From Ruegeria sp. THAF33 (GTDB taxonomy: Bacteria > Pseudomonadota > Alphaproteobacteria > Rhodobacterales > Rhodobacteraceae): a DNA stretch of 64,000 bases. Position numbers and translations under genes: made by a program. The notes below the pieces were generated by a model. It did not search any database. It was not told where the DNA came from and was given only the letters and a program-made list of their open reading frames with translations. The stretch is from assembly GCF_009363615.1 (NCBI RefSeq), contig NZ_CP045387.1, positions 14,250 through 78,249 on the forward strand. The letters run 5' to 3'. This document shows, piece after piece, positions 1-64,000 of this stretch. How positions within the stretch are numbered: position 1 is the stretch's first letter; each line of letters begins with the position of its first letter.

Positions 1-111
1 ATCGAAAAGATCGAGGTCTCCGAAGACCTCGGCGAAGACATGAACGAGGTAGACGAGTCGACTGGTGCCCAAGACCCCGGTGACGATGATCTGATCAGCT
101 TCAAGCTCTGA
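1..111 (+). CDS. C-terminal end of an unidentified acidic protein (partial)
   Basis: An open frame runs in from the left edge and stops at TGA 109-111, giving 36 residues rich in Glu and Asp and ending ISFKL. The fragment is too short to assign to a family. It ends only five bases before the ATG of the helicase at 117, so the two are probably cotranscribed and translationally linked, and this protein is a likely partner of that helicase. The rest of the gene lies outside the window. Confidence 0.6.
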   Translation: MEKIEVSEDLGEDMNEVDESTGAQDPGDDDLISFKL

Positions 112-116
112 CGCCG

Positions 117-2288
117 ATGAGCAGTGCGTTCGACAAACTGGCGAGGCCTGTGCAGAAATGGATACGCCAGAAAGGTTGGCGCGAACTTCGCGACATCCAG
201 GCGCGATCCATCCGGACGATCTGCGAATCCAATGCCGATTTAATCGTTGCAGCTTCTACGGCGGGCGGAAAGACCGAGGCGGCGTTCCTGCCGTTGATTT
301 CACAGGTGCTTGACGAGCCGTCGGGCGGCACCGGCTTCGACCTGCTCTACATCGGTCCGCTGAAAGCCCTGATCACGGACCAGGCCATGCGGCTGGAGGG
401 CATCTGCCAGGAAGCAGAGCTTCCGGTTGTTCCCTGGCACGGAGATGTCTCGCAATCCATCAAGACGCGCGCGTTGATATCTCCAAAAGGGATCCTTCTG
501 ATAACCCCAGAGTCCCTTGAGGCGCTTTTCATTCGTCGCGGTTTGGAAATTGCCCGCCTGTTTGGGGCGACACGGGCGGTCGTGATCGACGAGCTGCACA
601 CAGTTCTGGACAGCGAACGCGGTGTCCAGCTTCGTTCACTGCTCACACGGCTCGAGCTCGCGATAAAGCGCCCAATCCGTCGGATAGGTCTGTCAGCTAC
701 GCTAGGCGACATGGACCTCGCTAAGGCCTATCTTCGCCCTGACGCCGCAAACGCTGTCCAGCTGATCGAAGCAGATGGCGGCGAGGCTGAATTGAAGCTT
801 CAGCTTCGCGGTTACCTTTCCGGCGATGAAGATGAAAACAGCCCATCCGCAACGGACGCGATCGCAGCACATCTTTTCAAACACCTTCGAGGCAGCGACA
901 ACCTGGTCTTCGCCGGAGCGCGTCAACGGGTCGAGATTTACGCAGATCGGTTGCGGGAGCTTTGCGAACGGGAGCACCTGCCACAGGAATTCTATCCCCA
1001 CCACGCGAGCCTCTCCCGAGAACACCGTGACTTCGTTGAGCGGCGCTTGAAGGACCCTGCGAAACCGACGACAGCCGTTTGCACATCGACGCTCGAGCTT
1101 GGAATCGACATCGGTGACGTGACCTGCGTGGCTCAAATCGGTGCGCCATTCAGCGTCGCCGCGTTGCGACAACGGCTTGGCCGATCAGGCCGGCGTGAAG
1201 GACAGCCGGCCATTCTCAGGCAGTATGCTGTCGAAGCCAAGTTGACGCCGGAGAGCAGTTTCGTGGATCGTCTTCGCCTCGGCCTGATCAGGTCCATCGC
1301 GATGATAGACTTGCTGCTGGAAGGCTGGTGCGAACCTCCAAAACCTCAGGCGCTTCATCTCTCGACGCTCGTCCACCAGATACTGTCAGTCATAGCGCAG
1401 CGCGGCGGTGCGTCTGCAAGCGTGGTCTACAATGTGCTCTGCCGCGAAGGCCCCTTTCGGAAGGTCACAACCGAAGTCTTCGCAGATGTGTTGCGTGCAA
1501 TCGGCCACCCAGAAACCGGCTTGATCGAACAGGTCGGCAGCGGGCTGTTGCTTTTGGGACCCGCGGGCGAAAAACTGGTTGAGCATTACAGCTTCTATGC
1601 GGTGTTTCAGACGCCTGAGGAATTCCGGTTGGTCGCAGAGGGGCGGGACCTTGGAACCCTGCCGATCGATAATGTTCTTGCCCCTGGGATGCTATTAATA
1701 TTCTCTGGGCGACGTTGGGTTGTTCAAGAAATCCATGATCGTGAAAAGGTCATCGTCGTCAAACCCGCGAAGGCTGGTGTGCCGCCCGTCTTCGGCGGCG
1801 ATGCGGGGGACATTCATGACAAAGTGATCGACCGAATGTTCGCCGTGCTCGAGGGGGATTCCAGCCCAGCTTACATGGATACAGTCTCTTTGATGATGCT
1901 CGAGGAAGCGCGTGCTCACTATGAACAGCTGGGGTTTAGGGCCAATAACCTACACACCATTGGCGAGCATACATCAGTCATTGCGACGCGGGTCGGTACT
2001 GTGAAGACATCAACCCTCGCGCTAGCACTGAGAAGTGAGGGGTTTTCGGTCGAACTGCATGACGGGTTTCTGATGGTGGAGGCCGGGGACGAAACCCCCG
2101 ATCTTCAAACGGTACTAGCGCACATTCGATCTGGCGAACCTGTCGATCTGTTCGCTGGAGCTGGGAATTTAATGTCGGAGAAGTTTCATCCTTACCTGTC
2201 GCAGCCCCTCTTGGAGTTGGATGCAATTTCTTCCAAGCTTGCGCCCGATACTCTTACCGCGATGGTCGGTAGAATCGTCCCAGCATAA
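117..2288 (+). CDS. Lhr-like DEAD/DEAH-box superfamily 2 helicase
   Basis: This 723-residue protein has the helicase motifs of superfamily 2: a Q-motif region near residue 28, Walker A AASTAGGKT at 45-53, DELH at 158-161, LSATLG near 195, and a C-terminal RecA domain with TLELGIDIGD and QRLGRSGRR (motif VI). The arrangement is closest to Lhr-type helicases, which unwind nucleic acid using ATP. The region after about residue 390 is probably the winged-helix and accessory part and shows no other named domain. There is no clear Shine-Dalgarno; the start follows the stop of the upstream gene by five bases, which suggests translational coupling. Helicases of this kind are common in antiphage islands, and the gene converges on a SIR2-HerA pair. 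A defence role is therefore likely but is inferred from position only. Confidence 0.8.
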   Translation: MSSAFDKLARPVQKWIRQKGWRELRDIQARSIRTICESNADLIVAASTAGGKTEAAFLPLISQVLDEPSGGTGFDLLYIGPLKALITDQAMRLEGICQEAELPVVPWHGDVSQSIKTRALISPKGILLITPESLEALFIRRGLEIARLFGATRAVVIDELHTVLDSERGVQLRSLLTRLELAIKRPIRRIGLSATLGDMDLAKAYLRPDAANAVQLIEADGGEAELKLQLRGYLSGDEDENSPSATDAIAAHLFKHLRGSDNLVFAGARQRVEIYADRLRELCEREHLPQEFYPHHASLSREHRDFVERRLKDPAKPTTAVCTSTLELGIDIGDVTCVAQIGAPFSVAALRQRLGRSGRREGQPAILRQYAVEAKLTPESSFVDRLRLGLIRSIAMIDLLLEGWCEPPKPQALHLSTLVHQILSVIAQRGGASASVVYNVLCREGPFRKVTTEVFADVLRAIGHPETGLIEQVGSGLLLLGPAGEKLVEHYSFYAVFQTPEEFRLVAEGRDLGTLPIDNVLAPGMLLIFSGRRWVVQEIHDREKVIVVKPAKAGVPPVFGGDAGDIHDKVIDRMFAVLEGDSSPAYMDTVSLMMLEEARAHYEQLGFRANNLHTIGEHTSVIATRVGTVKTSTLALALRSEGFSVELHDGFLMVEAGDETPDLQTVLAHIRSGEPVDLFAGAGNLMSEKFHPYLSQPLLELDAISSKLAPDTLTAMVGRIVPA

Positions 2289-2331
2289 TATGTGCGGCAA
2301 TACTCGTTGACTGTTTTCATCGCTCCTAGGG

Positions 2332-4077
2332 CTAGTGATTGCTTTGTCTCCGCCAAGAAAGGACGGCATCTTCCGTTCCCGCAACTGGTGCCGCGTCACT
2401 CCAACGATCCCAGAAATTGACTGTCGCGCTATTGGGCTTGAAGCGCGGCTCGGACACCACAACTCGCGTCGGAAGCAAGCTCGCATCGCCGACCACCAAT
2501 GCCTCACCGATGTCGAGGACCGGTAGAAGATCACCAAACCCGCCGAGGCTGTCAGGCAGCAACCGTTTGATCACGGATTGATCGTCGCCGTTGGTCAGCC
2601 GCATCGCAATGACATTGTTGCACTGGCTCAGAACGGTGCGGTTCACTTCGGATGGTCTTTGGCTGATAACCACTAGTCCAACACCGTATTTCCTGCCTTC
2701 TTTGGCGATCCTCTCGAAAATCCCGACAGAGATCTCATCGGCTGACTCTGACGATGCACGCTCCGGGATATACAGATGTGCCTCATCGCAGAACAATGCG
2801 ATGGGATGACGGTTGTCTGGTGGCGTCCACTGGCTGACTGTGAATATCAGCCGAGCAATCAAGCTGACCATGAGCGGCAGGATGTCGGACGGCACTTCCG
2901 AGAAATTGATGATCTTGATCCCACCCTTGCCATCAGCTTGCGATCCGCGCCCGCCTATCAGGAAATGCGTTACCTCCGACAGCCAGGCCATATCCATACA
3001 GGCTGCTGGCGGCTGAAATATGAACCCAAGCCTGCGATCATTTCGTTTGGCTTCAAATCGCGCGATTAAGCGGCTGAGCTTGTCGAAGTATGGTCCTTGC
3101 TTATCCTTGTTGTTAGCGCCCGGAACCATTTGTTCGTTCAAGTCAGATAGTTGCTTGTGGACACTGTCGATATCGAAAGGCACGGGGCTATCGATAGTGA
3201 AATTTGCAAGAATGTCGGCGTGTTTTCCCGGATCAAGCATTGCGCGCTTCGCATCGGTGATACAGCGCGTCATGAGCATGGCTTGGTTCGGAGCGTTCTG
3301 ATCGGACCGATCTACAAACAAAGCGACCAATGCCTCATAGCCGAGAAGCCAGAACGGTAGATGTAGAACACCGTCGGCCAGTCGGCGATCGTGTCCAATG
3401 TCCCCCGGCCCAGCGATGCGTAGATGCCGAAACTCGTCGCTATCGAGGGTCTGGTACTCACCATGGATATCGAACAAGATTACGTTGGCTTGTGGAAGAC
3501 CGGCAATCTGGTCTAGGAGCCGCGCAGTTGTGTACGATTTGCCGCTGCCAGTGCTACCGACCACGATGGCATGACGTTGGAACAGACGGTTGCCGTTCAA
3601 GAAGGCCCGCGCGTCCTCGTCCAAAGCATAGCGACCAAGATCAAGCTGCGGGCCGTCGCCGGAAACCTGCGAAATGACCTGCATGAAGTCTGTCAGGCGC
3701 TGACCTTCCAAGGAAAAGCAATCCGCATCGATTTCGGGCACAGTCTCTAGGGTGCGCTTAAAGACGTTCTCTTTCAGCCCCTCCTTGTCTACGAGTGTTC
3801 CAATCAGAGCGACCCGAACGAGGTTGTTTTCGGGGAGCGCGGCTTCCGGATCCTCCTCAGACCCGTCTATTGCAGTTTCGTCACCTGCTTTGCGTGTGAT
3901 GCGCGAAACTATCCCGATTAAGTGCTGCCCGGCTTTCGAGCTTCTGATCGCGGTCAACCGATTGACCTGAATCCGTTTGAGGCGTTCAAGTTCATCGACT
4001 CGCACCGTCACAGTGGCAGTATCGACGGCAATAATTTTGCCGAGACTTTCATCATCGTTGAAATCAAGTATGCCCAA
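2332..4077 (-). CDS. herA: HerA-like hexameric ATPase/translocase of a SIR2-HerA (Nezha) antiphage pair
   Basis: The protein has 581 residues: an N-terminal beta-barrel-like HAS region (about 1-120), Walker A GSTGSGKS at 174-181, LFDIHGEY (HerA/FtsK signature) soon after, Walker B FCDEAHLYIP, and the arginine-finger and sensor region SQRPSEVNRTVLSQC. HerA proteins form hexameric DNA-translocating rings. In SIR2-HerA (Nezha) systems HerA assembles with SIR2 into one large complex that depletes NAD and/or cuts DNA on infection. The start is TTG at 4077, chosen because AGGAGG lies five bases upstream. It follows the SIR2 gene by nine bases on the same strand, so the pair forms a two-gene operon. 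The downstream end faces the end of the helicase gene with about 43 bases between them. Confidence 0.92.
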   Translation of the reverse strand: MGILDFNDDESLGKIIAVDTATVTVRVDELERLKRIQVNRLTAIRSSKAGQHLIGIVSRITRKAGDETAIDGSEEDPEAALPENNLVRVALIGTLVDKEGLKENVFKRTLETVPEIDADCFSLEGQRLTDFMQVISQVSGDGPQLDLGRYALDEDARAFLNGNRLFQRHAIVVGSTGSGKSYTTARLLDQIAGLPQANVILFDIHGEYQTLDSDEFRHLRIAGPGDIGHDRRLADGVLHLPFWLLGYEALVALFVDRSDQNAPNQAMLMTRCITDAKRAMLDPGKHADILANFTIDSPVPFDIDSVHKQLSDLNEQMVPGANNKDKQGPYFDKLSRLIARFEAKRNDRRLGFIFQPPAACMDMAWLSEVTHFLIGGRGSQADGKGGIKIINFSEVPSDILPLMVSLIARLIFTVSQWTPPDNRHPIALFCDEAHLYIPERASSESADEISVGIFERIAKEGRKYGVGLVVISQRPSEVNRTVLSQCNNVIAMRLTNGDDQSVIKRLLPDSLGGFGDLLPVLDIGEALVVGDASLLPTRVVVSEPRFKPNSATVNFWDRWSDAAPVAGTEDAVLSWRRQSNH

Positions 4078-4086
4078 CTCTTCCTC

Positions 4087-5112
4087 CTAAAACCCAATCA
4101 ATTCGTTCAATGCAGGCAACTCCCAATATTTGCCCCCGATAACAACAATACCGTCTGGGCTGTCACGGTTGTAAACCATCGTCCCCTCATCGTGGTTCTC
4201 GAGCGCGAGGTAGTGACGCCCGGCGTTGTTCTTGAGAAAATCCTTGGCTTCGGGCGTTAAGGTGCGCGCTGCGACAAGGATGGGAACGTCATGCACACGA
4301 CAACGCGTCATCAGCTTCGGATGGATATGGCCGTCGCGGAACCCGTATCCTATGCAAATGAATGCGGTCGCGGCACTCAACACACGATCGGCGCCCTGTA
4401 TCGCGCTCCGAAAGGGCTCGTCGTGCGTCCGCTGATATTTGCTTACACCTGGCGTGACGATCAACGGAACCAAACCATCGGGCAACTCGCTCGTCATCGG
4501 TAGCGACATCACACCCCCATGCGGGTCTGAAAACCAATCAAGAGACCCGTGGACTTTCCAGACTGTGACCGTCCGCGCCAAATTGGCCCCTTGTTTGAAA
4601 ATCAGATTCTCCGCCCCATCGGCCCGTCGCAGATAGCCCGGAAGGAAACCCGTGTTGTGGATGTAGCCGCCTGAATCGGCTGCATACTCTGCAACGCGGT
4701 CGTAGTTTGTTGTTACGACATGGATATTGCGGTTTGTACTTCGGAATAAACCTGTGAATAGGGTGCGGAGCGGAAAAATGGTCTCGGTCTTTATAGCTGA
4801 TTTGAGCAGGCTATAATCGCCCTGAGCGATGAAGTCCCAGGTACTTCGGACAATCTTGACAACCAAGGAGTCGGGTAGAGGCTTGTTTTCTAGTGCTGCT
4901 TCTAAATGATCTCCAGCGGCCAAGGCTGTTCTAACAAGTGTCCAGGCATCGACTTCCGGTCCATCGTCGGCCTGTACATTATCGCGGAGCCAAACGGCCA
5001 AATCCCCCATGCCACGAATGCCATGCGGTATCGAGGCCCCGCTGCCCAAGACTATCACTGGGCTATGCTGTGCACAGTTTTGGCACTGCTTTGCGAGTTC
5101 TTCTAGTTCCAA
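4087..5112 (-). CDS. SIR2-domain NADase of a SIR2-HerA (Nezha) antiphage pair
   Basis: A 341-residue SIR2-family protein. Visible motifs are GSGAS (23-27) for NAD binding, TTNYD (134-138), and KVHGSLDW (186-193) carrying the likely catalytic His188. Defence SIR2 domains hydrolyse NAD to block phage growth by abortive infection, and paired with HerA they form the Nezha system. The gene starts with TTG at 5112 with a weak GAGG upstream, and it leads the operon SIR2-herA. No transmembrane segment or extra effector domain is evident; the C-terminal part (about 240-341) is ordinary for stand-alone SIR2_2 proteins. The family call is secure; the phage range is unknown. Confidence 0.92.
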   Translation of the reverse strand: MELEELAKQCQNCAQHSPVIVLGSGASIPHGIRGMGDLAVWLRDNVQADDGPEVDAWTLVRTALAAGDHLEAALENKPLPDSLVVKIVRSTWDFIAQGDYSLLKSAIKTETIFPLRTLFTGLFRSTNRNIHVVTTNYDRVAEYAADSGGYIHNTGFLPGYLRRADGAENLIFKQGANLARTVTVWKVHGSLDWFSDPHGGVMSLPMTSELPDGLVPLIVTPGVSKYQRTHDEPFRSAIQGADRVLSAATAFICIGYGFRDGHIHPKLMTRCRVHDVPILVAARTLTPEAKDFLKNNAGRHYLALENHDEGTMVYNRDSPDGIVVIGGKYWELPALNELIGF

Positions 5113-5365
5113 AGCTATTTTGCCTCACTTCTTGTACTTCGGCTTAGTTTGTCTGTGCCCGAAAACGATTTGGTCCAAAATTTCGCTCTTACGATACCCC
5201 CGGTAGCACTTCTTTGTCACAGCAAGTTTTCGCTGTCGTCGCAAGGTGGGTGCGTCGGGAATCTGGCAAGTGACATGGATCCGAAAATGCCTGCTCCAGC
5301 TATGATCCATGCATCAACATGCGCCCTCTGGCATCTTTGACGGCTGTTCACCATCCTTCCTTAGC

Positions 5366-5592
5366 GGCCAACGCACTTCTCCCTTTGTCTGAGTTGCATG
5401 ACATGCTGGTCGCAGCTGTCGTCCCGTCCACAAAGGTTGCCGCCGATCTTTTTCCCCTGACCCTGCGGGTCATTCCTCGCGGAGCAAAAAGACCGGCACC
5501 TGCCCCTCTCCGCTACGCTTCGCCTTCGGTGTGCCCGGGCCTTGGCCAGCTGCAAGGTGACCATCATTGCAACGCAAACAAGGAGAAGAGCA
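5366..5592 (+). repeat. Conserved leader, copy 1 (left part of 566-bp direct repeat)
   Basis: These 227 bases upstream of the first DUF736 gene match 63226-63452 at constant offset 57,860 with eight substitutions and no gaps that I can find. The segment holds a small hairpin TGACCC-TGC-GGGTCA near 5458-5472, followed by the motif CATTCCTCGCGGAGCA. The same motif appears before the DUF2493 gene near 60253. Such conservation outside a coding frame suggests a regulatory leader. The repeat continues through the gene to 5931. Confidence 0.8.
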
Positions 5593-5931
5593 ATGACCAC
5601 GAACTGCATCAAATTCACCAGCGCCGACATCGAGACCGCCAAGGGCACAGGCTCCATCTCGACCCTGACCTTCGACCTCGACATCACGGTCGAGCCCGTC
5701 GCGAGCACGAACCCGATGGCCCCCACGCACCGCGTCCTCGGCCGCTCCCCGCGCGGCAAGCTGGTCGAGTGCGGCGGCATCTGGAAGAAGCAGAACAAGG
5801 AGACCGGTGCCGACTACTACACGCTGACCATCCGCGACCACGGCTTCAACGCCAACCTCGGCAAGGCCGCGAACCAGGACGATCTGTCCCTGCAGGCCGT
5901 CATCCCCTGGGGCCCGAAAGACGCCGCCTAA
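5593..5931 (+). CDS. DUF736 family protein, copy 1
   Basis: A 112-residue protein beginning MTTNCIKFTS, with SISTLTFDLDI, HRVLG, GGIWKKQNKE and YYTLTIRDHG. This matches the usual DUF736 pattern (an SxTLxxD segment, an RV region, then GxxWKK and a YLSVKLDD-like strand). Function is unknown; the family is typical of alphaproteobacterial plasmids and integrative elements. AAGGAG lies eight bases before the ATG. A second copy at 63453 differs by only two residues (Thr19 to Val, Thr39 to Ser). A strong hairpin follows the stop, so the gene is probably monocistronic with its own leader. Confidence 0.8.
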   Translation: MTTNCIKFTSADIETAKGTGSISTLTFDLDITVEPVASTNPMAPTHRVLGRSPRGKLVECGGIWKKQNKETGADYYTLTIRDHGFNANLGKAANQDDLSLQAVIPWGPKDAA

Positions 5932-5938
5932 GCCAAGG

Positions 5939-5962
5939 GCCAGACCGCTCCGGCGGTCTGGC
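5939..5962 (+). terminator. Probable intrinsic terminator after DUF736 copy 1
   Basis: A perfect 10-bp stem GCCAGACCGC/GCGGTCTGGC with loop TCCG starts eight bases after the stop codon and is followed by the weak T-rich tail TATTTCTC. Confidence 0.6.
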
Positions 5963-6565
5963 TATTTCTCGTTATGAGGAATGGCAGCGGTTCGGGTCCG
6001 AAACCCGTGTCAGAAGGATGCGGCATATTTCGGACGCTGACACCGAGGCGGATAGTCTGACTGGATCGATCGCAGAAGCAGCTTTGATCGTTCTGTTGAG
6101 GGACAGAGTGGATCGCGCGAACCCGAGGGTGAGCCGAAAGTCAGCAGGGGAAAAATGGGAGCCCACTGTGCGAGGTAAGCGCACCCCTTCTCTCAGTCGA
6201 GCAACCCGCGCTTGGGTCGTGTTGGCGAGGCTGCCAGGGTGCCGAACTCACCCTTTGCCGCGAGGGTGTAAACCGCAGATCAACGTCATGCGTCCGGGGG
6301 GCGACGTCTCACGTCAGGGCCACCGTCGCGCGCCTTTCCGTCGACCTGTTGGCCTCTCAGATCGCTAGCCCGGGGTCGAGCGGCCGGCAACGCTGGGGGC
6401 AGGTTTCTGGACGGCTGCGCCTTGAGCGCTGCGGTGCACCGCTCACAACAAACCTGCCCCCGGCGTGCTCCATTTCATTCCGCCCCGTGCCGGGTGCAGC
6501 CCGCTCTCATGCCCCCGGTCTTTTCCACGATCCGTCCAACGACGATCAACGGAAAGGATCACACC
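5963..6565 (+). other. Non-coding stretch with nested inverted repeat before the small gene at 6566
   Basis: I see no supported gene here; the long open frame running through it is a frame-shifted extension across the DUF736 gene. The notable element is a perfect 12-bp inverted repeat, GGGGGCAGGTTT (6395-6406) and AAACCTGCCCCC (6450-6461). The perfect palindrome GCGGTGCACCGC (6431-6442) lies inside its loop. This could be a transcribed leader structure for the gene at 6566. Confidence 0.5.
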
Positions 6566-6742
6566 ATGACACTCGAACAATCCATCGACCTCGCCGAACT
6601 GCAAGCCGACATGGCCTTTGATGCCTACCTCGCCGCGTTTGATGAAGACGCCCATCCCGAGACACTCGACAGCCTCGAGACCGAGGCGCTGATCGCCCGC
6701 AGCCGCTACGACGACCTGCGCTCTCAGGGACTGGGTCACTGA
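6566..6742 (+). CDS. Small acidic protein of unknown function
   Basis: A 58-residue protein, MTLEQSIDLA to SQGLGH, predicted to be entirely helical and acidic. GGAAAGG lies about nine bases before the ATG, and a compact terminator-like hairpin follows nine bases after the stop, which supports a real gene. I do not recognise the family. It sits between the first DUF736 gene and the mobilisation genes, behind a nested stem-loop leader like those of other backbone genes here. Confidence 0.55.
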   Translation: MTLEQSIDLAELQADMAFDAYLAAFDEDAHPETLDSLETEALIARSRYDDLRSQGLGH

Positions 6743-6750
6743 CCCAGACA

Positions 6751-6781
6751 CCCCTGCGGGTCTACTGATCCGCAGGGGTTT
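6751..6781 (+). terminator. Probable intrinsic terminator
   Basis: Stem CCCCTGCGG (6751-6759) pairs perfectly with CCGCAGGGG (6770-6778) around a 10-base loop, followed by TTT. It lies just after the 58-residue gene. Confidence 0.6.
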
Positions 6782-7267
6782 GACACCGTCTCTCAGAAGC
6801 TTCGTGACGCCCTCGAATGGTGGGACCCGCGCTATCTCGCGCGGGCCGTTTTCGTGTTCTTCGCGCCCGATCCGTTACCGGCTCGGGCGCTCGGTTTGCC
6901 TGACATCGCGTGCTGCTCCAGCGCAAGTTTAGGCAGATTAATTCGACCAGATTGCCGCGCATCGATGAGGACGGCGGCGTTCCATGTCGCGCTGCGGAGC
7001 AGTCTTGACTGCACCCTATTGCCAGCAAAAAGACACAGCATGCAAAATGCAATATTGCGCAATGTGATGTATTGAAGTATAAGCAAAGGAGAGAAGGAAG
7101 ACGTTGGCAGGATATGGCCAATGTTTGCACATTTTGTCCGAGGGGTCTGTCATGGGCGTTTCCCGCAAAGCTGAATGCTCCGCCGCACGCGAAAGCGATT
7201 GCGAGCAATCGCTGCCTCGCGCGCGTCTGCGCATGCAATCTTTTTCTGGCAGCGGGAGAACGCCCTA
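6782..7267 (+). other. Non-coding region before the mobilisation genes; candidate oriT/promoter
   Basis: No gene is supported in these 486 bases. They contain several stem-loops: CCCGCGC/GCGCGGG (6826-6845, followed by CCGTTTTC), GCCCGA/TCGGGC near 6868, and GCGATTGC-GA-GCAATCGC (7195-7212). There is also the palindrome GCAATATTGC (7049-7058) in an AT-rich patch. A position directly upstream of a relaxosome gene and relaxase is typical for oriT. No nick-site consensus was recognised, so this is inference. Confidence 0.35.
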
Positions 7268-7888
7268 GTGCCGAGGCCAGCGAAAAACCTGAAGCTTGAA
7301 GAGCGCATCGAAGTGGCGCGGCGCTTCACGGCGGGCGAGAGCGCGAAGGAGCTGGCGGCGGCGTTCGGTATCTCTCCGCGCCACGTGAACCGGCTCGCGA
7401 AAGAGGAGGCGGGCGAGGGGATCGCAGCGCGCGATCCGAGCGAGACAGTGGCTTTCCGGGCTAGTCAGTCTGAGCTTGCAGCGTTCGATGCCGAGTGGCG
7501 CGAACGGGGTTTTTCCAACCGGTCACAGGCGCTCAATGCGGTGCTGCGCGGACGGTGCGGTTTCCTCGATGTGCCCCGTGATCTGGTCGCCGAATTTTGC
7601 GCCGCATGGCGACAGGCGAAGGATGTGAGCGACGCTGGCATGGTGCTCGCCAAGGCGGTCCATCGCGGTCGGCTGGAGGTCTCGGCGGCGGATCGCGCAG
7701 TGCTGATCGAACTGCTCGATCTTGCGCAGTCGATGAGCCGTGAGATGGGCCGGATGAAGGATGCGGCGCAAGCGCTGCGTCATCAGGAGTGGCCGCAAAG
7801 GGAAGAAGGGCAGGGGGCGGATGGCGCGGTTCTGGAGGGCACCCCGCGCGAGACCGTGACAGGTTTGAGGCTCGTCAGGAATGGCTGA
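7268..7888 (+). CDS. HTH DNA-binding mobilisation accessory protein (MobC/relaxosome-like)
   Basis: A 206-residue protein starting at GTG 7268, chosen because GGGAGA precedes it by about eight bases and the frame upstream has no signal. Residues about 8-45 form a helix-turn-helix (EERIEVARRFTAGESAKELAAAFGIS then a recognition helix). A middle part (FRASQSELAAFDAEW, GFSNRSQALNAVL) resembles ribbon-helix-helix/MobC accessory proteins. The remainder is helical. It overlaps the relaxase start by eight bases (ATGGCTGA), so the two are coupled. Its likely job is to bind oriT and help load the relaxase, and perhaps to autoregulate. The exact family is not certain. Confidence 0.65.
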   Translation: MPRPAKNLKLEERIEVARRFTAGESAKELAAAFGISPRHVNRLAKEEAGEGIAARDPSETVAFRASQSELAAFDAEWRERGFSNRSQALNAVLRGRCGFLDVPRDLVAEFCAAWRQAKDVSDAGMVLAKAVHRGRLEVSAADRAVLIELLDLAQSMSREMGRMKDAAQALRHQEWPQREEGQGADGAVLEGTPRETVTGLRLVRNG

Positions 7889-9821
7889 TCCGCTCGCCCT
7901 CTATGCCTCGGTCATGGGCCGGCTCTGGGAGGATGAGCGTATCCGGGGTCAGGCCGCGGCGCGGATCGACGCGCGGCTGGCGGGGCGTCGGCAGGGGCGA
8001 AGTTTCTCGCGCGTCGGATCCATGTCGGCGCGCAACGCGCTGAAAGTGGCTTCAGGGCAGAGCCGGGCTGCGGTGTTCAAACGGATCCGGGCAGGAGGCT
8101 GCAAGACGAGGTGTAGCCTCGGGGCGCAGATTTCCTACATCAACGACAAGGCGGTATACACCTATTCGACGATGACCAACGCGCTGACCGATGCGGCGGT
8201 GCTTTCTGAGGAGCAGAAAGAAGACATCATCGAGGATTGGGCCGGGACCTGGCGCGGCTCGACCAAGCTCGGGTTCACCTCGCACATGCTGCTCTCGTTC
8301 CCGACCGACGTGACGGTCGATCAGGTGTGCGACATCGCCATGGACTGGACGGAGCATTTCTTCGAGAGCGGGGAATATGGCGATCAGTGGGACTATGTCC
8401 TCGCGGTCCATGACGACCGGGCGCACAAGCATGCCCATATCATCCTGAACAATCGCGGCGTCGAAAACGGCACCTGGTTCTCTTGCTGGGCCGAGGGCGT
8501 GATGTCGCCGCAGCTGATGCGCGAGAAGCAGGCCGAGATCGCTGAAGGCTACGGCGTGACGCTCGACGCCACCACCCGGCTCGAGCGCGGCATTTTCGAG
8601 AAGCCCGCCGGGATTGAGGAGATCTACCGCGCCAAGGAAGAGGCCCGCCTTCCGCGCGAGATCGTCATGACGGCCCAGGAATCCGCCATGGCGCAGGCGC
8701 AGGTGGTGGGCTTCGCCAAGGACTACAAGTACCTCGCCGACCTGCTGGACCGGATGGACCAGCGTCACATGGCGCGCGCCGTGCGCGGCATGGCAGACGG
8801 TCTCGGCTCCGGCACGCCCTGGAACTTCACCGAAGGAGAGATAGACATGAAGGACATCAAGACCGTCGGTGATGCGATCGACTATTCCGAGCGCACGATC
8901 GAGGCGCTGAGGCTCAAGGCCGAGGAATTGGACCCGGCCGAGCGCGCCGCCTTCGAGGCCAAGGCCGCGCCGATCATCGCGGACCTCTCGCAGATGGTGC
9001 CTGACCCGGAGCTGCGCGCACGGTTTGGAAAGCAGCTCGAAGAACCCTATCCGCCGGGGGCGGGCAGCGAAGTGCTGATTGCGGCGCTGCAATCCGGCAA
9101 TGACGAGGGGCTGCGCTACGTGCTCGAGCGCGCCGAGGAGGTGGGCATGGACAGCGAGGAGCTGGTAGCCCGGATCACTGCCGGCGGCACGCGCAACTAC
9201 GGCATGGCGCAAGACTGGGTCGAGCGCGACATGAACGCGGTGCTGGCCAAGGACGGTCTCAGCGTGGAGACCGCGAGTGACGACCAGCTCGATGCCGCGC
9301 TCGAAAAGGTCGACGGCGTGATGGACGCACTGATGGAGCGGGCGAAGGAACTGGGCGTCGAGATCGGCCGAACCCTCGCGGACGAAGAGGAGGCGACACT
9401 GCCCCTCATCGACGAAGACGACCGGACGCCCAATCCCTACCTGCAGGACCTGGCCGACATGCTTCGGGACGGCAAGCTCACCGAGGAACAGGAAGAGGTG
9501 GTTGAGCGGACCCTGCAATCCGAGCTCTTCAAGGAGTTGGGTGAGGAGGGTTTGGCTGCACTTCGCCGCGGCAACTACGAGGTGCTGGACGCGGCCCTTC
9601 CGAGCAAGCTCGACCAGATCACCGTCACGCAGGAATTCCTCGAGATGACGTTTGAGGAGACCGGCGACCAAGTCTTCACCGACCGCGCCGCCGGGTTGCA
9701 GCAGGACAAGGCGACGGAGGTGGCGCGGATGCGCGGCCAGCAAGAGGCGCAGGAAATGGGGCGTGAACTTGCCCGAAACAAAACACTAGATCGTGGTCTC
9801 GATGACGAGATGGAATTCTAA
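7881..9821 (+). CDS. Relaxase/mobilisation nuclease (MobA/VirD2-like)
   Basis: A 646-residue protein with the relaxase metal-binding histidine cluster HDDRAHKHAHIILNNRG at about residues 174-190. An upstream SYINDKAVYTYSTM region may supply the catalytic tyrosine. Relaxases nick oriT, stay covalently bound to the 5' end, and are exported by the T4SS with the strand. The long, acidic, helical C-terminal half (about 260-646) is probably the secretion and accessory region and shows no helicase or primase motif. The gene overlaps the upstream HTH gene and precedes the coupling-protein gene by 16 bases, giving the standard mob cassette. Family assignment is firm; the exact MOB class is not. Confidence 0.85.
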   Translation: MADPLALYASVMGRLWEDERIRGQAAARIDARLAGRRQGRSFSRVGSMSARNALKVASGQSRAAVFKRIRAGGCKTRCSLGAQISYINDKAVYTYSTMTNALTDAAVLSEEQKEDIIEDWAGTWRGSTKLGFTSHMLLSFPTDVTVDQVCDIAMDWTEHFFESGEYGDQWDYVLAVHDDRAHKHAHIILNNRGVENGTWFSCWAEGVMSPQLMREKQAEIAEGYGVTLDATTRLERGIFEKPAGIEEIYRAKEEARLPREIVMTAQESAMAQAQVVGFAKDYKYLADLLDRMDQRHMARAVRGMADGLGSGTPWNFTEGEIDMKDIKTVGDAIDYSERTIEALRLKAEELDPAERAAFEAKAAPIIADLSQMVPDPELRARFGKQLEEPYPPGAGSEVLIAALQSGNDEGLRYVLERAEEVGMDSEELVARITAGGTRNYGMAQDWVERDMNAVLAKDGLSVETASDDQLDAALEKVDGVMDALMERAKELGVEIGRTLADEEEATLPLIDEDDRTPNPYLQDLADMLRDGKLTEEQEEVVERTLQSELFKELGEEGLAALRRGNYEVLDAALPSKLDQITVTQEFLEMTFEETGDQVFTDRAAGLQQDKATEVARMRGQQEAQEMGRELARNKTLDRGLDDEMEF

Positions 9822-9837
9822 GGGGGAGATGACAACC

Positions 9838-11745
9838 ATGACCAAGACACTCCCCCTTTGGGCCGCGCTCCTCTTCGGGGTGATCTGCGGCGCCGTCATC
9901 GGCACCATCGTCGCCGCCTTCTACCTGACCCTGGCCCTGAAAACCGGGTTTGGTAGTTTTGACATGCTGGCGCTCTGGAAAGCCAGCGCGGGCACCCGAG
10001 CGGCGCATCCCGAAGCGTTCAAGGTGGGGTTTGGCGCCGTAGGCTTCGGGGCGATTGGCCTCGGCGCCCTGGCGCTTGCCTGGACCTGGAAGAAGGAGCG
10101 GGACGACTATGGCTCGGCCCACTGGCAGACCAAGGCGGAGCTGAAGAAGAACGACATGCTTCAAGCGCCTGGCAAGGGCTTTGTCTGTGGCAAGCTCGGA
10201 GCCCCGACGTCCAAAGCTGAGTTCATCTCCTCGACCACCATCCCGCATGTGATGATGGTCGCGCCGACCCGGGCCGGTAAGGGGGTTGGCTTCGTGATCC
10301 CGAATCTTCTGAGCTTTGCGGGCTCGGTTGTGGTGCTGGACGTGAAGGGCGAGAACTTCGAGAAGACCGCGCGGCTCCGGGCGCTCAACGGCGACGAGGT
10401 CTATCGGTTCAGCCCGTTTGATTGGGCCAATGCCACGCATCGGTACAACCCGCTTGCGCGGATTGCCAAGGCCCCGACATTCGCGCAGCGCTTCACCGAG
10501 GTCTCGATCCTGGCAGACCTCTTCCTCGACAAGGACAACAAGACGCTCGACACCTTTTCCGAGGCCGGCAAGTCGATCTTCGTTGCGGCCTGTCTGCTGG
10601 CGATCCAACGCGGCACGCCGAACCTCGGCGAGGTGAACAAGATCGTCGCCGGGGGCGAATACAAGAACGCCCAGTACAAGACCTATGCCGACGAGGCCGA
10701 GGAAGACATCCTGCGCGAGCTCTGGACCAATGCGGCCTCAGCCTCGTCGCGGCTGCTGACCTCGAACATTCAGGCGCTGATGACGGCCGGTCTCAAGCAA
10801 TGGGACAACCCGGCGGTGCGCTCGGCCACCGAGGCGAGCGACTTCGATTTCTCGACCTTCCGGAAGACCCCTCAGTCGCTTTACATCGCGGTGTCCGAGG
10901 ATCACATCGCGACGCTGGCGCCGCTCTTGCGCCTGATGTTCGCCGATCTCATCGCCTCGATCCGGCTGAACGAGCCCGGCCCGGACGAGCCCTGGCCGGT
11001 CATGATGATGATCGACGAATTCCAGCAGATGGGGGCGATGCCCTATCTCGAGCGGGCGATCCATTCGCTGGCAAGCTATGGCGGCCGCGTCGCGATGATC
11101 GCGCAGTCGCTGGCTTCGCTTGATCGGATTTACGGGCCCGAGGGCCGTGAAAGTCTCGAGAACGGGGCAGGGCTGAAGCTCTACATCACCCCGCGGGACC
11201 AGCGCACGGTGAAAGAGGTCTCCGCCGCGGTCGGCAGCACCACCCGCGAGGCGGTGACCCGGATGTACGGTCGCAACAAGGGCTTCCTTGGCGCGACCTC
11301 GACCTCGGCGCGTCTGGAAGAGCGGCCGCTACTTTCCGAGACGGAAGCGCGCCTCATGGATCCCGACGAGGTCATAATCCTCGCTTCGCCCCAGCACCCT
11401 ATCAAGGCTAGCCGGATCAAGTATTACGACGATCCGTTCTTCAAGGACATGCTGGCCCGCCAGGACGGCAAGCCGTTCCCCTATCCGCCGAGTGTGCAGG
11501 GCGTGGGGCCCTGGGGCGGTGACTTTGAGGTCGGCGCAGACGACCAGGCGAAACTAGCCGAACGTGCGCCTGTCCGGGATCGATCGCAGCGGCGCGAAGC
11601 GCGCGCGATGAGCGTGATGCCGATTGAGGCCGGACGCGGGCAGCCCGAGCCCGAGACGCTCGAAAGGGAAGCCGCCGTGCCGAAGGATTGGAAGGCGGCG
11701 CTCGACCGGCAGGAGGACTTCATCGAGGAATTGTTGGGAGGGTGA
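9838..11745 (+). CDS. virD4: Type IV coupling protein VirD4/TraG
   Basis: A 635-residue inner-membrane ATPase that links the relaxosome to the T4SS channel. It has an N-terminal transmembrane hairpin (about residues 7-32 and 60-82), Walker A APTRAGKGVGF, VLDVKGEN just after it, Walker B MMIDEFQQMG, and the conserved arginine/glutamine region QSLASLDRIYG. The C-terminal tail is charged and ends EEFIEELLGG-like. The ATG at 9838 is preferred over 9829 because GGGGGAG lies about nine bases before it and would overlap the earlier codon. It completes the operon of HTH protein, relaxase and coupling protein. Length is normal for VirD4. Confidence 0.93.
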   Translation: MTKTLPLWAALLFGVICGAVIGTIVAAFYLTLALKTGFGSFDMLALWKASAGTRAAHPEAFKVGFGAVGFGAIGLGALALAWTWKKERDDYGSAHWQTKAELKKNDMLQAPGKGFVCGKLGAPTSKAEFISSTTIPHVMMVAPTRAGKGVGFVIPNLLSFAGSVVVLDVKGENFEKTARLRALNGDEVYRFSPFDWANATHRYNPLARIAKAPTFAQRFTEVSILADLFLDKDNKTLDTFSEAGKSIFVAACLLAIQRGTPNLGEVNKIVAGGEYKNAQYKTYADEAEEDILRELWTNAASASSRLLTSNIQALMTAGLKQWDNPAVRSATEASDFDFSTFRKTPQSLYIAVSEDHIATLAPLLRLMFADLIASIRLNEPGPDEPWPVMMMIDEFQQMGAMPYLERAIHSLASYGGRVAMIAQSLASLDRIYGPEGRESLENGAGLKLYITPRDQRTVKEVSAAVGSTTREAVTRMYGRNKGFLGATSTSARLEERPLLSETEARLMDPDEVIILASPQHPIKASRIKYYDDPFFKDMLARQDGKPFPYPPSVQGVGPWGGDFEVGADDQAKLAERAPVRDRSQRREARAMSVMPIEAGRGQPEPETLEREAAVPKDWKAALDRQEDFIEELLGG

Positions 11746-11763
11746 GCGCCGTCGACTAGTCCC

Positions 11764-13185
11764 CTATTCGTCGTAGTAGAATTTCAAGTCGCGTCGCTCT
11801 TTCAATTGGGCAGGTCGGTAGGGTTTGACCTCGCCACACTGGGCGACGGCCTTGGCTCGCATGCGCTCTTCGACTGAAGGATGGAGCGGGAAGTCGTCGC
11901 CAACTGCGCGAATTCCCTTCTTCCAGCGGATGCGGAGGGGGCCAAATGCTACCATCGCGTCTTCGCGGTGCTGCAAACCCAGAGGGTCAGGGGCGCGGTT
12001 CAAGACGTTCTCGTTGATCTGGATCGACGGCACGCAGTCTTTCAATTCGTCGACCATCCAATCGAGGGCGATATCGCTCAGGCGGGACTCTGCCTCAGGA
12101 TAGCTTCCACCGATGTCGCTATGACAGCCCGGGAACCAGACCTGCTTCAACCACTTCGGCTCTCGATCTTTGGTCTCAATCGCGGCCGCCTTCGATGCCC
12201 ATCCAACCCTTGGAAAGTCAGCACGGTCTTCGTCGATCGCCATGGCGTGACGGGCGTGTTGGACATCGGGATCCAGCCACTTGTCGTAGTTGCGCTTGTT
12301 CCAAGCCGCGAAATGACCCGTCTTGAGAATCTGCGGCCAATCGGTTGGGCGCCAGAGCTTCAGTTTGCGCTCGGGATCGTCCGAGAAATACTTGAAGTTG
12401 TCGAGCAACAGGGAACCTAGCTGCCAAAGAAGCGCGACTAGAAGTACGCCAAGCGGAACAACCAAAAGCCAAGACCATCCGAGTGCAACGCCTGCGGCCA
12501 AAGCCGCCCCGACCCCGAACGTGACGCCCCAGACCAAGGTGCGGACAACTGCCGTTCGCAGTGATGCCACCGTGTCGAAGACCCCGATGAATGTTGGCTG
12601 AACGTTTCCCTGATTTTCTTCGCCTACGAGCGGAAAGCTCGAATACTTCTTGCGAAATCGCTTGCCGAGTTCTTCACGGTTCTTGAAGTAAGGATCTTGT
12701 CCGCGCGGTTTTCCAGCACCGTGATTATACACGAATTTTACAGCGTCCTTGGCGATCTTGCGCAATCCGGGGCCGTAACGCGGGACCGGCGAACCATCTG
12801 GCATCTGCGTCGGGACACCGCAGAGGTTCATAACGTTTGCAAGTGCTCTTACTGTGTAGGCCCCGCGCGAGAACCCAAACAGCAACACACGGTCGCCGGG
12901 CTCGTAATGGGCGATGATCTGCTCGTAGCAATCGATTATGTTGTGGTCGATGCCAGTTCCGACGGCGCTTTCCAGGATGGGCTTGATCCGACCGAAAAAC
13001 CCACCGCGTTCTCCTGTTCCCAAGCCCGGGTCGTAAAAAGCCACTTGGTCCTTAGGGCTAATTGGTGAATCTGGGCCGGGACGCATGGCTCGATACATCT
13101 TGTAAACATTCGACAGCCGTTGGTCTGGCCTGGCGCCACCCATCTGGCCGGTTCCGTCCGAGAATATGCAGATGTTCTTTACCAT
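11764..13185 (-). CDS. DUF2235 family alpha/beta hydrolase with transmembrane segments
   Basis: A 473-residue protein whose N-terminal part is a DUF2235 hydrolase: CIFSDGTGQ near residue 8, YDPGLGTG, and the nucleophile elbow GFSRGAYT with Ser106. Two hydrophobic stretches (about 216-236 and 238-260) split the hydrolase region and could anchor it in the inner membrane. A late CHSDIGGSY motif probably supplies the acid and histidine. DUF2235 proteins include Tle1-type phospholipase effectors and uncharacterised membrane-associated hydrolases. There is no T6SS here; the neighbours are mobilisation and defence genes, so a membrane-attacking defence effector is possible but unproven. It is alone on its strand between the coupling-protein gene and a divergent WGR gene. 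Confidence 0.8.
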   Translation of the reverse strand: MVKNICIFSDGTGQMGGARPDQRLSNVYKMYRAMRPGPDSPISPKDQVAFYDPGLGTGERGGFFGRIKPILESAVGTGIDHNIIDCYEQIIAHYEPGDRVLLFGFSRGAYTVRALANVMNLCGVPTQMPDGSPVPRYGPGLRKIAKDAVKFVYNHGAGKPRGQDPYFKNREELGKRFRKKYSSFPLVGEENQGNVQPTFIGVFDTVASLRTAVVRTLVWGVTFGVGAALAAGVALGWSWLLVVPLGVLLVALLWQLGSLLLDNFKYFSDDPERKLKLWRPTDWPQILKTGHFAAWNKRNYDKWLDPDVQHARHAMAIDEDRADFPRVGWASKAAAIETKDREPKWLKQVWFPGCHSDIGGSYPEAESRLSDIALDWMVDELKDCVPSIQINENVLNRAPDPLGLQHREDAMVAFGPLRIRWKKGIRAVGDDFPLHPSVEERMRAKAVAQCGEVKPYRPAQLKERRDLKFYYDE

Positions 13186-13359
13186 TTGTCGCCCTATTCA
13201 AGAACACGAAGTACAGTCAAAATCCTAAACCTGCAGCAGTTCTGCCAAGCTAGGAGAGAGTGCAGCGGAAATGTTTCGCCCGAGTCGGGAAAAATTAGAA
13301 CATAGTGGAAACACATATGTCTACCTGATATTGTGACACATGAGAAGGGATTGCCCAAT

Positions 13360-13635
13360 ATGTTGGATACGATGCAGCAAATGGAAGTGTTCCCGACGAC
13401 AGTCGATCTCAAGCGGGTCGACCTGTCTATCAACATGCGGCGCTTCTATAGAATGAGTGTTCAACCAGACCTGTTTGGCGGCGCATGCCTCGTGCGGGAA
13501 TGGGGCCGTATCGGGTTTCGAGGGCAGATGATGATCGAATTTCATGATGACGAGGGCAAGGCTGTCACGGCGCTCATGAAGCTCCATGCTAGCAAAAAGC
13601 AGCGAGGGTATAGGGCAGCCGTGGCGCAGAACTAA
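13360..13635 (+). CDS. Small WGR-domain protein
   Basis: A protein of about 91 residues ending RGYRAAVAQN, with VDLKRVDLSINMRRFYRMSV, then REWGRIGFRGQ, the WGR signature, and a final helix typical of the domain. WGR domains bind nucleic acid ends or DNA-associated proteins. Stand-alone versions are common on alphaproteobacterial plasmids and have no settled function. The ATG at 13360 has AAGGGA upstream; an in-frame GTG at 13333 would add nine residues. It is divergent from the DUF2235 gene and not obviously cotranscribed with anything. Confidence 0.75.
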   Translation: MLDTMQQMEVFPTTVDLKRVDLSINMRRFYRMSVQPDLFGGACLVREWGRIGFRGQMMIEFHDDEGKAVTALMKLHASKKQRGYRAAVAQN

Positions 13636-13866
13636 GATTGAATTTTAGAGAAGAAGATTTCGCATAGCATGTATTTCGCGTTTGTTTTCGGCAACCGGAT
13701 CCTCCACCTTTCGGCGGTCCAGAATCCGTAGGCAGCTTAAGACCAACCGGGCACCAGTCATGGCTGGATCAGAGCCCAGTGGCAGGTCACCGCACACCAG
13801 GAAGAGCATAAACTCGAATACGAGCCAATTAATGAGCGATAGCCGATGGCAGCTCTGTGTTGATGA

Positions 13867-14154
13867 TCAGTAACACGCTCGAAAGGAGAATTTTTCTGTC
13901 GTTCCATCGACGCGGTTGACCCAGAAGCAGCGCGTTCCGTAATCCGCCGTTCTTACACTGAAGCTTTCAATTCCCGGGCCGATCTTTTCGGCGGCTTCGG
14001 GATGCATATGCATGAGATGCGTTAGTATTTCGGCGTCTTCATTGGTTACCTTGTCACCCAGTTCATATTTGTACAGCATATCCCTAAAAAAGTCGTTTGC
14101 GTCTCCTTTCCTCGCGAATGAGAGCGATCCGATCTCTACTGGCTTTGCGGGCAT
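13867..14154 (-). CDS. DUF3223 (DCL-type) small protein, third gene of the Hachiman operon
   Basis: A 95-residue protein matching DUF3223/DCL: FFRDMLYKYELGDKVTNEDAEILTHL, HPEAAEKIGPGI, then TRCFWVNRVDGTTEKFSFRAC. DCL proteins in plants act in plastid rRNA processing; bacterial ones are uncharacterised and often sit near nucleic-acid enzymes. GAGGAAG precedes the ATG by about six bases. It begins 18 bases after the stop of hamB on the same strand, so it is probably in the hamA-hamB transcript. Whether it takes part in defence, or is a passenger, cannot be judged from sequence. Confidence 0.75.
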   Translation of the reverse strand: MPAKPVEIGSLSFARKGDANDFFRDMLYKYELGDKVTNEDAEILTHLMHMHPEAAEKIGPGIESFSVRTADYGTRCFWVNRVDGTTEKFSFRACY

Positions 14155-14172
14155 AATCGCTTCCTCTCTACT

Positions 14173-16794
14173 CTATTCGCTGAATTCGTGGCCCGCTTCC
14201 GGATCATCAAGGCCCGATACCTGCAGCGTTTCCCTGACGATAAGGTTAGGCAGGTCCATCCCGGCGAAATTCGGGCCATGCTGATTAATCCAGGCCAGGC
14301 AACCTTCCTTGTCCAGATCGTCGCGCGCAATCTTCTCATACAAGGCCACCGCAGACATGCGGGAAAGCCCTAGTTCCATTAATGAGAGAAGCGTGATGCT
14401 GGAGACGCCAAACTCAAGCGCTATCCCGATGTCAAAGTCTTCATCAATCAGGTCCTCGCGCTCGGCTTCAGTCAAGAACAGGCGGAGGACATCCATATAG
14501 GCGGAAATATACTTCGGTGCCTTGAATCTTGCTGTCTCTTCCACCATGCTCATCGTTTCGCGAATGAGCACTGGAAGCTTGAACGATCTGTTGTTTCGTT
14601 GCTGATACTCTATACGCTTCCTGATAATTGCAGCCAAAGACAATCCTTTCAGCCACTCGACAACCACGAGCGCGTGCAGGGGAATGAGACTGTCTGGCAG
14701 GAAGACAGGATACAAATTTGCGTTAATCCGTCGCATGACGGTGACGTACCTGTCGTACGCATCGACGCTTTCCGAAGGCGCGAGCAGCAGATTTTCGATA
14801 TTGCCTTCGTACTTTCGAAAAGCTTCCAGCAAACGCTGCAGGCCCACCGCGCTGACGCCTGGATGTCTTACTAGAACATCCTGCGTAATATTGATCAGCG
14901 CCGAAATACCTTCGAGGCTTCTATCGAGTTTCCGGAGCGCATCTGGAGAATGCCGTTTCGCAAATGCGGCATCGGAAAGCGTACCAAGACGAATATATGT
15001 ATTGAGGAGGTAAGCCCCGACCTGTTCGAATTCTTCGCCTTGCGCAAGATCGGCCAAAGAGTCGATGTTTCTGTTCTCAAGATACGCAGCCAGTTCATCG
15101 GTGGAAGATATAACGACGTCAGTTTCTCTCTTGATCGGGTAGCGTGAGCGCTTCGGCACGCCGACGGGCCATGCTTTTTCATCCTTTGGATCGATACAGA
15201 TAATATTGCCTTGGAATTCGTTTCCCCAGCGACCGGCCCGTCCCGCGAGGTTCCAGAAGTCGTGCGGCTCCATCGGGTTCCCACGGCCCTTCCGGGGACC
15301 GCGCACAACGATGGTCCTGCAAGAGAGATTTACTCCTTCAATCAGCGTCGAGGTGCAGGCAAGAAATCTTATCTTGCCGTCGCGGAACAGCCTCTCAACC
15401 TCGGTGCGGATGAGAGAGGGCATGTTTCCATAGTGAAAAGCGACACCACGTTCGACCAGCGGCGCGAGCTGATAATTACGGTGGACCCCTTTGCGGGCCA
15501 GATCAGCCAGGTCCAGCAATTCCTGATCATCTGTCTTCTCCGAGCCTTCCAACTGGCTGATAAGGAGCGCGACGTCCTCCGCTTCAGCCGCGCCGTTGCA
15601 GTAAACCAGTGTGCCGCCGCGACCGCCTGCCGCCGCTGCGATAAACGCCAGCCTTTTTTTCAGGCCCGCAGGCTTGTTTGACAGTTTAAGCGTGCCCAGT
15701 GGTATGGGTGAATCGCCCCAGACAAGGTCCAGCGACCACTCCTTGGGCTTCCGAGGCACTTGCTCGGCTAGGATCACGTTCTGCAGAACGGTTGGCATAT
15801 CGGTATTGACCGACGTTTTCGGCATATCGTTCGGCGCATCCTCAAGCAGTTCTCCGGGATTTTGTGTCGAAGGACTTACAAACACGACCTTCATCATCGG
15901 GTTCTGCCGAGACACCCGCTCGATTGCATCCTGCAGTATTACACCACGCTGATTGTCTCCGATCTTGTGCGCTTCATCAACAATGAGAAGGTCTACACTG
16001 AAGTCCTCCCCGAGAAGATTGACAAGCAGGTGCAAACGCTCCTGCGTGAATACGAAGACGGCTTTCTTGTCTCCCGTCGTAGATGAGAAATAAACTTCCG
16101 TCAGCGGTAGCGACGTGATCTCGATGCCGGTGTCCGACTGACATAGCTCCTTCAGACTGAGTTCAATCTCACTCACCAAAGCCCGGGTTGGGGCAAGGTA
16201 AACGGCGATCTTTGTCTTGCTCGTGCGAACGTGATCGAGCAGCCACTGCAAAACGAGGTAAGTTTTTCCGGACGCGGTTGGCGCGGACGCTGAAAGCCAG
16301 CCGGCGCCGGAAGAGGCGCCCGCCCATAGTTCTTTCTGAAAATCGTTGACGCCTATCCATTTTCCGCTCGATTCAAGGAGTATCGAGTCCTCGAAACGTC
16401 TTCTGTTGGCTTCAAGGCGCATCGACACGCCCAGTCTGCCCTCAAGATCGGGAGCGATCCGGTTTCGCAGTATTGCCAGCTCGACGGACCTGCGATTGGA
16501 CAGCTTTTCGAGGAGGACAGCCCCCGCATCCCGCACTTCCGGCGAAGTTTCGAGTGTGACGGCAGCGGTTGCGATCCGCAGCGCCGCCTCCTGATGCGTT
16601 CGTTCGGTTGATCTGGCCAAAAGGCTTCCGGCCAAAAGAAGCTGCTGCCAGTCAAAGCTCTTCTTTGGGTCAGCGGATTCATGGATTGCGTCCAGATTTG
16701 TTATCTCAGTCGCCACTGTGATCTGAGTCAACCTGATAATATCATCACGAAGCGCCTCACCCGACAGCCAATCAAAGAGTTCGGTATCTTTCAT
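14173..16794 (-). CDS. hamB: HamB, Ski2-like helicase of the Hachiman antiphage system
   Basis: An 873-residue superfamily 2 helicase: Walker A APTASGKT at 171-178, APTRALVSE (Ia), DEAH at 273-276, STLIEGVNL and NLAGRAGRWG (motif VI) in the second RecA domain, then a long helical C-terminal region. In Hachiman, HamB senses or translocates on DNA and restrains the HamA nuclease; on infection HamA is released and degrades DNA, causing abortive infection. The start ATGA overlaps the hamA stop by four bases, the normal coupling for this pair. The helical N-terminal part (1-140) before the helicase core also fits HamB. Confidence 0.92.
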   Translation of the reverse strand: MKDTELFDWLSGEALRDDIIRLTQITVATEITNLDAIHESADPKKSFDWQQLLLAGSLLARSTERTHQEAALRIATAAVTLETSPEVRDAGAVLLEKLSNRRSVELAILRNRIAPDLEGRLGVSMRLEANRRRFEDSILLESSGKWIGVNDFQKELWAGASSGAGWLSASAPTASGKTYLVLQWLLDHVRTSKTKIAVYLAPTRALVSEIELSLKELCQSDTGIEITSLPLTEVYFSSTTGDKKAVFVFTQERLHLLVNLLGEDFSVDLLIVDEAHKIGDNQRGVILQDAIERVSRQNPMMKVVFVSPSTQNPGELLEDAPNDMPKTSVNTDMPTVLQNVILAEQVPRKPKEWSLDLVWGDSPIPLGTLKLSNKPAGLKKRLAFIAAAAGGRGGTLVYCNGAAEAEDVALLISQLEGSEKTDDQELLDLADLARKGVHRNYQLAPLVERGVAFHYGNMPSLIRTEVERLFRDGKIRFLACTSTLIEGVNLSCRTIVVRGPRKGRGNPMEPHDFWNLAGRAGRWGNEFQGNIICIDPKDEKAWPVGVPKRSRYPIKRETDVVISSTDELAAYLENRNIDSLADLAQGEEFEQVGAYLLNTYIRLGTLSDAAFAKRHSPDALRKLDRSLEGISALINITQDVLVRHPGVSAVGLQRLLEAFRKYEGNIENLLLAPSESVDAYDRYVTVMRRINANLYPVFLPDSLIPLHALVVVEWLKGLSLAAIIRKRIEYQQRNNRSFKLPVLIRETMSMVEETARFKAPKYISAYMDVLRLFLTEAEREDLIDEDFDIGIALEFGVSSITLLSLMELGLSRMSAVALYEKIARDDLDKEGCLAWINQHGPNFAGMDLPNLIVRETLQVSGLDDPEAGHEFSE

Positions 16795-17714
16795 TTCTTA
16801 ATACCCAGCGCCTTAAGGAACGATGCGCGAAACCCATCCGCCGAAGGCACTGGCACACAGAAAAACTGAATGTCGAATTTGTCGAGTTTCTCCACCGATA
16901 GTCTGTTCTTTACATTCTTCACCCATTTTTCCATTTCGTCATTCGCCGCCTTCAGGATGTCCTCCCCGATGCCTTTTGCATCATCTTTCGGATAGAAATC
17001 CGCATCGAAGGCGATAAGCGCGATCCCGCAATATTCGACCCTGTTCGATAGCGGTGAGGTTCGGTCGAAATATTTCCGGAATGCGGCCGTAAGTTCCGGA
17101 TCACTGAGATCGGCTTTGTCGCTGAGGAGCACGAGATCCCGCTCGCGATCAGCGCCTTCGTGGTCCGTCTCCACGAGGAAAGGGGCAAGTGATGAAAGGC
17201 AATCTCTTATGGCCGCTGTAGGGTCGCCATACACCTTTGACTCGCCCCAGAAAAGTTTGAGAAGGCCGTTTTCGTTTACGGAAGCATAGACGCCGTCCGC
17301 ACCATGATAGTGCATGTGAGAGTCGGTCTTAAGGTCCATCTTACAGAGCACCTGAGGAACCTTGAGAAAGCGCTCTGCGAGTAGGAAGAGCAGCATCTCG
17401 CCGCCTTCGCCAGTATTGGCAAGGTCCGTAAAAGTGCCGATTGCCTCGTGGTGCAGGGCTGCAACCGCGCTTCCGGACTTGAATCTGGCGTCCCGCGCCC
17501 GCGCATCATCCAACCGCGATTTCGGGACGGCATAATCGATAATTGAGTTGCGCATAAATTCCGCAAGACGCTCCGGCTTGACGCGTCCGTTCCCATCCAC
17601 AGTCAGGCAATGACAGTGGAGACGGGCCACGCAATCTTTCAAGAGCACGTCCCGTTTAACAAGCTGGAGATGAACACCCAACTCTTCTGGATCGCCCGAA
17701 ACTATATTAACCAA
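16791..17714 (-). CDS. hamA: HamA, DUF1837 nuclease effector of the Hachiman system
   Basis: A 307-residue DUF1837 protein. The core reads GEGGEMLLF (102-110), QVLCKMDLKT (121-130), HGADGVY (137-143) and WGESK (156-160). Asp140, Glu158 and Lys160 fit a PD-(D/E)xK nuclease active site. HamA is the DNA-degrading effector held inactive by HamB. The frame can start at TTG 17714, but that codon has no Shine-Dalgarno. A perfect AAGGAGG at 17745-17751 sits six bases before an in-frame CTG at 17738, which may be the true start and would add eight residues. The gene overlaps hamB by four bases. All key residues are present, so the system looks intact. Confidence 0.9.
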   Translation of the reverse strand: MVNIVSGDPEELGVHLQLVKRDVLLKDCVARLHCHCLTVDGNGRVKPERLAEFMRNSIIDYAVPKSRLDDARARDARFKSGSAVAALHHEAIGTFTDLANTGEGGEMLLFLLAERFLKVPQVLCKMDLKTDSHMHYHGADGVYASVNENGLLKLFWGESKVYGDPTAAIRDCLSSLAPFLVETDHEGADRERDLVLLSDKADLSDPELTAAFRKYFDRTSPLSNRVEYCGIALIAFDADFYPKDDAKGIGEDILKAANDEMEKWVKNVKNRLSVEKLDKFDIQFFCVPVPSADGFRASFLKALGIKK

Positions 17715-17816
17715 ATCTTCTGGAAGTACTTGAGTCAGTGGTCGCCTCCTTTCGTTTTAGGGTGGTTGTGCCGACCCCGCTGCTGCTCGCATAGAGAGTA
17801 TCATACGTAATTCAAA

Positions 17817-17846
17817 TAGTTAGGTTTTTCTTCGCGCTGCGGTCAA
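17817..17846 (-). promoter_or_regulatory. Possible sigma70-type promoter for hamA
   Basis: Read on the minus strand, TTGACC (17841-17846) is followed after 18 bases by TAACTA (17817-17822), about 65 bases before the strong Shine-Dalgarno of hamA. This is a consensus-like match only. Confidence 0.3.
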
Positions 17847-17996
17847 AGAAATTGTGCGATACTCCTTCAACGCCCCAAGGTCCGGAGTGTCACCGCTGCC
17901 CGTTGATAATACGTCAGCTGTCTCCTTTTGGCGTGAACGCTACACTTCGCCTTGCGGAAGTTCAGTTCAGCGTTGCAAACGGCTGCATCGCGCCGT

Positions 17997-18992
17997 CTAT
18001 GTCGGTAGTTTTCTCGACCCCGGCAGATAGAACTCCGTAATCCCCCGCTTCCCCTCGGCCCGCCCGAGCTGGACGATCACATCGATGGATTTCCGGATGT
18101 ATTCCCGAACCTCGGCAAAGGTCAGTGGTGTGCCGGCCTGCAGCACCATGATCGCCAGTCGATCGATTGCGAGTTCTGCGGTTTCCGCGTGGATGGTGGA
18201 AACCGACCCGCCATGGCCGGTGTTGATGGCCTCGAGGTAGGTCAGGGCCTCGGCACCGCGCAGCTCGCCGACGATGATCCGGTCAGGTCGCATACGGAGG
18301 GAGGCTTGAAGGAGAGCGTTGGCGCTGCGTTGCGAACCGGCACCGCGGTCGGCAAGGAGGGCGACGGTGTTGGGCTGGCCGGGGAAGAGCTCAAAAGCGT
18401 CTTCGATGGTGATCAGCCGCTCGTGCTCGCTCACATGGGTCAGGAGGTGGCGGGCGAACGTGGTCTTCCCGGTCGAGGTGCCGCCGCTGATCAGGACGTT
18501 GAGCCGCGCCTCGACCAGAGTCTGCAGCGCGGCCTCAAGGTTCTCCTCCGCTAGACTGGCGATGTTTTTCATCTTCTCCGCGCGGAGGGCGTCGAGCGAG
18601 ACGGCCTTGCCGAAGAGATAAGCCGGGGCGTAGTCCCTAATGCTGCCAGAGGCGAAGAGGCGAATGGTGATCGAGGCACCGCGATCGATGGCGGGCGGCA
18701 CGGCGACCTGGACCCGAAGCGGGCGGCCCGCATATTCCACCTTGCCGGAGACGAGGGGGTTCTTTTCAGAGACGCGGGCCTTGGCATCGCCGACGATGGT
18801 CTGGGCCATGTTGAGGGCTGTGGTCCGATCCACGGTCTGACCTTCGTGGCGCATGCTGGCATCCCCCGCGACCTCGAGCCAGACCTTGCCGTCGGGGTTG
18901 ATCGCGATCTCGACCACGTCGTCACGCCGCAGGAGATCGCGGAACGGGTCGAGATAACGCTCGAGGTATGAGGCTGGCGAGGCCTGATCCAT
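17997..18992 (-). CDS. virB11: VirB11 traffic ATPase of the T4SS
   Basis: A 331-residue hexameric secretion ATPase at the cytoplasmic base of the T4SS. It has an N-terminal domain (1-135), then Walker A GGTSTGKTTFARH, the Asp box TIEDAFELFP, Walker B RPDRIIVGELRG and the His box TGHGGSVSTIHAE. The ATG at 18992 is preferred to the adjacent TTG at 18995. It is the last gene of the virB operon, 82 bases after virB10. All catalytic motifs are intact. Confidence 0.95.
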   Translation of the reverse strand: MDQASPASYLERYLDPFRDLLRRDDVVEIAINPDGKVWLEVAGDASMRHEGQTVDRTTALNMAQTIVGDAKARVSEKNPLVSGKVEYAGRPLRVQVAVPPAIDRGASITIRLFASGSIRDYAPAYLFGKAVSLDALRAEKMKNIASLAEENLEAALQTLVEARLNVLISGGTSTGKTTFARHLLTHVSEHERLITIEDAFELFPGQPNTVALLADRGAGSQRSANALLQASLRMRPDRIIVGELRGAEALTYLEAINTGHGGSVSTIHAETAELAIDRLAIMVLQAGTPLTFAEVREYIRKSIDVIVQLGRAEGKRGITEFYLPGSRKLPT

Positions 18993-19074
18993 CAATTCGG
19001 TGATTCCGGTAATATTGAACCTGGTTTCGCTGCCTCTCGCCTGCGGCTCGAACGCGAAACCTGATGCTTCTTTT

Positions 19075-20517
19075 TCATTGTGAACCGGAACCCCCGTAGA
19101 TCACCACATCCCGGTCCACGAGCACGGTGACCGAGGCGCCCTGATCGACATAGATCGTCGGCGCGATCGAGACCTGATCGGCGATGACCGACCCGACAGC
19201 GTCCTGCAGGTCGCTGCTGACATCGCCCAGGACAATGCTTGTCGTCTCGTTGTTGGCACTCTCCGCCGCCACGGCAGGCGCCGCCCCGATCACGGAAATC
19301 AGCGCCGCCCCGCCGAAGCGCTCGGCAAACTTGGTGTCGACGAGACCAGTGAGGCCCGAGCGGCCAAGCTGGTCGCCGCCCACAGCGGCGATTTCCATCG
19401 AGGTGCCGTCCGGGGTCAGGACGCGGGTCCAGAGGATCAGGATGCGCTTCTGGTGCATTTCGATCCCGGAGCGGTATTGGCCAAAAAGGCGGGAGCCCCG
19501 GGGGATCAGGATCCGGTCCCCGGAAAACGCCGGGACCGGCTCGGAGACGACCGCGACCACGGAGCCCGGCAGGTCGCTGTTTATAGCGGTCTGGAGCGCC
19601 GCCTGGATGACGGACCCTTGCGTCAGCGTGCGTTCGGGATGGGTGAGGCGGGCAGCTTCTTGCACTTCGAGTGGGCGCGCGCTTTGCAGGAACGCCTCAT
19701 TGCCCGAGAGTACCGGGCCCCCGGTTCCAGCGGCAGCAGGATCGGCGACCGCCGCGCCACTTTGGCCACCACGGGGACCGTCAGCGTAGACCACGGCGGG
19801 GGATTTGATTTGCGCGGTCAGAAGCTCTTTGGCGACCTGTTCGGCCTCGCGCTGGCGCTGCTCCTCTTCCTGGCGTCGGCGTTCTTCGAGAAGGCGCTGA
19901 TCGGCAATCAGACCCTCGCGGTCGAGCTCGGCCTCGAGCCCCTCGCGCTGCGCGCGTTCGGCATCCAGCATGGCCTGCAAACCTTCGATGCGGGTCTCGG
20001 TCTGGCGCTGCAGATTGGCCAGCTCGGTTTCCTTTGCGGCGAGCGTTGCTTCGAGCGCGGCCTTTTGCTCGTCGAATGCTTCCCGAAGATCTGAGACGGC
20101 GGACTGGATTTCCGAGTTGCGGGCGGCCTGGCTGGCGGCCAGCGCCTCGCGCAGCTTGGCGATCTCGGCCAACACTTCGGCGCTCGGCTCAGGTGCTGGC
20201 GCCGCAGGCACCTCGAGCGCTTCCTCGACGGCGATCAGCGCGTCGTTGACCCGTTGCTCGGTCTCGTCAGGCGGAAATTCCAGCCGCCCGCCGGTGCCGG
20301 GGCGGCGGTCCTGGAAGGTCTCGACATCGGAGGTCTCAAGTGCGCTGTCACCTTCCTGCAGACCAGTGGCCAGGAAATACGCGACCCCGGCGCCGCCAAG
20401 GGCGAGGGCCGCGGCGAGCGCACCGACCCCGAGGCTGTTGCCCCGGCGTCCGGATTTTCCACGCTGGTTGAACTGGTCGAGGCGGTCCTGCAGATCGGGA
20501 GGGGTTTGATCGGCCAT
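19075..20517 (-). CDS. virB10: VirB10 core-complex protein
   Basis: A 480-residue protein with a short cytoplasmic tail, one transmembrane helix at about 25-50 (ALAAALALGGAGVAYFLATG), and a long coiled coil rich in Glu, Arg and Gln at about 115-245. The C-terminal TrbI/VirB10 domain runs from about 270 (LTQGSVIQAAL, PRGSRLFGQYRSG, ILWTRVLTPDG). VirB10 spans both membranes and gates the outer-membrane pore in response to ATPase signals. The coiled coil is longer than in many VirB10 proteins and replaces the usual proline-rich spacer. It starts two bases after the virB9 stop. Confidence 0.95.
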   Translation of the reverse strand: MADQTPPDLQDRLDQFNQRGKSGRRGNSLGVGALAAALALGGAGVAYFLATGLQEGDSALETSDVETFQDRRPGTGGRLEFPPDETEQRVNDALIAVEEALEVPAAPAPEPSAEVLAEIAKLREALAASQAARNSEIQSAVSDLREAFDEQKAALEATLAAKETELANLQRQTETRIEGLQAMLDAERAQREGLEAELDREGLIADQRLLEERRRQEEEQRQREAEQVAKELLTAQIKSPAVVYADGPRGGQSGAAVADPAAAGTGGPVLSGNEAFLQSARPLEVQEAARLTHPERTLTQGSVIQAALQTAINSDLPGSVVAVVSEPVPAFSGDRILIPRGSRLFGQYRSGIEMHQKRILILWTRVLTPDGTSMEIAAVGGDQLGRSGLTGLVDTKFAERFGGAALISVIGAAPAVAAESANNETTSIVLGDVSSDLQDAVGSVIADQVSIAPTIYVDQGASVTVLVDRDVVIYGGSGSQ

Positions 20518-20519
20518 GG

Positions 20520-21242
20520 TCAGTTGCTCACGTAGATCGCGCTTTCGTCGCGCCAGGCGCAGATCGCCTCGTCGCCGATGCGCAGCGTCCAGTAAGTGTT
20601 CACCCCGAGCACCCGGACCGTGTTGCCTTGCTGGGTCCAGTTGACCGTCCGCTCGCGACCCTGGTCATCGGCCTTGAAGAGGGCGGGCTGGCGACTGTTC
20701 TCCGGGAAGACGAAATACGTGTAGCGCCCGTCGTCGTAGATATGGCTGGGGCGGAAATCACCTTCGCCCGAGACGCGGTAGTTGTAGTTCCGCGGAGCCT
20801 CATAGCCCTTGGGCTGGGTGGCACCCGCCGCGCGGCGTTCCTCGTCGGGGTAGCGGAAGCGCACCTCGAAGAACATACCAGTGCGGTTCGGGATCGAACC
20901 CTCGCGCAGGTGGAAGGAATAGGTGCGGCGGTTGGTGATCACCGTCATGTTGGTCGAGGCATTGGCCACATGCGGTTTGATCGTGAGAACATTGCCGAGC
21001 TCGGGGATCGGATCGACCTGGAAGCTCTCGGTGTCGCCGACAATGACCGCCTCGAACCTCTCCCCGGCCCCGAAATGAATCGTGGTCGAATGCCGCAAGT
21101 CAGTTTCGATCCGGTAGACCTGGTTTTCATTGTAGACGGCAGTGCGGATGCGGATATCGAGCGGGCCGCCTTGTGGCGTGGCTTCGGCGGATGCGGCAAC
21201 GGGCATGGCAAGCGCCAGGAGGAGCGCAGGTAGAGATCTCAT
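20520..21242 (-). CDS. virB9: VirB9 outer-membrane core protein
   Basis: A 240-residue protein with a signal peptide (MRSLPALLLALAMPVAASA, cleavage after about residue 19). It has a VirB9/CagX-type body: IRTAVYNENQVYRI, GDTESF, LTIKPH, NMTVITNRRTYSFHL, and the C-terminal DGRYTYFVFPENSRQPALF. With VirB7 and VirB10 it builds the outer-membrane core ring. It follows virB8 by five bases. No unusual feature was seen. Confidence 0.95.
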   Translation of the reverse strand: MRSLPALLLALAMPVAASAEATPQGGPLDIRIRTAVYNENQVYRIETDLRHSTTIHFGAGERFEAVIVGDTESFQVDPIPELGNVLTIKPHVANASTNMTVITNRRTYSFHLREGSIPNRTGMFFEVRFRYPDEERRAAGATQPKGYEAPRNYNYRVSGEGDFRPSHIYDDGRYTYFVFPENSRQPALFKADDQGRERTVNWTQQGNTVRVLGVNTYWTLRIGDEAICAWRDESAIYVSN

Positions 21243-21247
21243 TTAGG

Positions 21248-21928
21248 TCAGTTCTCCAGGGTCTCGGCGTCGACGCGGTAGGAGGTCACCACGAAGCCCA
21301 AGGGGTTGGCCCAGACGTCCTGAAGGCGCTGGCGGGTTTCGGGTTGGAAGTCGTAACCGACAGTGGCGACGTAAGACCGAGTGACGGTGCGGGTATCGCG
21401 GGGACGGCGCAGCGTGCGGGTGAAACGGACCTGGGCCACGCCGCGCTCGATCTGGTTCACCGACTTGATCACCACCTCGATCTTGGCGTCACGGCCATAG
21501 ACGGTAATCGGGTAGTCTTCGTTGGTGGAGGACCAGAGATCGCGCAGCGTGCGCGCGGCGTCGCCATCCGAACGGTCGAGCACCGAGTTGATGCGTTGCT
21601 CGCCATCGGTCAGGTCATAAGTTTCCCGATCATCGACATAGGCCACGAGATTGGCCTGGATGATGGCATCGCTTTCCGAGAGTGTCAGCGCCTGGACGGC
21701 GGCGACCCGGTCCATTTCGCCGGTTTCCTTGTCGACCACGACCACGAAGGTTTCGGTCGTCTTGAGCGGAAAGAGGCTCGCGCCGGCGACCATGCCGGCC
21801 ACGCCGACCAGCACACCGGCCGCCGCGACCAACCACGCGAAGCGCTCGCGCCGTCTTGGCCCGTAGATGAAATCCGCCTCAAAAGCATCGCGATCGGGCG
21901 CGGGGGAACTGGTCACAAGCTTCTTCAA
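21248..21928 (-). CDS. virB8: VirB8 inner-membrane assembly protein
   Basis: A protein of about 226 residues with one transmembrane helix at about 32-55 (FAWLVAAAGVLVGVAGMVAGA) followed by a periplasmic NTF2-like VirB8 domain (YDLTDGEQRINSVLDRSDGDA, DYPITVYGRDAKIEV, QVRFTRTLRRP). VirB8 nucleates T4SS assembly in the inner membrane. The frame opens at TTG 21928 with only a weak ribosome site, so the start could be a few codons later (for example GTG at 21916). It lies 17 bases after virB6. Confidence 0.93.
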   Translation of the reverse strand: MKKLVTSSPAPDRDAFEADFIYGPRRRERFAWLVAAAGVLVGVAGMVAGASLFPLKTTETFVVVVDKETGEMDRVAAVQALTLSESDAIIQANLVAYVDDRETYDLTDGEQRINSVLDRSDGDAARTLRDLWSSTNEDYPITVYGRDAKIEVVIKSVNQIERGVAQVRFTRTLRRPRDTRTVTRSYVATVGYDFQPETRQRLQDVWANPLGFVVTSYRVDAETLEN

Positions 21929-21945
21929 GTCAATCGTCTTTCACA

Positions 21946-22959
21946 TCAGGGTTTGCGGAAGGCCTTGGCGGCGGAGAGAAGCGCGCCGGGGCTTTGCCGG
22001 ATCATCTCGCCGGTTTTGACCACGCCCGCATTGGCCATCTGGTTCAGCTCGTGCGGAGACTTGCCGGTGACGAGGCGGGAGGTCGCGCCGGTGCCATACT
22101 GGCGCGTGTTCACGAAGCCCTGACGCGCGAGGCCGGTCAGACCCACGGCGTTGGAGGCAATGCCCACGACGCCGGTGAGGTTGGAGGCGATGTAGGGGAC
22201 CGAGGCCATGATCCCGGCGCTGAGGATCAGGATGACGAGGAAGGGCAGGATGAGGCTGACGGTCTCGACATCACCCGGATCGGCGGAGGCGTCCCCGATG
22301 GCCTCGGCGATGGCGACAATGATGCCTGCGGCCCCGGCGGCGGCGACCGGCATGAGCGCATAGCCGATGGTGGCGCGGGTCCAGGCCTCAAAAAGCGACT
22401 GGGTTGGTTTGAACAGCGAAGTCACGATCATGAAGGGGGCGATCACGATCATCAGCGCGAACACAATGCGGGCGAAGGCGATGATCCCGGCGGTGACGGC
22501 GGCAAAGACGGCTGAAAGGACGAAGAAGATCGCGCCCAGGACCGCCCCGAAGACCCAGCCCGCCCGGTCGCCGATCGTGTCGCCATAGGCGGTGATGCGG
22601 GCGACCATGTTGTCGAGGCTCTCATAGACCCCGGCCTCATCGCCCGAGCCGGTGAGCGCGAGGATCGAGGCCCCGACGGAGTCGGGCACGCGCGTGACGA
22701 TGTCATAGATGACGCTGAAATTATCCCAACTCTGCGCGAATATGCCCACGAGCGCCACCTTCATCCCGAAGGCAAAGCCGGTGCCGAAGGGCAGGGGGCG
22801 GAGTTGCATGACCGCGTTGATCCCGAGGAGCACGACGAGGAGCGCGGCCCCGGCCGAGATCACGTCGCCGACAGCGCCTGCCGAAGAGACAAAGCCGTCC
22901 TGCGCCACAGTGTCTACCGCGGCGTCGACCTGTCCCAGTATGTCGCGAATTACTCCCAT
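21946..22959 (-). CDS. virB6: VirB6/TrbL polytopic inner-membrane channel protein
   Basis: A 337-residue protein with at least five strong hydrophobic segments (about 30-50, 60-80, 140-165, 170-192, 205-225 and 240-260). This is the pattern of VirB6/TrbL, which forms part of the inner-membrane translocation path. The ATG follows the stop of the preceding gene directly (TAGATG), so translation is coupled. The C-terminal tail (about 270-337) is hydrophilic and includes LVTGKSPHELNQMANAGV. Confidence 0.92.
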   Translation of the reverse strand: MGVIRDILGQVDAAVDTVAQDGFVSSAGAVGDVISAGAALLVVLLGINAVMQLRPLPFGTGFAFGMKVALVGIFAQSWDNFSVIYDIVTRVPDSVGASILALTGSGDEAGVYESLDNMVARITAYGDTIGDRAGWVFGAVLGAIFFVLSAVFAAVTAGIIAFARIVFALMIVIAPFMIVTSLFKPTQSLFEAWTRATIGYALMPVAAAGAAGIIVAIAEAIGDASADPGDVETVSLILPFLVILILSAGIMASVPYIASNLTGVVGIASNAVGLTGLARQGFVNTRQYGTGATSRLVTGKSPHELNQMANAGVVKTGEMIRQSPGALLSAAKAFRKP

Positions 22960-23397
22960 CTATTCCGCACAGACCTCCACGACCTGAGCCTCGAGCGCGT
23001 CGGCCTGCGCGTAGAGATCGAGCACCTTGAACGGCAGACGCGGGTTGTCCGAGGTCTGGAACCGGGGCATGGCGTCAAGCGCTTGGTCCCAGGTGAAGTC
23101 GCCCAGCAGGCAGGTACAGCTCTCCGAGGCGAGCGCCTCTTCAGCGATCAGGATACGCAGAATCGCGCGGTAACCATTGCGAAGGTATGCGGTCTCGGCC
23201 AGATCGATGGGCGGTTTCGGGACCCGGCATGCGTCGGCCTGGTCCCGCGCGATGGCCATCGAGTTGAAGGTCGTGTCGCCGGAGGGATCTGTGCTCGGGG
23301 TCTGGGCCAACGCAACACTGGGCAGGGTACTCACGACAAGTGCGGCGAAGCAAAGAGACCGAATTGATGCCAAGCTGTGAGTCATGGTTTGCCTCAT
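22960..23397 (-). CDS. Exported protein of unknown function in the virB operon
   Basis: A 145-residue protein with a signal peptide (about 1-31, ending VALAQ). The mature part contains four cysteines (Cys58, then a close SCTC pair, and one near the C terminus), suggesting disulphide bonding in the periplasm. The start overlaps the virB5 stop by four bases (ATGA), which fixes the start at 23397 rather than the internal ATG at 23385. The next gene, virB6, begins with no gap. I do not recognise the family; its place between virB5 and virB6 suggests a T4SS accessory such as an entry-exclusion or core-stabilising protein. Confidence 0.7.
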   Translation of the reverse strand: MRQTMTHSLASIRSLCFAALVVSTLPSVALAQTPSTDPSGDTTFNSMAIARDQADACRVPKPPIDLAETAYLRNGYRAILRILIAEEALASESCTCLLGDFTWDQALDAMPRFQTSDNPRLPFKVLDLYAQADALEAQVVEVCAE

Positions 23398-24161
23398 GGG
23401 TCCACCGCCATCGAGCGGAATTTGCGCTCATCCGCGAGGGTCGCGGCATCGACGACGCCAAGCTGGCCGGCACTGACGCCTTGCGCCGCTTCCAGCCGCC
23501 AGATTTGGGTCAGGATGATGCCGAGCTCGGCGGTGACGCGGGTGTTGAGATCGACAGCGGCCTTTAGACCGTCCTGATCATCGATGAGCCCGACCATGGT
23601 CTCGAGCCGCTCGAGGCTTTGGCCTGCCTCCTCGTGGCTTTCCTGCGCGGCGACGGACAGCATGGCGCTGGCTCCGGCGGAGGCGGCTATGCGGTTGTCG
23701 GCGGGCTGATCCGATCCCGAGAGCGTGCTCAGGCGCTCCGAGGTGAAGCCGCTGCCCGACAGCACGCGCTCGACGGAGGCCGAGAGTTCCGCACCGGGAT
23801 TGAAGCCGCTGAGGAAATCGCCGCTGGCCAAGGACTGCGCGGTGTTGAGAGGAGCCACGAGCTTGCCGCGCAGCGCGCGGAATTCCTCGACTGTTGCGAA
23901 GAGCTCGCCCAACCCGCTGCCCTCGATCAGCGAGGTCAGTTGCGCCTCAAGGTTTGTGAGCTGCGACAGCTGGGTTTCCAGTTCCAGCCGCATGGTGGCG
24001 AGTTGCTGCATCTGGACATTTAGATCCTCAGCCATGTGTTCGAGCTGGGCGACGAGTTGGCCAAGCTGCGAGCCATCGAAGGTCGGCACGCCCTGAGCCG
24101 TGGCGGGCCCGCTGAGCCCGAGCGCGGTGACCGCGGCGGCGGTCAGGAGAAGCTGTCTCAT
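23394..24161 (-). CDS. virB5: VirB5-family pilus-associated protein
   Basis: A 255-residue protein with signal peptide (MRQLLLTAAAVTALGLSGPATA). It has long helical segments rich in Gln and Leu (LVAQLEHMAEDLNVQMQQLATM) and a C-terminal helix pair (LIDDQDGLKAAVDLNTRV, then AELGIILTQIWRLEAAQ). This is the VirB5/TrbJ pattern; VirB5 caps the pilus and helps contact recipients. The start overlaps the preceding gene by four bases. Its first 45 mature residues and its last helices are clearly related to those of the upstream gene at 24158-25270. Confidence 0.88.
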   Translation of the reverse strand: MRQLLLTAAAVTALGLSGPATAQGVPTFDGSQLGQLVAQLEHMAEDLNVQMQQLATMRLELETQLSQLTNLEAQLTSLIEGSGLGELFATVEEFRALRGKLVAPLNTAQSLASGDFLSGFNPGAELSASVERVLSGSGFTSERLSTLSGSDQPADNRIAASAGASAMLSVAAQESHEEAGQSLERLETMVGLIDDQDGLKAAVDLNTRVTAELGIILTQIWRLEAAQGVSAGQLGVVDAATLADERKFRSMAVDP

Positions 24162-25270
24162 TCGGGAACTCCCATTTGCATGAAGTCGCGCTCGGCCAAT
24201 CGGTCGGCGACGAGGTGCTGCGCGTAGGCTGCCTCGCGCTGCTGGTTGGCGGCCATCAGCCGGACACGAAGATTGAGAATGCGGGCGATCTCGGCCTTGG
24301 CGTAGGTGTTGAGTTCCCAGGCCGCCTTGGCATTGGGCTGCGCATCGATCTGCAGGATGATCGCGCGGAGGCGGTTGATCACTTGCTCGGTCGTTGCCGA
24401 ACTATCGGCGGCGTAATAGACGCCTGCCTCGGAGATGCTGGCATATTCGGCCAGTGCAAAATCCGAGGGCGAGAGCGTCCCGAGCGCGTCGGCGCCGCCA
24501 ACGACAGCCAGGTATTCGTTGTAGAACTTCGAGATGTTGCGCACGTAGCCCTGGGTTTCGGCAAAGGGCGGCACGCCGCCATATTCGATGACCCGGCCCG
24601 GTCCGGCGTTATAGGCCGCAAGCGCATGGGGGATGTTGCCGAAGCGGCCCAACTGCGTGGTGATGTAACGCGCGCCGCCGCGCAGGTTGTCCTTCACATC
24701 ATAGCGATCGACGCCGAGGTCAGACGCGGTTCCAGGCATGAGCTGGGTCAGCCCATAGGCGCCGACCGGGCTTTCGGCGGCGACGTTGAAGCGGCTCTCC
24801 TGCTTGATCAGGGCCTGGAAGAGGCAGCGCCACTGGGTGGCGGAGAGGCCGGCGCGGGCCACACCCGGCGCGCCTGCGAACTCGCCCGCGACCTCGACGA
24901 TCATCATCTCGACGGTCTCGCGGCCCTCGCCAAAAAGGCGGCTCACCATCGGACTCGCATCGGTGTTCGGGTAGACCGCCGCCACCCCGAAATCCGCATT
25001 GCCCTCGAGCGCGCGGATATCGAAGCCGGGGCCGGTGATCGCGGCGGTCATCTCCTCGAGGACGCGCAGTTGGTCGGCCTGGACGTCGGCCAGCGTGGAC
25101 TCGGTGCGGTCCTTGTCCTGCTGCACGCCCAGATCCTCGGCCAATGCCGTCACCCGTGCGATGGCGCGGCCGATCGCGGAATTGTCCTGCGTCGGAACCC
25201 CTTGGGCATGCGCGGGCAGGGTACCGAGGCCGAGGCAAAGCCCGGCGGATATGATCGCGGCGCGGTTCAT
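24158..25270 (-). CDS. VirB5 paralogue with an inserted lytic transglycosylase (SLT) domain
   Basis: A 370-residue protein. Residues 1-22 are a signal peptide; 23-80 (AQGVPTQDNSAIGRAIARV, then ALAEDLGVQQD) align with the N terminus of the adjacent VirB5. Residues about 145-250 are a transglycosylase fold with IKQESRFN (catalytic Glu158), GAYGLTQLMPGTA and [12 protein letters not shown]. Residues about 297-365 (LRAIILQIDAQPNAKAAWEL, then NTYAKAEIARILN) align with the VirB5 C-terminal helices. It therefore looks like VirB5 with an SLT domain in place of its middle. It may open peptidoglycan at the pilus site. ATGA overlaps link it to both neighbours. A separate transglycosylase is encoded at 28433. 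Confidence 0.8.
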   Translation of the reverse strand: MNRAAIISAGLCLGLGTLPAHAQGVPTQDNSAIGRAIARVTALAEDLGVQQDKDRTESTLADVQADQLRVLEEMTAAITGPGFDIRALEGNADFGVAAVYPNTDASPMVSRLFGEGRETVEMMIVEVAGEFAGAPGVARAGLSATQWRCLFQALIKQESRFNVAAESPVGAYGLTQLMPGTASDLGVDRYDVKDNLRGGARYITTQLGRFGNIPHALAAYNAGPGRVIEYGGVPPFAETQGYVRNISKFYNEYLAVVGGADALGTLSPSDFALAEYASISEAGVYYAADSSATTEQVINRLRAIILQIDAQPNAKAAWELNTYAKAEIARILNLRVRLMAANQQREAAYAQHLVADRLAERDFMQMGVPE

Positions 25271-25476
25271 TCCGGACGGGGCAGGGGCTCGAAGGTGCAG
25301 TCGGGCTTGTCCGTCTCCTGAACCGCTGCGCCCATGGTCGAGAAGGAAAGCGCGGACCGGGTCACCTGCGGCTCGCCATTGCGACCGAAGCAGGGCGAGG
25401 TTTTCTCGGTGTACTTTTCGCAAGCCGACAGCAGGCTTGCGGCAGCGCAAAGCGCCAGGAGGGGTTTTGAACTCAT
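25267..25476 (-). CDS. Small lipoprotein, possible VirB7 equivalent
   Basis: A 69-residue protein with a lipoprotein signal: MSSKPLLALCAAASLLSAC, lipobox LSAC with Cys19 as the acylated residue, then a short Ser/Thr/Pro-containing tail with Cys30-type and Cys60-type residues. VirB7 is a small outer-membrane lipoprotein of the core complex, and none other is visible in the operon. The position just after virB4 differs from the classical order, so the assignment is tentative. Four-base overlaps tie it to virB4 upstream and the VirB5-SLT gene downstream. Confidence 0.65.
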   Translation of the reverse strand: MSSKPLLALCAAASLLSACEKYTEKTSPCFGRNGEPQVTRSALSFSTMGAAVQETDKPDCTFEPLPRPE

Positions 25477-27851
25477 ATCACATGTCTCCAGAAATCGGGA
25501 TTGGCGCGCCAATCGGCAGGCACGCGGGCCTCGCCGGTGGCACCGCCGCCAAGGATGGGAAGGAGGTCTCCAAGCGCGGAGAGATCGGCGTCGACGAAGA
25601 CGCTGTCGCCCGCCGAGCGCACAAGCGCGATGCGCTGGCCGATGGTGGGCTGGACGAGAAGGGCCGCCTCTTTGGCGTTCACGCGGAGGAAATCGTAATC
25701 CGAGATTGTGGCGCGGTCGTTCGGGAAGAGGATCTGGGTCGGTACTGTCTCGACGATGGTCTTGCCGACGCGGCTGTCGCGCAGCTGGCTTGGATATTGC
25801 GTCATCATGATGACGACGCAGTTCATCTTGCGCAGCGTCACCAGCCAGTTTTCGAGTCGCGCCCCAAAGTAGGGATCGTCCAAGAGCTTCCAGGCTTCGT
25901 CGAGGACGATGATGGTGGGGCGGCGGTCCTCGACCACGCGTTCAATCTGGCGGAAGATATAGGAGAGCACCGCCATGCGCTCGGTGGTCATGTCGAGGAT
26001 TTCGGTCATGTCGAAGCCGATGATGTCGGAGGCCAGTTCAAGCCCGGCACCCTGTTCCGGCTCGTCAAAGACCCAACCGTAGCGCCCACCCGGCGCCCAT
26101 TCGGCGACGCGGCTTTGCAACTCGCCATCATCATCAAGCGATTGAAACAGCGTCTCGAAACTAACGAAGCGTTGCAGCGCCGCGCCCGCATCGGCGTTCT
26201 GCCCGACGGCACTCTGGATATGGCGGGATTGCTCGCCCGAGAGCGTGCCATTGCGCGTGAGAAGGGTCGCAAGCCAGTCCGAGAGCCAGGCGCGGCCACG
26301 CTCATCGGTCTCGGTCGCAAGCGGGTTCAGCCCCGTGGGAACACCGGCCCGGATTTCGTTGTAGCGGCCTCCGAGGGCGCGCACGGCCATCTCGAGGCCG
26401 CGATCCTTGTCGAAGAAGAAGAGCCGCGCGCCGACCCGTTGCGCCTGCGCCGCGAGGAAGGCGGTGGTGAGCGTCTTGCCGGTGCCGGTGCGTCCCAGAA
26501 CGAGGGTGTGGCCGACGGTCGGTTCCTTGCCCGGGCTGCCCGCCTCGTGGAAATTGAAGCGATAACCCGAGGTGCCGACCGTCGGCAGGACCGAAATGGT
26601 CTGACCCCAAGGCGACTGATCCGGCCCGCGCCCTTCGACGCTGCCGTGAAGTGCCGCGAAATCCGCGAAGTTGATCGAGGAGATCGGCGTCTTCCGCGCC
26701 CGGTAGCCGAAGTTGCCGGGGGACTGCGCGAAGTAGGTGGCTTTCAATGCCATATTCTCGCGCACGATCACCGACATGATCTCCTGGCCCACGCGCTTGA
26801 TCTGGGCGGCGGCCCGTTCGAGCGTGTCGCGGTCTGGTGCATAGACGGCGATCGAGAGGTGATGGTCGCCAAAGGCGATGCGGCCTGCTTCCTGATCGTC
26901 GGCGGCTTGCCCGAGTTGCTCGCGCAGGGAAACGGCGGCATCGTCGGAGGCATGCATCTGGCGGATGATCCTTTGGATGCGCTCAGCCATGATGTTGTTC
27001 GGGATCGGGCTGAAGGAGTTCGTCAGTACGATGTCGAGCGGCAGGTCGAGCGCGTCGAGCAGCGTGACGTCTGTAAGCGCCGGATAAGTCTTCATCGAGA
27101 AGAGAGCGCCGTATTTGACCTGGCCGGTCACGGCGTCGGTCAGGGTGACCACGTCGCCGTCGAAGGTCGCGCGGCAGTTGCTGAGCGTGTGCGAGAGGGG
27201 CAGGGTGCTTTGCCCGAAGGAGATCGGGGAGAAGCTGCCTGCGTTCAGTGTGTTGAGGTAGCCCAGCCACTCCCCGCCCGACTTTGTGAGCCTCACGGGA
27301 TTGGCCGAGGCAAGCGCCACCTCGAAGAAGCCCATGACCTCGTTCAGCTCCTGCAGGCGCGTCGCGCGGTCCTTGACCCAGGCCTTGCGGGCCAGCGCGC
27401 GGAGGAGCGGAATACGAGCCGAAATGTCGGGGCGCCGGATCACGCTGAGATAGAGCTGGCGCTTGGCGGGGCAGAGGTCTTTGACATGGGCCTGCCAGCG
27501 CGCGTCGATCGCGGCTGCGAAACTGTCTCCCTCGATGGGGCGCATCCCGAGATCCTGCGGCACGGAGATCCGGTGAATGTAGAAGCCGAAGGCACTGCCA
27601 GTCTGGGCGACGATGGCCGCGACCGCGCGTTTGAGCGCGTCGAGCCGGGCGTCCTCAGAGGTCATCGGATTCAGACCATCAAGGCGCAGGGTCGCCAAGA
27701 GGTCGCCTTCGCGCAGGACCATGACATCGTCTTCCGCGAGCGCAAAATACGGCAGATGCTCCGCGAGATAGCTCTCCCGCGCGAACGCCCCGCCGCCAGC
27801 CTGAAGCAGAGCGGTTCCGTGAGTGGAAAGAGTGCCCGCATCAAGCGCCAA
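25473..27851 (-). CDS. virB4: VirB4 T4SS ATPase
   Basis: A 792-residue ATPase, the largest T4SS energy unit. N-terminal CagE/VirB4 region (AEHLPYFALAEDDVMV, RRPDISARIPLLRALARKAW), Walker A VLGRTGTGKTLTTAFL, Walker B TIIVLDEAWKLLDD, and the conserved TQYPSQLRDSRVG stretch. The start is set at TTG 27851 because GGAGG lies eight bases upstream and the frame before it only overlaps virB3. With this start it overlaps the virB3 stop by 11 bases. No motif is missing. Start confidence is moderate; function is secure. Confidence 0.94.
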   Translation of the reverse strand: MALDAGTLSTHGTALLQAGGGAFARESYLAEHLPYFALAEDDVMVLREGDLLATLRLDGLNPMTSEDARLDALKRAVAAIVAQTGSAFGFYIHRISVPQDLGMRPIEGDSFAAAIDARWQAHVKDLCPAKRQLYLSVIRRPDISARIPLLRALARKAWVKDRATRLQELNEVMGFFEVALASANPVRLTKSGGEWLGYLNTLNAGSFSPISFGQSTLPLSHTLSNCRATFDGDVVTLTDAVTGQVKYGALFSMKTYPALTDVTLLDALDLPLDIVLTNSFSPIPNNIMAERIQRIIRQMHASDDAAVSLREQLGQAADDQEAGRIAFGDHHLSIAVYAPDRDTLERAAAQIKRVGQEIMSVIVRENMALKATYFAQSPGNFGYRARKTPISSINFADFAALHGSVEGRGPDQSPWGQTISVLPTVGTSGYRFNFHEAGSPGKEPTVGHTLVLGRTGTGKTLTTAFLAAQAQRVGARLFFFDKDRGLEMAVRALGGRYNEIRAGVPTGLNPLATETDERGRAWLSDWLATLLTRNGTLSGEQSRHIQSAVGQNADAGAALQRFVSFETLFQSLDDDGELQSRVAEWAPGGRYGWVFDEPEQGAGLELASDIIGFDMTEILDMTTERMAVLSYIFRQIERVVEDRRPTIIVLDEAWKLLDDPYFGARLENWLVTLRKMNCVVIMMTQYPSQLRDSRVGKTIVETVPTQILFPNDRATISDYDFLRVNAKEAALLVQPTIGQRIALVRSAGDSVFVDADLSALGDLLPILGGGATGEARVPADWRANPDFWRHVI

Positions 27852-28119
27852 AGCTGTCGCCTCCGTGCAGGGCCCGGTTCTTCGTCGGGCGCACTGATCC
27901 ATAGGAGACGCGCAGCACTTCGAAGAAATGCGGCTCGCGGTCAGCGACGAACCAGAGGATCGGATAGGCGACAAGGCCGATCAGGAAGAACACCATCGAC
28001 TTGGTCCAGATGAACGGCAGAACGACCCCGGTCGCCAGTACCACGAGGTATCCGACAGGGAGGCCCAGATACTTGGGCGGTCGGGCGAGGCCCAGAAAAA
28101 GGGGGGATCGTTCTGCCAA
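27841..28119 (-). CDS. virB3: VirB3 inner-membrane protein
   Basis: A 92-residue protein with two close transmembrane helices (about 18-36 and 40-58: LPVGYLVVLATGVVLPFIW and SMVFFLIGLVAYPILWFVA) and the motif FLGLARPPKYLG. This matches VirB3, which joins VirB4 at the inner-membrane complex. It lies 15 bases after virB2 and overlaps virB4. Confidence 0.92.
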   Translation of the reverse strand: MAERSPLFLGLARPPKYLGLPVGYLVVLATGVVLPFIWTKSMVFFLIGLVAYPILWFVADREPHFFEVLRVSYGSVRPTKNRALHGGDSFGA

Positions 28120-28134
28120 CTCTATTCTCCAACC

Positions 28135-28416
28135 TCAGGAGAAGCCGTCGACGATGGTGCCGGCCGAGAAGATCAGCACGATCCCGATGATGACCGAGGC
28201 GAACCAGCCCCAGTTCAGCCGCCCCATCATGCACATGAAGCCGGTGCCGATGACCGCGAGCGTGGCGACCGCGATCCCGATCGGACCGGTCAGCGCGGCC
28301 TCGACGGTTTCCAGCATGGTCTGGATCGGTGACAAGTCCTGCGCGAAAGCGGGCGTTGCGAAAGCTGCCAGGGTTGTGGCGACGGGCAAGAGGCGGCTGA
28401 GGCGATGTCTGAGCAT
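28135..28416 (-). CDS. virB2: VirB2 pilin
   Basis: A 93-residue prepilin: signal peptide (MLRHRLSRLLPVATTLAAFATPAFA, cut after about 25) and two hydrophobic helices (about 44-62 and 70-90) joined by a short basic turn (MMGRLNWG). This is the VirB2/TrbC pattern; cyclisation or polymerisation gives the conjugative pilus. It lies between the transglycosylase and virB3 genes. Confidence 0.9.
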   Translation of the reverse strand: MLRHRLSRLLPVATTLAAFATPAFAQDLSPIQTMLETVEAALTGPIGIAVATLAVIGTGFMCMMGRLNWGWFASVIIGIVLIFSAGTIVDGFS

Positions 28417-28432
28417 GCGAAGTTCCCTTGTT

Positions 28433-29131
28433 TTACTGAAGATCGATGAGGACCGGAGCGCGCGCAGGCACCCGGGCTGCGACGCGGATGTCCGGCGAGG
28501 AAACAGGTGTAGCCGCGAGTCGGGACCGGATCCGGTGGATGCGCGCGATGTAGTCGCGGGTCTCGGTGAAGGGTGGAATGCCGGAATGCTCGACCACGCG
28601 GTGCGGGCCGGCGTTATAGGCTGCGAGCGCCAGATCGATGTCCTTGAACGTGGCGATCTGCGCGAGCAGATAGCGTGCGGCGCCATCGAGGTTCTGAGAG
28701 GGATCGCGCGGATCGACCCCGAGGCTGCGGGCCGTGTCTGGCATCAGCTGGCCGAGCCCATAGGCGCCTTTGGGGCTCACGGCGGTCGGGTTGTAGCTGC
28801 TCTCGGCCTCGATAAGGGCGCGGAACAGGACGAGCCAGTGGCCTGCATCAAGACCCACCTTCCGGAGCGCATGGTTGCTCTGGTGGCGGGCAGCAGTCCT
28901 GCGGATCAGGTCGAGGATGTCGTCTCGACCCGAAGGAGGGGTGGCATCCCGAGACGCCAATACGACCCCGGCCTCAGCGTCACCATCCAGCCCTGCCCAA
29001 GCAGGTCGGTCTCCGTAGAAGGTCCAGCCAGACGTCCGGGCTGTGCCGTCGCGACCGAAGGCGATGACGTCAGCCGCGCTCCTCGAGGGTAATGCTGTAG
29101 TCAGGGCCAAAGCGCAGATCGCGCCCGTCAC
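28433..29131 (-). CDS. virB1: VirB1-type lytic transglycosylase
   Basis: A protein of about 232 residues with signal peptide ([20 protein letters not shown]) and an SLT domain: IEAESSYNP (catalytic Glu), [34 protein letters not shown] and [13 protein letters not shown]. It cuts peptidoglycan to let the secretion apparatus through. The GTG start at 29131 was chosen because it opens a good signal peptide; it overlaps the end of the upstream gene by about 60 bases and has only a weak ribosome site, so the start is uncertain. It is the first recognisable virB gene of the operon. Confidence 0.85.
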
Positions 29132-29384
29132 CGAACTCGAGATGATGTTTGAAGAGGCCCGGCCATATGTTGAAATACCGCGGCTCTGGCCCGTGCGGGG
29201 TGATCCGGGTCGAGACCAGAATGGCTTCCGGCTCGCCCTCGCGCAGGTAGATGCACTGGTAGCGCGGCTTGCCATCGTCCGTGAACCCCACGAGTTCATA
29301 CCGGCAGCGGAACGCGATGCCCTTTTCAAAAAGGTCTTTGACACCATCGATGGTGATCAGGATCTGGTTGCGCGCTATCGGCAT
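29070..29384 (-). CDS. First gene of the T4SS operon, unknown function
   Basis: A 104-residue protein, [19 protein letters not shown] to ITLEERG, with mixed strands and helices and no signal peptide. It resembles no family I can name with confidence. GGGAGAG lies upstream of the ATG. It overlaps the transglycosylase start and is the promoter-proximal gene of the virB operon, so a regulatory or T4SS accessory role is plausible. The divergent control region with repeated ACATATTGC lies just upstream. Confidence 0.65.
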
Positions 29385-29516
29385 GTTCGGACTCTCCCCA
29401 CGAGAGCCCTTCTACTTCACGACACTAAGGCCATAAAGTCATATGGAGTCAATACAACATATTGCGGAAAAAAACATATTGCACGATAGTTGCCGCAACT
29501 TTTGCGGGAGAGCGAC
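29385..29516. promoter_or_regulatory. Divergent promoter region of the T4SS operon and the gene at 29517
   Basis: These 132 AT-rich bases separate two divergent genes. They contain the direct repeat ACATATTGC at 29457-29465 and 29474-29482 (17 bases apart), about 1.6 helical turns. A related sequence, GCAATATTGC, stands upstream of the mobilisation operon at 7049. These may be operator sites; the XRE protein at 30366 is a candidate regulator by proximity only. Confidence 0.4.
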
Positions 29517-30095
29517 ATGAATCGACAGGCGATGGCAGCGGCGATGGGGGCGATGGCGGTGTTCGGAGCCCCTGAGAAGGCGCAGGCCTATGATATCGAC
29601 TGCGCTATCATGCTCTGCATGGCGGGAGGTTTCCCGCCGAGCGCTGTCTGCGCACGGGCCTATCGCACCATGATCCGCCGCATCACGCCCTGGCCCAGCC
29701 TGCCGCCCTTCGGGGTCTGTACCTTCGCTCACGTGCCGGTCGAGCTGGGCGGACCGGGTGGAGAGGGCGAACTCGACACCAACCTACCTGAATACGAATG
29801 GCTGAACCGGACTCATGTGATCTGGTTCACCGGGCGCTCCTACGAGCCGCGTGACGAGCCGCGTCAATGGGACTGGTCGATACGTTCTTGCGATCGCGAA
29901 AACCGGACCTGCCGCTACATCCAGCGGGTTTACGGATCCCACACGCCCTGGCCCGCGACATTCATCTCGGAAAGCGGTCAGGAGATTGCCTACCCAAGCG
30001 GTGGTGGCCTCTGGCACTTCTACTCCCGCAGCATCATGGTCGAATACGGCGACTACGAGGGCAACATGGGTCATTCGGAGTGGTTTTCCTACTGA
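29517..30095 (+). CDS. Exported protein of unknown function beside the T4SS
   Basis: A 192-residue protein with a signal peptide (about 1-24, ending KAQA). Its mature region holds paired cysteines (CAIMLC, then AVCARA and VCTF, later RSCDRENRTCRY) and many aromatic residues. GGGAGAG precedes the ATG at 29517 by about five bases. I do not recognise the family, but a cysteine-rich exported protein divergent from a virB operon suggests a periplasmic or surface T4SS accessory (for example a surface-exclusion or mating-pair protein). This function is inference. Confidence 0.65.
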   Translation: MNRQAMAAAMGAMAVFGAPEKAQAYDIDCAIMLCMAGGFPPSAVCARAYRTMIRRITPWPSLPPFGVCTFAHVPVELGGPGGEGELDTNLPEYEWLNRTHVIWFTGRSYEPRDEPRQWDWSIRSCDRENRTCRYIQRVYGSHTPWPATFISESGQEIAYPSGGGLWHFYSRSIMVEYGDYEGNMGHSEWFSY

Positions 30096-30289
30096 TCCGA
30101 ACTGTCCGATGCCTTCAGGGAGAACGGGCGAAGGTCGGCAAGATCTGTGTCATAGCGTTCTGGATCAACATGCCAACGACGGCTCACCGAGCCATCATTC
30201 CAACGGTAATCGGTGAACAGGTGAATCTCCTGCGCACCATCGTTCAGAAACCCGTCTTGGAAGGGCCAGCCTGTCTTCTTCTTACCCAT
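30089..30289 (-). CDS. Small protein of unknown function
   Basis: A 66-residue protein, MGKKKTGWPFQDGFLNDGAQ onward, ending SSDQ. GAGAG lies a few bases before the ATG. It overlaps the end of the convergent gene at 29517 by seven bases. No family is recognised. Upstream codons in frame to 30358 are open but lack a start signal. Confidence 0.5.
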   Translation of the reverse strand: MGKKKTGWPFQDGFLNDGAQEIHLFTDYRWNDGSVSRRWHVDPERYDTDLADLRPFSLKASDSSDQ

Positions 30290-30365
30290 TGAACTCTCTG
30301 CACTCCATTTGACTACCTCTTGAGACGTTCCACTCCAGGACGCATCAGGAGCTGGCAAATAATGG

Positions 30366-30575
30366 CTAGCGTTTTGTGAAGAGCTCTTTTGGATCTACGT
30401 TCAGCGCTTTGGCGATACGTTCGAGAAGGTCGAGGGAGGCGGCGAACTTGGCGTTCTCGACCTTGCCCATATGGCCGCGGCTCACGTCGGCCCGATGAGC
30501 AAGCTCCTCTTGGCTGAGGCCGCGGGCGCGTCTCAAGTCCTGGATGTTCAGTGCTACACGGTCCCGCAAGTTCAT
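30366..30575 (-). CDS. XRE-family HTH transcriptional regulator
   Basis: A 69-residue single-domain regulator: LNIQDLRRARGLSQEELAHR, then ADVSRGHMGKVENAKFAASL, an unmistakable Cro/C1-type helix-turn-helix (about 10-64), ending FTKR. Such small XRE proteins often control transfer genes or defence systems. It is transcribed toward the small gene at 30089 and 75 bases upstream of it. No toxin partner is visible. Confidence 0.85.
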   Translation of the reverse strand: MNLRDRVALNIQDLRRARGLSQEELAHRADVSRGHMGKVENAKFAASLDLLERIAKALNVDPKELFTKR

Positions 30576-30750
30576 GCCCGCGAAACGGACACGCTGCGCG
30601 AAATATCGCCACGCGATATATGTTACATTCGGAAGTGCAGAGAAGAAATCTTGTAGCGGCGCGAGGTCGCCGAAATGGGATGCCTGCCGATACGCAGGTC
30701 ACGGGATGATCCGTCTCGCAAACATTCTGGGCCGTTCAATCGTTCTTTCG
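30576..30750. other. Non-coding boundary between backbone and catabolic cargo
   Basis: No gene is supported. The segment carries the upstream region of the XRE gene (AT-rich, with GCGATATATGTTACATT near 30616) and marks the junction where element genes give way to catabolic genes. Confidence 0.5.
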
Positions 30751-30782
30751 GAAAAGGGCGGCACCGGCATTACCGGTGCCGC
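30751..30782 (-). terminator. Intrinsic terminator of the catabolic operon
   Basis: Read on the minus strand, a perfect 10-bp stem GCGGCACCGG/CCGGTGCCGC with a five-base loop is followed by CCTTTTC. It lies about 135 bases downstream of the thiolase stop, so it should end the minus-strand catabolic transcript. The 30783-30916 gap holds nothing else recognisable. Confidence 0.75.
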
Positions 30783-30916
30783 TAGTCGGTCGCTCCCGGG
30801 GAAAATTTGAAAGGCGACAACAGGGAGGCTGTAGAGGACTAATTCTACCGGAAATTTTGGGTTGGCCAAAAATCCCATAAGAGAACTTATGTTAGTTTTG
30901 TGGTTGTCGCGGCACC

Positions 30917-32116
30917 TCAGACAGCTTCGAGCGCGATTGCAATCCCCTGTCCCACGCCAATACACATGGTCGATAACGACTTTTCTCCAGGTTTGAGGTC
31001 CAGCATCGCTGAACCAGTGATGCGGGCACCTGACATGCCAAGCGGATGGCCGAGAGCAATAGCGCCGCCGTTCGGGTTCACGCGGGCGTCATCATCCGCG
31101 ATCCCCAGGTGCCGTAGTGTGGCCAGACCCTGCGAAGCAAAGGCTTCGTTAAGTTCGATTACCGAGAAGTCTTCTTGTTTCAGTCCAAGTCGCGCCATCA
31201 GCTTTTCCGACGCCGGTGCCGGCCCGAAACCCATGATGCGCGGTGCGACGCCCGCGGTTGCGCCGCCCAAGACCCTTGCGATCGGTGTGAGGCCAAATTT
31301 TTTTGCGACGTCGCTGGTGGCAAGGATCAATGCTGCGGCACCATCGTTCACGCCCGAAGAATTCCCAGCGGTTACAGTGCCGTCCGCTTTTACGAAAGTT
31401 TTCAGTTGGGCGAGCGCTTCCAAAGTCGTACCCGCGCGAGGGTGTTCATCCTGTACGACGATCTTTGGCTCCCCCTTTCGCTGAGGAATCTCTACCGGGA
31501 CAATTTCACGGGCCAAACGACCGTTCGCCATGGCATCTCTCGCCTTTCGCTGCGAACGCATGGCGAAGGCATCTTGGTCGGCGCGGTTGATGCTGAAGTC
31601 TTCCGCTACGTTTTCGGCCGTTTCAGGCATGCTGTCGACGCCGTATTGACTCTTCATCTGTTTATTGACGAAGCGCCAGCCGATGGTGGTGTCTTCAGCA
31701 GAATTTTCGCGCGAGAATGCAGTTGTAGCTTTTGGCATCACAAACGGAGCACGAGACATGCTTTCCACACCGCCAGCAACAATGAGATCGGCTTCTCCAG
31801 CTTTGATCGCGCGGGCGGCTGTGATTACGGCGTCCATACCCGATCCGCACAACCGGTTCATCGTCGTGCCAGGGACACAATCCGGAAATCCCGCGAGTAG
31901 CAGCGACATGCGTGCGACGTTGCGGTTGTCCTCGCCCGCCTGGTTGGCGCAGCCGAAAATCACTTCGTCAATGGCCGCTAGATCTAGCTTCGGGTTTCGG
32001 CTGGCCAGGGCCCTGAGTGGGATTGCACCAAGATCGTCGGCTCGCACAGAAGAAAGCGCGCCGCCATAGCGACCAATTGGTGTGCGGATGTAATCGCAGA
32101 TGTAGACGTTTGTCAT
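30917..32116 (-). CDS. pcaF: 3-oxoadipyl-CoA thiolase
   Basis: A 399-residue thiolase: ICDYIRTPIGRYGGALSSV, GCANQAGEDNRNVARMSLLL, the active-site MNRLCGSGMDA (nucleophilic Cys about 89), DTTIGWRF, NEAFASQG, GGAIALGHPLGMSGAR and CIGVGQG. These stretches match PcaF/PaaJ, which split 3-oxoadipyl-CoA with CoA into succinyl-CoA and acetyl-CoA. One residue in the nucleophile loop is Gly where PcaF usually has Ala (CASGM). It is the last gene of the minus-strand arm, two bases after etfA, and provides the final step of adipate beta-oxidation. A general beta-ketothiolase is less likely given the sequence. Confidence 0.9.
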   Translation of the reverse strand: MTNVYICDYIRTPIGRYGGALSSVRADDLGAIPLRALASRNPKLDLAAIDEVIFGCANQAGEDNRNVARMSLLLAGFPDCVPGTTMNRLCGSGMDAVITAARAIKAGEADLIVAGGVESMSRAPFVMPKATTAFSRENSAEDTTIGWRFVNKQMKSQYGVDSMPETAENVAEDFSINRADQDAFAMRSQRKARDAMANGRLAREIVPVEIPQRKGEPKIVVQDEHPRAGTTLEALAQLKTFVKADGTVTAGNSSGVNDGAAALILATSDVAKKFGLTPIARVLGGATAGVAPRIMGFGPAPASEKLMARLGLKQEDFSVIELNEAFASQGLATLRHLGIADDDARVNPNGGAIALGHPLGMSGARITGSAMLDLKPGEKSLSTMCIGVGQGIAIALEAV

Positions 32117-32118
32117 TC

Positions 32119-33039
32119 TTAGAGTGCCTTTGTCATATCCGGGACGGCGTCGAGCAGGTCTGCGACCAGGCCGTAGTCGGCGACCTGGAAGATCTGGGCC
32201 TCTTCATCCTTGTTGATGGCGACGATGACCTTGCTGTCCTTCATGCCTGCAAGGTGTTGAATTGCCCCGGAAATCCCGACCGCGATGTACAGCTCGGGCG
32301 CCACGACCTTGCCGGTCTGGCCGACCTGCCAGTCGTTCGGTGCGAACCCGCTATCCACCGCCGCGCGCGAGGCGCCGACCGCCGCGCCCAGCTTGTCGGC
32401 CAGGCCCTCGATGATCGCGAAGTTCTCCTCGGAACCGACGCCGCGACCGCCCGAGACCACGATCTTGGCCGAGGTCAGTTCCGGACGATCCGACGCCGCG
32501 ACCTTGTCCTCGACCCAGGCGCTCAGGCCCGCGTTGCCGGCCGCTGCGATGGCCTCGACGGCGGCCGAACCACCCTGGCCAGCCGCGTCGAAGGCGGTGG
32601 TGCGGACGGTCAGTACCTTCTTGGAATCGTTGGACTTTACCGTCTGAATCGCGTTGCCCGCGTAGATCGGGCGTTCGAACGTGGACCCGTCCACGATGGC
32701 GGTGACGTCCGACAAAACCATCACGTCCAGCAGCGCCGCGACGCGCGGCAGGATGTTTTTCGCGCTCGCCGTGGACGGAGCAACGATATGTTCATAATTG
32801 CCTGCCAGGCTGACCACCAGATCGGCGACCGGCTCGGCCAGGCCGTTGGCATAGGCGGCGTCATCCGCCACCAGAACCTTTGCCACGCCGTCGATCTTCG
32901 ACGCGGCCTCGCCTGCGGCAGCGGGGCCCGCAACCAGAACGGTCACATCGCCCAGCGATTTGGCAGCGGTCACCGCCTTGGCGGTGGCGTCCAGCGCCAG
33001 TGCACCACCGGCGATTTCTGCAAGGAGAAGAACAGCCAT
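32119..33039 (-). CDS. etfA: Electron transfer flavoprotein alpha subunit
   Basis: A 306-residue ETF alpha subunit: [20 protein letters not shown] start, and C-terminal FAD-binding core with SGGRGVGSEENF, VGASRAAVDSGFAPNDWQVG, GQTGKVVAPELYIAVGISG and INKDEEAQIF. With EtfB it takes electrons from acyl-CoA dehydrogenases and passes them to ETF-ubiquinone oxidoreductase (not encoded here). It overlaps etfB by one base. It probably serves the acyl-CoA dehydrogenase at 44217. Confidence 0.95.
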   Translation of the reverse strand: MAVLLLAEIAGGALALDATAKAVTAAKSLGDVTVLVAGPAAAGEAASKIDGVAKVLVADDAAYANGLAEPVADLVVSLAGNYEHIVAPSTASAKNILPRVAALLDVMVLSDVTAIVDGSTFERPIYAGNAIQTVKSNDSKKVLTVRTTAFDAAGQGGSAAVEAIAAAGNAGLSAWVEDKVAASDRPELTSAKIVVSGGRGVGSEENFAIIEGLADKLGAAVGASRAAVDSGFAPNDWQVGQTGKVVAPELYIAVGISGAIQHLAGMKDSKVIVAINKDEEAQIFQVADYGLVADLLDAVPDMTKAL

Positions 33040-33797
33040 TACACGATCCCCTTTTCTTTCAGCTTCGACACCAGCTCGTCGACCGAGCCAACCATTTCCC
33101 CGGCCGAACGCGCGGCGGGCTCTGCCGTCTTGACGACGGTCAGGCGCGGCGTGACATCGACGCCGAAATCGGCGGCGGTCTTTTCGTCCAGCGGTTTCTT
33201 CTTGGCTTTCATGATGTTGGGCAGCGAGGCGTAGCGCGGCTCGTTCAGGCGCAGGTCGGCGGTGACGATCGCCGGCAGCTTCACCTTGATGGTCTGCAGA
33301 CCGCCGTCCACTTCGCGGGTCACGACGGCATGCTCGCCCTCGATCGCAACCTCAGAGGCATAGGTCGCCTGACCCCAGCCCAGCAGCGCCGCCAGCATCT
33401 GGCCGGTCGCGTTCATGTCGTTGTCGATCGCCTGTTTGCCCGCGATCACCAGGCCCGGCGCCTCGGCGTCGATCACGGCCTTTAGGATCTTGGCCACCGC
33501 CAGCGGCTCGATATCTTGGTGCACGTCGTCGGCGGCCACGACGAGGATCGCCCGGTCCGCGCCCATCGCCAGCGCCGTGCGCAGCGTTTCCTGCGCCTGT
33601 TTCACGCCGATCGACACGACGACAAGCTCGTCCGCCTTGCCCGCTTCCTTCAGACGGATCGCCTCTTCAACCGCAATCTCGTCGAACGGGTTCATCGACA
33701 TCTTCACATTCGCGAGACCAACTCCGCTACCGTCCGCCTTAACGCGAACCTTCACGTTGTAATCAATTAGGTGTTTTATAGGTGCAATTATTTTCAT
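33039..33797 (-). CDS. etfB: Electron transfer flavoprotein beta subunit
   Basis: A 252-residue ETF beta subunit: [69 protein letters not shown] and [21 protein letters not shown], all standard. It forms the heterodimer with EtfA. Most of the gene uses more G/C than the neighbouring SDR and monooxygenase genes, so the etf pair may have been added from a host-like source. Confidence 0.95.
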
Positions 33798-33873
33798 TGG
33801 CGTTTATCGTCTTGGAAATTTGCAATGGCAGTAACGGCCCGGGTTCCAGGCCGTTACTTGGGATGTGTCTCTG

Positions 33874-34629
33874 TCAATTCGCAGTATAACCGCCATCTAC
33901 TACAATCTCTGCTCCGTGAACGAACGATGACTCATCCGATGCGAGGAACAGGACCGCATTCGAAACCTCTTCAGGTTTGCTTGGCCGCTTGAGCAGCGTG
34001 GCCCCCAGAATTGCCTGCCGGGTCTCTTCGTCGGCGTGTAGCAGATCTTTTGTCATGGGAGTATCGATGACACCGGGATGGATCGAATTGACACGTATGC
34101 CACTTTCGGCCAGGTCGACTGCGCAGGATTTGGTCAACATCCGTACGGCGCCTTTGGATCCAATGTAGGCTCCCGCCGAAGCGGCACCAACAATCCCATA
34201 GATTGAAGAAATATTGATAATTGATGCTTTTTCGGTCTCTTTCATCAATGGAACCGCGGCTCGGATACCGAGATAAACACCGCGTACATTGACGTTGATC
34301 GTCATGTCAAATTCGTCAGGCGAGGTTTCGTGGAGCGGCTTCAGAATGAGAATGCCAGCGTTGTTCACTAGCACATCAAGTCGACCAGCACTTGATTGCA
34401 CCGTGGAGATGACATTCTTCCAATCTTCTTCAAGCGTCACGTCATGCTGAATGAATTCCGCCTTCCCTCCGGCTCCAATGATACCTTTTACTACGCTTTC
34501 ACCCGCTTCCGTATCACGGTCGGTTACAAATACATGCGCGCCTTCACGTGCCAGCGTTTCACAATGGGCTTTTCCCATGCCCATGGCGCCACCTGTTACC
34601 AGTGCGACTTTTCCGGATACCCGTCCCAT
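33874..34629 (-). CDS. Short-chain dehydrogenase/reductase, probable cyclohexanol dehydrogenase
   Basis: A 251-residue classical SDR: GGAMGMG nucleotide loop at 13-19, LVNNAGIL, NISSIYG with catalytic Ser, YIGSK with catalytic Tyr and Lys, and HPGVIDTPM. GGAGAG lies five bases before the ATG at 34629; the upstream ATG candidates lack this. It stands between the Baeyer-Villiger monooxygenase and etfB genes. In cyclohexanol pathways an SDR (ChnA) oxidises cyclohexanol to cyclohexanone, and this gene is the best candidate. Substrate is inferred from the neighbours; the C-terminal DGGYTAN end is ordinary for SDRs. Confidence 0.8.
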   Translation of the reverse strand: MGRVSGKVALVTGGAMGMGKAHCETLAREGAHVFVTDRDTEAGESVVKGIIGAGGKAEFIQHDVTLEEDWKNVISTVQSSAGRLDVLVNNAGILILKPLHETSPDEFDMTINVNVRGVYLGIRAAVPLMKETEKASIINISSIYGIVGAASAGAYIGSKGAVRMLTKSCAVDLAESGIRVNSIHPGVIDTPMTKDLLHADEETRQAILGATLLKRPSKPEEVSNAVLFLASDESSFVHGAEIVVDGGYTAN

Positions 34630-34701
34630 AGTTCTCTCCTGAGTGTTCATGAACAAATTTAATTGTTTCCGCCGGGTTTTCTTAATGCCCGACGGAATTC
34701 T

Positions 34702-36339
34702 TTACACCTTCTCGGCAGTGCGGTCGCGGATCAGGGATGTATAACCTTCCTCCTTAACCGCACTAATGGCATTGCGATAATTGCCAATCCCGGCCATGTA
34801 GAACATCACCGCATTCTTCTTTCCGGGGATATTTGCGCCGAAGATCCAGCTTTCAGCTTTGGGGAAGAGTGTCATGTCGGCGATTTCACGGCAGGTGCCA
34901 ACCCAAGCGTCGCGCGCCTCCACGGTTGGCTCCACACTTTGAACCCCCTCTTCTTCCATTGCGCAAATCGTGTCAGCGATCCATTCAACTTGCGTCTCAA
35001 TGCTGGGGGGCAGGTTAGTGAAGGGGCCATTAGGGCCAAGGATCATGAAGAAGTTAGGGAAGTCTACCTCCATCATGCCGAGGTAACCGAGTGGGCCTTC
35101 CTTCCAAGTGTCGCGCATGGTCACGCCTCCGCGTCCGCGGAGGTCCATTTTGACGTAATTGCCGTCGACCGCATCGAAACCAGTGGCAAAGATTACGATG
35201 TCAAGCTCATGCTCCTCGCCGCTTTCGAGACGAATGCCGTTCGGAGTGAACTCTGCGATCGGATCGGCCTTCACGTCGGCGAGGGTCACGTTGTCTCGGT
35301 TGTAGACCTCGTAATAGTTGTTTCCGCAAAGCGGGCGCTTGGCGTAAAGGTCCTTCGGCGTCAGTTTCTCTGCGACCTTGGGGTCCTTCACGATTTGCTT
35401 GATCTTGCCCTTGATGAAGTCAGCGGCCGCATCATTGGCCACTTGGCTGGTCGCAATATCGCAAAAGGTGCCAAACATGAAATAGAAACCACCGCCGCGC
35501 TGCCAGGCGGCTTCGAAGACCCGCTCCCGTTCCTCGGGCGAGGCGGTTTCGGCGGGTTCGGCGCTTTCTTCGAAGCCGAAGGCCACAACAGAATTCTTCA
35601 CTTGATTCCAGATATTATCGTAGTTCGCCTTTTGCTCGGCGATGGTAGCATCGTCTTGCGGGGTGTTCCCAATCGGCACGACATATTGTGCAGAGCGCTG
35701 AAAAACAGTCAGGTGTTTTGCAATTGGTGCCGTTGCAGTGATAACCTGAACACCCGTCGAGCCGGTGCCGATAATGCCCACGCGTTTGTTGCTCAAGTCC
35801 ACTCCCTCGGGCCAGGCACCTGTGTGTAAGATACGGCCTTTGAAATCATCGATGCCCTTGAATTTTGGAACATTCGTTGCGGACAAGAGACCGAGGCCAG
35901 TGACAAGGTATTTTGCGGTAACTGTCTCACCACTATCAGTGATCACGTTCCAGAGACCGGTTTTTTCATTATAGTGCGCGCCATCCACTTTGGTGTCGAA
36001 CTTGTAGCTGCGTCGAAGATCGAGATGATCCGCTACCTCGTTCATGTATTCGAGGATCTCGGGCTGGGTCAGATACCGGGTTTTCCAGCGGCCTTTTCGA
36101 AGCAACTCTTTGTCAAAAGAATAGCGATAGACATAGCTTTCCGTGTCTGACAGCGCACCGGGATATCGGTTCCACCACCAGGTGCCGCCAACGTCACTGG
36201 CGCTGTCATAGCCCCGGACGTTCAGTCCCTGCTCGTTGCGAAGTTTGTGGACAGCGTAAAGCCCGCCGAAGCCCGCGCCAATGACGACTGCGTCAAAATC
36301 CGCTCCGACCGTTTTAGTATTCTCAGTCTGAATGTTCAT
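34702..36339 (-). CDS. chnB: Cyclohexanone-type Baeyer-Villiger monooxygenase
   Basis: A 545-residue flavoenzyme. FAD motif GAGFGG (21-26), DVGGTWWWNRYPGA, Baeyer-Villiger fingerprint FKGRILHTGAWP (166-177), NADPH motif GTGSTG (191-196), then KHLTVFQRSAQYVVPIGN, RPLCGNNYYEVYNRDNV, ATGFDAVDGNYVKMD and LGPNGPFTNLPPSIE. These long stretches match known cyclohexanone monooxygenases, which insert oxygen to give epsilon-caprolactone using NADPH and O2. The ATG at 36339 follows GGGAGGAG. Related cyclic ketones (cyclopentanone, methyl-cyclohexanones) could also be substrates. It follows the lactone hydrolase gene in the operon. Confidence 0.92.
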   Translation of the reverse strand: MNIQTENTKTVGADFDAVVIGAGFGGLYAVHKLRNEQGLNVRGYDSASDVGGTWWWNRYPGALSDTESYVYRYSFDKELLRKGRWKTRYLTQPEILEYMNEVADHLDLRRSYKFDTKVDGAHYNEKTGLWNVITDSGETVTAKYLVTGLGLLSATNVPKFKGIDDFKGRILHTGAWPEGVDLSNKRVGIIGTGSTGVQVITATAPIAKHLTVFQRSAQYVVPIGNTPQDDATIAEQKANYDNIWNQVKNSVVAFGFEESAEPAETASPEERERVFEAAWQRGGGFYFMFGTFCDIATSQVANDAAADFIKGKIKQIVKDPKVAEKLTPKDLYAKRPLCGNNYYEVYNRDNVTLADVKADPIAEFTPNGIRLESGEEHELDIVIFATGFDAVDGNYVKMDLRGRGGVTMRDTWKEGPLGYLGMMEVDFPNFFMILGPNGPFTNLPPSIETQVEWIADTICAMEEEGVQSVEPTVEARDAWVGTCREIADMTLFPKAESWIFGANIPGKKNAVMFYMAGIGNYRNAISAVKEEGYTSLIRDRTAEKV

Positions 36340-36454
36340 ATCACTCCTCCCAGAGTAAGACCGCTCCGCCCCGCAGATTGCGGGTGAGATGCTAGATGAA
36401 TGTTTCGTAGGGGTTTGTCTCGCACCGCACCGCAATGCAGTGCGAGTACAGGTC

Positions 36455-37357
36455 TCAGAGGGCCCGATACCATGCGGCGATGCGACCAAGTTCCTCGTTT
36501 GCCTCGGGCGCGCGTCCCGAAAGCGCGGGAAAGACATGCTGCATGCCTTCGACGATAGACAGGGTCACGTTTACGCCCTGTGCCTTGGCCTTTTCGTGCA
36601 ACCGTTCGGCATCGCTCTTAAGCGTCTCGGCCCCTCCGGCATTGATATAGAGCGGCGGGTAACCGGTGAAATCGTTCTCCAGCGGGTTGGCCAACGGATT
36701 AAGCGGATCCGTGCCTTCACCGAGGAACATCCCCGCCATCGCTTCGAGGATCGGTTTGCCGACTAGCGCATCGGTTTCCGCGTTGGTTTCCAGTGTTTCC
36801 CCGCGCATCGCCATGTCGAGCCAGGGCGAATAGGCGATGACCGCTCCGGGCAGTGGCAACCCAAGTTCGCGTAACTTCAGCACGCTGGCGATGGCAAGAT
36901 TGCCGCCAGCACTGTCGCCAGCCGTCAGAATATTTCTTGCCTTGAAACCCTTATCCAGCAGCGCTTTGTATGCGGCTACTGCATCTTCGATCTGCGCCGG
37001 AAATGGGTGCTCGGGTGCGCGCCGATAGTGCAGGATCACCGACGTAACCCCAAGCACCTTAGCGAGGTGCCCTGCCATTTTTCGATGACTATCGGCTGAG
37101 CCGACGGCAAAGCCGCCACCATGAGTGTAAACAATTACACGCGAGGTATCTGCCCCGGCTGGTAGGGCCCAGATAGCCTCAACTCCTCCGACATGATCGC
37201 TTTTGTAGCTAACGTTTTCCGGCTCTAGTGCGGGCTGCCCCCATTCATCGAACATGCTGCGCAGGTTCGCGATCGTCAGGTCTGGGTTCTCGACCATCTG
37301 ATCGGTCCAATTCTGATAAAGCGCCCGCAGCGTATCCGCTTCTCTACTGATTTCCAT
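36455..37357 (-). CDS. Alpha/beta hydrolase (HSL family), probable caprolactone hydrolase
   Basis: A 300-residue esterase of the hormone-sensitive lipase family: oxyanion HGGGF (79-83), HYRRAPEHPFPA, nucleophile elbow GDSAGG (147-152, Ser149), NAGGAETLKSDA near the acid residue, and GMQHVF with the catalytic His. The acid loop shows Glu where many members have Asp. In cyclohexanone pathways a hydrolase of this type (ChnC) opens epsilon-caprolactone to 6-hydroxyhexanoate, and this gene lies directly upstream of the monooxygenase. GGGAGG precedes the ATG at 37357. The IS110 remnant begins about 200 bases upstream, so the original promoter may have been disturbed. Confidence 0.82.
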   Translation of the reverse strand: MEISREADTLRALYQNWTDQMVENPDLTIANLRSMFDEWGQPALEPENVSYKSDHVGGVEAIWALPAGADTSRVIVYTHGGGFAVGSADSHRKMAGHLAKVLGVTSVILHYRRAPEHPFPAQIEDAVAAYKALLDKGFKARNILTAGDSAGGNLAIASVLKLRELGLPLPGAVIAYSPWLDMAMRGETLETNAETDALVGKPILEAMAGMFLGEGTDPLNPLANPLENDFTGYPPLYINAGGAETLKSDAERLHEKAKAQGVNVTLSIVEGMQHVFPALSGRAPEANEELGRIAAWYRAL

Positions 37358-37644
37358 GTTTATCCTCCCAAGCATAACATTTGGCAAAGCCACCAACTGA
37401 CGTCGCCAATCTCGAAGACGTCAAACGGTCAACGGCATACGCCAATTATCTCAGAGTAAGGGCGAAAAATGCGCCATGTATTGAACAATCCTGCTTTGGA
37501 AATAGTATGATCGTGCTCAGCCTGTCGTGAGGCAGATATGCCCGTTACTAGGCTCTGTTGATGGCGTGGATACCCCCTCCCGACGGCATCGCAATGTGCC
37601 ACTATGATGAGCGTTAAAAGCCATCACAGAAGGAAGGAGCATCT

Positions 37645-38672
37645 ATGTCCGAAATTAAAATTATCGGTGTCGACTTGGCAAAGCGCGTTATCCAGTTGCA
37701 TGGTGCGTACAATGATGGGTCAGTCGCGTTTCGCAAAAAGCTTTCACGAGGCCAGTTTCTCGCGTTCGTGGCACAGCAACCCAAATGCATGATCGCCATG
37801 GAGGCGTGGCCACGGCGTATGGCTGGGGCCGCGAATTTGAGAAGCTGGGGTGCGACGTGCGGTTGATACCGCCGGTCTATGTGAAGCCGTTCGTCAAACG
37901 CCAGAAGAATGATGCGACCGATGCAGAGGCCATCTTGGAGGCTGCATTGCGTCCAACCATGCGCTTTTTCGCAGTGAAGACGGAAGATCAGCAGGCCCGT
38001 GCCATGCTGTTTCGCACGCGGCAGATGTTTGTCGGCCAGCGCCCCCAGATGATCAACGCTTTACGCGGCCACCTCGCCGAACACGGATTGGTCGCGGCCC
38101 GCGGGCCTGCCCATCTCAAGCGACTCGCGGACGCAATCGCAGGTGATGACACCGCGCTGCATGCTGAGGTTCGTGACCTCGGCCGGATGTATCTGGGGCA
38201 GATTGAGGGGCTGAATACGCGTGTTGCAGAGCTTGACGCGAAGATGCGATGTGCCGCCAAGAAAGCCGACTTGGTGCGCCGAACACAAACCATGCCGGGC
38301 GTGGTTCCTGTCACGGCGCTTGCGATCGAGACATTTGCCCGTGACCTGGCCACCTTCCGGCGCGGGTGCGATTTTGCCGCCTGGCTTGGGCTTGTGCCGA
38401 AGCAGCACTCGACGGGCGGCAAAGCCCGGCTCGGGAAGACCTCGAAGATGCGACAGCGCGACTCCGGACACTCTTGGTCTCTGGCGCTATGGCTGTCCTC
38501 CAGGCTGTCGAGCGGTTTGACACACCGAATAATGGCTGGCTGAAACGCCTACTAACCCGCAAGCCGCGCATGGGTCGCCGCGATTGCGCTGGCCAACAAG
38601 ATGGCGCGTGGCCTCTGGGCCATCATAATGAAACAAGAGGATTACCGGAATCCGGTGGCGGCGATGGCATAG
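37645..38672 (+). pseudogene. IS110-family transposase pseudogene with at least three frameshifts
   Basis: Pieces of one transposase lie in order on the plus strand. The N-terminal RuvC-like DEDD start is IIGVDLAKRVIQLHG (from 37645). The frame changes near 37808 to YGWGREFEKLGCDV and KRQKNDATDAEAI, and continues to GVVPVTALAIETFARDLATF and FAAWLGLVPKQHSTGGK. It changes again near 38440-38470 (SGAMAVLQAVERFDTPNN) and near 38570 (VAAIALANKMARGLWAI), ending at TAG 38670-38672. The order and spacing match the ~340-residue IS110 transposase. The element is inactive. It sits between the lactone hydrolase and fused fad-type genes. Typical IS110 ends lack clear terminal inverted repeats, so its edges are not defined. 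Confidence 0.88.
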
Positions 38673-38996
38673 CGAAGACGGCATGCCACGACGTCCCGGT
38701 AAGTTGGGAGTGTGAGGAGGTCACTGAAAAGTAAGGGCAAAGGATCGATCAGATCCGGGTCAGAGAAAGCAGCATTTGTGCAGGAGCCACCGAGCTCGGT
38801 TTGTTGATATGCCTCTGGTCCGCGCATCGCCATACCGGCCCGCGGTTACATCAGCGCCGCACACAGAGGCCTGATACATGACCGCACCCGATCACACGCT
38901 CGCGCCGTTCAAAAAATCACTTGCACCAATGGGGGCATGCATGCACAAATCCCGTGTCGGACTCATCTTATGAATCCAGCGTGGTAGCTGAGGTGC
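38673..38996 (+). other. IS-derived non-coding sequence between two insertion-sequence remnants
   Basis: No gene is supported. The left part is probably the downstream flank of the IS110 element. The stretch from about 38933 to 38996, ending just before ATGAGCAGACC, resembles the 5' end of an IS5-family element (GCACAAATCC near its tip). Confidence 0.45.
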
Positions 38997-39760
38997 ATGA
39001 GCAGACCGACAACCCCGACATACAAGACCATGAACTGGCCCGCTTATAACGAAGCGCTCAAGCGCCGTGGCTCGCTGACGATCTGGTTTGACCCCGAGAT
39101 GAGCTGGGAGGCCGTGCCGACAGGCAGAAGAGTTACAGCGACGCCGCGACCCAGACCTGTCTTTCGATGAAGGTCCTGTTCGGCATGGCCTTGCGACAGG
39201 CGACCGGGTTCGTCGAGAGCCTGTTGCGGCTGATCGGTCTCGACTGGACGGTGCTCGACTTCAGCACCCTGTCCCGGCGCCAGAAGACCCTGGCCGTGAA
39301 CATCCCGTATCGCGGCTCCAAAGGGCCGTTGCACTTGTTGGTGGACAGCACGGGGATCAAGCTTGAAGGTGAGTGGCATGCCCGCAAGCATGGCGGCCCC
39401 AAGCGACGGGTCTGGCGCAAGATCCACCTCGGGATCGACGAGCAAACGTTGGAAGTGCGCGCTGTTCAGATCACCGGGAGCCACATCGGTGACGCTCCAG
39501 TGTTACCCAACCTTCTTGAACAGATCCCGGCAGACCAGCAGTGTCACGGCTGACGGTGCGTATGACACACGAAAATGCCAGGACGCGATTGCGGACCGTG
39601 GCGTCCACGCCGTTATCCCACCAGGTAAGAACGCAAAGTCTTGGAAGACCATCACCGCCTAAGCCGCGTCGAGACGAAGATGCACTGTGTTAAGTTGCTG
39701 GGGCAGCGCCTTATGGCGCGGGACTTTGACCGTCAGGTCGCGAAAACCCTTTCTAAATAA
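38997..39760 (+). pseudogene. IS5-family transposase pseudogene, frameshifted and internally deleted
   Basis: Pieces in order: MSRPTTPTYKTMNWPAYNEA (from 38997), then in a second frame the long central part (MKVLFGMALRQATGFVESLL, DFSTLSRRQKT, LLVDSTGIKL, GPKRRVWRKIHLGIDEQTLE) to about 39553. A third segment has TADGAYDTRKC and AVIPPGKNAKSWKT to TAA at 39662, and a last fragment is SRVETKMHCVKLLGQRLMAR. About 35-40 residues are missing before the last fragment, and the C terminus is lost after ARDFDRQVA. The DDE-type catalytic blocks are otherwise recognisable. Frame shifts lie near 39120 and 39550. Its right end overlaps the 3' end of the convergent fad-type gene. Confidence 0.85.
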
Positions 39761-41784
39761 CGAGGCACCCTCCAGTCGCAAGGGTCCTCTTTGACAAGCG
39801 CGCTAAACAGCGCGGTCAACCGATCCTTGCCGATATTTTTGGCGTGGTGCATCAGGCCTCCCCGCCAGCGGGGAAATCCGTAGCCGTGAATCATTACTAG
39901 GTCGATGTCTTGCGGTTTTTCTGCTACGCCTTCGTCAAGGATATCGCAGGCTTCCGCCACCATTGTGAGCAAGAGCCTTTCTACGATTTCGTCAGCTGAG
40001 AACTCGCGGCGAGTGAAGTTCATTTCTTCTGAGACACGGAGTATTTCGCTAGCGACCAGCTCCGAATGTGAGGGTTTGCCGTCTGGCCCATAGTCGTACC
40101 ATCCGGCGCCCGATTTGCGTCCTAGGCGTTTGTGCTTTTCGACCAGCCGCTCGACCAAGGGCACGTGACCACAGCAGTTCCCTTCGGCAACTGCCTTGCG
40201 ACGGATATTCGCGTAGGCGATGTCCAGCCCCGACATGTCCTGTGCAGCATATGGACCCATCGCCATACCGAATCCGCGCATAGCCGCGTCGATCTCGTCG
40301 ACATTAGCCCCCTCCACCAGAAGGCGATTAGCGGCGCGACGGTAGCTCGACAAAATTCGGTTTCCGATGAAGCCATCGCAAACACCAGACAGTACCGGGA
40401 TTTTACCAAGCCTGTGCGCCAGCACAAGTGCTGCACCTAATGTTCCGTCTGACGTTCGGTCGCTCCTGACGACTTCCAGAAGTTTCATAATATGCGCAGG
40501 ACTGAAGAAATGCATCCCTACAAAGCGTGCCGGGTGTTTCAACCCATCAGAGAGCCGATTTACATCGAGATAGGATGTGTTTGTGGCAATGATGGTCTCG
40601 GGTGGCAGTGCGCCTTCGAGTTCGGTCAGGATCGCGGTCTTAACCGCAAAATCCTCGAAGGCCGCCTCGATTGCTAGATCGGTTGGTGGCAGAGCGTCAT
40701 AGCCTGAGACCGTAACCAGCCGGTCTTCAACCGTCTTTGCCGCATCGACGGACAGAATACCGCGACTGATACCCTGATCAATCAGCTTTTGCAGGTTTTT
40801 ACTGGCCCACTCGGCGGACGAGGCACTACGTTCGACGACAGTCACCGAGATCCCTGCGGTCGCCAGCGTGTACGCAATAGCTGCGCCCATATTGCCACCA
40901 CCGACCACGATGGCGGTTTCAGCATCTCGGGAAGGTCGGGGGTAGGCGCGCCCCTTGTTGGTTGCGGTACGCTCGGTGAAGAAAACGTGCCTAAGGGCCC
41001 GCGCCTGATCCGAGGTACGAAGGTCCAAAAACGCAGAGCGCTCGCTGGCTAGTGCGTCGTGCAGCGGCGTCGTCGCACTGGTCGCGACTAGGTTCACCGC
41101 AACCTGCGGGGCATTCTGGCCAGGCATACGCCGCGCTACATGCGCTCGGGCGACTTCCGCTGCGACGTGGTTTGGCTTTGGTGAAGGAAGATTGTCGGGT
41201 GCCTGTGCCGCCTCAAGTACATCGTCATCGAGAGCTATGGCCGCGCCAAGCGGGTCATCGGCTAGCAGCTGGATCAGTCCCATTTTCAGTGCCTGCTCGG
41301 CGGAAACAGCCTTCCCGGTGACAATCATGTCAAGCGCAGCTTCAATACCGATAAGTCGCGGCAGTCTTTGGGTTCCCCCTGCGCCAGGCACGATCCCCAA
41401 GTTTACCTCTGGCAAGCCCAGTTTGGCAGAAGTTGAGGCGATGCGATAGCAGCAAGCCAGAGCAATCTCTAGTCCCCCACCAAGCGCAGCCCCGTTGATT
41501 GCTGCGATAGTAGGAATCGGGAGGTGTGCAAGTTGCATCAGCACATCATTTAGTTGTGGATCAACAGGCAACTTACCGAATTCCTTCGCATCCGCGCCCG
41601 CGACGAAGGTCGTTCCTGTGCCGGTGATAATCAGCCTGGTAGCCCCAGTTTCGAGGACTTTGAAGATACAGTGTTGTATTCCAGCCCGAACCTCCGCGTT
41701 GATTAGGTTAAGCGGCGAATTGTCTATGGTCAGAATTGCTGCGTCATTTGAGAAGCTTAATTCAACAGGCATGGGCATCCTCAC
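39733..41784 (-). CDS. Fused enoyl-CoA hydratase/3-hydroxyacyl-CoA dehydrogenase, probably for adipate
   Basis: A 683-residue bifunctional beta-oxidation enzyme. Crotonase domain about 1-190 (FVAGADAKEFG, NGAALGGGLEIALACCYRIA, LPEVNLGIVPGAGGTQRLPR with the catalytic Glu region). NAD-binding dehydrogenase about 290-470 (VVGGGNMGAAIAYTLATAG, NTSYLDVNRL, FVGMHFFSPAHIMKLLEVV) and C-terminal 3HCDH domains to the end. It would convert 2,3-didehydroadipyl-CoA to 3-oxoadipyl-CoA via 3-hydroxyadipyl-CoA. The start overlaps the aldehyde dehydrogenase stop by four bases. The last codons and stop come from the IS5 remnant, so a short native C terminus seems to have been lost; the catalytic parts are intact. 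Confidence 0.88.
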   Translation of the reverse strand: MRMPMPVELSFSNDAAILTIDNSPLNLINAEVRAGIQHCIFKVLETGATRLIITGTGTTFVAGADAKEFGKLPVDPQLNDVLMQLAHLPIPTIAAINGAALGGGLEIALACCYRIASTSAKLGLPEVNLGIVPGAGGTQRLPRLIGIEAALDMIVTGKAVSAEQALKMGLIQLLADDPLGAAIALDDDVLEAAQAPDNLPSPKPNHVAAEVARAHVARRMPGQNAPQVAVNLVATSATTPLHDALASERSAFLDLRTSDQARALRHVFFTERTATNKGRAYPRPSRDAETAIVVGGGNMGAAIAYTLATAGISVTVVERSASSAEWASKNLQKLIDQGISRGILSVDAAKTVEDRLVTVSGYDALPPTDLAIEAAFEDFAVKTAILTELEGALPPETIIATNTSYLDVNRLSDGLKHPARFVGMHFFSPAHIMKLLEVVRSDRTSDGTLGAALVLAHRLGKIPVLSGVCDGFIGNRILSSYRRAANRLLVEGANVDEIDAAMRGFGMAMGPYAAQDMSGLDIAYANIRRKAVAEGNCCGHVPLVERLVEKHKRLGRKSGAGWYDYGPDGKPSHSELVASEILRVSEEMNFTRREFSADEIVERLLLTMVAEACDILDEGVAEKPQDIDLVMIHGYGFPRWRGGLMHHAKNIGKDRLTALFSALVKEDPCDWRVPRYLERVFAT

Positions 41785-43235
41785 AGCACTGGCGCGCGAT
41801 TGCGCGAGATAAATTTGGTAATGAGATAGCCTTCGAAGGTTTCCGTCCCGCCTTCAGTCCCATAGCCGCTGTCTCTCACGCCTCCAAACGGAGTCTCGGG
41901 CAGAGCGAGGCCGAACTGGTTGATGCTTACCATACCTGCCTGCAAACCCGCAGCTGCTTTATCTGCACGCTCTAACGAATTGGTAAAGACATAGGACGCC
42001 AGCCCGAAGGGTAGCCCGTTGGCCCGCGACAGTCCGTCCTCTATGTCACGAAAAGACGAGACGACAGCAATCGGGCCGAAGGGTTCTTCGCGCATCAAGT
42101 CAATGTCGTCGTTGGGCGTATCGACGATTGTCGGGGCATAGAAGTTACCATGATTTCCAAGCCTTTTGCCTCCCGTCAACACCCGTGCGCCGTTTTCGCG
42201 GGCATCCTCGACGAGCTTTTCCATCGCATTCACGCGTCCGCGATGACACAATGGCCCCATCTGTGTGCCCTCGGTTAAACCATCGCCCACCTTTACGCTC
42301 TCAAATGCTGAAACTAGCTCGGACAGAAATCGGTCGTAGATGCCTTGTTGTACGTAAAACCGGGTTGGGGCGATGCACACCTGGCCTGCATTGCGCAGCT
42401 TGTTGCCCGCCAAGGCGCGCGCCGCGGCCGTGGCATCGGCGTCGTCGAACACCAATACGGGCGCGTGACCGCCGAGTTCCATCGTCGCCCGCTTCATGTG
42501 GCGGCCAGCCAATTCTGCCAGATGCTTGCCCACCTCGACCGAACCGGTGAAGGTGATCTTGCGCACCTCGGGGCGCGCAATAAGAGTTTCCGAAATGAAG
42601 GCCGCATTACCCCAGACAAGGTTCAGACAGCCTTCGGGCAAGCCTGCATCCAGCAGATAGCGCGCAATTGCCATGCAGCCCGCCGGAGCCTCTGCCGGGG
42701 CTTTCAAGATCATCGTGCAACCTGACGCAAGCGCCGCCGCGACCTTGCGTACCGCTTGGCTCAGCGGAAAATTCCAAGGCGTGATGGCAAGGCAGACGCC
42801 TATCGGTTCGCGCACGACAAGCTGCTGTACCCCCGGGCTGCGCGATGGAATGATGCGCCCATAAATGCGCCGACATTCCTCGGCGTGCCAGTCGACGTGG
42901 TCAGCTGAGGCGCGGACCTCAGCCAAGGCCTCAGCCAGCGGCTTGCCTTCATCGAGAGTGATCCAGCCAGCGATCAGTCTGTCATTTTGGCGCAGCAGGT
43001 CGGCAAACCGTCGCAAAATTGCACTTCGTTCCATGGGAGAGCTGTTTTTCCATCGGCGAAAAGCTGATTCGGCCGAGTGAACCGCATGGTCCAGATCTGC
43101 GGCGCTAGCCTGCGGAATCTGTCCGATAGTTTGCCCGTTTGCAGGGTTTATGACTGCACGATCCTCCGGCGTGGGAGAAGCGATCCAGTCCCGTCCGATG
43201 AGGTGCTGGATGGTCGGATAATTCATTTCTTTCAT
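41781..43235 (-). CDS. NAD(P)-dependent aldehyde dehydrogenase, probable 6-oxohexanoate dehydrogenase
   Basis: A 484-residue aldehyde dehydrogenase: PWNFPLSQAVRKVAAALASG, FTGSVEVGKHLAELAG, TMELGGHAPVLVFDDAD with the general-base Glu, NKLRNAGQVCIAPTRFYV with catalytic Cys, and EEPFGPIAVV. The family is that of succinate-semialdehyde dehydrogenases, which accept omega-carboxylated aldehydes. In this setting it fits oxidation of 6-oxohexanoate to adipate (ChnE role). The ATG at 43235 was chosen over upstream in-frame codons because the extra N-terminal residues have no family match. It leads the minus-strand arm and faces the IclR gene across a control region with a clear palindrome. Confidence 0.85.
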   Translation of the reverse strand: MKEMNYPTIQHLIGRDWIASPTPEDRAVINPANGQTIGQIPQASAADLDHAVHSAESAFRRWKNSSPMERSAILRRFADLLRQNDRLIAGWITLDEGKPLAEALAEVRASADHVDWHAEECRRIYGRIIPSRSPGVQQLVVREPIGVCLAITPWNFPLSQAVRKVAAALASGCTMILKAPAEAPAGCMAIARYLLDAGLPEGCLNLVWGNAAFISETLIARPEVRKITFTGSVEVGKHLAELAGRHMKRATMELGGHAPVLVFDDADATAAARALAGNKLRNAGQVCIAPTRFYVQQGIYDRFLSELVSAFESVKVGDGLTEGTQMGPLCHRGRVNAMEKLVEDARENGARVLTGGKRLGNHGNFYAPTIVDTPNDDIDLMREEPFGPIAVVSSFRDIEDGLSRANGLPFGLASYVFTNSLERADKAAAGLQAGMVSINQFGLALPETPFGGVRDSGYGTEGGTETFEGYLITKFISRNRAPVL

Positions 43236-43306
43236 GGCGTTATGCCCTCGCTCAGTTGTGTCATCCGCAGGATCCGGCACGAAGGGGACCAGATGGACGA
43301 CTTTAG

Positions 43307-43325
43307 TTTTCCGCATAGCGGAAAA
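43307..43325. promoter_or_regulatory. IclR-type operator in the divergent promoter
   Basis: TTTTCCGC (43307-43314) and GCGGAAAA (43318-43325) form a perfect inverted repeat around ATA. Size, spacing and A/T-flanked CCG/CGG cores suit IclR-family sites. It lies between the aldehyde dehydrogenase gene and the divergent IclR gene, and can control both arms. Confidence 0.65.
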
Positions 43326-43406
43326 GTTTACCACAGTATTGACGCGGACGTTATCGATCGTTTAGATGTGTTTCAAGACGCATAATTCTTCCCGAGGAGG
43401 GATGTC

Positions 43407-44201
43407 GTGAGACCAAGGAAAGACCGCACCAAGGACGCCGAGAGACAGGACCGCGATTTTGTCACGGCGTTGGCGCGCGGCTTGGAGCTGTTGCGGGCCT
43501 TTCGGCGGGAAGGGGAAGCTCTGGGGAATGGTGAGTTGGCCGAGCGCACTGGCCTGAGCAGATCGACGGTCTCCCGGCTGGCCTATACACTGAACAAGCT
43601 GGAATACCTCAGCTACGACCCGGATACAGCACGTTATCGACTGGCCCCTCCAGTGCTTTCGTTGGGTTTCTCCTGCCTTGCAGGGATTCCGCTGCGGCAA
43701 CTGGCGAAGCCCTTTATGCAGGAGCTGGCTGATTACACAGGCATGCCGGTGGCCATGGCCAGTCGTGACCGGCTATCGATGGTCTATCTGGAGCGGTGCA
43801 AGGGCACTAATGCCGTCACGCTGGCGATCGAGGTTGGTGCCCATATTAAACTGGCCACGACCGCGGTTGGTCGCGCCTGCATAGCGGCGCACGACCCGGA
43901 TGAGCGGGCCAGAATTCTGGCCCTTGTGGAGGAACATGAAGGCGACAACTGGCCGAATGTGCAGCCCGGAATCGAAGCAGCTATCGCAGACTACCAACAG
44001 CACGGTTACTGCACGTCCTTCACGGAGTGGAAACGTGATGTGAACGCTGTAGCGGTGCCCTTCGTGCCGAAGGACGGCTCACCCATTATTGCCTTCAACT
44101 GCGGTGGCCCTTCGCAAACCCTTACGCGCGACTGGATCGAAAGCGACGTCGCGCACCGCCTTGTCGATCTTGTCCGCCGCGTTGCGGCGGTCGCACCCTG
44201 A
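43407..44201 (+). CDS. IclR-family transcriptional regulator of the catabolic cluster
   Basis: A 264-residue IclR regulator: winged HTH at about 18-85 (ALARGLELLRAF, GNGELAERTGLSRSTVSRLA, YTLNKLEYLSYD) and the effector-binding IclR domain to the end (HIKLATTAVGRACIAAHD, WPNVQPGIEAAIADYQQHGY, VNAVAVPF). The gene starts with GTG at 43407, preceded by GAGGAGGG. IclR members such as PcaR and PobR control aromatic and dicarboxylate pathways, so an intermediate of the pathway here, perhaps adipate or adipyl-CoA, may be the effector. It heads the plus-strand arm 15 bases before the acyl-CoA dehydrogenase gene and is divergent from the minus arm. Confidence 0.9.
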   Translation: MRPRKDRTKDAERQDRDFVTALARGLELLRAFRREGEALGNGELAERTGLSRSTVSRLAYTLNKLEYLSYDPDTARYRLAPPVLSLGFSCLAGIPLRQLAKPFMQELADYTGMPVAMASRDRLSMVYLERCKGTNAVTLAIEVGAHIKLATTAVGRACIAAHDPDERARILALVEEHEGDNWPNVQPGIEAAIADYQQHGYCTSFTEWKRDVNAVAVPFVPKDGSPIIAFNCGGPSQTLTRDWIESDVAHRLVDLVRRVAAVAP

Positions 44202-44216
44202 ACAATAGAGAGCATC

Positions 44217-45377
44217 ATGGCCCTTGATAAAGATACCCTTTCCCAGTTTCTCGACGCGCTCGACCGCTTCGTGAAAGAGCGACTAATCCCTTACGAGGAT
44301 CGCGTCGCCGACGAGGATGTGATTCCGCCGATGCTGGTCGATGAAATCCGCATGATGGGCCTTTTCGGCATGTCGATCCCGGAAGATTTCGGCGGGCTCG
44401 GCTTGTCGATGATAGAGGAAGTGCAAGCCGCTTTCGTTCTTGGCCAGGCTTCGCCTGCGTTCCGGTCGCTAGTTGGCACCAACAACGGGATCGGCTCTCA
44501 GGGAATCATCATCGATGGAACCGACGAGCAGAAGGCGCAGTATCTACCAGCTCTCGCGTCCGGAGATATGATCGCATCCTTCGCCCTAACCGAGCCAGAT
44601 GCTGGGTCGGATGCTGGCAGTCTGCGCACTACGGCGCGGCGTGACGGTAACGATTTCCTTCTGAACGGCACGAAACGCTACATTACCAATGCACCGCGTG
44701 CCGATCTATTCACGGTTTTTGCCCGGACCAATCCAGAGGCGGAAGGTTCTGCCGGCGTAAGCGCCTTTCTCGTCGAGGCAGGGACGCCAGGCATAACGCT
44801 TGGCCAGCCTGACAGGAAGATGGGGCAGAAGGGCTCGCACACATGCGACGTCATCCTTGACAATGTCCGCGTGCCTGCCGCGAACATTATCGGCGGGCCG
44901 GACCGTCTGAACAAGGGCTTTAAGACAGCAATGAAAGTCCTTGACCGGGGCCGACTGCATATTTCTGCCGTCTGTGTGGGCGCCGCCGAACGGCTGATCC
45001 GTGACAGCCTATCCTATGCGATGGAACGCAAACAATTCGGTGAACCCATCGCTGAAAAGCAACTGATCCAAGCCATGCTGGCTGACAGTCGCGCCGAGGC
45101 CTTCGCAGCGCGTTGCATGATCGAAGAAACAGCACGCCGCAAGGACGCTGGTCAGAACGTGTCGACTGATGCTGCCTGCTGCAAGATGTTTGCCAGTGAG
45201 ATGGTAGGTCGAGTGGCCGATCGCGCAGTGCAAATCCACGGCGGTGCAGGATACATGGCCGAATATGCGGTCGAGCGCTTCTATCGCGATGTGCGTCTCT
45301 TCCGCATCTACGAGGGGACAACCCAGATTCAGCAAATACTGATCGCGCGGAATATGATCCGCACTGCAGCAGCTTAA
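44217..45377 (+). CDS. Acyl-CoA dehydrogenase, probable adipyl-CoA dehydrogenase
   Basis: A 386-residue FAD-dependent acyl-CoA dehydrogenase: SFALTEPDAGSDAGSL, KRYITNAP, KMGQKGSHTCDVILDNVRVP, GGPDRLNKGFKTAMKVLDRG, then YRDVRLFRIYEGTTQIQQ, with the catalytic base Glu in the RIYEGT stretch. It would oxidise adipyl-CoA to the 2,3-enoyl-CoA and pass electrons to the EtfAB pair encoded at 32119-33797. It lies between the IclR and alcohol dehydrogenase genes in the plus-strand arm. Glutaryl-CoA dehydrogenases share the fold, but no decarboxylating signature could be judged by eye. Confidence 0.88.
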   Translation: MALDKDTLSQFLDALDRFVKERLIPYEDRVADEDVIPPMLVDEIRMMGLFGMSIPEDFGGLGLSMIEEVQAAFVLGQASPAFRSLVGTNNGIGSQGIIIDGTDEQKAQYLPALASGDMIASFALTEPDAGSDAGSLRTTARRDGNDFLLNGTKRYITNAPRADLFTVFARTNPEAEGSAGVSAFLVEAGTPGITLGQPDRKMGQKGSHTCDVILDNVRVPAANIIGGPDRLNKGFKTAMKVLDRGRLHISAVCVGAAERLIRDSLSYAMERKQFGEPIAEKQLIQAMLADSRAEAFAARCMIEETARRKDAGQNVSTDAACCKMFASEMVGRVADRAVQIHGGAGYMAEYAVERFYRDVRLFRIYEGTTQIQQILIARNMIRTAAA

Positions 45378-45395
45378 CAGGAGCGAAGACAAACT

Positions 45396-46550
45396 ATGGA
45401 CTTCAATTTCCTTTCCACCCCGAGGATCGTCTGCGAGAGCGGTGGGCTTGGCCGGATCGGCAGCCTGATGCAAGATTTGTCTTGCACCCGTGCGCTGGTC
45501 GTGACGGACCCGGGCATATTGGCCTGTGGTTTTGCGGACGAGGCAGCCGCCTCACTTAGGGCTGCTGGCATCGAGGTTGAGATTTTTCATAAAGTCGAAG
45601 CGGACCCCCCGATCGCTGTCGTCGAGGCCGCGGTAGAGGTCGCGCGGGCCTTTGGTGCTGACGGAATCATCGGACTTGGCGGCGGCAGTTCACTGGACAC
45701 TGCCAAGGTCATCGCAGCGGCGGTAGCCAACGATCAACCGATTACGGACATGATCGGGATTAATCAGGTCACCGATAAACGCTTGCCACTGATCCAGGTG
45801 CCAACCACGGCAGGGACCGGATCAGAGGTAACATGGGTGTCCGTGCTGACTTCGGAAAGCCACGAAAAAAAAGCGGTATATGCACCGCAGCTTCTGCCTG
45901 ACGTTGCCTTGCTAGATGCAAAGCTAACATTGGGAATGCCTCGTCACATCACAGCGGCCACGGCGTTAGACGCAATGGTTCACGCCATTGAGGCAGTAAC
46001 CAGTCGCACCAGAAAGAATCCCATTTCCGATGGAATGGCGGACAAAGCGCTGGTGCTTCTCGGTCAGAACTTACCAATCGTCATGGAAACGCCTTCGGAC
46101 CTGTCAGCGCGAGAGGCCATGCTGTTGGGGGCGACACTGGCTGGGATGGCCTTCATTAATGCCAGCGTGGGGGCGATTCATGCCTTGTCATACCCACTTG
46201 GAACAGGTTTCAAGGTTCCTCACGGGCACGCAAACGCTCTGGTCGCAGGACCAGTGATGAGGTTCAACATGCCCGTTGCAGAAGCTGAATATGCTCGTCT
46301 ATCGCGGTTACTACTGCCCTCGCGGCCTTTCAACTCTGATGCGGCTGCGGCCCATGGCCTGATCGACGAGATGGAACGGATGCTAGTCGAAAGCGGACTT
46401 GAGTCTCGACTTTCTGGTGTCGGAGTGACCGAGGCAGCCATTCCCGGAATGGCTAATGAGGTCGTGACCGGTATCACGCGATTGCTGGAGACCAACCCGC
46501 GCGACATGACAGCCGAAGATGTGTCGCGCCTCTATCAGGAGGCGCTTTGA
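45396..46550 (+). CDS. Iron-containing alcohol dehydrogenase, probable 6-hydroxyhexanoate dehydrogenase
   Basis: A 384-residue group III (Fe-type) alcohol dehydrogenase: GLGGGSSLDTAKVIA for NAD, then the metal region DAMVHAIEAVTSR and HALSYPLGTGFKVPHGHANAL, containing the conserved His ligands. It would oxidise 6-hydroxyhexanoate to 6-oxohexanoate. In described Acinetobacter pathways this step uses a zinc alcohol dehydrogenase (ChnD), so an Fe-type enzyme would be a non-orthologous replacement. The stop overlaps the CoA-transferase start by one base (TGATG), so the two are coupled. Function is inferred from context; other primary alcohols remain possible. Confidence 0.85.
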   Translation: MDFNFLSTPRIVCESGGLGRIGSLMQDLSCTRALVVTDPGILACGFADEAAASLRAAGIEVEIFHKVEADPPIAVVEAAVEVARAFGADGIIGLGGGSSLDTAKVIAAAVANDQPITDMIGINQVTDKRLPLIQVPTTAGTGSEVTWVSVLTSESHEKKAVYAPQLLPDVALLDAKLTLGMPRHITAATALDAMVHAIEAVTSRTRKNPISDGMADKALVLLGQNLPIVMETPSDLSAREAMLLGATLAGMAFINASVGAIHALSYPLGTGFKVPHGHANALVAGPVMRFNMPVAEAEYARLSRLLLPSRPFNSDAAAAHGLIDEMERMLVESGLESRLSGVGVTEAAIPGMANEVVTGITRLLETNPRDMTAEDVSRLYQEAL

Positions 46551-47752
46551 TGGCTGGCTCATTGGACGGGATCAAGGTGGTCGACCTCAGCCGCGTGCTG
46601 GGCGGGCCTTACTGCACCCAAATGCTTGCGGATCATGGCGCTGAGGTCATCAAGGTGGAGCCGCCTCTGGGCGACGAGACCCGCAGTTGGGGCCCGCCTT
46701 TCAATGATGAACTCAGCGCTTATTTCTCTGGCGCCAACCGCAACAAGCGGTCCATCGCTATCGATCTGCAGCAACCGGAAGGGCGCGACCTGATTTTGCG
46801 GTTTCTTCAGGATGCGGATGTTTTAGTTCACAATTTTAAGTCTGGTACTCTTGAAAAATGGGGGCTTGGTTATGCTGATGTTCTCAGGGCACGTTTTCCT
46901 AGACTGGTACTCTGCCATGTGACTGGATTTGGTTCCGATGGCCCACTTGGCGGTTTTCCCGGCTATGACGCCGTGGTACAAGCTATGACGGGCCTCATGA
47001 GCATCAACGGCAATCCCTCCGAAGGCCCGACACGCATGGGTACGCCCATCGTGGACATCGGCACCGGTCTGATCGCCTGTAACGCTATTCTCGCCGCACT
47101 TTTGGAACGGGGCCGGTCCGGATTGGGCCAAGCCATCGAAGTGCCGCTATATGATTGCGCGATCAGCATGATGCATCCCCAAGCGGCTAATTCCCTCATG
47201 TCCGGACAGATACCAATGGCGACCGGCAATGGGCATCCAAATATCGTACCATACGACATGTTCGAAACAAGTAATGGCAAACTCTATCTGGCTATCGGTA
47301 ACAATGGTCAGTTCGCAAAACTCTGTGACGTGCTTGGCCTACCTGAGGTGCCCTGCGATCCACGATTTGCCGACAATGCCGCGCGTCTTGCGCATCGGTC
47401 AGAGATGACAGAGGTCTTGTCAGAGTGCCTGGTGCAACATGACGCCTTCAAACTTGAGCCGGTGCTTTTGAAAGCTGGGATTCCCGCCGGAGTCGTTCGG
47501 AATGTGAATGAAGCGTTGGAGCATCCACACACCCGACATCGCGGCATGGTGGTATCAGTTGGCACCTACCGCGGCACCGGCGTGCCAGCACGCTTGTCGC
47601 GTACCCCCGGAGCGGTTCGCGCGGCACCGCCTCGCTTCGGGCAGCATAGTAGGGAGTTGCTTAGCGAGGCTGGACTGACAGAAGCTGAAATCGATAGATT
47701 GACTCAAGCGAATATCGTTCGAGAAGAACCGCGGATGCGCGAGACGACCTAA
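46550..47752 (+). CDS. CaiB/BaiF class III CoA-transferase, probable adipate CoA-transferase
   Basis: A 400-residue class III CoA-transferase: LDGIKVVDLSRVLGGPYCTQ, VIKVEPPLGDETRSWGPPF, NRNKRSIAIDLQ, GFPGYDAVVQAMTGLMS, and MGTPIVDIGTGL, with the catalytic Asp in VDIGTG. These enzymes move CoA between carboxylic acids, with a donor such as succinyl-CoA. Here it would activate adipate, using the succinyl-CoA formed at the end of the pathway. Known adipate routes often use class I transferases (DcaIJ) or ligases, so this is an alternative solution. The ATG at 46550 shares one base with the previous stop; an overlapping TTG at 46547 is less likely. Confidence 0.85.
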   Translation: MAGSLDGIKVVDLSRVLGGPYCTQMLADHGAEVIKVEPPLGDETRSWGPPFNDELSAYFSGANRNKRSIAIDLQQPEGRDLILRFLQDADVLVHNFKSGTLEKWGLGYADVLRARFPRLVLCHVTGFGSDGPLGGFPGYDAVVQAMTGLMSINGNPSEGPTRMGTPIVDIGTGLIACNAILAALLERGRSGLGQAIEVPLYDCAISMMHPQAANSLMSGQIPMATGNGHPNIVPYDMFETSNGKLYLAIGNNGQFAKLCDVLGLPEVPCDPRFADNAARLAHRSEMTEVLSECLVQHDAFKLEPVLLKAGIPAGVVRNVNEALEHPHTRHRGMVVSVGTYRGTGVPARLSRTPGAVRAAPPRFGQHSRELLSEAGLTEAEIDRLTQANIVREEPRMRETT

Positions 47753-47804
47753 GCCGAAATTTCAGCTCAAGCGGACGATCGTGAAAAAGTTCAGGGAGGC
47801 CAAG

Positions 47805-48686
47805 ATGGAAAGACTGCTCATATCACCGGACCGGATACCCGAATGGATTCCCGGCACGACTACGTTGGACAGTTCCGGGTGCAACTGGAACGGCATTACC
47901 CTGAAGGGCTATCGTTATGAGCGACAAGACGCGGCAATTCCCCCCATGCGCGACTATATGATTGTTGCATATGATGGCGCGCCAACCACTATGCGCCGCA
48001 CGAGTGGCGGCCCATGGCAAAGCGCGCGCGTAGAGAAAGGTAGGATTTCCTTGCTCACGCGTGCAGAGGAATCCACTTGGAGTTGGTCCGAGCCTATCAC
48101 GGTTAGACACGTCTATCTCAGTCACAGTGAACTCGAAAACACGGCCCTTTCGGTCTTTGATCGTGACCCGAAGTCCATTGAGATCAATGATTGTCTGTCT
48201 GCGAAGGACCCCTGTATCCTGAACTGCATCCAATTGCTAGAGAATGAGCTAAAGAACGGTGGAATCGGCCAGAGATTGATCATCGACGCCCTGCGCATCC
48301 AGATCGCCGTTCACCTTCTGCGTCAGTACGCCAAGGTCTCTTTGACCAGCGACGCAAACTCGAACTTCAGCCCTGCTCAAAGGCAGAGAATCATCGATCT
48401 CGTTGAAAGCTGCTTAGGTGAAAACCTCAGTCTGGAAGACATGGCCGCATCTATCGGTTTCAGCCAGTTTCACTTTTCGCGTCAGTTCAAGGCGGAGTTT
48501 GGGTTGGCACCGTATGCATATGTTTTGCGCAAGCGAATATCGAAGGCCCAGGAGATGCTGAGAAAGGGTAATGCCCCCCTGAAAGTGGTCGCGCTTGACT
48601 GCGGTTTTGCAGATCAGAGTCATTTTAGTCGAACTTTTCGAAAAATGACAGGCGCGACCCCCGCCGAATTCCGGCGCATGGCATAA
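47805..48686 (+). CDS. AraC-family transcriptional regulator
   Basis: A regulator of about 293 residues. The C-terminal 100 residues hold two HTH units: SLEDMAASIGFSQFHFSRQF and APLKVVALDCGFADQSHFSR followed by KMTGATPAEFRR, the AraC signature. The N-terminal part has no obvious cupin motif and probably senses the inducer. GGGAGG lies about six bases before the ATG at 47805, so the upstream GTG at 47781 is less likely. AraC-type ChnR activates cyclohexanol genes in Acinetobacter, and this protein may have a similar role, giving the cluster two regulators. It follows the CoA-transferase gene by 52 bases. Confidence 0.87.
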   Translation: MERLLISPDRIPEWIPGTTTLDSSGCNWNGITLKGYRYERQDAAIPPMRDYMIVAYDGAPTTMRRTSGGPWQSARVEKGRISLLTRAEESTWSWSEPITVRHVYLSHSELENTALSVFDRDPKSIEINDCLSAKDPCILNCIQLLENELKNGGIGQRLIIDALRIQIAVHLLRQYAKVSLTSDANSNFSPAQRQRIIDLVESCLGENLSLEDMAASIGFSQFHFSRQFKAEFGLAPYAYVLRKRISKAQEMLRKGNAPLKVVALDCGFADQSHFSRTFRKMTGATPAEFRRMA

Positions 48687-48759
48687 TGACCGGAAAACTA
48701 TTCCTTCCTATCGCTGTCACGCACCAGAGACAAAGAAATGTTGAGCCCGTAACGCTGCA

Positions 48760-49218
48760 ATGAATGTACCAGAAACAGAATTTAAACCACGATTTGCCTT
48801 CGAACGCAGGATTTTCTTTGGCGACTGTGACCAGCTGGGAATCGCCTTTACTGGCCGGATTACGAATTTCGCGCTGGAAGCGATCGAGACTTTCTGGGAC
48901 GATTTGCTTTCAGGCCGGGGCTGGCTTTTTCTACTCACGGAAAGAAACACGGCCATGCCTTTTGTCTCTATGGACCTACAATTCCATGCGCCGGTGAAAG
49001 CAGGCGCGAACCTAGCATGCGAGGTCTATGTGGTCCATGTCGGGGAAAGTTCAGTTGGTCTAAAAGTTGTCGGCCGTCAGCATGACTTGATTTGCTTCGA
49101 ATGCGAAACGAAGTCAGTTTTCCGAGATGCTTCAACATTTGGTAAAGTCAAAATTGAAAGCTCAATTCGGCAGATTTTGCTCGCGGAAGTGGGTTCGGAA
49201 AATCAAACAGTGAGCTAG
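48760..49218 (+). CDS. Hotdog-fold acyl-CoA thioesterase
   Basis: A 152-residue single hotdog domain of the 4-hydroxybenzoyl-CoA thioesterase/YbgC type: RRIFFGDCDQLGIAFTGR places an Asp in the usual active-site loop, followed by the long helix ITNFALEAIETFWDDLL, then MDLQFHAPVKAGANLACEVY. It probably hydrolyses an acyl-CoA, either as a safety valve for trapped pathway intermediates or to recycle CoA. It is the last cargo gene on the plus strand, 73 bases after the AraC gene. Specificity cannot be read from sequence. Confidence 0.8.
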   Translation: MNVPETEFKPRFAFERRIFFGDCDQLGIAFTGRITNFALEAIETFWDDLLSGRGWLFLLTERNTAMPFVSMDLQFHAPVKAGANLACEVYVVHVGESSVGLKVVGRQHDLICFECETKSVFRDASTFGKVKIESSIRQILLAEVGSENQTVS

Positions 49219-49224
49219 GCCTGT

Positions 49225-49316
49225 AGGCTTTGGAGACAGCAAAGCCTGTGCAAAACGATCTCATGTAAGGGAACACAAGAAAAAGCCAGAGAAAGGGAAG
49301 CCCGGGTGCCGGGCTT
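49225..49316 (+). other. Paired stem-loops in the leader of the ParB-like gene
   Basis: AGGCTTTG (49225-49232) pairs with CAAAGCCT (49240-49247), and AAGCCCGG (49298-49305) pairs with CCGGGCTT (49309-49316) across a three-base loop. They lie between the thioesterase stop and the ParB-like start. The first may end the cargo transcript, though no T-tract follows; the second belongs to the backbone leader, which continues with GATAGAGAGAGG. Confidence 0.45.
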
Positions 49317-49367
49317 GAAAGGATAGAGAGAGGCTCTTCCGGGTCCGGCGTGACAAGGACCCTGACC

Positions 49368-51539
49368 ATGGCCAAGACCACAACCCGCCCGAAACCCGCC
49401 ACTGCGAAGAAAACCGAAGCCACTGAGTTGTCCGTGCCTGGCGGCGGGACCGACATCCGGATGATCCCGCTCGACCAGTTGGAGCCGAGCCCGCTCAACG
49501 TTCGAAAAGTTGCGGCCAGCGCCAGCGACGATGCTGAGCTCCTCGTCAGTATCCGCGAGACCGGAATTAAACAGAATCTGGTGGTTCATGCGCTGTCAGA
49601 GACACGTTTTGCAGTCGATGCCGGCGGTCGTCGCCTCAAGGCGCTGAAGCAGCTCGCTGAGGACAGCGTCATCCCCGCCGATCACCCCGTGCCCTGCCTC
49701 GTCGATGATAAGCGCAACGCCATCCTTACTTCTGCAACTGAAAACCTCCAGCGCGCGGCGATGCACCCCGCCGACCAGTTCGAGGCTTTTGAGGCGATGA
49801 TCGCCGAGGGCCGCAGCGAAGACGAGATCGCGCTCAAATTCGGCGTCTCCGTCGACCTGGTGCGCCGCCGCCTCAAACTCGCCCGTGTCGCGCCCGAGAT
49901 CATCGAGCAGTTCCGCGCGGGTGATCTGACCCTTGAATGCGTGATGGCTTTCACACTGACCGACGACCATGATCGCCAGCTGGCGGTCTGGAACGCAGTG
50001 AAGGGCGGCTATCACATCCATCCGCAAAGCATCAAACGCCATCTTACCGAGACCGCCCATTCGGCGAACTCGGCCATCGGGCGCTTTGTCGGCATTGAGG
50101 CCTATGAGGCGGCGGGTGGTGTTCTGCTGCGCGATCTCTTCGACGACCGCGCCAGCGCCCATATGGAGAACCCCGAACTCCTAGAGCGTCTCGCCATCGA
50201 AAAGCTGCAGGCTGCGGCGAAAACCTTCGAGGGAACGTGGAAATGGGTCGAGGTGCATCTCTCGGTGGATTACGGCGCGTTTCGCAGCTTCGGGCGGGTC
50301 TATCCGCAGGACATCGACCCCGATCCGGACCTGCTCACCGAAGAAGAACGTCTCATTGCGCGCGAGGAAGAACTGGCGGCGAAGAATGACGGCGAGGACT
50401 GGACGGACGCGGAGACGGAAGAATATTATGCCATCGAGCCGCGCCTGCGCGAGATCGAGGCCCTGCAACGCGAACGGCAGCCTTACGCGGACGAAGATCG
50501 TGCCATCGCGGGCGTGGTTCTGACCATCGGTCATGACGGCGCGCTGCGTGTCGAGAAAGGCCTCGTGCGGCCAGAAGATATCCCCGCTGCGGTCGTCCCG
50601 AGCGAAAATAGTGCTGACGCGGGTGATGCCCCGTCTCCTGTCCGCCCGAACGTGACGCCGCCAACCTCCTCGACACCGGTGCCCACCTCCGACCCGGCCG
50701 CGACCTTGCGCAAGGCGAACGGGATTTCGGCGAGCCTCGCCGACGATCTGCGCGCGACGCGTCAGCATATCCTTCGGGCGCATCTGGCGGCGGATTTCGA
50801 GGTGGCGTTCGATGCGATGCTCTACGCGCTCTGCGAGCAGGCTCTGGGGCGGTCCTACAACAACGAGGCGCTCGATATCTCGATCCGGCCCTTCCAGGCG
50901 CAGAACCGCGAGGTGCTGCATTCGGATACTGTTGCCCAGAAGATGCTCGAGGCGCTGGAGCAGGGCCTCGCCACCGACTGGATTACGCTGGAGAAGCCCG
51001 AAAACTTCCGGGCGATGTCGGCGCTGCCCATTGCCGCCAAGCAGGCGCTTTTCGCCTGGGCGACGGGTCTGGCAGTCAAGCCGCAGCTTTCCTCCGACAA
51101 TCGCCCCTCCCCGATCATCGAGGAGATCGGCGCGCGTCTTGACGTCGATGTGGCGGCCTGCTGGCGCCCGACTGCTCAGAATTACTGGGGTCGGGTCAAC
51201 AAGGGGCATGCGGTCGCTACCGCGCGCAAGCTCATTGGCGACGATTACGCCGAAGATCGCAATCGCGAGCGTAAGGGCGATATCGCGGCCGCGATGGAGC
51301 GGGCCTTCGCGGAAACGGCCGGCGAGACGGAAGGGTTCGACGCCGCAACGGTTGTCAGGACGACGCGCTGGCTGCCCGACGGGATGGTGTTTGCCGGTGC
51401 GGCGGAGGCTGTTGCCGACATGGCAGGCGAAGCGCCGGAGACCGAGGAGGGGGATGTGTCCGCCGAAGATTCTCTGAGCGACGCCGAGAGCGATGAACCG
51501 TCGTCCTTGCCCGCCTTCCTCAGCGAGGATGCGGCTTGA
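49368..51539 (+). CDS. ParB/RepB-like nuclease-domain protein of the element backbone
   Basis: A 723-residue protein. Residues about 30-130 form a ParB/Srx-type domain (IPLDQLEPSPLNVRK, GIKQNLVVHAL, VDAGGRRLKALKQLAED, with the TENLQRAAMHPADQFEAF switch). HTH DEIALKFGVSVDLVRRRLKL follows at about 158-180. A long second half (about 330-723) is acidic and includes AQNYWGRVNKGHAVATARKL. No parA is nearby, and the size is about twice that of plain ParB, so it is probably a conjugative-element ParB-like regulator or nuclease rather than a simple partition protein. AAGGA precedes the ATG at 49368. Confidence 0.82.
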   Translation: MAKTTTRPKPATAKKTEATELSVPGGGTDIRMIPLDQLEPSPLNVRKVAASASDDAELLVSIRETGIKQNLVVHALSETRFAVDAGGRRLKALKQLAEDSVIPADHPVPCLVDDKRNAILTSATENLQRAAMHPADQFEAFEAMIAEGRSEDEIALKFGVSVDLVRRRLKLARVAPEIIEQFRAGDLTLECVMAFTLTDDHDRQLAVWNAVKGGYHIHPQSIKRHLTETAHSANSAIGRFVGIEAYEAAGGVLLRDLFDDRASAHMENPELLERLAIEKLQAAAKTFEGTWKWVEVHLSVDYGAFRSFGRVYPQDIDPDPDLLTEEERLIAREEELAAKNDGEDWTDAETEEYYAIEPRLREIEALQRERQPYADEDRAIAGVVLTIGHDGALRVEKGLVRPEDIPAAVVPSENSADAGDAPSPVRPNVTPPTSSTPVPTSDPAATLRKANGISASLADDLRATRQHILRAHLAADFEVAFDAMLYALCEQALGRSYNNEALDISIRPFQAQNREVLHSDTVAQKMLEALEQGLATDWITLEKPENFRAMSALPIAAKQALFAWATGLAVKPQLSSDNRPSPIIEEIGARLDVDVAACWRPTAQNYWGRVNKGHAVATARKLIGDDYAEDRNRERKGDIAAAMERAFAETAGETEGFDAATVVRTTRWLPDGMVFAGAAEAVADMAGEAPETEEGDVSAEDSLSDAESDEPSSLPAFLSEDAA

Positions 51540-51591
51540 CGAGCCGCACGCTGACCTGATCACGACATGAGCCTTGGGCCGTCCTCACATC

Positions 51592-51624
51592 GAGGGCGGC
51601 CCTTTCCGGCTGACGGGTTACCAA
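51592..51624 (+). repeat. Leader element before the DUF3768 gene
   Basis: GAGGGCGGCCCTTTCCGGCT and the following TGACGGGTTACCAA resemble 52091-52120 before the next gene, with about four differences. Both lie about 40-75 bases upstream of a start codon and outside any supported frame. Confidence 0.5.
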
Positions 51625-51665
51625 CAGCCGATATCGGATCGGCGGGCCCGTCCCGGAGATATCCC

Positions 51666-52046
51666 ATGACCACCACACTTGACCTCGATCCCGTTAAGGA
51701 AGCCGCACTCGTCGCTTCGCAGAATGACGCCTTTCGTCGCTCTATCCTTGGCAATATCCTCGTCACCGATGCCCCGCAGGGCCAGTTCGTGATGACCCGT
51801 GGCGTTGCAGCGCTTGGGCCCGATGCCCAGCTTGCTCTCACCCGCAGCGTGGCTTCATTTGACGCGTTCAACGCTGACAGCGACCCGCAAGGATGGCACG
51901 AGATGGGCGTCATCGACCTCGACGGCACGAAGGTCTGGTTCAAGATCGACCTGTACGACGTCGACTACACCTATGGCTCGCCTGAGCCCTCCGATCCTGA
52001 TCAGACGCGCCGGGTCCTGACCCTGCTTCTGCCGTCGGAATACTGA
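51666..52046 (+). CDS. DUF3768 family protein
   Basis: A 126-residue protein with VASQNDAFRRSILGNILVTD, FVMTRGVAALGPDAQLAL, FDAFNADSDPQGWHEMGVID and VWFKIDLYD, which match DUF3768, a family of unknown function typical of alphaproteobacterial plasmids and elements. CGGAG lies about 11 bases before the ATG. It is the second gene of the backbone series ParB-DUF3768-DUF6878-DUF6915. Function unknown. Confidence 0.82.
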   Translation: MTTTLDLDPVKEAALVASQNDAFRRSILGNILVTDAPQGQFVMTRGVAALGPDAQLALTRSVASFDAFNADSDPQGWHEMGVIDLDGTKVWFKIDLYDVDYTYGSPEPSDPDQTRRVLTLLLPSEY

Positions 52047-52090
52047 CGCCCCTTTTTCACCGACATCGCCACGGATCGCCCTTGCACAAA

Positions 52091-52120
52091 GGGCGGTCCT
52101 TTCGGGCTGGCGGGTTCCAA
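52091..52120 (+). repeat. Leader element before the gene at 52163
   Basis: GGGCGGTCCTTTCGGGCTGG with CGGGTTCCAA repeats the element at 51594-51624. The preceding GCCCTT (52078-52083) can pair with AAGGGC (52089-52094) in a small hairpin. Confidence 0.5.
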
Positions 52121-52162
52121 GGGGCGCGATGATCGTGTCCGGCCTGCCGCAGGAGACCAGAG

Positions 52163-52459
52163 ATGGCCAAGACACTCGACTACCAGATCACCCTCTATCC
52201 CGCACATCGCGATGGCGCCTTCGTCGTCACCCAGTTCCAGATGCTGGCGAACTACCCCGAAAAGCGCATCGAGGCCGCGGGCATGGATGATCTGATCGAC
52301 CAAGTGACGCAGTTCGCGATGGAGCACGGCGAGAGCTGCAGCGCCTCGGTGCGCTGCCTCGCTCCGCGCAAACCGCCGGGGTTCAAGCGCGCGACCGAGA
52401 ATTTGTATTTCAACCTGGTTGACCGGACGGCTGAGAAACGCGGCGACGCTGCGGCCTGA
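52163..52459 (+). CDS. Small protein of unknown function
   Basis: A 98-residue protein, MAKTLDYQITLYPAHRDGAF onward, with an alternating strand-helix pattern and a late helix (LIDQVTQFAMEHGESCS). AGGAG lies 11 bases before the ATG. The family is not recognised. It is embedded among the DUF3768, DUF6878 and DUF6915 genes on the same strand, with the same type of leader, which supports it as a genuine backbone gene. Confidence 0.65.
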   Translation: MAKTLDYQITLYPAHRDGAFVVTQFQMLANYPEKRIEAAGMDDLIDQVTQFAMEHGESCSASVRCLAPRKPPGFKRATENLYFNLVDRTAEKRGDAAA

Positions 52460-52539
52460 AGCCCCCCAAAGGAAACCTCCGGGGCGCGGCCTGCAAGACG
52501 GTCGCCCTCACCCTCCCTCAATTCCAAAGGACCGAAGAT

Positions 52540-52923
52540 ATGACACAAGCAAATGATTTCTACGCGCAGATGCTCGAAGCCCAGAGACGGGCAGCCGAAC
52601 AGCGGGTCGAGACCCGCGCGGCGCTTCTCACCGAACTGCGCGGCCTCGGCGTGACCGGCCTCGACGTGCAATATGAAGGCTATGGCGATTCCGGCAATGT
52701 CGAGGAGGTCGTCGTGACGCCTGACACGATTACCCTGACAGAAGAGCTGCGGCGACGGGTCGAAGATTTCGGCTGGGACTTTGCCTATGCGCTGAGCCCT
52801 GGCTTCGAAAACAACGAGGGCGGCTATGGCGAATTGACCTGGGCGCTCGAGACGGACAAGATCGATGTCAGCCACTCGAACCGCTTCATCGAGACCGACA
52901 CCACAGAACATGAGGGGCTCTGA
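52540..52923 (+). CDS. DUF6878-like protein
   Basis: A 127-residue protein: LRGLGVTGLDVQYEGYGDSG, then a short acidic stretch (VEEVVV), and later ENNEGGYGELTWALETDKID. The GYGDSG...NNEGGYGE pattern is that of DUF6878 proteins found on alphaproteobacterial elements; function unknown. AAAGGA precedes the ATG by about nine bases. Its stop is one base before the next ATG, so the two are cotranscribed. Confidence 0.7.
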   Translation: MTQANDFYAQMLEAQRRAAEQRVETRAALLTELRGLGVTGLDVQYEGYGDSGNVEEVVVTPDTITLTEELRRRVEDFGWDFAYALSPGFENNEGGYGELTWALETDKIDVSHSNRFIETDTTEHEGL

Positions 52924-52924
52924 C

Positions 52925-53401
52925 ATGGCACATCCTCTCCACCACGCCGAAAGCTCGGCCCGTAGATTTGGCGGTGTTCCAGATGATTACCAACATGTGC
53001 ATGACTGGTTTGACTCATCTAAAGAGCACCTAGGTCTCTTTGTTCACAGAGCCCAAAAACATCATACGGTCGGGATTTATGATGCCGAGCGGGTGTTCGG
53101 TCGCAGCCTGATCAACAGCGCGGGCCGGGTCGTTCCGATCCGCTGGATCGGCGAGCAGCATGTGCGCGAAGACTGCCAGGGGCGTATCCCGTCACTGGCT
53201 GACTGGCTCGGACGCATACAACCCGAACCGTGGATGGCCAATGGCCGGATCGACAACGACCCGACGCAGATCGGCAGCGATCCGCGTGCGGCCTGGGTCC
53301 AGGCGGTTGCGGGTCACCAGACCATTCTTGGCTTTGAGGATTGGCTTCTCAAGGTCTCTGTCGAGCACGTCCAGCATCGCCAGAATCGCGCCGCCGCCTG
53401 A
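52925..53401 (+). CDS. DUF6915-like protein
   Basis: A 158-residue protein: PLHHAESSARRFGGVPDDYQ, DWFDSSKEHL, HRAQKHHTVGIYDAERVFG, EQHVREDC, IPSLADWLGRIQPEPWM. This matches the DUF6915 pattern with conserved His residues, possibly metal-binding, but no function is known. The start at 52925 is coupled to the preceding gene (TGACATG). The C-terminal 35 residues look less conserved. Confidence 0.7.
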   Translation: MAHPLHHAESSARRFGGVPDDYQHVHDWFDSSKEHLGLFVHRAQKHHTVGIYDAERVFGRSLINSAGRVVPIRWIGEQHVREDCQGRIPSLADWLGRIQPEPWMANGRIDNDPTQIGSDPRAAWVQAVAGHQTILGFEDWLLKVSVEHVQHRQNRAAA

Positions 53402-53443
53402 TCCGCCGGGCGGCAAACTCACCAACCATCTGATCCCATCCAG

Positions 53444-53482
53444 ATCGACCCGCCTGCGCCACAACCGGCTTGGCGGGTCGAT
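53444..53482 (+). other. Long inverted repeat between DUF6915-like gene and the gene at 53507
   Basis: ATCGACCCGCC (53444-53454) is a perfect match to GGCGGGTCGAT (53472-53482) on the opposite strand, with a 17-base loop. It may act as an attenuator or terminator; the following TGCGTTTCG is only weakly T-rich. Confidence 0.5.
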
Positions 53483-53506
53483 TGCGTTTCGAGAAAGGAC
53501 ATGGAC

Positions 53507-54136
53507 ATGCAAGATCCCGTCTACGAGGAGGTCCACCAGGGCCACACGATCAAGATCTACCACGACCCCGACGCTGAGGACCCACGAGAGTGGTGCAACC
53601 TCGGTACGCTGATCTGCTGGCACCGCCGCTATCGGCTGGGTGACAGCCATCAGTACGACAGCCCTGAGGCGTTCCTGCGCGATCTTGCGGGCGTCTCGGA
53701 TCAGAGCGATCTCTCGATGGATCGTCTGCGGGACCGCGCCGAGCGGAAGGCAATCATTCTGCCTGTGTTTCTCTATGACCATTCCGGTCTCGCGATGAAC
53801 ACCGTCGGGTTCCACTGCCCGTGGGATTCTGGGCAGGTCGGTTACGTCTACGTGACGCTCGAAGCGGTCCGAAAGGAATTCGGTGTAAAACGCGTGACCA
53901 AGGCCCTGCGCGAACAGGCTGTAGACATCTTACGTGGTGAGACCGCCGACTACGATTCTTACCTTGGTGGGCGTGTCTATGGTTACATCGTCGAACAGGG
54001 TGGCGAGGAGATCGACGCTTGCTGGGGGTTTGTTGGCGCCTATGAGACGCATTGTTTGCCGGAGGCGCGGAATGCCGTTCCTCGGTCCGATCCCCATGCG
54101 CCACCCGCGACCGGTGCATTGACCGCATATCCATAG
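53507..54136 (+). CDS. Conserved element-backbone protein of unknown function
   Basis: A 209-residue protein: TIKIYHDPDAEDPREWCNLG, CWHRRYRLGD, YVTLEAVRKEFGVKRVT, and YDSYLGGRVYGYIVE then EEIDACWGF. This set resembles an uncharacterised protein seen in phages and mobile elements. The ATG at 53507 is preferred over 53501 because AAAGGA lies seven bases upstream of it. It ends the small-gene series, with a terminator about 170 bases downstream. Confidence 0.65.
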   Translation: MQDPVYEEVHQGHTIKIYHDPDAEDPREWCNLGTLICWHRRYRLGDSHQYDSPEAFLRDLAGVSDQSDLSMDRLRDRAERKAIILPVFLYDHSGLAMNTVGFHCPWDSGQVGYVYVTLEAVRKEFGVKRVTKALREQAVDILRGETADYDSYLGGRVYGYIVEQGGEEIDACWGFVGAYETHCLPEARNAVPRSDPHAPPATGALTAYP

Positions 54137-54577
54137 AATAACTCGCCGCCACACACCGGAACTATGGGCAGCACCCGATCGCGGACATGCATTGCTGCAT
54201 TGCAGAAAAGTCATAGCCCGCCCATTGTGCGACTGCAGCATTGCTCCTATGTTCGCTCTTGTGATCGGTTCTCTCCTCCTCCCTGAGCCGATCCGGAATA
54301 ATCGGCGGCATCCACCTCCTCCCGGATGTCGCCTTTTTATTTGCAGATCCCCATTCTGAGCTCTTGCGATTTCTCCTCGTTGACCATTCGGTCCCCGAGC
54401 TTGCTGTGTGTCGGGTCCGTTTCGCTGGAGGTGCCCAAAATGCAGGCACGGCCGTGTCCCAGCAGCCTGGCATGGGTTTGCGCGACAACGCCCACAGCGT
54501 CATCCCCAGATTTTGTGGATAAGTTTTCGCTGCCAAGACTTCAGTTTTCGAGGCCATGAAAGAGTGAGAGACAGGGC
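54137..54577 (+). other. Non-coding stretch between the small-gene series and the methylase-helicase gene
   Basis: No gene is supported on either strand. It contains the terminator at 54305-54338 and then a region without recognisable signals until the leader hairpin at 54578. Confidence 0.5.
54305..54338 (+). terminator. Intrinsic terminator of the backbone small-gene operon
   Basis: GCGGCATCC (54305-54313) pairs with GGATGTCGC (54324-54332), with one G-U pair, around a 10-base loop, followed by CTTTTTATTT. Confidence 0.7.
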
Positions 54578-54596
54578 GGGAGGGGTGACCCCTCCC
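54578..54596 (+). other. Stem-loop in the leader of the methylase-helicase gene
   Basis: GGGAGGGG (54578-54585) pairs perfectly with CCCCTCCC (54589-54596) around TGA, followed by GGGTGAGAGAG. The layout (8-bp stem, three-base loop, then a purine-rich AGAGAG tract) parallels the leader of the ParB-like gene at 49298-49330. Confidence 0.5.
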
Positions 54597-54651
54597 GGGT
54601 GAGAGAGTGCACGCGGGGCTCGGGGCCAACCCTCAACCCCGGAGATTGCCG

Positions 54652-57600
54652 ATGAACGCTCACCCCCATTCCGTCCAACTTGCAACCGAGCCCGAAGCCC
54701 CTGCCCTGCCGGATGCCCCACGCTTCGCCCAAAACCTGATGCAGGCTGCGAAAATCCTCGTCCCCGTTTTCGAGGCAGGCAGGTCCATCGACGCCGCCGC
54801 ACTTCGCGCCGCGATGGAAGATGCTTGCGGTGCCAGTGACACAAGTGGTGCCTGGGTCTGGAAAGACGCCTATGAGGCGGCCGAGGTCGCCCAAATCCTT
54901 ATACTCTCGCGCTACGGCGCGCTGATGCAGCGTCAGGCACTGTCGCCGCAGGCCTTCCTCACCATGATCGAACGTTTCACGGCTCTGGCCCCGTCTCACA
55001 CGCGCCGCTCCGAAGACAGTATCCGTCTGCAACAGTTTTCCACGCCTTTGCCCCTCGCGGCCATCGTCGCGCAGGCCGCCGGGTTTCGGGACGACGACCT
55101 GATGCTCGAGCCGTCGACGGGCACGGGCATGCTGGCCATCTTTGCAAAGATCGCTGGTGCACGGTTGGCGCTGAATGAACTTGCCGACACGCGCCGCGCC
55201 CTACTGGGGCAGTTGTTCCCCGATGCCGCCGTATCTGACCACGATGCTGCCTCGATCGACGATCGTCTTGATCGCTCGATCACGCCCTCGGTCGTGGTGA
55301 TGAACCCGCCGTTTTCCGCTGCCAACCATGTCGAGGGCCGGTTTAGGCAAGCGACCAGTCAGCATGTGCTTTCCGCCCTGGCACGCCTCGCGCCTGGTGG
55401 GCGGCTTGTCGTCATCACCGGCGAAAGCTTCCGTCCCTCTTTGAAATCCTTCCAGTCGACATTTCAGCGGATCGGCCAGAGCGCCGATGTCGTGTTTTCG
55501 GCCCCCATCGACGGCAAGGTCTTCGCACGGCATGGCACCACGATCGACACGCGGTTGACGGTAATCGATAAGCGCGCGGCTGGTGCTGAAGAGACCGCAC
55601 CGGCTGATATTGACGCCGCCTATCATCCGATCTGCGCGACCACGAGTGATCTTCTCTCCGTAGTACTCGCCCATTGCCCGGAACGCCGCAGCCCCCCGCC
55701 CTGCCCCACCACATCGGCCCTTTCGGTCCCGTCTCAGCCGACCCGCACCAACCTCCACGCCCTGCGCAACGCAGCACGCAAAGAAACCCGTGCGCTCGCC
55801 GAGGAACGCGCGAAGCATCCGTTCGACGACATCGAGACGGCCCCGCTCGACTACTTGCCAAAAGCCTGGAGCGAACCCTATGGCACGTTGCAGGACACGG
55901 TCTACGAGGTCTATGACCTGCAGGCGATCCGGATCGACGGCGCGGCGGAGCATCCGACAGCACTTGTGCAATCCGCCGCCATGGCCTCGGTGCCGCCGCC
56001 CGTGCCGAGCTACCGCCCCGTTCTGCCGAAGACCCTCGTTCGAGACGGTCTCCTCTCTGCGCCGCAGCTCGAAAGCGTGATCTACGCGGGCAATGCACAC
56101 GAGACGCATCTCAAGGGCTGGTTCAAGCGCGGCGAGATCGAAGGTCAGCTGATGGCAGCGTCTGAGGATGACGAAGGTGCCTTTCGCCTGCGCAAGGGCT
56201 GGTTCCTCGGCGATGGCACGGGCTGCGGCAAGGGCCGGCAGGTCGCGGGCATCATCCTCGACAATTGGCTGCAAGGACGACGCCGCGCGGTCTGGGTCTC
56301 GAAGAGCGACAAGCTCATCGAGGATGCGCGCCGCGACTGGATGGCGCTTGGGGGGCGTGAAAGCGATATCGTGCCGCTCTCGAAATTCCGCCAGGGGAGC
56401 GATATCCGTCTCCCAGAGGGCATCCTCTTCGTCACCTATGCCACCCTGCGTTCTGCTGAACGCGACGGGAAAGCCTCCCGCCTCGATCAGGTGACGTCCT
56501 GGCTTGGCGAGGGGTTCAACGGGGTCATCGCTTTCGACGAAAGCCACGCCATGGCGAATGCCGCCGGCGAAAAGTCCGACCGCGGCGACAAGAAGGCATC
56601 CCAACAAGGCCTTGCTGGCCTCGCGCTGCAAAATGCCGTTCCCGATGCCCGGGTGCTCTACGTCTCAGCGACCGGCGCGACGGTGGTCGGCAATCTCGCC
56701 TATGCCTCCCGTCTCGGGCTCTGGGGCACGGGTGATTTCCCTTTCGTGACGCGGGCCGAGTTCGTTGCCGCGATGGAGGCCGGGGGCATTGCTGCCATGG
56801 AGATGATCTCGCGCGATCTGAAGGCGCTCGGGCTCTATCTTGCGCGGTCCCTCTCCTATGCCGGGGTCGAATACGAAATGCTGGTGCATGAGCTGACGCC
56901 CGCACAGATCGCGATCTATGACAGCTATGCCGATGCCTACCAGATCATCCACACCAACTTGGAGGCCGCCCTTCAGGCCTCGGGTATTTCCTCCGAGACC
57001 GGTACGCTGAACCCCCAGGCGAAATCCGCTGCGCGCTCGGCCTTCGAGAGCAACAAGCAGCGTTTCTTCAATCATCTCATCACCGCCATGAAATGCCCTT
57101 CGCTCATCCATGCGATCGAAGCGGACCTGGCCGCGGGGCATTCGGCCGTGATTCAGGTGGTCTCGACCAGCGAGGCGGTGATGGAACGGCGCCTCGAAGA
57201 GATCCCGCCCTCGGAGTGGGACGACCTGCAGGTCGATTTTACGCCGCGCGAGAACATCATGGACTACCTCATGCACAGCTTCCCGACGCAGCTCTTCGAG
57301 CCCTACTCCGACGAGAACGGCGACCTACGCTCGCGTCCCGCCCTCGATGGTGATGGCAATCCGATTATCTGCCGTGAGGCGGAGCGGCGGCGGGATGAGC
57401 TTGTCGAGCATCTCGGTGCCCTTGCCCCGGTGCAGGGCGCGCTCGATCAGATCCTGTGGCATTTCGGGGGCGATGCGGTGGCCGAGGTCACGGGGCGCAA
57501 GCGGCGCATCGCGAGGACGCGTGAAGGGCGGCTCAAGGTCGAGAACCGAGCCGCCTCCTCCAACCTCGGCGAAACCCAGGCCTTCATGGATGACGCCAAG

Positions 57601-59049
57601 CGCATCCTGATCTTTTCTGACGCCGGTGGCACGGGGCGCAGCTACCACGCCGATCTTGGTGCAAAGAACCAGCGCCTCCGGGTGCATTACTTGCTTGAGC
57701 CTGGCTGGAAAGCCGACAATGCGATCCAGGGGCTGGGGCGTACCAACCGCACGAACCAAGCGCAGCCGCCGCTCTTTCGCCCCGTTGCCACAGACGTGAA
57801 GGGTGAGAAGCGGTTCCTCTCCACCATCGCCCGCCGCCTCGATACGCTCGGGGCCATCACCAAGGGGCAACGCGAGACGGGTGGGCAGAACATGTTCCGC
57901 GCCGAGGACAACCTCGAGAGCCCTTATGCACGAGCGGCGTTGCGGCAGTTCTTCTACAAGCTGCGCGCGGGCAAGATCGACGCCTGCTCCTACTCCAGGT
58001 TCCAGGAGATGACCGGGCTGACGCTCGATGAGGCGGATGGCACGATGAAGGAAACCCTGCCGCCGATCCAGCAGTTCCTGAACCGCTGCCTCGCGCTCCG
58101 CATCGACATGCAGGACGCGATCTTCGAGGCCTTCGGCGGGTTTCTTTCGGCGATAATTGAGGACGCGCGTCAGGCAGGCACCCTCGATGTCGGGCTAGAG
58201 ACCCTGCGCGCCGAGAAGTTTGAGATCGTTGATCGCAAGGTCATCTTCGAGCATGAGGCGACGGGCGCGACGGCAACTGCGCTGACCGTGGAGCGTATCG
58301 ATCGCAACGATCCGCTCACTCTGCCCCGCGTCAAAGCCATCTGCGCCGACACAAGAGGCGCGACGCTGTGCTGGAACAAGACCTCCAAACGCGCGGCCCT
58401 GATGGTGAAAGCGCCGGCCTTCATGGACGAGGATGGCGTGCCGATCTTGCGGGTGAAGCTCCTGCGGCCCATGGCGACCGAAATCCTCGCGCTGACCGAG
58501 TTCTCGAAGTCGCACTGGGAAGAGATCGATGATGCGATGTTCGAGCAGCTCTGGCAGGCCGAGGTCGACGCGGTGCCGGAGTTCACTACATCGAAGATCA
58601 CGCTGATCTGCGGCCTCCTCCTGCCGATCTGGGACCGGCTGCCCGCCGACAACATGCGGATCTATCGTCTGCAGACCGAGGACGGGGAGCGCGCCATCGG
58701 CCGCTTGGTCAGCCAGGAACAGCTTCTCAATGTCTATGCGCGCCTTGGTCTCGACTGCCAGATTGAGATGACGCCGCAGGAGGTGTTCGGCGCGGTCATG
58801 GACGCGAAGACGACCCTCAGCCTGCTTGGGGGCTACCAGTTGCGTCGCTCTCTGGTCATGGGACAGCCGAGGCTCGAGCTGATCGGAGCGTCGGGCGCGG
58901 CACTGCCCGCATTGAAGGCCTTGGGCTGTTTCACCGAGGTGATCCAGTGGAAGACGCGGGTGTTCATCCCGGTGGATTGCACCGAGGTGCTGGCGCGGGT
59001 CCTTGCCGCGCATCCGGTTGGCGCAAGCGCAGCGGATGCAGCCGCATGA
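54652..59049 (+). CDS. Strawberry-notch family helicase fused to an N6-type DNA methylase domain
   Basis: A protein of about 1465 residues. N-terminal part: QQFSTPLPLA, MLEPSTGTGMLAI (SAM motif I) and VVVMNPPFSA (NPPF motif IV) mark an adenine-type methylase. Central and C-terminal parts: LGDGTGCGKGRQVAGIILDN (Walker A), VIAFDESHAMANAAG (DExH box), FSDAGGTGRSYHADLG and IQGLGRTNRTNQAQPP (motif VI), which mark the strawberry-notch helicase core. Such proteins are widespread on plasmids and phages; roles in anti-restriction or DNA maintenance during transfer are suspected but not settled. GGAG lies about eight bases before the ATG at 54652. The stop overlaps the Toprim gene by four bases. Confidence 0.88.
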   Translation: MNAHPHSVQLATEPEAPALPDAPRFAQNLMQAAKILVPVFEAGRSIDAAALRAAMEDACGASDTSGAWVWKDAYEAAEVAQILILSRYGALMQRQALSPQAFLTMIERFTALAPSHTRRSEDSIRLQQFSTPLPLAAIVAQAAGFRDDDLMLEPSTGTGMLAIFAKIAGARLALNELADTRRALLGQLFPDAAVSDHDAASIDDRLDRSITPSVVVMNPPFSAANHVEGRFRQATSQHVLSALARLAPGGRLVVITGESFRPSLKSFQSTFQRIGQSADVVFSAPIDGKVFARHGTTIDTRLTVIDKRAAGAEETAPADIDAAYHPICATTSDLLSVVLAHCPERRSPPPCPTTSALSVPSQPTRTNLHALRNAARKETRALAEERAKHPFDDIETAPLDYLPKAWSEPYGTLQDTVYEVYDLQAIRIDGAAEHPTALVQSAAMASVPPPVPSYRPVLPKTLVRDGLLSAPQLESVIYAGNAHETHLKGWFKRGEIEGQLMAASEDDEGAFRLRKGWFLGDGTGCGKGRQVAGIILDNWLQGRRRAVWVSKSDKLIEDARRDWMALGGRESDIVPLSKFRQGSDIRLPEGILFVTYATLRSAERDGKASRLDQVTSWLGEGFNGVIAFDESHAMANAAGEKSDRGDKKASQQGLAGLALQNAVPDARVLYVSATGATVVGNLAYASRLGLWGTGDFPFVTRAEFVAAMEAGGIAAMEMISRDLKALGLYLARSLSYAGVEYEMLVHELTPAQIAIYDSYADAYQIIHTNLEAALQASGISSETGTLNPQAKSAARSAFESNKQRFFNHLITAMKCPSLIHAIEADLAAGHSAVIQVVSTSEAVMERRLEEIPPSEWDDLQVDFTPRENIMDYLMHSFPTQLFEPYSDENGDLRSRPALDGDGNPIICREAERRRDELVEHLGALAPVQGALDQILWHFGGDAVAEVTGRKRRIARTREGRLKVENRAASSNLGETQAFMDDAKRILIFSDAGGTGRSYHADLGAKNQRLRVHYLLEPGWKADNAIQGLGRTNRTNQAQPPLFRPVATDVKGEKRFLSTIARRLDTLGAITKGQRETGGQNMFRAEDNLESPYARAALRQFFYKLRAGKIDACSYSRFQEMTGLTLDEADGTMKETLPPIQQFLNRCLALRIDMQDAIFEAFGGFLSAIIEDARQAGTLDVGLETLRAEKFEIVDRKVIFEHEATGATATALTVERIDRNDPLTLPRVKAICADTRGATLCWNKTSKRAALMVKAPAFMDEDGVPILRVKLLRPMATEILALTEFSKSHWEEIDDAMFEQLWQAEVDAVPEFTTSKITLICGLLLPIWDRLPADNMRIYRLQTEDGERAIGRLVSQEQLLNVYARLGLDCQIEMTPQEVFGAVMDAKTTLSLLGGYQLRRSLVMGQPRLELIGASGAALPALKALGCFTEVIQWKTRVFIPVDCTEVLARVLAAHPVGASAADAAA

Positions 59050-60092
59050 GCGCGCGGCGCAGCATCGCAGACCTCTCGGCTGATCTTGCAGACCGCGCCG
59101 AGAGTTTCTGCCGCCAGTATTTCCCCGAGGGGTCCAAGCAGGGCAACTATTGGCAGGTTGGCGACACTTCGGGCGCAAAGGGTCAGAGCCTCGCCATCCG
59201 GCTGCAAGCTCAGGGTGGGCGCAAAGCCGGATCTTGGACCGATTTCGCGACCGGTGAGTATGGCGATCTGATTGACCTGATGCATGAACGGCTTGGTTCG
59301 GTCACGCTCAAGGAAACGCTGAGGGAGGCCCGGTCCTTTCTCGGCGAGGCCCCCTGCCCTTCCTTACCTTGTGACACCCAAAGGGCTGAGTGCCCCGATG
59401 CTGCCTCTAGCAAACGCATTGCGCGGGCGCGGAAGCTCTTTGCCGCTGGCAAGCCGGTTCTCGGCACCTTGGCTGCCACCTATCTGCAGGGGCGCGGGAT
59501 CACACGGCTGGGTCCGGCGCTGCGTTATCACCCGCGGGTTTTCCTGCGGCAGGGCGAGGACGACGCCGATCCGCCGCAAAGGGCCCCTGCCCTGCTCGCG
59601 AAGATCACCGACAATCGGGGCCAGATCACCGGCTGCGCACGCTTCTATCTCGACCCGTCCACCGGCGGTTTGGCCGAGATCGAGAGCCCGAAGCGGATCC
59701 TCGGACAGCTGCACGGCCATGCCATCCGCTTCTGGTCCGGCAAGGCGCGCAGCGATCTCATCGTCGGTGAAGGTCTCGAGAACACCCTCTCGGTCGGCAC
59801 GGCTCTCTCCGAGTTTGACCTCGCCTCCTGTCTCACTGCCACCCATCTCGGCCTCTTCATCCCGCCGCCGGGGATCAAGCGTATCTGGATCGCGCGGGAC
59901 AATGACGAAGCGGGACGAACCGCATCACTGAGACTGCGTAACCAACTGGAATCGCTTGGTATTGCCTGTGGTGGTCTCGTGCCAAACATGGGCGATTTCA
60001 ACGACGATCTGCGGGCATTTGGCAAAGATGCGCTGCGCCGGTCGTTGCTTGAGGCCATGAAAGTACAAGGTCTGGAGATCGAGGACGGGTGA
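59046..60092 (+). CDS. Toprim-domain primase-like protein
   Basis: A 348-residue protein. The N-terminal part (KQGNYWQVGDTSGAKGQSLA, WTDFATGEYGDLIDLM) resembles a primase-type zinc/CHC2-like or DUF7146 region without obvious cysteine clusters. The C-terminal half is a Toprim domain: LIVGEGLENTLS (metal-binding Glu) and IWIARDNDEAGRT (DxD-like). Proteins of this kind are often plasmid or phage primases. The ATGA overlap with the methylase-helicase gene shows translational coupling, so they probably act together on element DNA, perhaps for lagging-strand synthesis in the recipient. Confidence 0.8.
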   Translation: MSARRSIADLSADLADRAESFCRQYFPEGSKQGNYWQVGDTSGAKGQSLAIRLQAQGGRKAGSWTDFATGEYGDLIDLMHERLGSVTLKETLREARSFLGEAPCPSLPCDTQRAECPDAASSKRIARARKLFAAGKPVLGTLAATYLQGRGITRLGPALRYHPRVFLRQGEDDADPPQRAPALLAKITDNRGQITGCARFYLDPSTGGLAEIESPKRILGQLHGHAIRFWSGKARSDLIVGEGLENTLSVGTALSEFDLASCLTATHLGLFIPPPGIKRIWIARDNDEAGRTASLRLRNQLESLGIACGGLVPNMGDFNDDLRAFGKDALRRSLLEAMKVQGLEIEDG

Positions 60093-60390
60093 GCGCCAGC
60101 CCCATAAGTGACGTCCGACAGGGCAAAGGTTCCGCGGGTTCGATCTGAACCCGTTTGGAAAAGAGGAGCGATGGACCGGCGGGTCGGAGCAGAGTGCTCC
60201 TCGCCCGGACAGCAATGCGCCCCGCACCAGAAAATTCCCCTGAGCCTTCGGCTCATTCCTCGCGGGAGCAATTTTCCGGCCCTGGGCGCATTCTCCGCTG
60301 CGCTCCGATCCTGACGGATGCGGCCCGGTCGCCGCCGGTCCTGTTATCGCCCCATCCAAATCGGGTCAGATCAATCAGAGGAACCAGACA
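60093..60390 (+). promoter_or_regulatory. Leader region of the DUF2493 gene with the DUF736-type leader motif
   Basis: Non-coding. At 60236-60270 the hairpin TGAGCC-TTC-GGCTCA is followed by TTCCTCGCGGGAGCA and CCGGC, then CTCCGCTGCGCTCC at 60293-60306. The same order and motifs occur in the leaders of both DUF736 genes. GAGGA lies about nine bases before the ATG at 60391. Confidence 0.55.
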
Positions 60391-61302
60391 ATGCCCCATC
60401 AGACAGACATCCCCGAGGAAACCGGCGTAACCTCCGCCATCCTCGACCACCTCGCACTTCATGGCGCAACACCAGGACCCGGCGAGACCGATCATCGCCC
60501 CCTGCCCCAGCCTGACGAGGTCGAGCTCGCCATGGCGACACTTTTCGACACCACTATCGGCCTCCTCACCGGCAGCCAGTTGGAAGACAATCTCGAAGAG
60601 ATGCTCTGGTCCCTCACCTCGATCTTCCATCGCCGGCTTGCCCATATCCAGAAGCTTCTCGACGATAACGAATTCGAGGTCCGGGAAAGTTTGGCCATCC
60701 AGGACGGTTCCGAGGTCGCTTCGGTTGAACTGGAACGCCTCCAGTTGATCGGGCTTAAGCTCTGGGACCATCGCGACGCTTTCGAGCAGATGCGCGATCT
60801 GGCCGTGGACCACTTCTCGGCCGCCACCGGTTCACCCTGGCTGCCCCGCACCGGATCCAAGGTCTCGCATCGCGGTCTCACCTCCGCCGTGGTGGACAGC
60901 CGGGCCTATCTCTCGGCCAAGCGGCGCAAGGAGACCGAGGTTCACTGCCCCGAAGGCACGCGGATCGCCTTCTCGGGCGGGGACTATCACGCCTACGACC
61001 TGATCTGGTCCGTCCTCGATGCCACCCATGCGAAATACCCAGACATGATTCTTTTACACGGCGGCACACCAAAAGGTGCCGAGATGATCGCTGCCCGCTG
61101 GGCAGATACCCGTGGTGTCACGCAGGTGGCGTTCAAACCCGACTGGAAGAGCCATGGCAAGGCTGCCCCCTTCAAGCGCAACGACAAGATGCTCGAAACC
61201 ATGCCACAGGGTCTGATTGCCACGCCCGGTTCGGGCATCACCGAGAACATCGTCGACAAGGCCCGCAAGCTCGGAATCCGCATCAAGAGGATCGGGGCTT
61301 AG
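60391..61302 (+). CDS. DUF2493 (SLOG-superfamily) protein
   Basis: A 303-residue protein. The N-terminal 170 residues are helical; the C-terminal part is a DUF2493 Rossmann-like SLOG domain: RIAFSGGDYHAYDLIWSVLD, ILLHGGTPKGAEMIAARWAD, VAFKPDWKSHGKAAPFKRND, LIATPGSGITENIVDKARK. SLOG domains bind nucleotides, and some sense signals in defence systems. DUF2493 proteins are a standard part of alphaproteobacterial conjugative elements, but their function is unknown. The stop is followed by the convergent HTH gene. Confidence 0.85.
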   Translation: MPHQTDIPEETGVTSAILDHLALHGATPGPGETDHRPLPQPDEVELAMATLFDTTIGLLTGSQLEDNLEEMLWSLTSIFHRRLAHIQKLLDDNEFEVRESLAIQDGSEVASVELERLQLIGLKLWDHRDAFEQMRDLAVDHFSAATGSPWLPRTGSKVSHRGLTSAVVDSRAYLSAKRRKETEVHCPEGTRIAFSGGDYHAYDLIWSVLDATHAKYPDMILLHGGTPKGAEMIAARWADTRGVTQVAFKPDWKSHGKAAPFKRNDKMLETMPQGLIATPGSGITENIVDKARKLGIRIKRIGA

Positions 61303-61310
61303 GCCCCGGT

Positions 61311-61604
61311 TCACGCCCCGCGCAAGAGGTCCTGTACGACGGAAGGCTTCTTGGCGATCAATGCCAGCAGAACCTGTGCTGGGCCTGTCGGGTGCCGGCG
61401 CCCGTGTTCCCAGTTCAGGAGCGTACCTTTCGCGACGCCAATGCTCTTGGCGAACTCGGCCTGGGACAGGCCCGTCCGTTGCCGGACTTCGGCGACATCG
61501 ACCTCCGCCACGGACACTTCATGCACTTTGGCGTCGGCCAAATCGCCATTCGCGAAGGCCAGAGCCTCTTCGAGGCCCTTGGATACAGATTTGAATGCAC
61601 TCAT
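61311..61604 (-). CDS. HTH antitoxin-like regulator (HigA/NadS type), apparently orphan
   Basis: A 97-residue protein, MSAFKSVSKGLEEALAFANG start, with a C-terminal Cro/C1 HTH (VAEVRQRTGLSQAEFAKSIG, VAKGTLLNWEHGRRHPTGPA). This is the HigA/NadS antitoxin layout. No RelE/HigB toxin is visible upstream, where only 129 bases separate it from the AAA+ gene on the other strand. It may now regulate that gene or another. AAGGAG lies about 10 bases before the ATG. Confidence 0.75.
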   Translation of the reverse strand: MSAFKSVSKGLEEALAFANGDLADAKVHEVSVAEVDVAEVRQRTGLSQAEFAKSIGVAKGTLLNWEHGRRHPTGPAQVLLALIAKKPSVVQDLLRGA

Positions 61605-61733
61605 TTTGCGTCGATGCTCCTTGGCCACGGCTGTTTTGCTGGGGCAGTAAGATACTTCGGCTTGAGCAACTAGCTATGGCCGTAGGTAAGATTAACCTTG
61701 CAAATCTTCCGTATCGTGGAGTAATTGCAAGGT

Positions 61734-62897
61734 ATGTACAAACGCAAGACCCAACAATTCGTTCAGTCTTCCTTGGAGAGCCAAGCGGCTGTGGTCCTTC
61801 TCGGCCCCCGACAGGTCGGAAAGACAACACTTGCACTCGACATCGCATCAGAGCGCCCATCTGTCTATCTCGACCTTGAGCGTGAGGCGGACAGGCAAAT
61901 CCTGACTGAACCAGATCTCTATCTGGACGAACAGGCGGGCAAACTCGTCATCCTCGACGAGGTGCAGCAGATGCCTGACCTCTTCAGAACCTTGCGCGGC
62001 CAGATCGATCAGCGTCGGCGGGCCGGGTTTCGGACGGGACAGTTCCTGCTATTGGGATCGGCTTCCAATATCCTCTTGCACCAAACGGCGGAATCCCTCG
62101 CCGGTCGTGTTCGATATGTTGAAATGCCCCCCTTGCAGCCTGACGAGGTGGGGGCCGATCAGTTGAACTTGCTCTGGCTGCGCGGCGGCTTTCCCGACAG
62201 CTTTCAGGCCGCGAGCGATCGGGCAAGTATGGACTGGCGTCTGGATTTCCTGCGCACCTATCTGGAGCGAGACATCCCTGCCCTCGGACCTCGGATTCCG
62301 GCAGCGACCTTGCGGCGGTTCTGGACGATGCTTGCGCATGTCCAGGGCGGCCTTCTGAACGCCGCGGCCCTTGCCGAGGGATTGGGCGTGTCCGGCCAGA
62401 CCGTTGGGCGCTACCTCGATCTGCTCGTCGATCTCATGCTGGTGAGACGCCTGCAGCCCTGGCACGAGAATGTCGGCAAGCGTCTGGTGAAATCGCCAAA
62501 GGTCTATGTGAGAGACAGCGGCATCGTGCATGCGCTGTTGGGCATCGGCACGACAGAAGGCTTGCTCGGGCACCCGGTCGTCGGTGGCAGTTGGGAGGGG
62601 TTCTGTATCGAGGCGCTTCTTGCTGCCGCCCCTTTAGGCACCGAACCTTTCTTCTATCGCACTTCGGCCGGTGCTGAACTCGACTTGGTTTTGCGTTTGC
62701 CAAGCGGCGACATCTGGGCTGTTGAGATCAAACGGACGACTGCACCAAAGGTTTCGAGAGGATTTCACACAGGGGCCGAGGACATTGGAGCCAACCGAAA
62801 GCTCCTGGTCTATGCCGGTGAGCATGAGGTCCCCGTCGCGAAGGACATTCGAGCGTTACCACTGGCACATGCAATCGAGTTGTTGAGCGCGCTATGA
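61734..62897 (+). CDS. AAA+ ATPase with DUF4143
   Basis: A 387-residue protein: Walker A LLGPRQVGKTTLALDI, Walker B LVILDEVQQMPDLF, sensor LLLGSASNILL, FLRTYLERDIP, a winged-helix part (LAEGLGVSGQTVGRYLDLL) and C-terminal DUF4143 nuclease-like region (YRTSAGAELDLVLRLPSGDI, WAVEIKRTT). The ELDLVL...EIK pattern fits a PD-(D/E)xK core. The family is common in bacteria and associated with mobile regions; its role is not established. The ATG at 61734 is chosen over TTG 61725. It is divergent from the orphan antitoxin gene. Confidence 0.85.
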   Translation: MYKRKTQQFVQSSLESQAAVVLLGPRQVGKTTLALDIASERPSVYLDLEREADRQILTEPDLYLDEQAGKLVILDEVQQMPDLFRTLRGQIDQRRRAGFRTGQFLLLGSASNILLHQTAESLAGRVRYVEMPPLQPDEVGADQLNLLWLRGGFPDSFQAASDRASMDWRLDFLRTYLERDIPALGPRIPAATLRRFWTMLAHVQGGLLNAAALAEGLGVSGQTVGRYLDLLVDLMLVRRLQPWHENVGKRLVKSPKVYVRDSGIVHALLGIGTTEGLLGHPVVGGSWEGFCIEALLAAAPLGTEPFFYRTSAGAELDLVLRLPSGDIWAVEIKRTTAPKVSRGFHTGAEDIGANRKLLVYAGEHEVPVAKDIRALPLAHAIELLSAL

Positions 62898-63225
62898 CCT
62901 CGTTTTTATCTCTGGCTCAGGACACTTCCATTGGTCTGAGGATAACAGCGACACGCGAAGAATCTCAGAGCCAGGTCTGGCCATTAGTCGGGCACCAGAG
63001 CGGATGAGTGTCTGGCAACTCGATGGTATCTGGACGCCTGCATCTCCGAATGCGAACGCAAACGCCCCTGTGATGCCACGGAAGGATGGGCGAATGCTCT
63101 GCCGTTGCCATCGATTTGTGATCTGACGGCTTTGGTCTTCGAAGAGTCTTGAAGTTTGGATGGACGAGAAGACAATCCCTACTCCTTGCGGCATCTCTCT
63201 CGTCTGTTCCCCTACTTTCCTTCAT
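62898..63225 (+). other. Non-coding stretch before the second DUF736 unit
   Basis: No supported gene, hairpin or promoter stands out. Only the last few bases before 63226 begin to resemble the first DUF736 copy. Confidence 0.5.
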
Positions 63226-63452
63226 GGCCACCGCACTTCTCCCTTTGTCTGAGTTGCATGACATGCTGGTCGCAGCTGTCGTCCCGTCCACAAAGGTTGT
63301 CGCCGATCTTTTTCCCCTGACCCTGCGGGTCATTCCGCGCGGACCAAAAAGACCGGCGCCTGCCCCTCTCCGCTGCGCTCCGCCTTCGGTGTGGCCGGGC
63401 CTTGGCCAGCTGCAAGGTGACCATCATTGCAACGCAAACAAGGAGAAGAGCA
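63226..63452 (+). repeat. Conserved leader, copy 2 (left part of 566-bp direct repeat)
   Basis: Matches 5366-5592 with eight substitutions and no gaps. It contains the same TGACCC-TGC-GGGTCA hairpin (63318-63332) and the CATTCCGCGCGGACCA variant of the shared motif. Confidence 0.8.
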
Positions 63453-63791
63453 ATGACCACGAACTGCATCAAATTCACCAGCGCCGACATCGAAACCGCC
63501 AAGGGCGTCGGCTCCATCTCGACCCTGACCTTCGACCTCGACATCACGGTCGAACCCGTCGCGAGCTCGAACCCGATGGCCCCCACGCACCGCGTCCTCG
63601 GCCGCTCCCCGCGCGGCAAGTTGGTCGAGTGCGGCGGCATCTGGAAGAAGCAGAACAAGGAGACCGGCGCTGACTACTACACGCTGACCATCCGCGACCA
63701 CGGCTTCAACGCCAACCTCGGCAAGGCCGCGAACCAGGACGATCTGTCCCTGCAGGCCGTCATCCCCTGGGGTCCCAAAGACGCCGCGTGA
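63453..63791 (+). CDS. DUF736 family protein, copy 2
   Basis: A 112-residue protein, identical to the copy at 5593 except for Val19 and Ser39. I count 13 nucleotide differences in 339; most are silent, so the protein seems to be held constant. AAGGAG lies eight bases before the ATG. The gene ends with TGA where copy 1 has TAA, and its downstream sequence is unrelated to that of copy 1, with its own hairpin. Function unknown; presence of two copies on one element is unusual. Confidence 0.82.
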   Translation: MTTNCIKFTSADIETAKGVGSISTLTFDLDITVEPVASSNPMAPTHRVLGRSPRGKLVECGGIWKKQNKETGADYYTLTIRDHGFNANLGKAANQDDLSLQAVIPWGPKDAA

Positions 63792-63798
63792 CGGCTAA

Positions 63799-63825
63799 GG
63801 CCGGTCGGTTCTCCACCGACCGGCC
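63799..63825 (+). terminator. Hairpin after DUF736 copy 2
   Basis: GGCCGGTCGGT (63799-63809) pairs perfectly with ACCGACCGGCC (63815-63825) around a five-base loop, eight bases after the stop. No T-tract follows directly; the palindrome just downstream supplies one. Confidence 0.55.
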
Positions 63826-63832
63826 CATCAAG

Positions 63833-63867
63833 ACTCCAATCTTGAACGCGTTCAAGATTGGAGTTTT
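63833..63867 (+). terminator. 32-bp perfect palindrome with T-tract
   Basis: 63833-63864 is a perfect palindrome centred on AACGCGTT, with arms ACTCCAATCTTGAACG. It is followed by TTT, giving TTTT at 63864-63867. It could be a bidirectional terminator for the DUF736 gene, or a protein-binding site. The remaining bases to 64000 hold a small hairpin GCGCCT/AGGCGC (63892-63912) and no supported gene. Confidence 0.55.
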
Positions 63868-64000
63868 AGGGGTGGTGGAGCTTCTAAATAAGCGCCTGAA
63901 ACTCATAGGCGCGTGGTATCTTTATTTTTCCTCCAAAACCGTGCTACCATAGAAGCAGAATCGAGTCGAACTCGGACCCAACCGAAGTCAGGGCTTAGGA

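Follow-up and report, generated by a model that had tools for sequence, protein, structure and literature searches.

What does the catabolic gene set in this stretch of DNA do, and how did it come to be shared among marine bacteria? All coordinates given here are positions in the window, i.e. the whole 64,000-nucleotide stretch that was analysed. We propose that the locus encodes the complete mineralisation of cyclohexanol and cyclohexanone and is a mobile cluster, borne by a RepABC-type plasmid of marine Roseobacteraceae, a reading to which we assign a probability of about 0.8. Thirteen intact genes span 30917-48686 and a thioesterase gene adjoins the set. All enzymes claimed in a preliminary description of this DNA were located in 30917-49218, none of the named enzyme genes carrying an internal stop, and two regulators left unnamed there (IclR and AraC types) are members of the cluster as well. 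The features are as follows.

30917..32116, minus strand: 3-oxoadipyl-CoA thiolase, PcaF type, last step (NF006551, TIGR02430; Cys90, GHP356, CIGVG385)
32119..33039, minus strand: EtfA, electron transfer flavoprotein alpha (PF00766, PF01012)
33039..33797, minus strand: EtfB, electron transfer flavoprotein beta (PF01012)
33874..34629, minus strand: SDR, proposed cyclohexanol dehydrogenase (PF13561/PF00106; NF005559)
34702..36339, minus strand: cyclohexanone monooxygenase (CHMO), type I BVMO, 545 aa (Q8VLS4 identity; FKGRILHTGAWP)
36455..37357, minus strand: HSL-type alpha/beta hydrolase, proposed caprolactone hydrolase (PF07859; HGGG, GDSAG)
37562..39732, no strand assigned: IS remnants, IS110-type and DDE transposase (NF033542, PF13737)
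39733..41772, minus strand: fused enoyl-CoA hydratase/3-hydroxyacyl-CoA dehydrogenase, FadB-like (PF00378, PF02737, PF00725)
41781..43235, minus strand: aldehyde dehydrogenase, proposed 6-oxohexanoate dehydrogenase (PF00171, E 1.7e-158)
43407..44201, plus strand: IclR-type regulator, PcaR/PcaU/PobR-like (PF09339/PF01614; TIGR02431 below cut-off)
44217..45377, plus strand: acyl-CoA dehydrogenase, proposed for adipyl-CoA (PF00441/PF02770/PF02771)
45396..46550, plus strand: iron-type alcohol dehydrogenase, proposed 6-hydroxyhexanoate dehydrogenase (PF00465)
46550..47752, plus strand: class III CoA-transferase, proposed succinyl-CoA:adipate CoA-transferase (PF02515, E 1.6e-128)
47805..48686, plus strand: AraC-type regulator, proposed upper-pathway activator (PF12833)
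48760..49218, plus strand: 4HBT-like acyl-CoA thioesterase (PF03061, E 4.8e-5)

Sequence comparison firmly identifies both ends of the pathway. Over 545 amino acids, the monooxygenase shares 78% identity with Q8VLS4, which carries the name cyclohexanone 1,2-monooxygenase (Xanthobacter flavus) and which we take to be the CHMO of Xanthobacter sp. ZL5. For cells expressing the ZL5 enzyme, a review (PMC3915288) describes a very broad ketone range. A pair of Rossmann glycine motifs plus FxGxxxHxxxW(P/D) marks type I BVMOs, and this signature is complete in the protein (GAGFGG21, GTGSTG191 and FKGRILHTGAWP166). A PDB search with a 611-aa frame as query gave the T. municipale CHMO as the closest solved structure (E 9.5e-223), with 744.5 bits for CHMO, 494.2 for the steroid enzyme, 469.8 for the best phenylacetone monooxygenase and 414.2 for OTEMO; by search scores and identity, the enzyme is placed nearer the CHMOs than any of these other groups. 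The 611-aa frame is an alternative that reaches 36537 and overlaps the hydrolase gene, while the annotation of a near-identical plasmid puts the start at 36339. The longer frame might suggest a larger BVMO class (cyclododecanone/cyclopentadecanone type), but this was rejected: from the annotated start the protein has 545 aa, and among named proteins its closest relatives are CHMOs. At the other end, the thiolase scores 705.9 bits against NF006551 (cut-off 605) and 669.7 bits against TIGR02430 (cut-off 597), and so passes the curated PcaF equivalog threshold. The preliminary description had called both identifications strong, and both hold.

Among the matches listed, no enzyme other than the thiolase and the SDR reaches the cut-off of an NCBIfam model, and the SDR passes only NF005559, the broad "glucose 1-dehydrogenase" subfamily (252.8 bits, cut-off 215); it co-occurs with CHMO and the hydrolase in 23 of the 80 loci of the survey described below. 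The top model of the CoA-transferase among the matches listed is a succinate-glutarate transferase (361 bits, below the cut-off of 750), and its solved relatives include succinate-hydroxymethylglutarate CoA-transferase. In the proposed route, the SDR would oxidize cyclohexanol to cyclohexanone, CHMO would insert oxygen to give epsilon-caprolactone, and the HSL-type hydrolase would open this ring to 6-hydroxyhexanoate, which the iron-type dehydrogenase and then the aldehyde dehydrogenase would convert to adipate. The class III transferase may activate adipate to adipyl-CoA, with succinyl-CoA as the likely donor. Adipyl-CoA would then be desaturated by the acyl-CoA dehydrogenase, with electrons predicted to pass through the cluster's EtfAB to the chromosomal ETF:quinone oxidoreductase of the host (a gene for which lies on contig C1); the fused hydratase/dehydrogenase would form 3-oxoadipyl-CoA, and the thiolase would release succinyl-CoA and acetyl-CoA. 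AraC is the probable activator of the upper half, and homologues of it (59% and 50% identity) adjoin CHMO genes in loci L020 and L027, in which no lower-half enzymes were seen. The IclR regulator (135.6 bits against TIGR02431, under the cut-off of 284.75) may respond to the dicarboxylate or its CoA ester. The claim that every step is encoded thus stands in so far as each step has a candidate enzyme, although enzyme family and gene context are the basis for assigning the middle steps; we infer from the sequence the substrate of each middle enzyme, the regulation and growth. The enzymatic steps themselves are already textbook chemistry. A plasmid-borne hydroxylation of cyclohexane by a P450 as the first step was rejected, as the contig of the element (C4) has no P450 match; the P450 matches lie on C1 and C2.

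Two IS remnants (approximately 37562-39732) sit between the hydratase/dehydrogenase and hydrolase genes, where the corresponding gap in the Roseibium cluster L088 comprises 192 bases and has no IS remnants. The tail of the FadB-like protein, at the IS edge, is shorter than that of Roseibium, and the Shimia FadB terminates almost where that of the window does. Inactivation of the pathway by the IS insertion was therefore rejected, since the insertion is intergenic and reaches only this tail. Because the remnants split the minus-strand set, the half running from the hydrolase to the thiolase would need its own promoter; this split and the short FadB tail count against the pathway reading. The copy in the window is a mosaic of two haplotypes with the junction at the IS remnants.

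The database search proposed in the preliminary description found the same gene set in diverged relatives. The Roseibium plasmid NZ_CP045625 (locus L088), typed by PLSDB as non-mobilizable, has the 13 genes in identical order and on matching strands, their proteins being 66-89% identical to those of the window; comparable matches came from Roseibium sp. Sym1 and four Labrenzia plasmids. The Rhodobacteraceae loci L023-L026 keep the 13-gene order (with AraC cut at the locus end), and Shimia L019 has 13 of 13 genes with the thiolase relocated. The thioesterase has no match in L088 and is probably peripheral to the cluster. Against L088, L025 and L019, dN/dS could be obtained in 35 comparisons and lay at 0.03-0.25; CHMO was at 0.03-0.11 in all three lineages and the SDR at 0.06 in the single lineage with a computable dS. 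Conserved gene order at such identities together with low dN/dS indicates that the gene cluster is old and under purifying selection. A fresh assembly on this plasmid was rejected, as the set is conserved elsewhere at 66-90% identity. The pathway reading of the preliminary description is supported by the identities of CHMO and PcaF, the retention of the set in divergent relatives and the low dN/dS.

How far the cluster departs from known systems is seen from comparison with Acinetobacter. The chn cluster (SE19 and NCIMB 9871) leads from cyclohexanol to adipate and groups CHMO, a lactone hydrolase and the cyclohexanol, hydroxyhexanoate and oxohexanoate dehydrogenases with an AraC-type regulator; it ends at adipate, has a zinc-type 6-hydroxyhexanoate dehydrogenase and is not known to contain a CoA-transferase, Etf or thiolase. 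The enzyme families grouped in chn and the AraC type are present in the window, where the substrates other than that of CHMO are putative. The candidate hydroxyhexanoate dehydrogenase, in contrast, is iron-type (PF00465), and unlike chn the cluster continues beyond adipate with a linked CoA-transferase, acyl-CoA dehydrogenase, FadB, Etf and thiolase. The dca-type adipate cluster of Acinetobacter has a two-subunit class I CoA-transferase, whereas the window has a single class III enzyme (PF02515).

In a survey of 80 CHMO loci (related genes at ≥55% identity and ≥80% coverage, flanks of at most 10 kb), FadB, the acyl-CoA dehydrogenase and both dehydrogenases were found in 21, all clear relatives of the cluster in the window, and 18 of these also have the thiolase. 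The lower-half set was not seen in the other 59 within these flanks and thresholds, so that the earlier statement that known clusters usually stop at adipate holds only in part; against it stand the 21 loci, weaker matches near the monooxygenase of L041 (Pseudonocardia; thiolase 47%, acyl-CoA dehydrogenase 48%) and a Pseudomonas kurunegalensis plasmid. This plasmid (NZ_CP156902; 516,859 bases, PLSDB-typed conjugative) carries both halves within 31 kb (record bases 340829-372266), with IS and intron genes in between: CHMO, hydrolase and SDR, an alcohol and an aldehyde dehydrogenase, CoA-transferase, acyl-CoA dehydrogenase, 3-oxoadipyl-CoA thiolase, EtfAB and the regulators IclR and AraC. Its proteins are only 33-67% identical to those of the window, its hydratase and dehydrogenase are separate where the window has a fusion, it has two monooxygenase genes, and no iron-type alcohol dehydrogenase match was found. 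The combination of both halves and the electron carrier on a transferable element, emphasised in the preliminary description, is present here with Etf, cargo and transfer genes, but it is not unique, as this database precedent exists.

Partial counterparts occur on two other plasmids typed as conjugative. Actibacterium pNS6002 (NZ_CP010871; oil-contaminated tidal flat) shares the hydrolase (83%), CHMO (82%), SDR (80%), acyl-CoA dehydrogenase (84%) and IclR (73%) beside VirB genes; the two stretches compared have no FadB-like, Etf or PcaF-like match, and other acyl-CoA genes lie nearby. Plasmid 2 of Polaromonas sp. JS666 (NC_007950) clusters the hydrolase, CHMO (64%) and SDR, with a CoA-transferase (58.6% identical) amid acyl-CoA genes about 45 kb away; neither stretch gave a match to the FadB-like, Etf or PcaF-like proteins. 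Its CHMO is cited in PMC5407406 as converting substituted cyclohexanones. No report of the cluster was found in the portions of open-licence literature searched, and "cyclohex" is absent from the main texts of the Roseobacter plasmid papers PMC9025767, PMC5513947, PMC9044938 and PMC13386836.

The element is contig C4 (78249 bases, no terminal overlap; related plasmids are circular records). Locus L100 on this contig carries RepC (PF03428, PF11800) and a ParA-like gene, the gene between them having no Pfam match. The transfer genes in the window are as follows.

7881..11745, plus strand: relaxase and VirD4-type coupling protein (PF03432, PF02534)
17997..29347, minus strand: VirB11, B10, B9, B8, B6, B5, B4, B3, B2 and two transglycosylases (region Pfams PF00437, PF03743, PF03524, PF04335, PF04610, PF07996, PF03135, PF04956, PF05101, PF01464)

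The relaxase, VirD4 and VirB set are thus present, with VirB7 not identified among them, and PLSDB classes four close relative plasmids as mobilizable, not conjugative. Conjugation is the presumed route of spread. The monooxygenase is unchanged in at least nine bacterial genera. The cargo DNA matches its counterparts in other genera at 95.6-100% identity, while the transfer genes there differ by 6-14%. Pelagimonas phthalicica has a 21.8 kb stretch in identical form but an rpoB of only 84% identity; the host rpoB is 82-85% identical to that of six other carriers and 94% to that of two Ruegeria. Near-identical DNA in nine genera suggests that the whole pathway moves between ocean bacteria. The plasmids of S. 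indolifex and S. pontiacus OXR-199 lack, beside IS21 genes, the genes for monooxygenase, hydrolase, SDR and Etf; such decay weighs against the proposed reading, as it indicates that plasmids persist without them.

Cross-genus identity of this kind might reflect contamination or a single sampling project, and three carriers (R12_2, R13_0 and R14_0) do look like one project by name; complete plasmid records with the same DNA from the North Sea, a copepod, kelp, coral, a vent and Japan make this very improbable. A doubtful but more substantial alternative is that the enzymes act as drawn on another natural input, such as a substituted cyclohexanone, polyester-derived caprolactone or 6-hydroxyhexanoate, or adipate. 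CHMOs can be promiscuous (PMC3915288). Plastic surfaces were the source of some carriers (THAF37; Roseibium-type THAF35, 187b, 191a and 191b) and algal cultures that of others (Skeletonema, Alexandrium, Macrocystis, Emiliania), and the two plasmids lacking the monooxygenase retain the lower half. The low dN/dS of CHMO and of the SDR argues against this alternative, since selection seems to act on ketone oxidation. A pathway from cyclopentanone to glutarate, or one for large-ring ketones, would agree with the sub-threshold succinate-glutarate model of the CoA-transferase and with the overlapping substrate ranges of type I BVMOs. It is unlikely, however, since CHMO entries outscore the other named BVMO groups (744.5 versus 494.2 and 469.8 bits) and the specificity of PcaF-type thiolases speaks for a C6 dicarboxylate.

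With the cyclohexanol/cyclohexanone pathway as the preferred reading, the compact set would be a ready-made trait acquired in one transfer: it leads from a ring ketone down to acetyl-CoA and succinyl-CoA and brings an electron carrier and regulators along. It would also serve work on adipate and caprolactone as an intact natural module. Because many genera share it in near-identical form, it lends itself well to the question of what selects alicyclic ketone use at sea, and its copies suit study of how fast catabolic alleles replace each other on plasmids. Tentatively, there may have been a recent ocean-wide sweep, in which conjugation and allelic replacement carried one catabolic allele through at least nine marine genera faster than the backbones diverged, under selection by a common but unrecognised compound in seawater, be it an alicyclic ketone, a lactone or a product of polyester breakdown. 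No clear recombination site was visible by eye in the alignment at the left edge, where identity jumps sharply from about 88% to near 100% some 32-55 bases past the thiolase stop.

The gene set that the preliminary description had placed at 30917-49218 is present, and none of the translations of its 14 genes (13 core genes and a neighbouring thioesterase gene) contains an internal stop. Chemically, the proposed steps are those of the Acinetobacter chn pathway and then of adipate beta-oxidation, and the interpretation given in that description, a route from cyclohexanol and cyclohexanone to acetyl-CoA and succinyl-CoA, is supported with a probability of about 0.8. The genes are arranged as follows.

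Within 30917-49218, minus strand: thiolase, EtfA, EtfB, SDR, monooxygenase, HSL hydrolase, fused hydratase/dehydrogenase (FadB), aldehyde dehydrogenase
Within 30917-49218, plus strand: IclR, acyl-CoA dehydrogenase, iron-type alcohol dehydrogenase, class III CoA-transferase, AraC, thioesterase
Between the HSL hydrolase and fused hydratase/dehydrogenase genes: IS remnants

The thiolase clears two curated 3-oxoadipyl-CoA thiolase cut-offs. Type I BVMO motifs are found in the monooxygenase, which is identical to the Xanthobacter CHMO at 426 of 545 residues; when it was searched against solved structures, CHMOs ranked first (744.5 bits, versus 494.2 for the best steroid enzyme). The assignment of the other cluster enzymes is firm at the family level only, so that the middle steps are placed by context. 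The SDR clears a subfamily model named glucose 1-dehydrogenase, a match that neither supports nor excludes a role in cyclohexanol conversion; the CoA-transferase belongs to class III, with a GYDxxxQ motif, and its best-scoring models are dicarboxylate ones (glutarate, mesaconate), all below cut-off. We infer the probable natural substrate and regulation of the cluster. The host has a second BVMO, 40% identical to CHMO (locus L002, G000:C3:205510-206148), and at the edge of that locus is a partial AraC-type gene with 36% identity along half the length.

From 164 relatives, 80 loci were kept by monooxygenase similarity, and a gene was scored as present at ≥55% identity and 80% coverage in flanks no longer than 10 kb, many contigs ending sooner. 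At this threshold the monooxygenase, hydrolase and SDR occur together in 23 of the 80 loci, FadB, acyl-CoA dehydrogenase and both dehydrogenases in 21, and both gene sets plus the thiolase in 18. The lower half of the pathway was not seen in the remaining loci at the same threshold and flank length; weaker matches exist, for example to the thiolase (47%) and acyl-CoA dehydrogenase (48%) in the Pseudonocardia locus L041 and to the aldehyde dehydrogenase (57%) and CoA-transferase (40%) in L036. Roseibium L088 contains 13 of 13 core genes in the order of the window, from which it differs in lacking the IS remnants and the thioesterase. All 13 are likewise present and colinear in loci L023-L026, where the locus end truncates AraC; Shimia L019 has them too, but with the thiolase between SDR and EtfB. 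Against L088, L025 and L019, dN/dS ranges from 0.03 to 0.25 where a value was obtained, many dS values being above 1 and saturated; no dS was obtained in four comparisons, and neither AraC (L025) nor the thioesterase was included. FadB is the least conserved gene across these three lineages (66-67%) and also the most different from the L085 copy (38 nonsynonymous and 40 synonymous changes, dN/dS 0.32); AraC against L085 gives 0.61, resting on six changes only. As independent evidence, the divergent loci support the view that the cluster would act as one functional unit.

The window monooxygenase occurs unchanged in at least nine genera, counting loci and plasmid records together: it is 100% identical in nine of the 80 genome_contigs loci (Ruegeria, three times, Pseudooceanicola, Paracoccus, Pseudosulfitobacter, Thalassococcus, Pelagimonas and Primorskyibacter) and in six plasmid records (Sulfitobacter, four times, Pseudosulfitobacter and Mameliella). 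Eleven plasmid records contain 80% or more of the cluster (18.3 kb) at a single place. Of 390 genomes sampled evenly across the order, six, the host's among them, have the CoA-transferase at 99-100% identity; a seventh match reaches 56% only. Pelagimonas phthalicica (L011) shares 21,833 bases identical to the window, transfer genes included. The host rpoB is 84% identical to that of P. phthalicica and 94% identical to those of two Ruegeria, the latter value suggesting that the host is Ruegeria-like. In Mameliella alba (L103) the iron-type alcohol dehydrogenase gene at 44.1-45.2 kb may be broken, its best match covering 65%; no CDS is listed there in a gene table that is incomplete.

Window DNA was compared with 17 loci in 1 kb steps. 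Over 31-40 kb, 12 of the 17 are 99.5-100% identical, and the other five (L012-L014, L016, L017) are 92-100% identical or unaligned. Identity to L085, L102 and L104 is 95.6-99.7% over 40-49 kb and 99.8-100% over 49-54 kb; L085 and L102 remain at 100% up to about 56 kb and then drop to about 90%. Transfer-gene steps, where aligned, are 85.8-93.6% identical in the loci except L011. Over 31-37 kb, a first group (L005-L008, L010, L011, L018, L021, L085, L102-L104) is 99.5-100% identical to the window and a second (L014, L016, L017) 92.3-97.1%; over 40-48 kb, the second group is at 97.7-100%, as are L005, L006, L011 and L021, and part of the first (L007, L008, L010, L018, L085, L102-L104) is at 95.6-99.7%. 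The haplotype switch lies near 39.7 kb, the site of the IS remnants, and because the group match changes there the window copy looks recombinant. Transposase-like remnants, judged by eye, are found at that place in L014 of the second group too.

The cluster also occurs in reduced form and in other settings. Next to IS21 genes, S. indolifex and S. pontiacus OXR-199 both lack the monooxygenase, hydrolase, SDR and Etf genes, and OXR-199 lacks the thiolase as well. DNA past the left cluster edge in the Ruegeria loci L005 and L021 is unrelated to the window, followed in L005 by an integrase-core transposase gene; the S. alexandrii copy, which lies on a plasmid of 349 kb, adjoins a set of Mu-type transposase, TniB and TniQ.

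The closest precedent in function is a Pseudomonas kurunegalensis plasmid (NZ_CP156902), typed conjugative. Its identities are 65% for the hydrolase, 67% for CHMO, 62% for the SDR and 56% for the aldehyde dehydrogenase; those of EtfA, EtfB, thiolase, acyl-CoA dehydrogenase and CoA-transferase are 61%, 65%, 52%, 66% and 41%, and those of the regulators IclR and AraC 43% and 33%. The set spans about 31 kb, interrupted by insertion sequences, and its hydratase and dehydrogenase are unfused. It is an independent assembly, which supports the pathway reading; the presence of both halves on one transferable element, suggested earlier to set the present cluster apart, is not unique, since this plasmid has a diverged set. 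Plasmid 2 of Polaromonas sp. JS666 has a CHMO cluster, with acyl-CoA genes and a DcaP-type porin about 45 kb off. What distinguishes the present cluster is a compact 13-gene unit, kept in divergent relatives and near-identical across genera; the novelty lies in how the genes are arranged and in their mobility, and not in the chemistry. Searches of an open-licence library, which lacks most subscription journals, found no paper on this cluster.

The cluster lies on contig C4 (78249 bases, of which the window covers 14250-78249) of a 4.63 Mb host genome in five contigs, with the following replication and transfer genes.

Start of contig C4: ParA-like gene
Contig C4 2602-3882: RepC gene
Window 7881-11745: relaxase and VirD4
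Window 17997-29347: VirB11 to VirB2 and transglycosylases

This gene content predicts that the element may conjugate. Four close relatives are typed by PLSDB as mobilizable only, although VirB genes are annotated in them. Contig C4, in which no terminal overlap was found, may be circular.

Several other genes were noted on the contig. A Hachiman defence pair adjoins the transfer genes at window 14173-17714 (best PADLOC scores 1367.5 bits for the HamB helicase and 484.5 for HamA), and similarly annotated genes occupy this position in the plasmids of Mameliella and S. pontiacus OXR-199. A SIR2-HerA defence pair lies at window 2332-5112 (best PADLOC scores 418.9 and 788.6 bits), adjoined by a helicase at 117-2288 that scores 899.7 bits as SngC (PADLOC), and an AbiEi/AbiEii abortive infection pair is located at 7550-9296 of L100, the part of C4 with RepC. 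VirD4 is adjoined by a Tle1-like (DUF2235) hydrolase domain protein at window 11764-13185, with a DUF2235 gene at the equivalent place in the DSM 107133 and Mameliella plasmids. Contig C4 also contains a 0.6 kb repeat (window 5343-5926 and 63204-63787), whose copies are 95% identical and match the DUF736 gene region of other plasmids.
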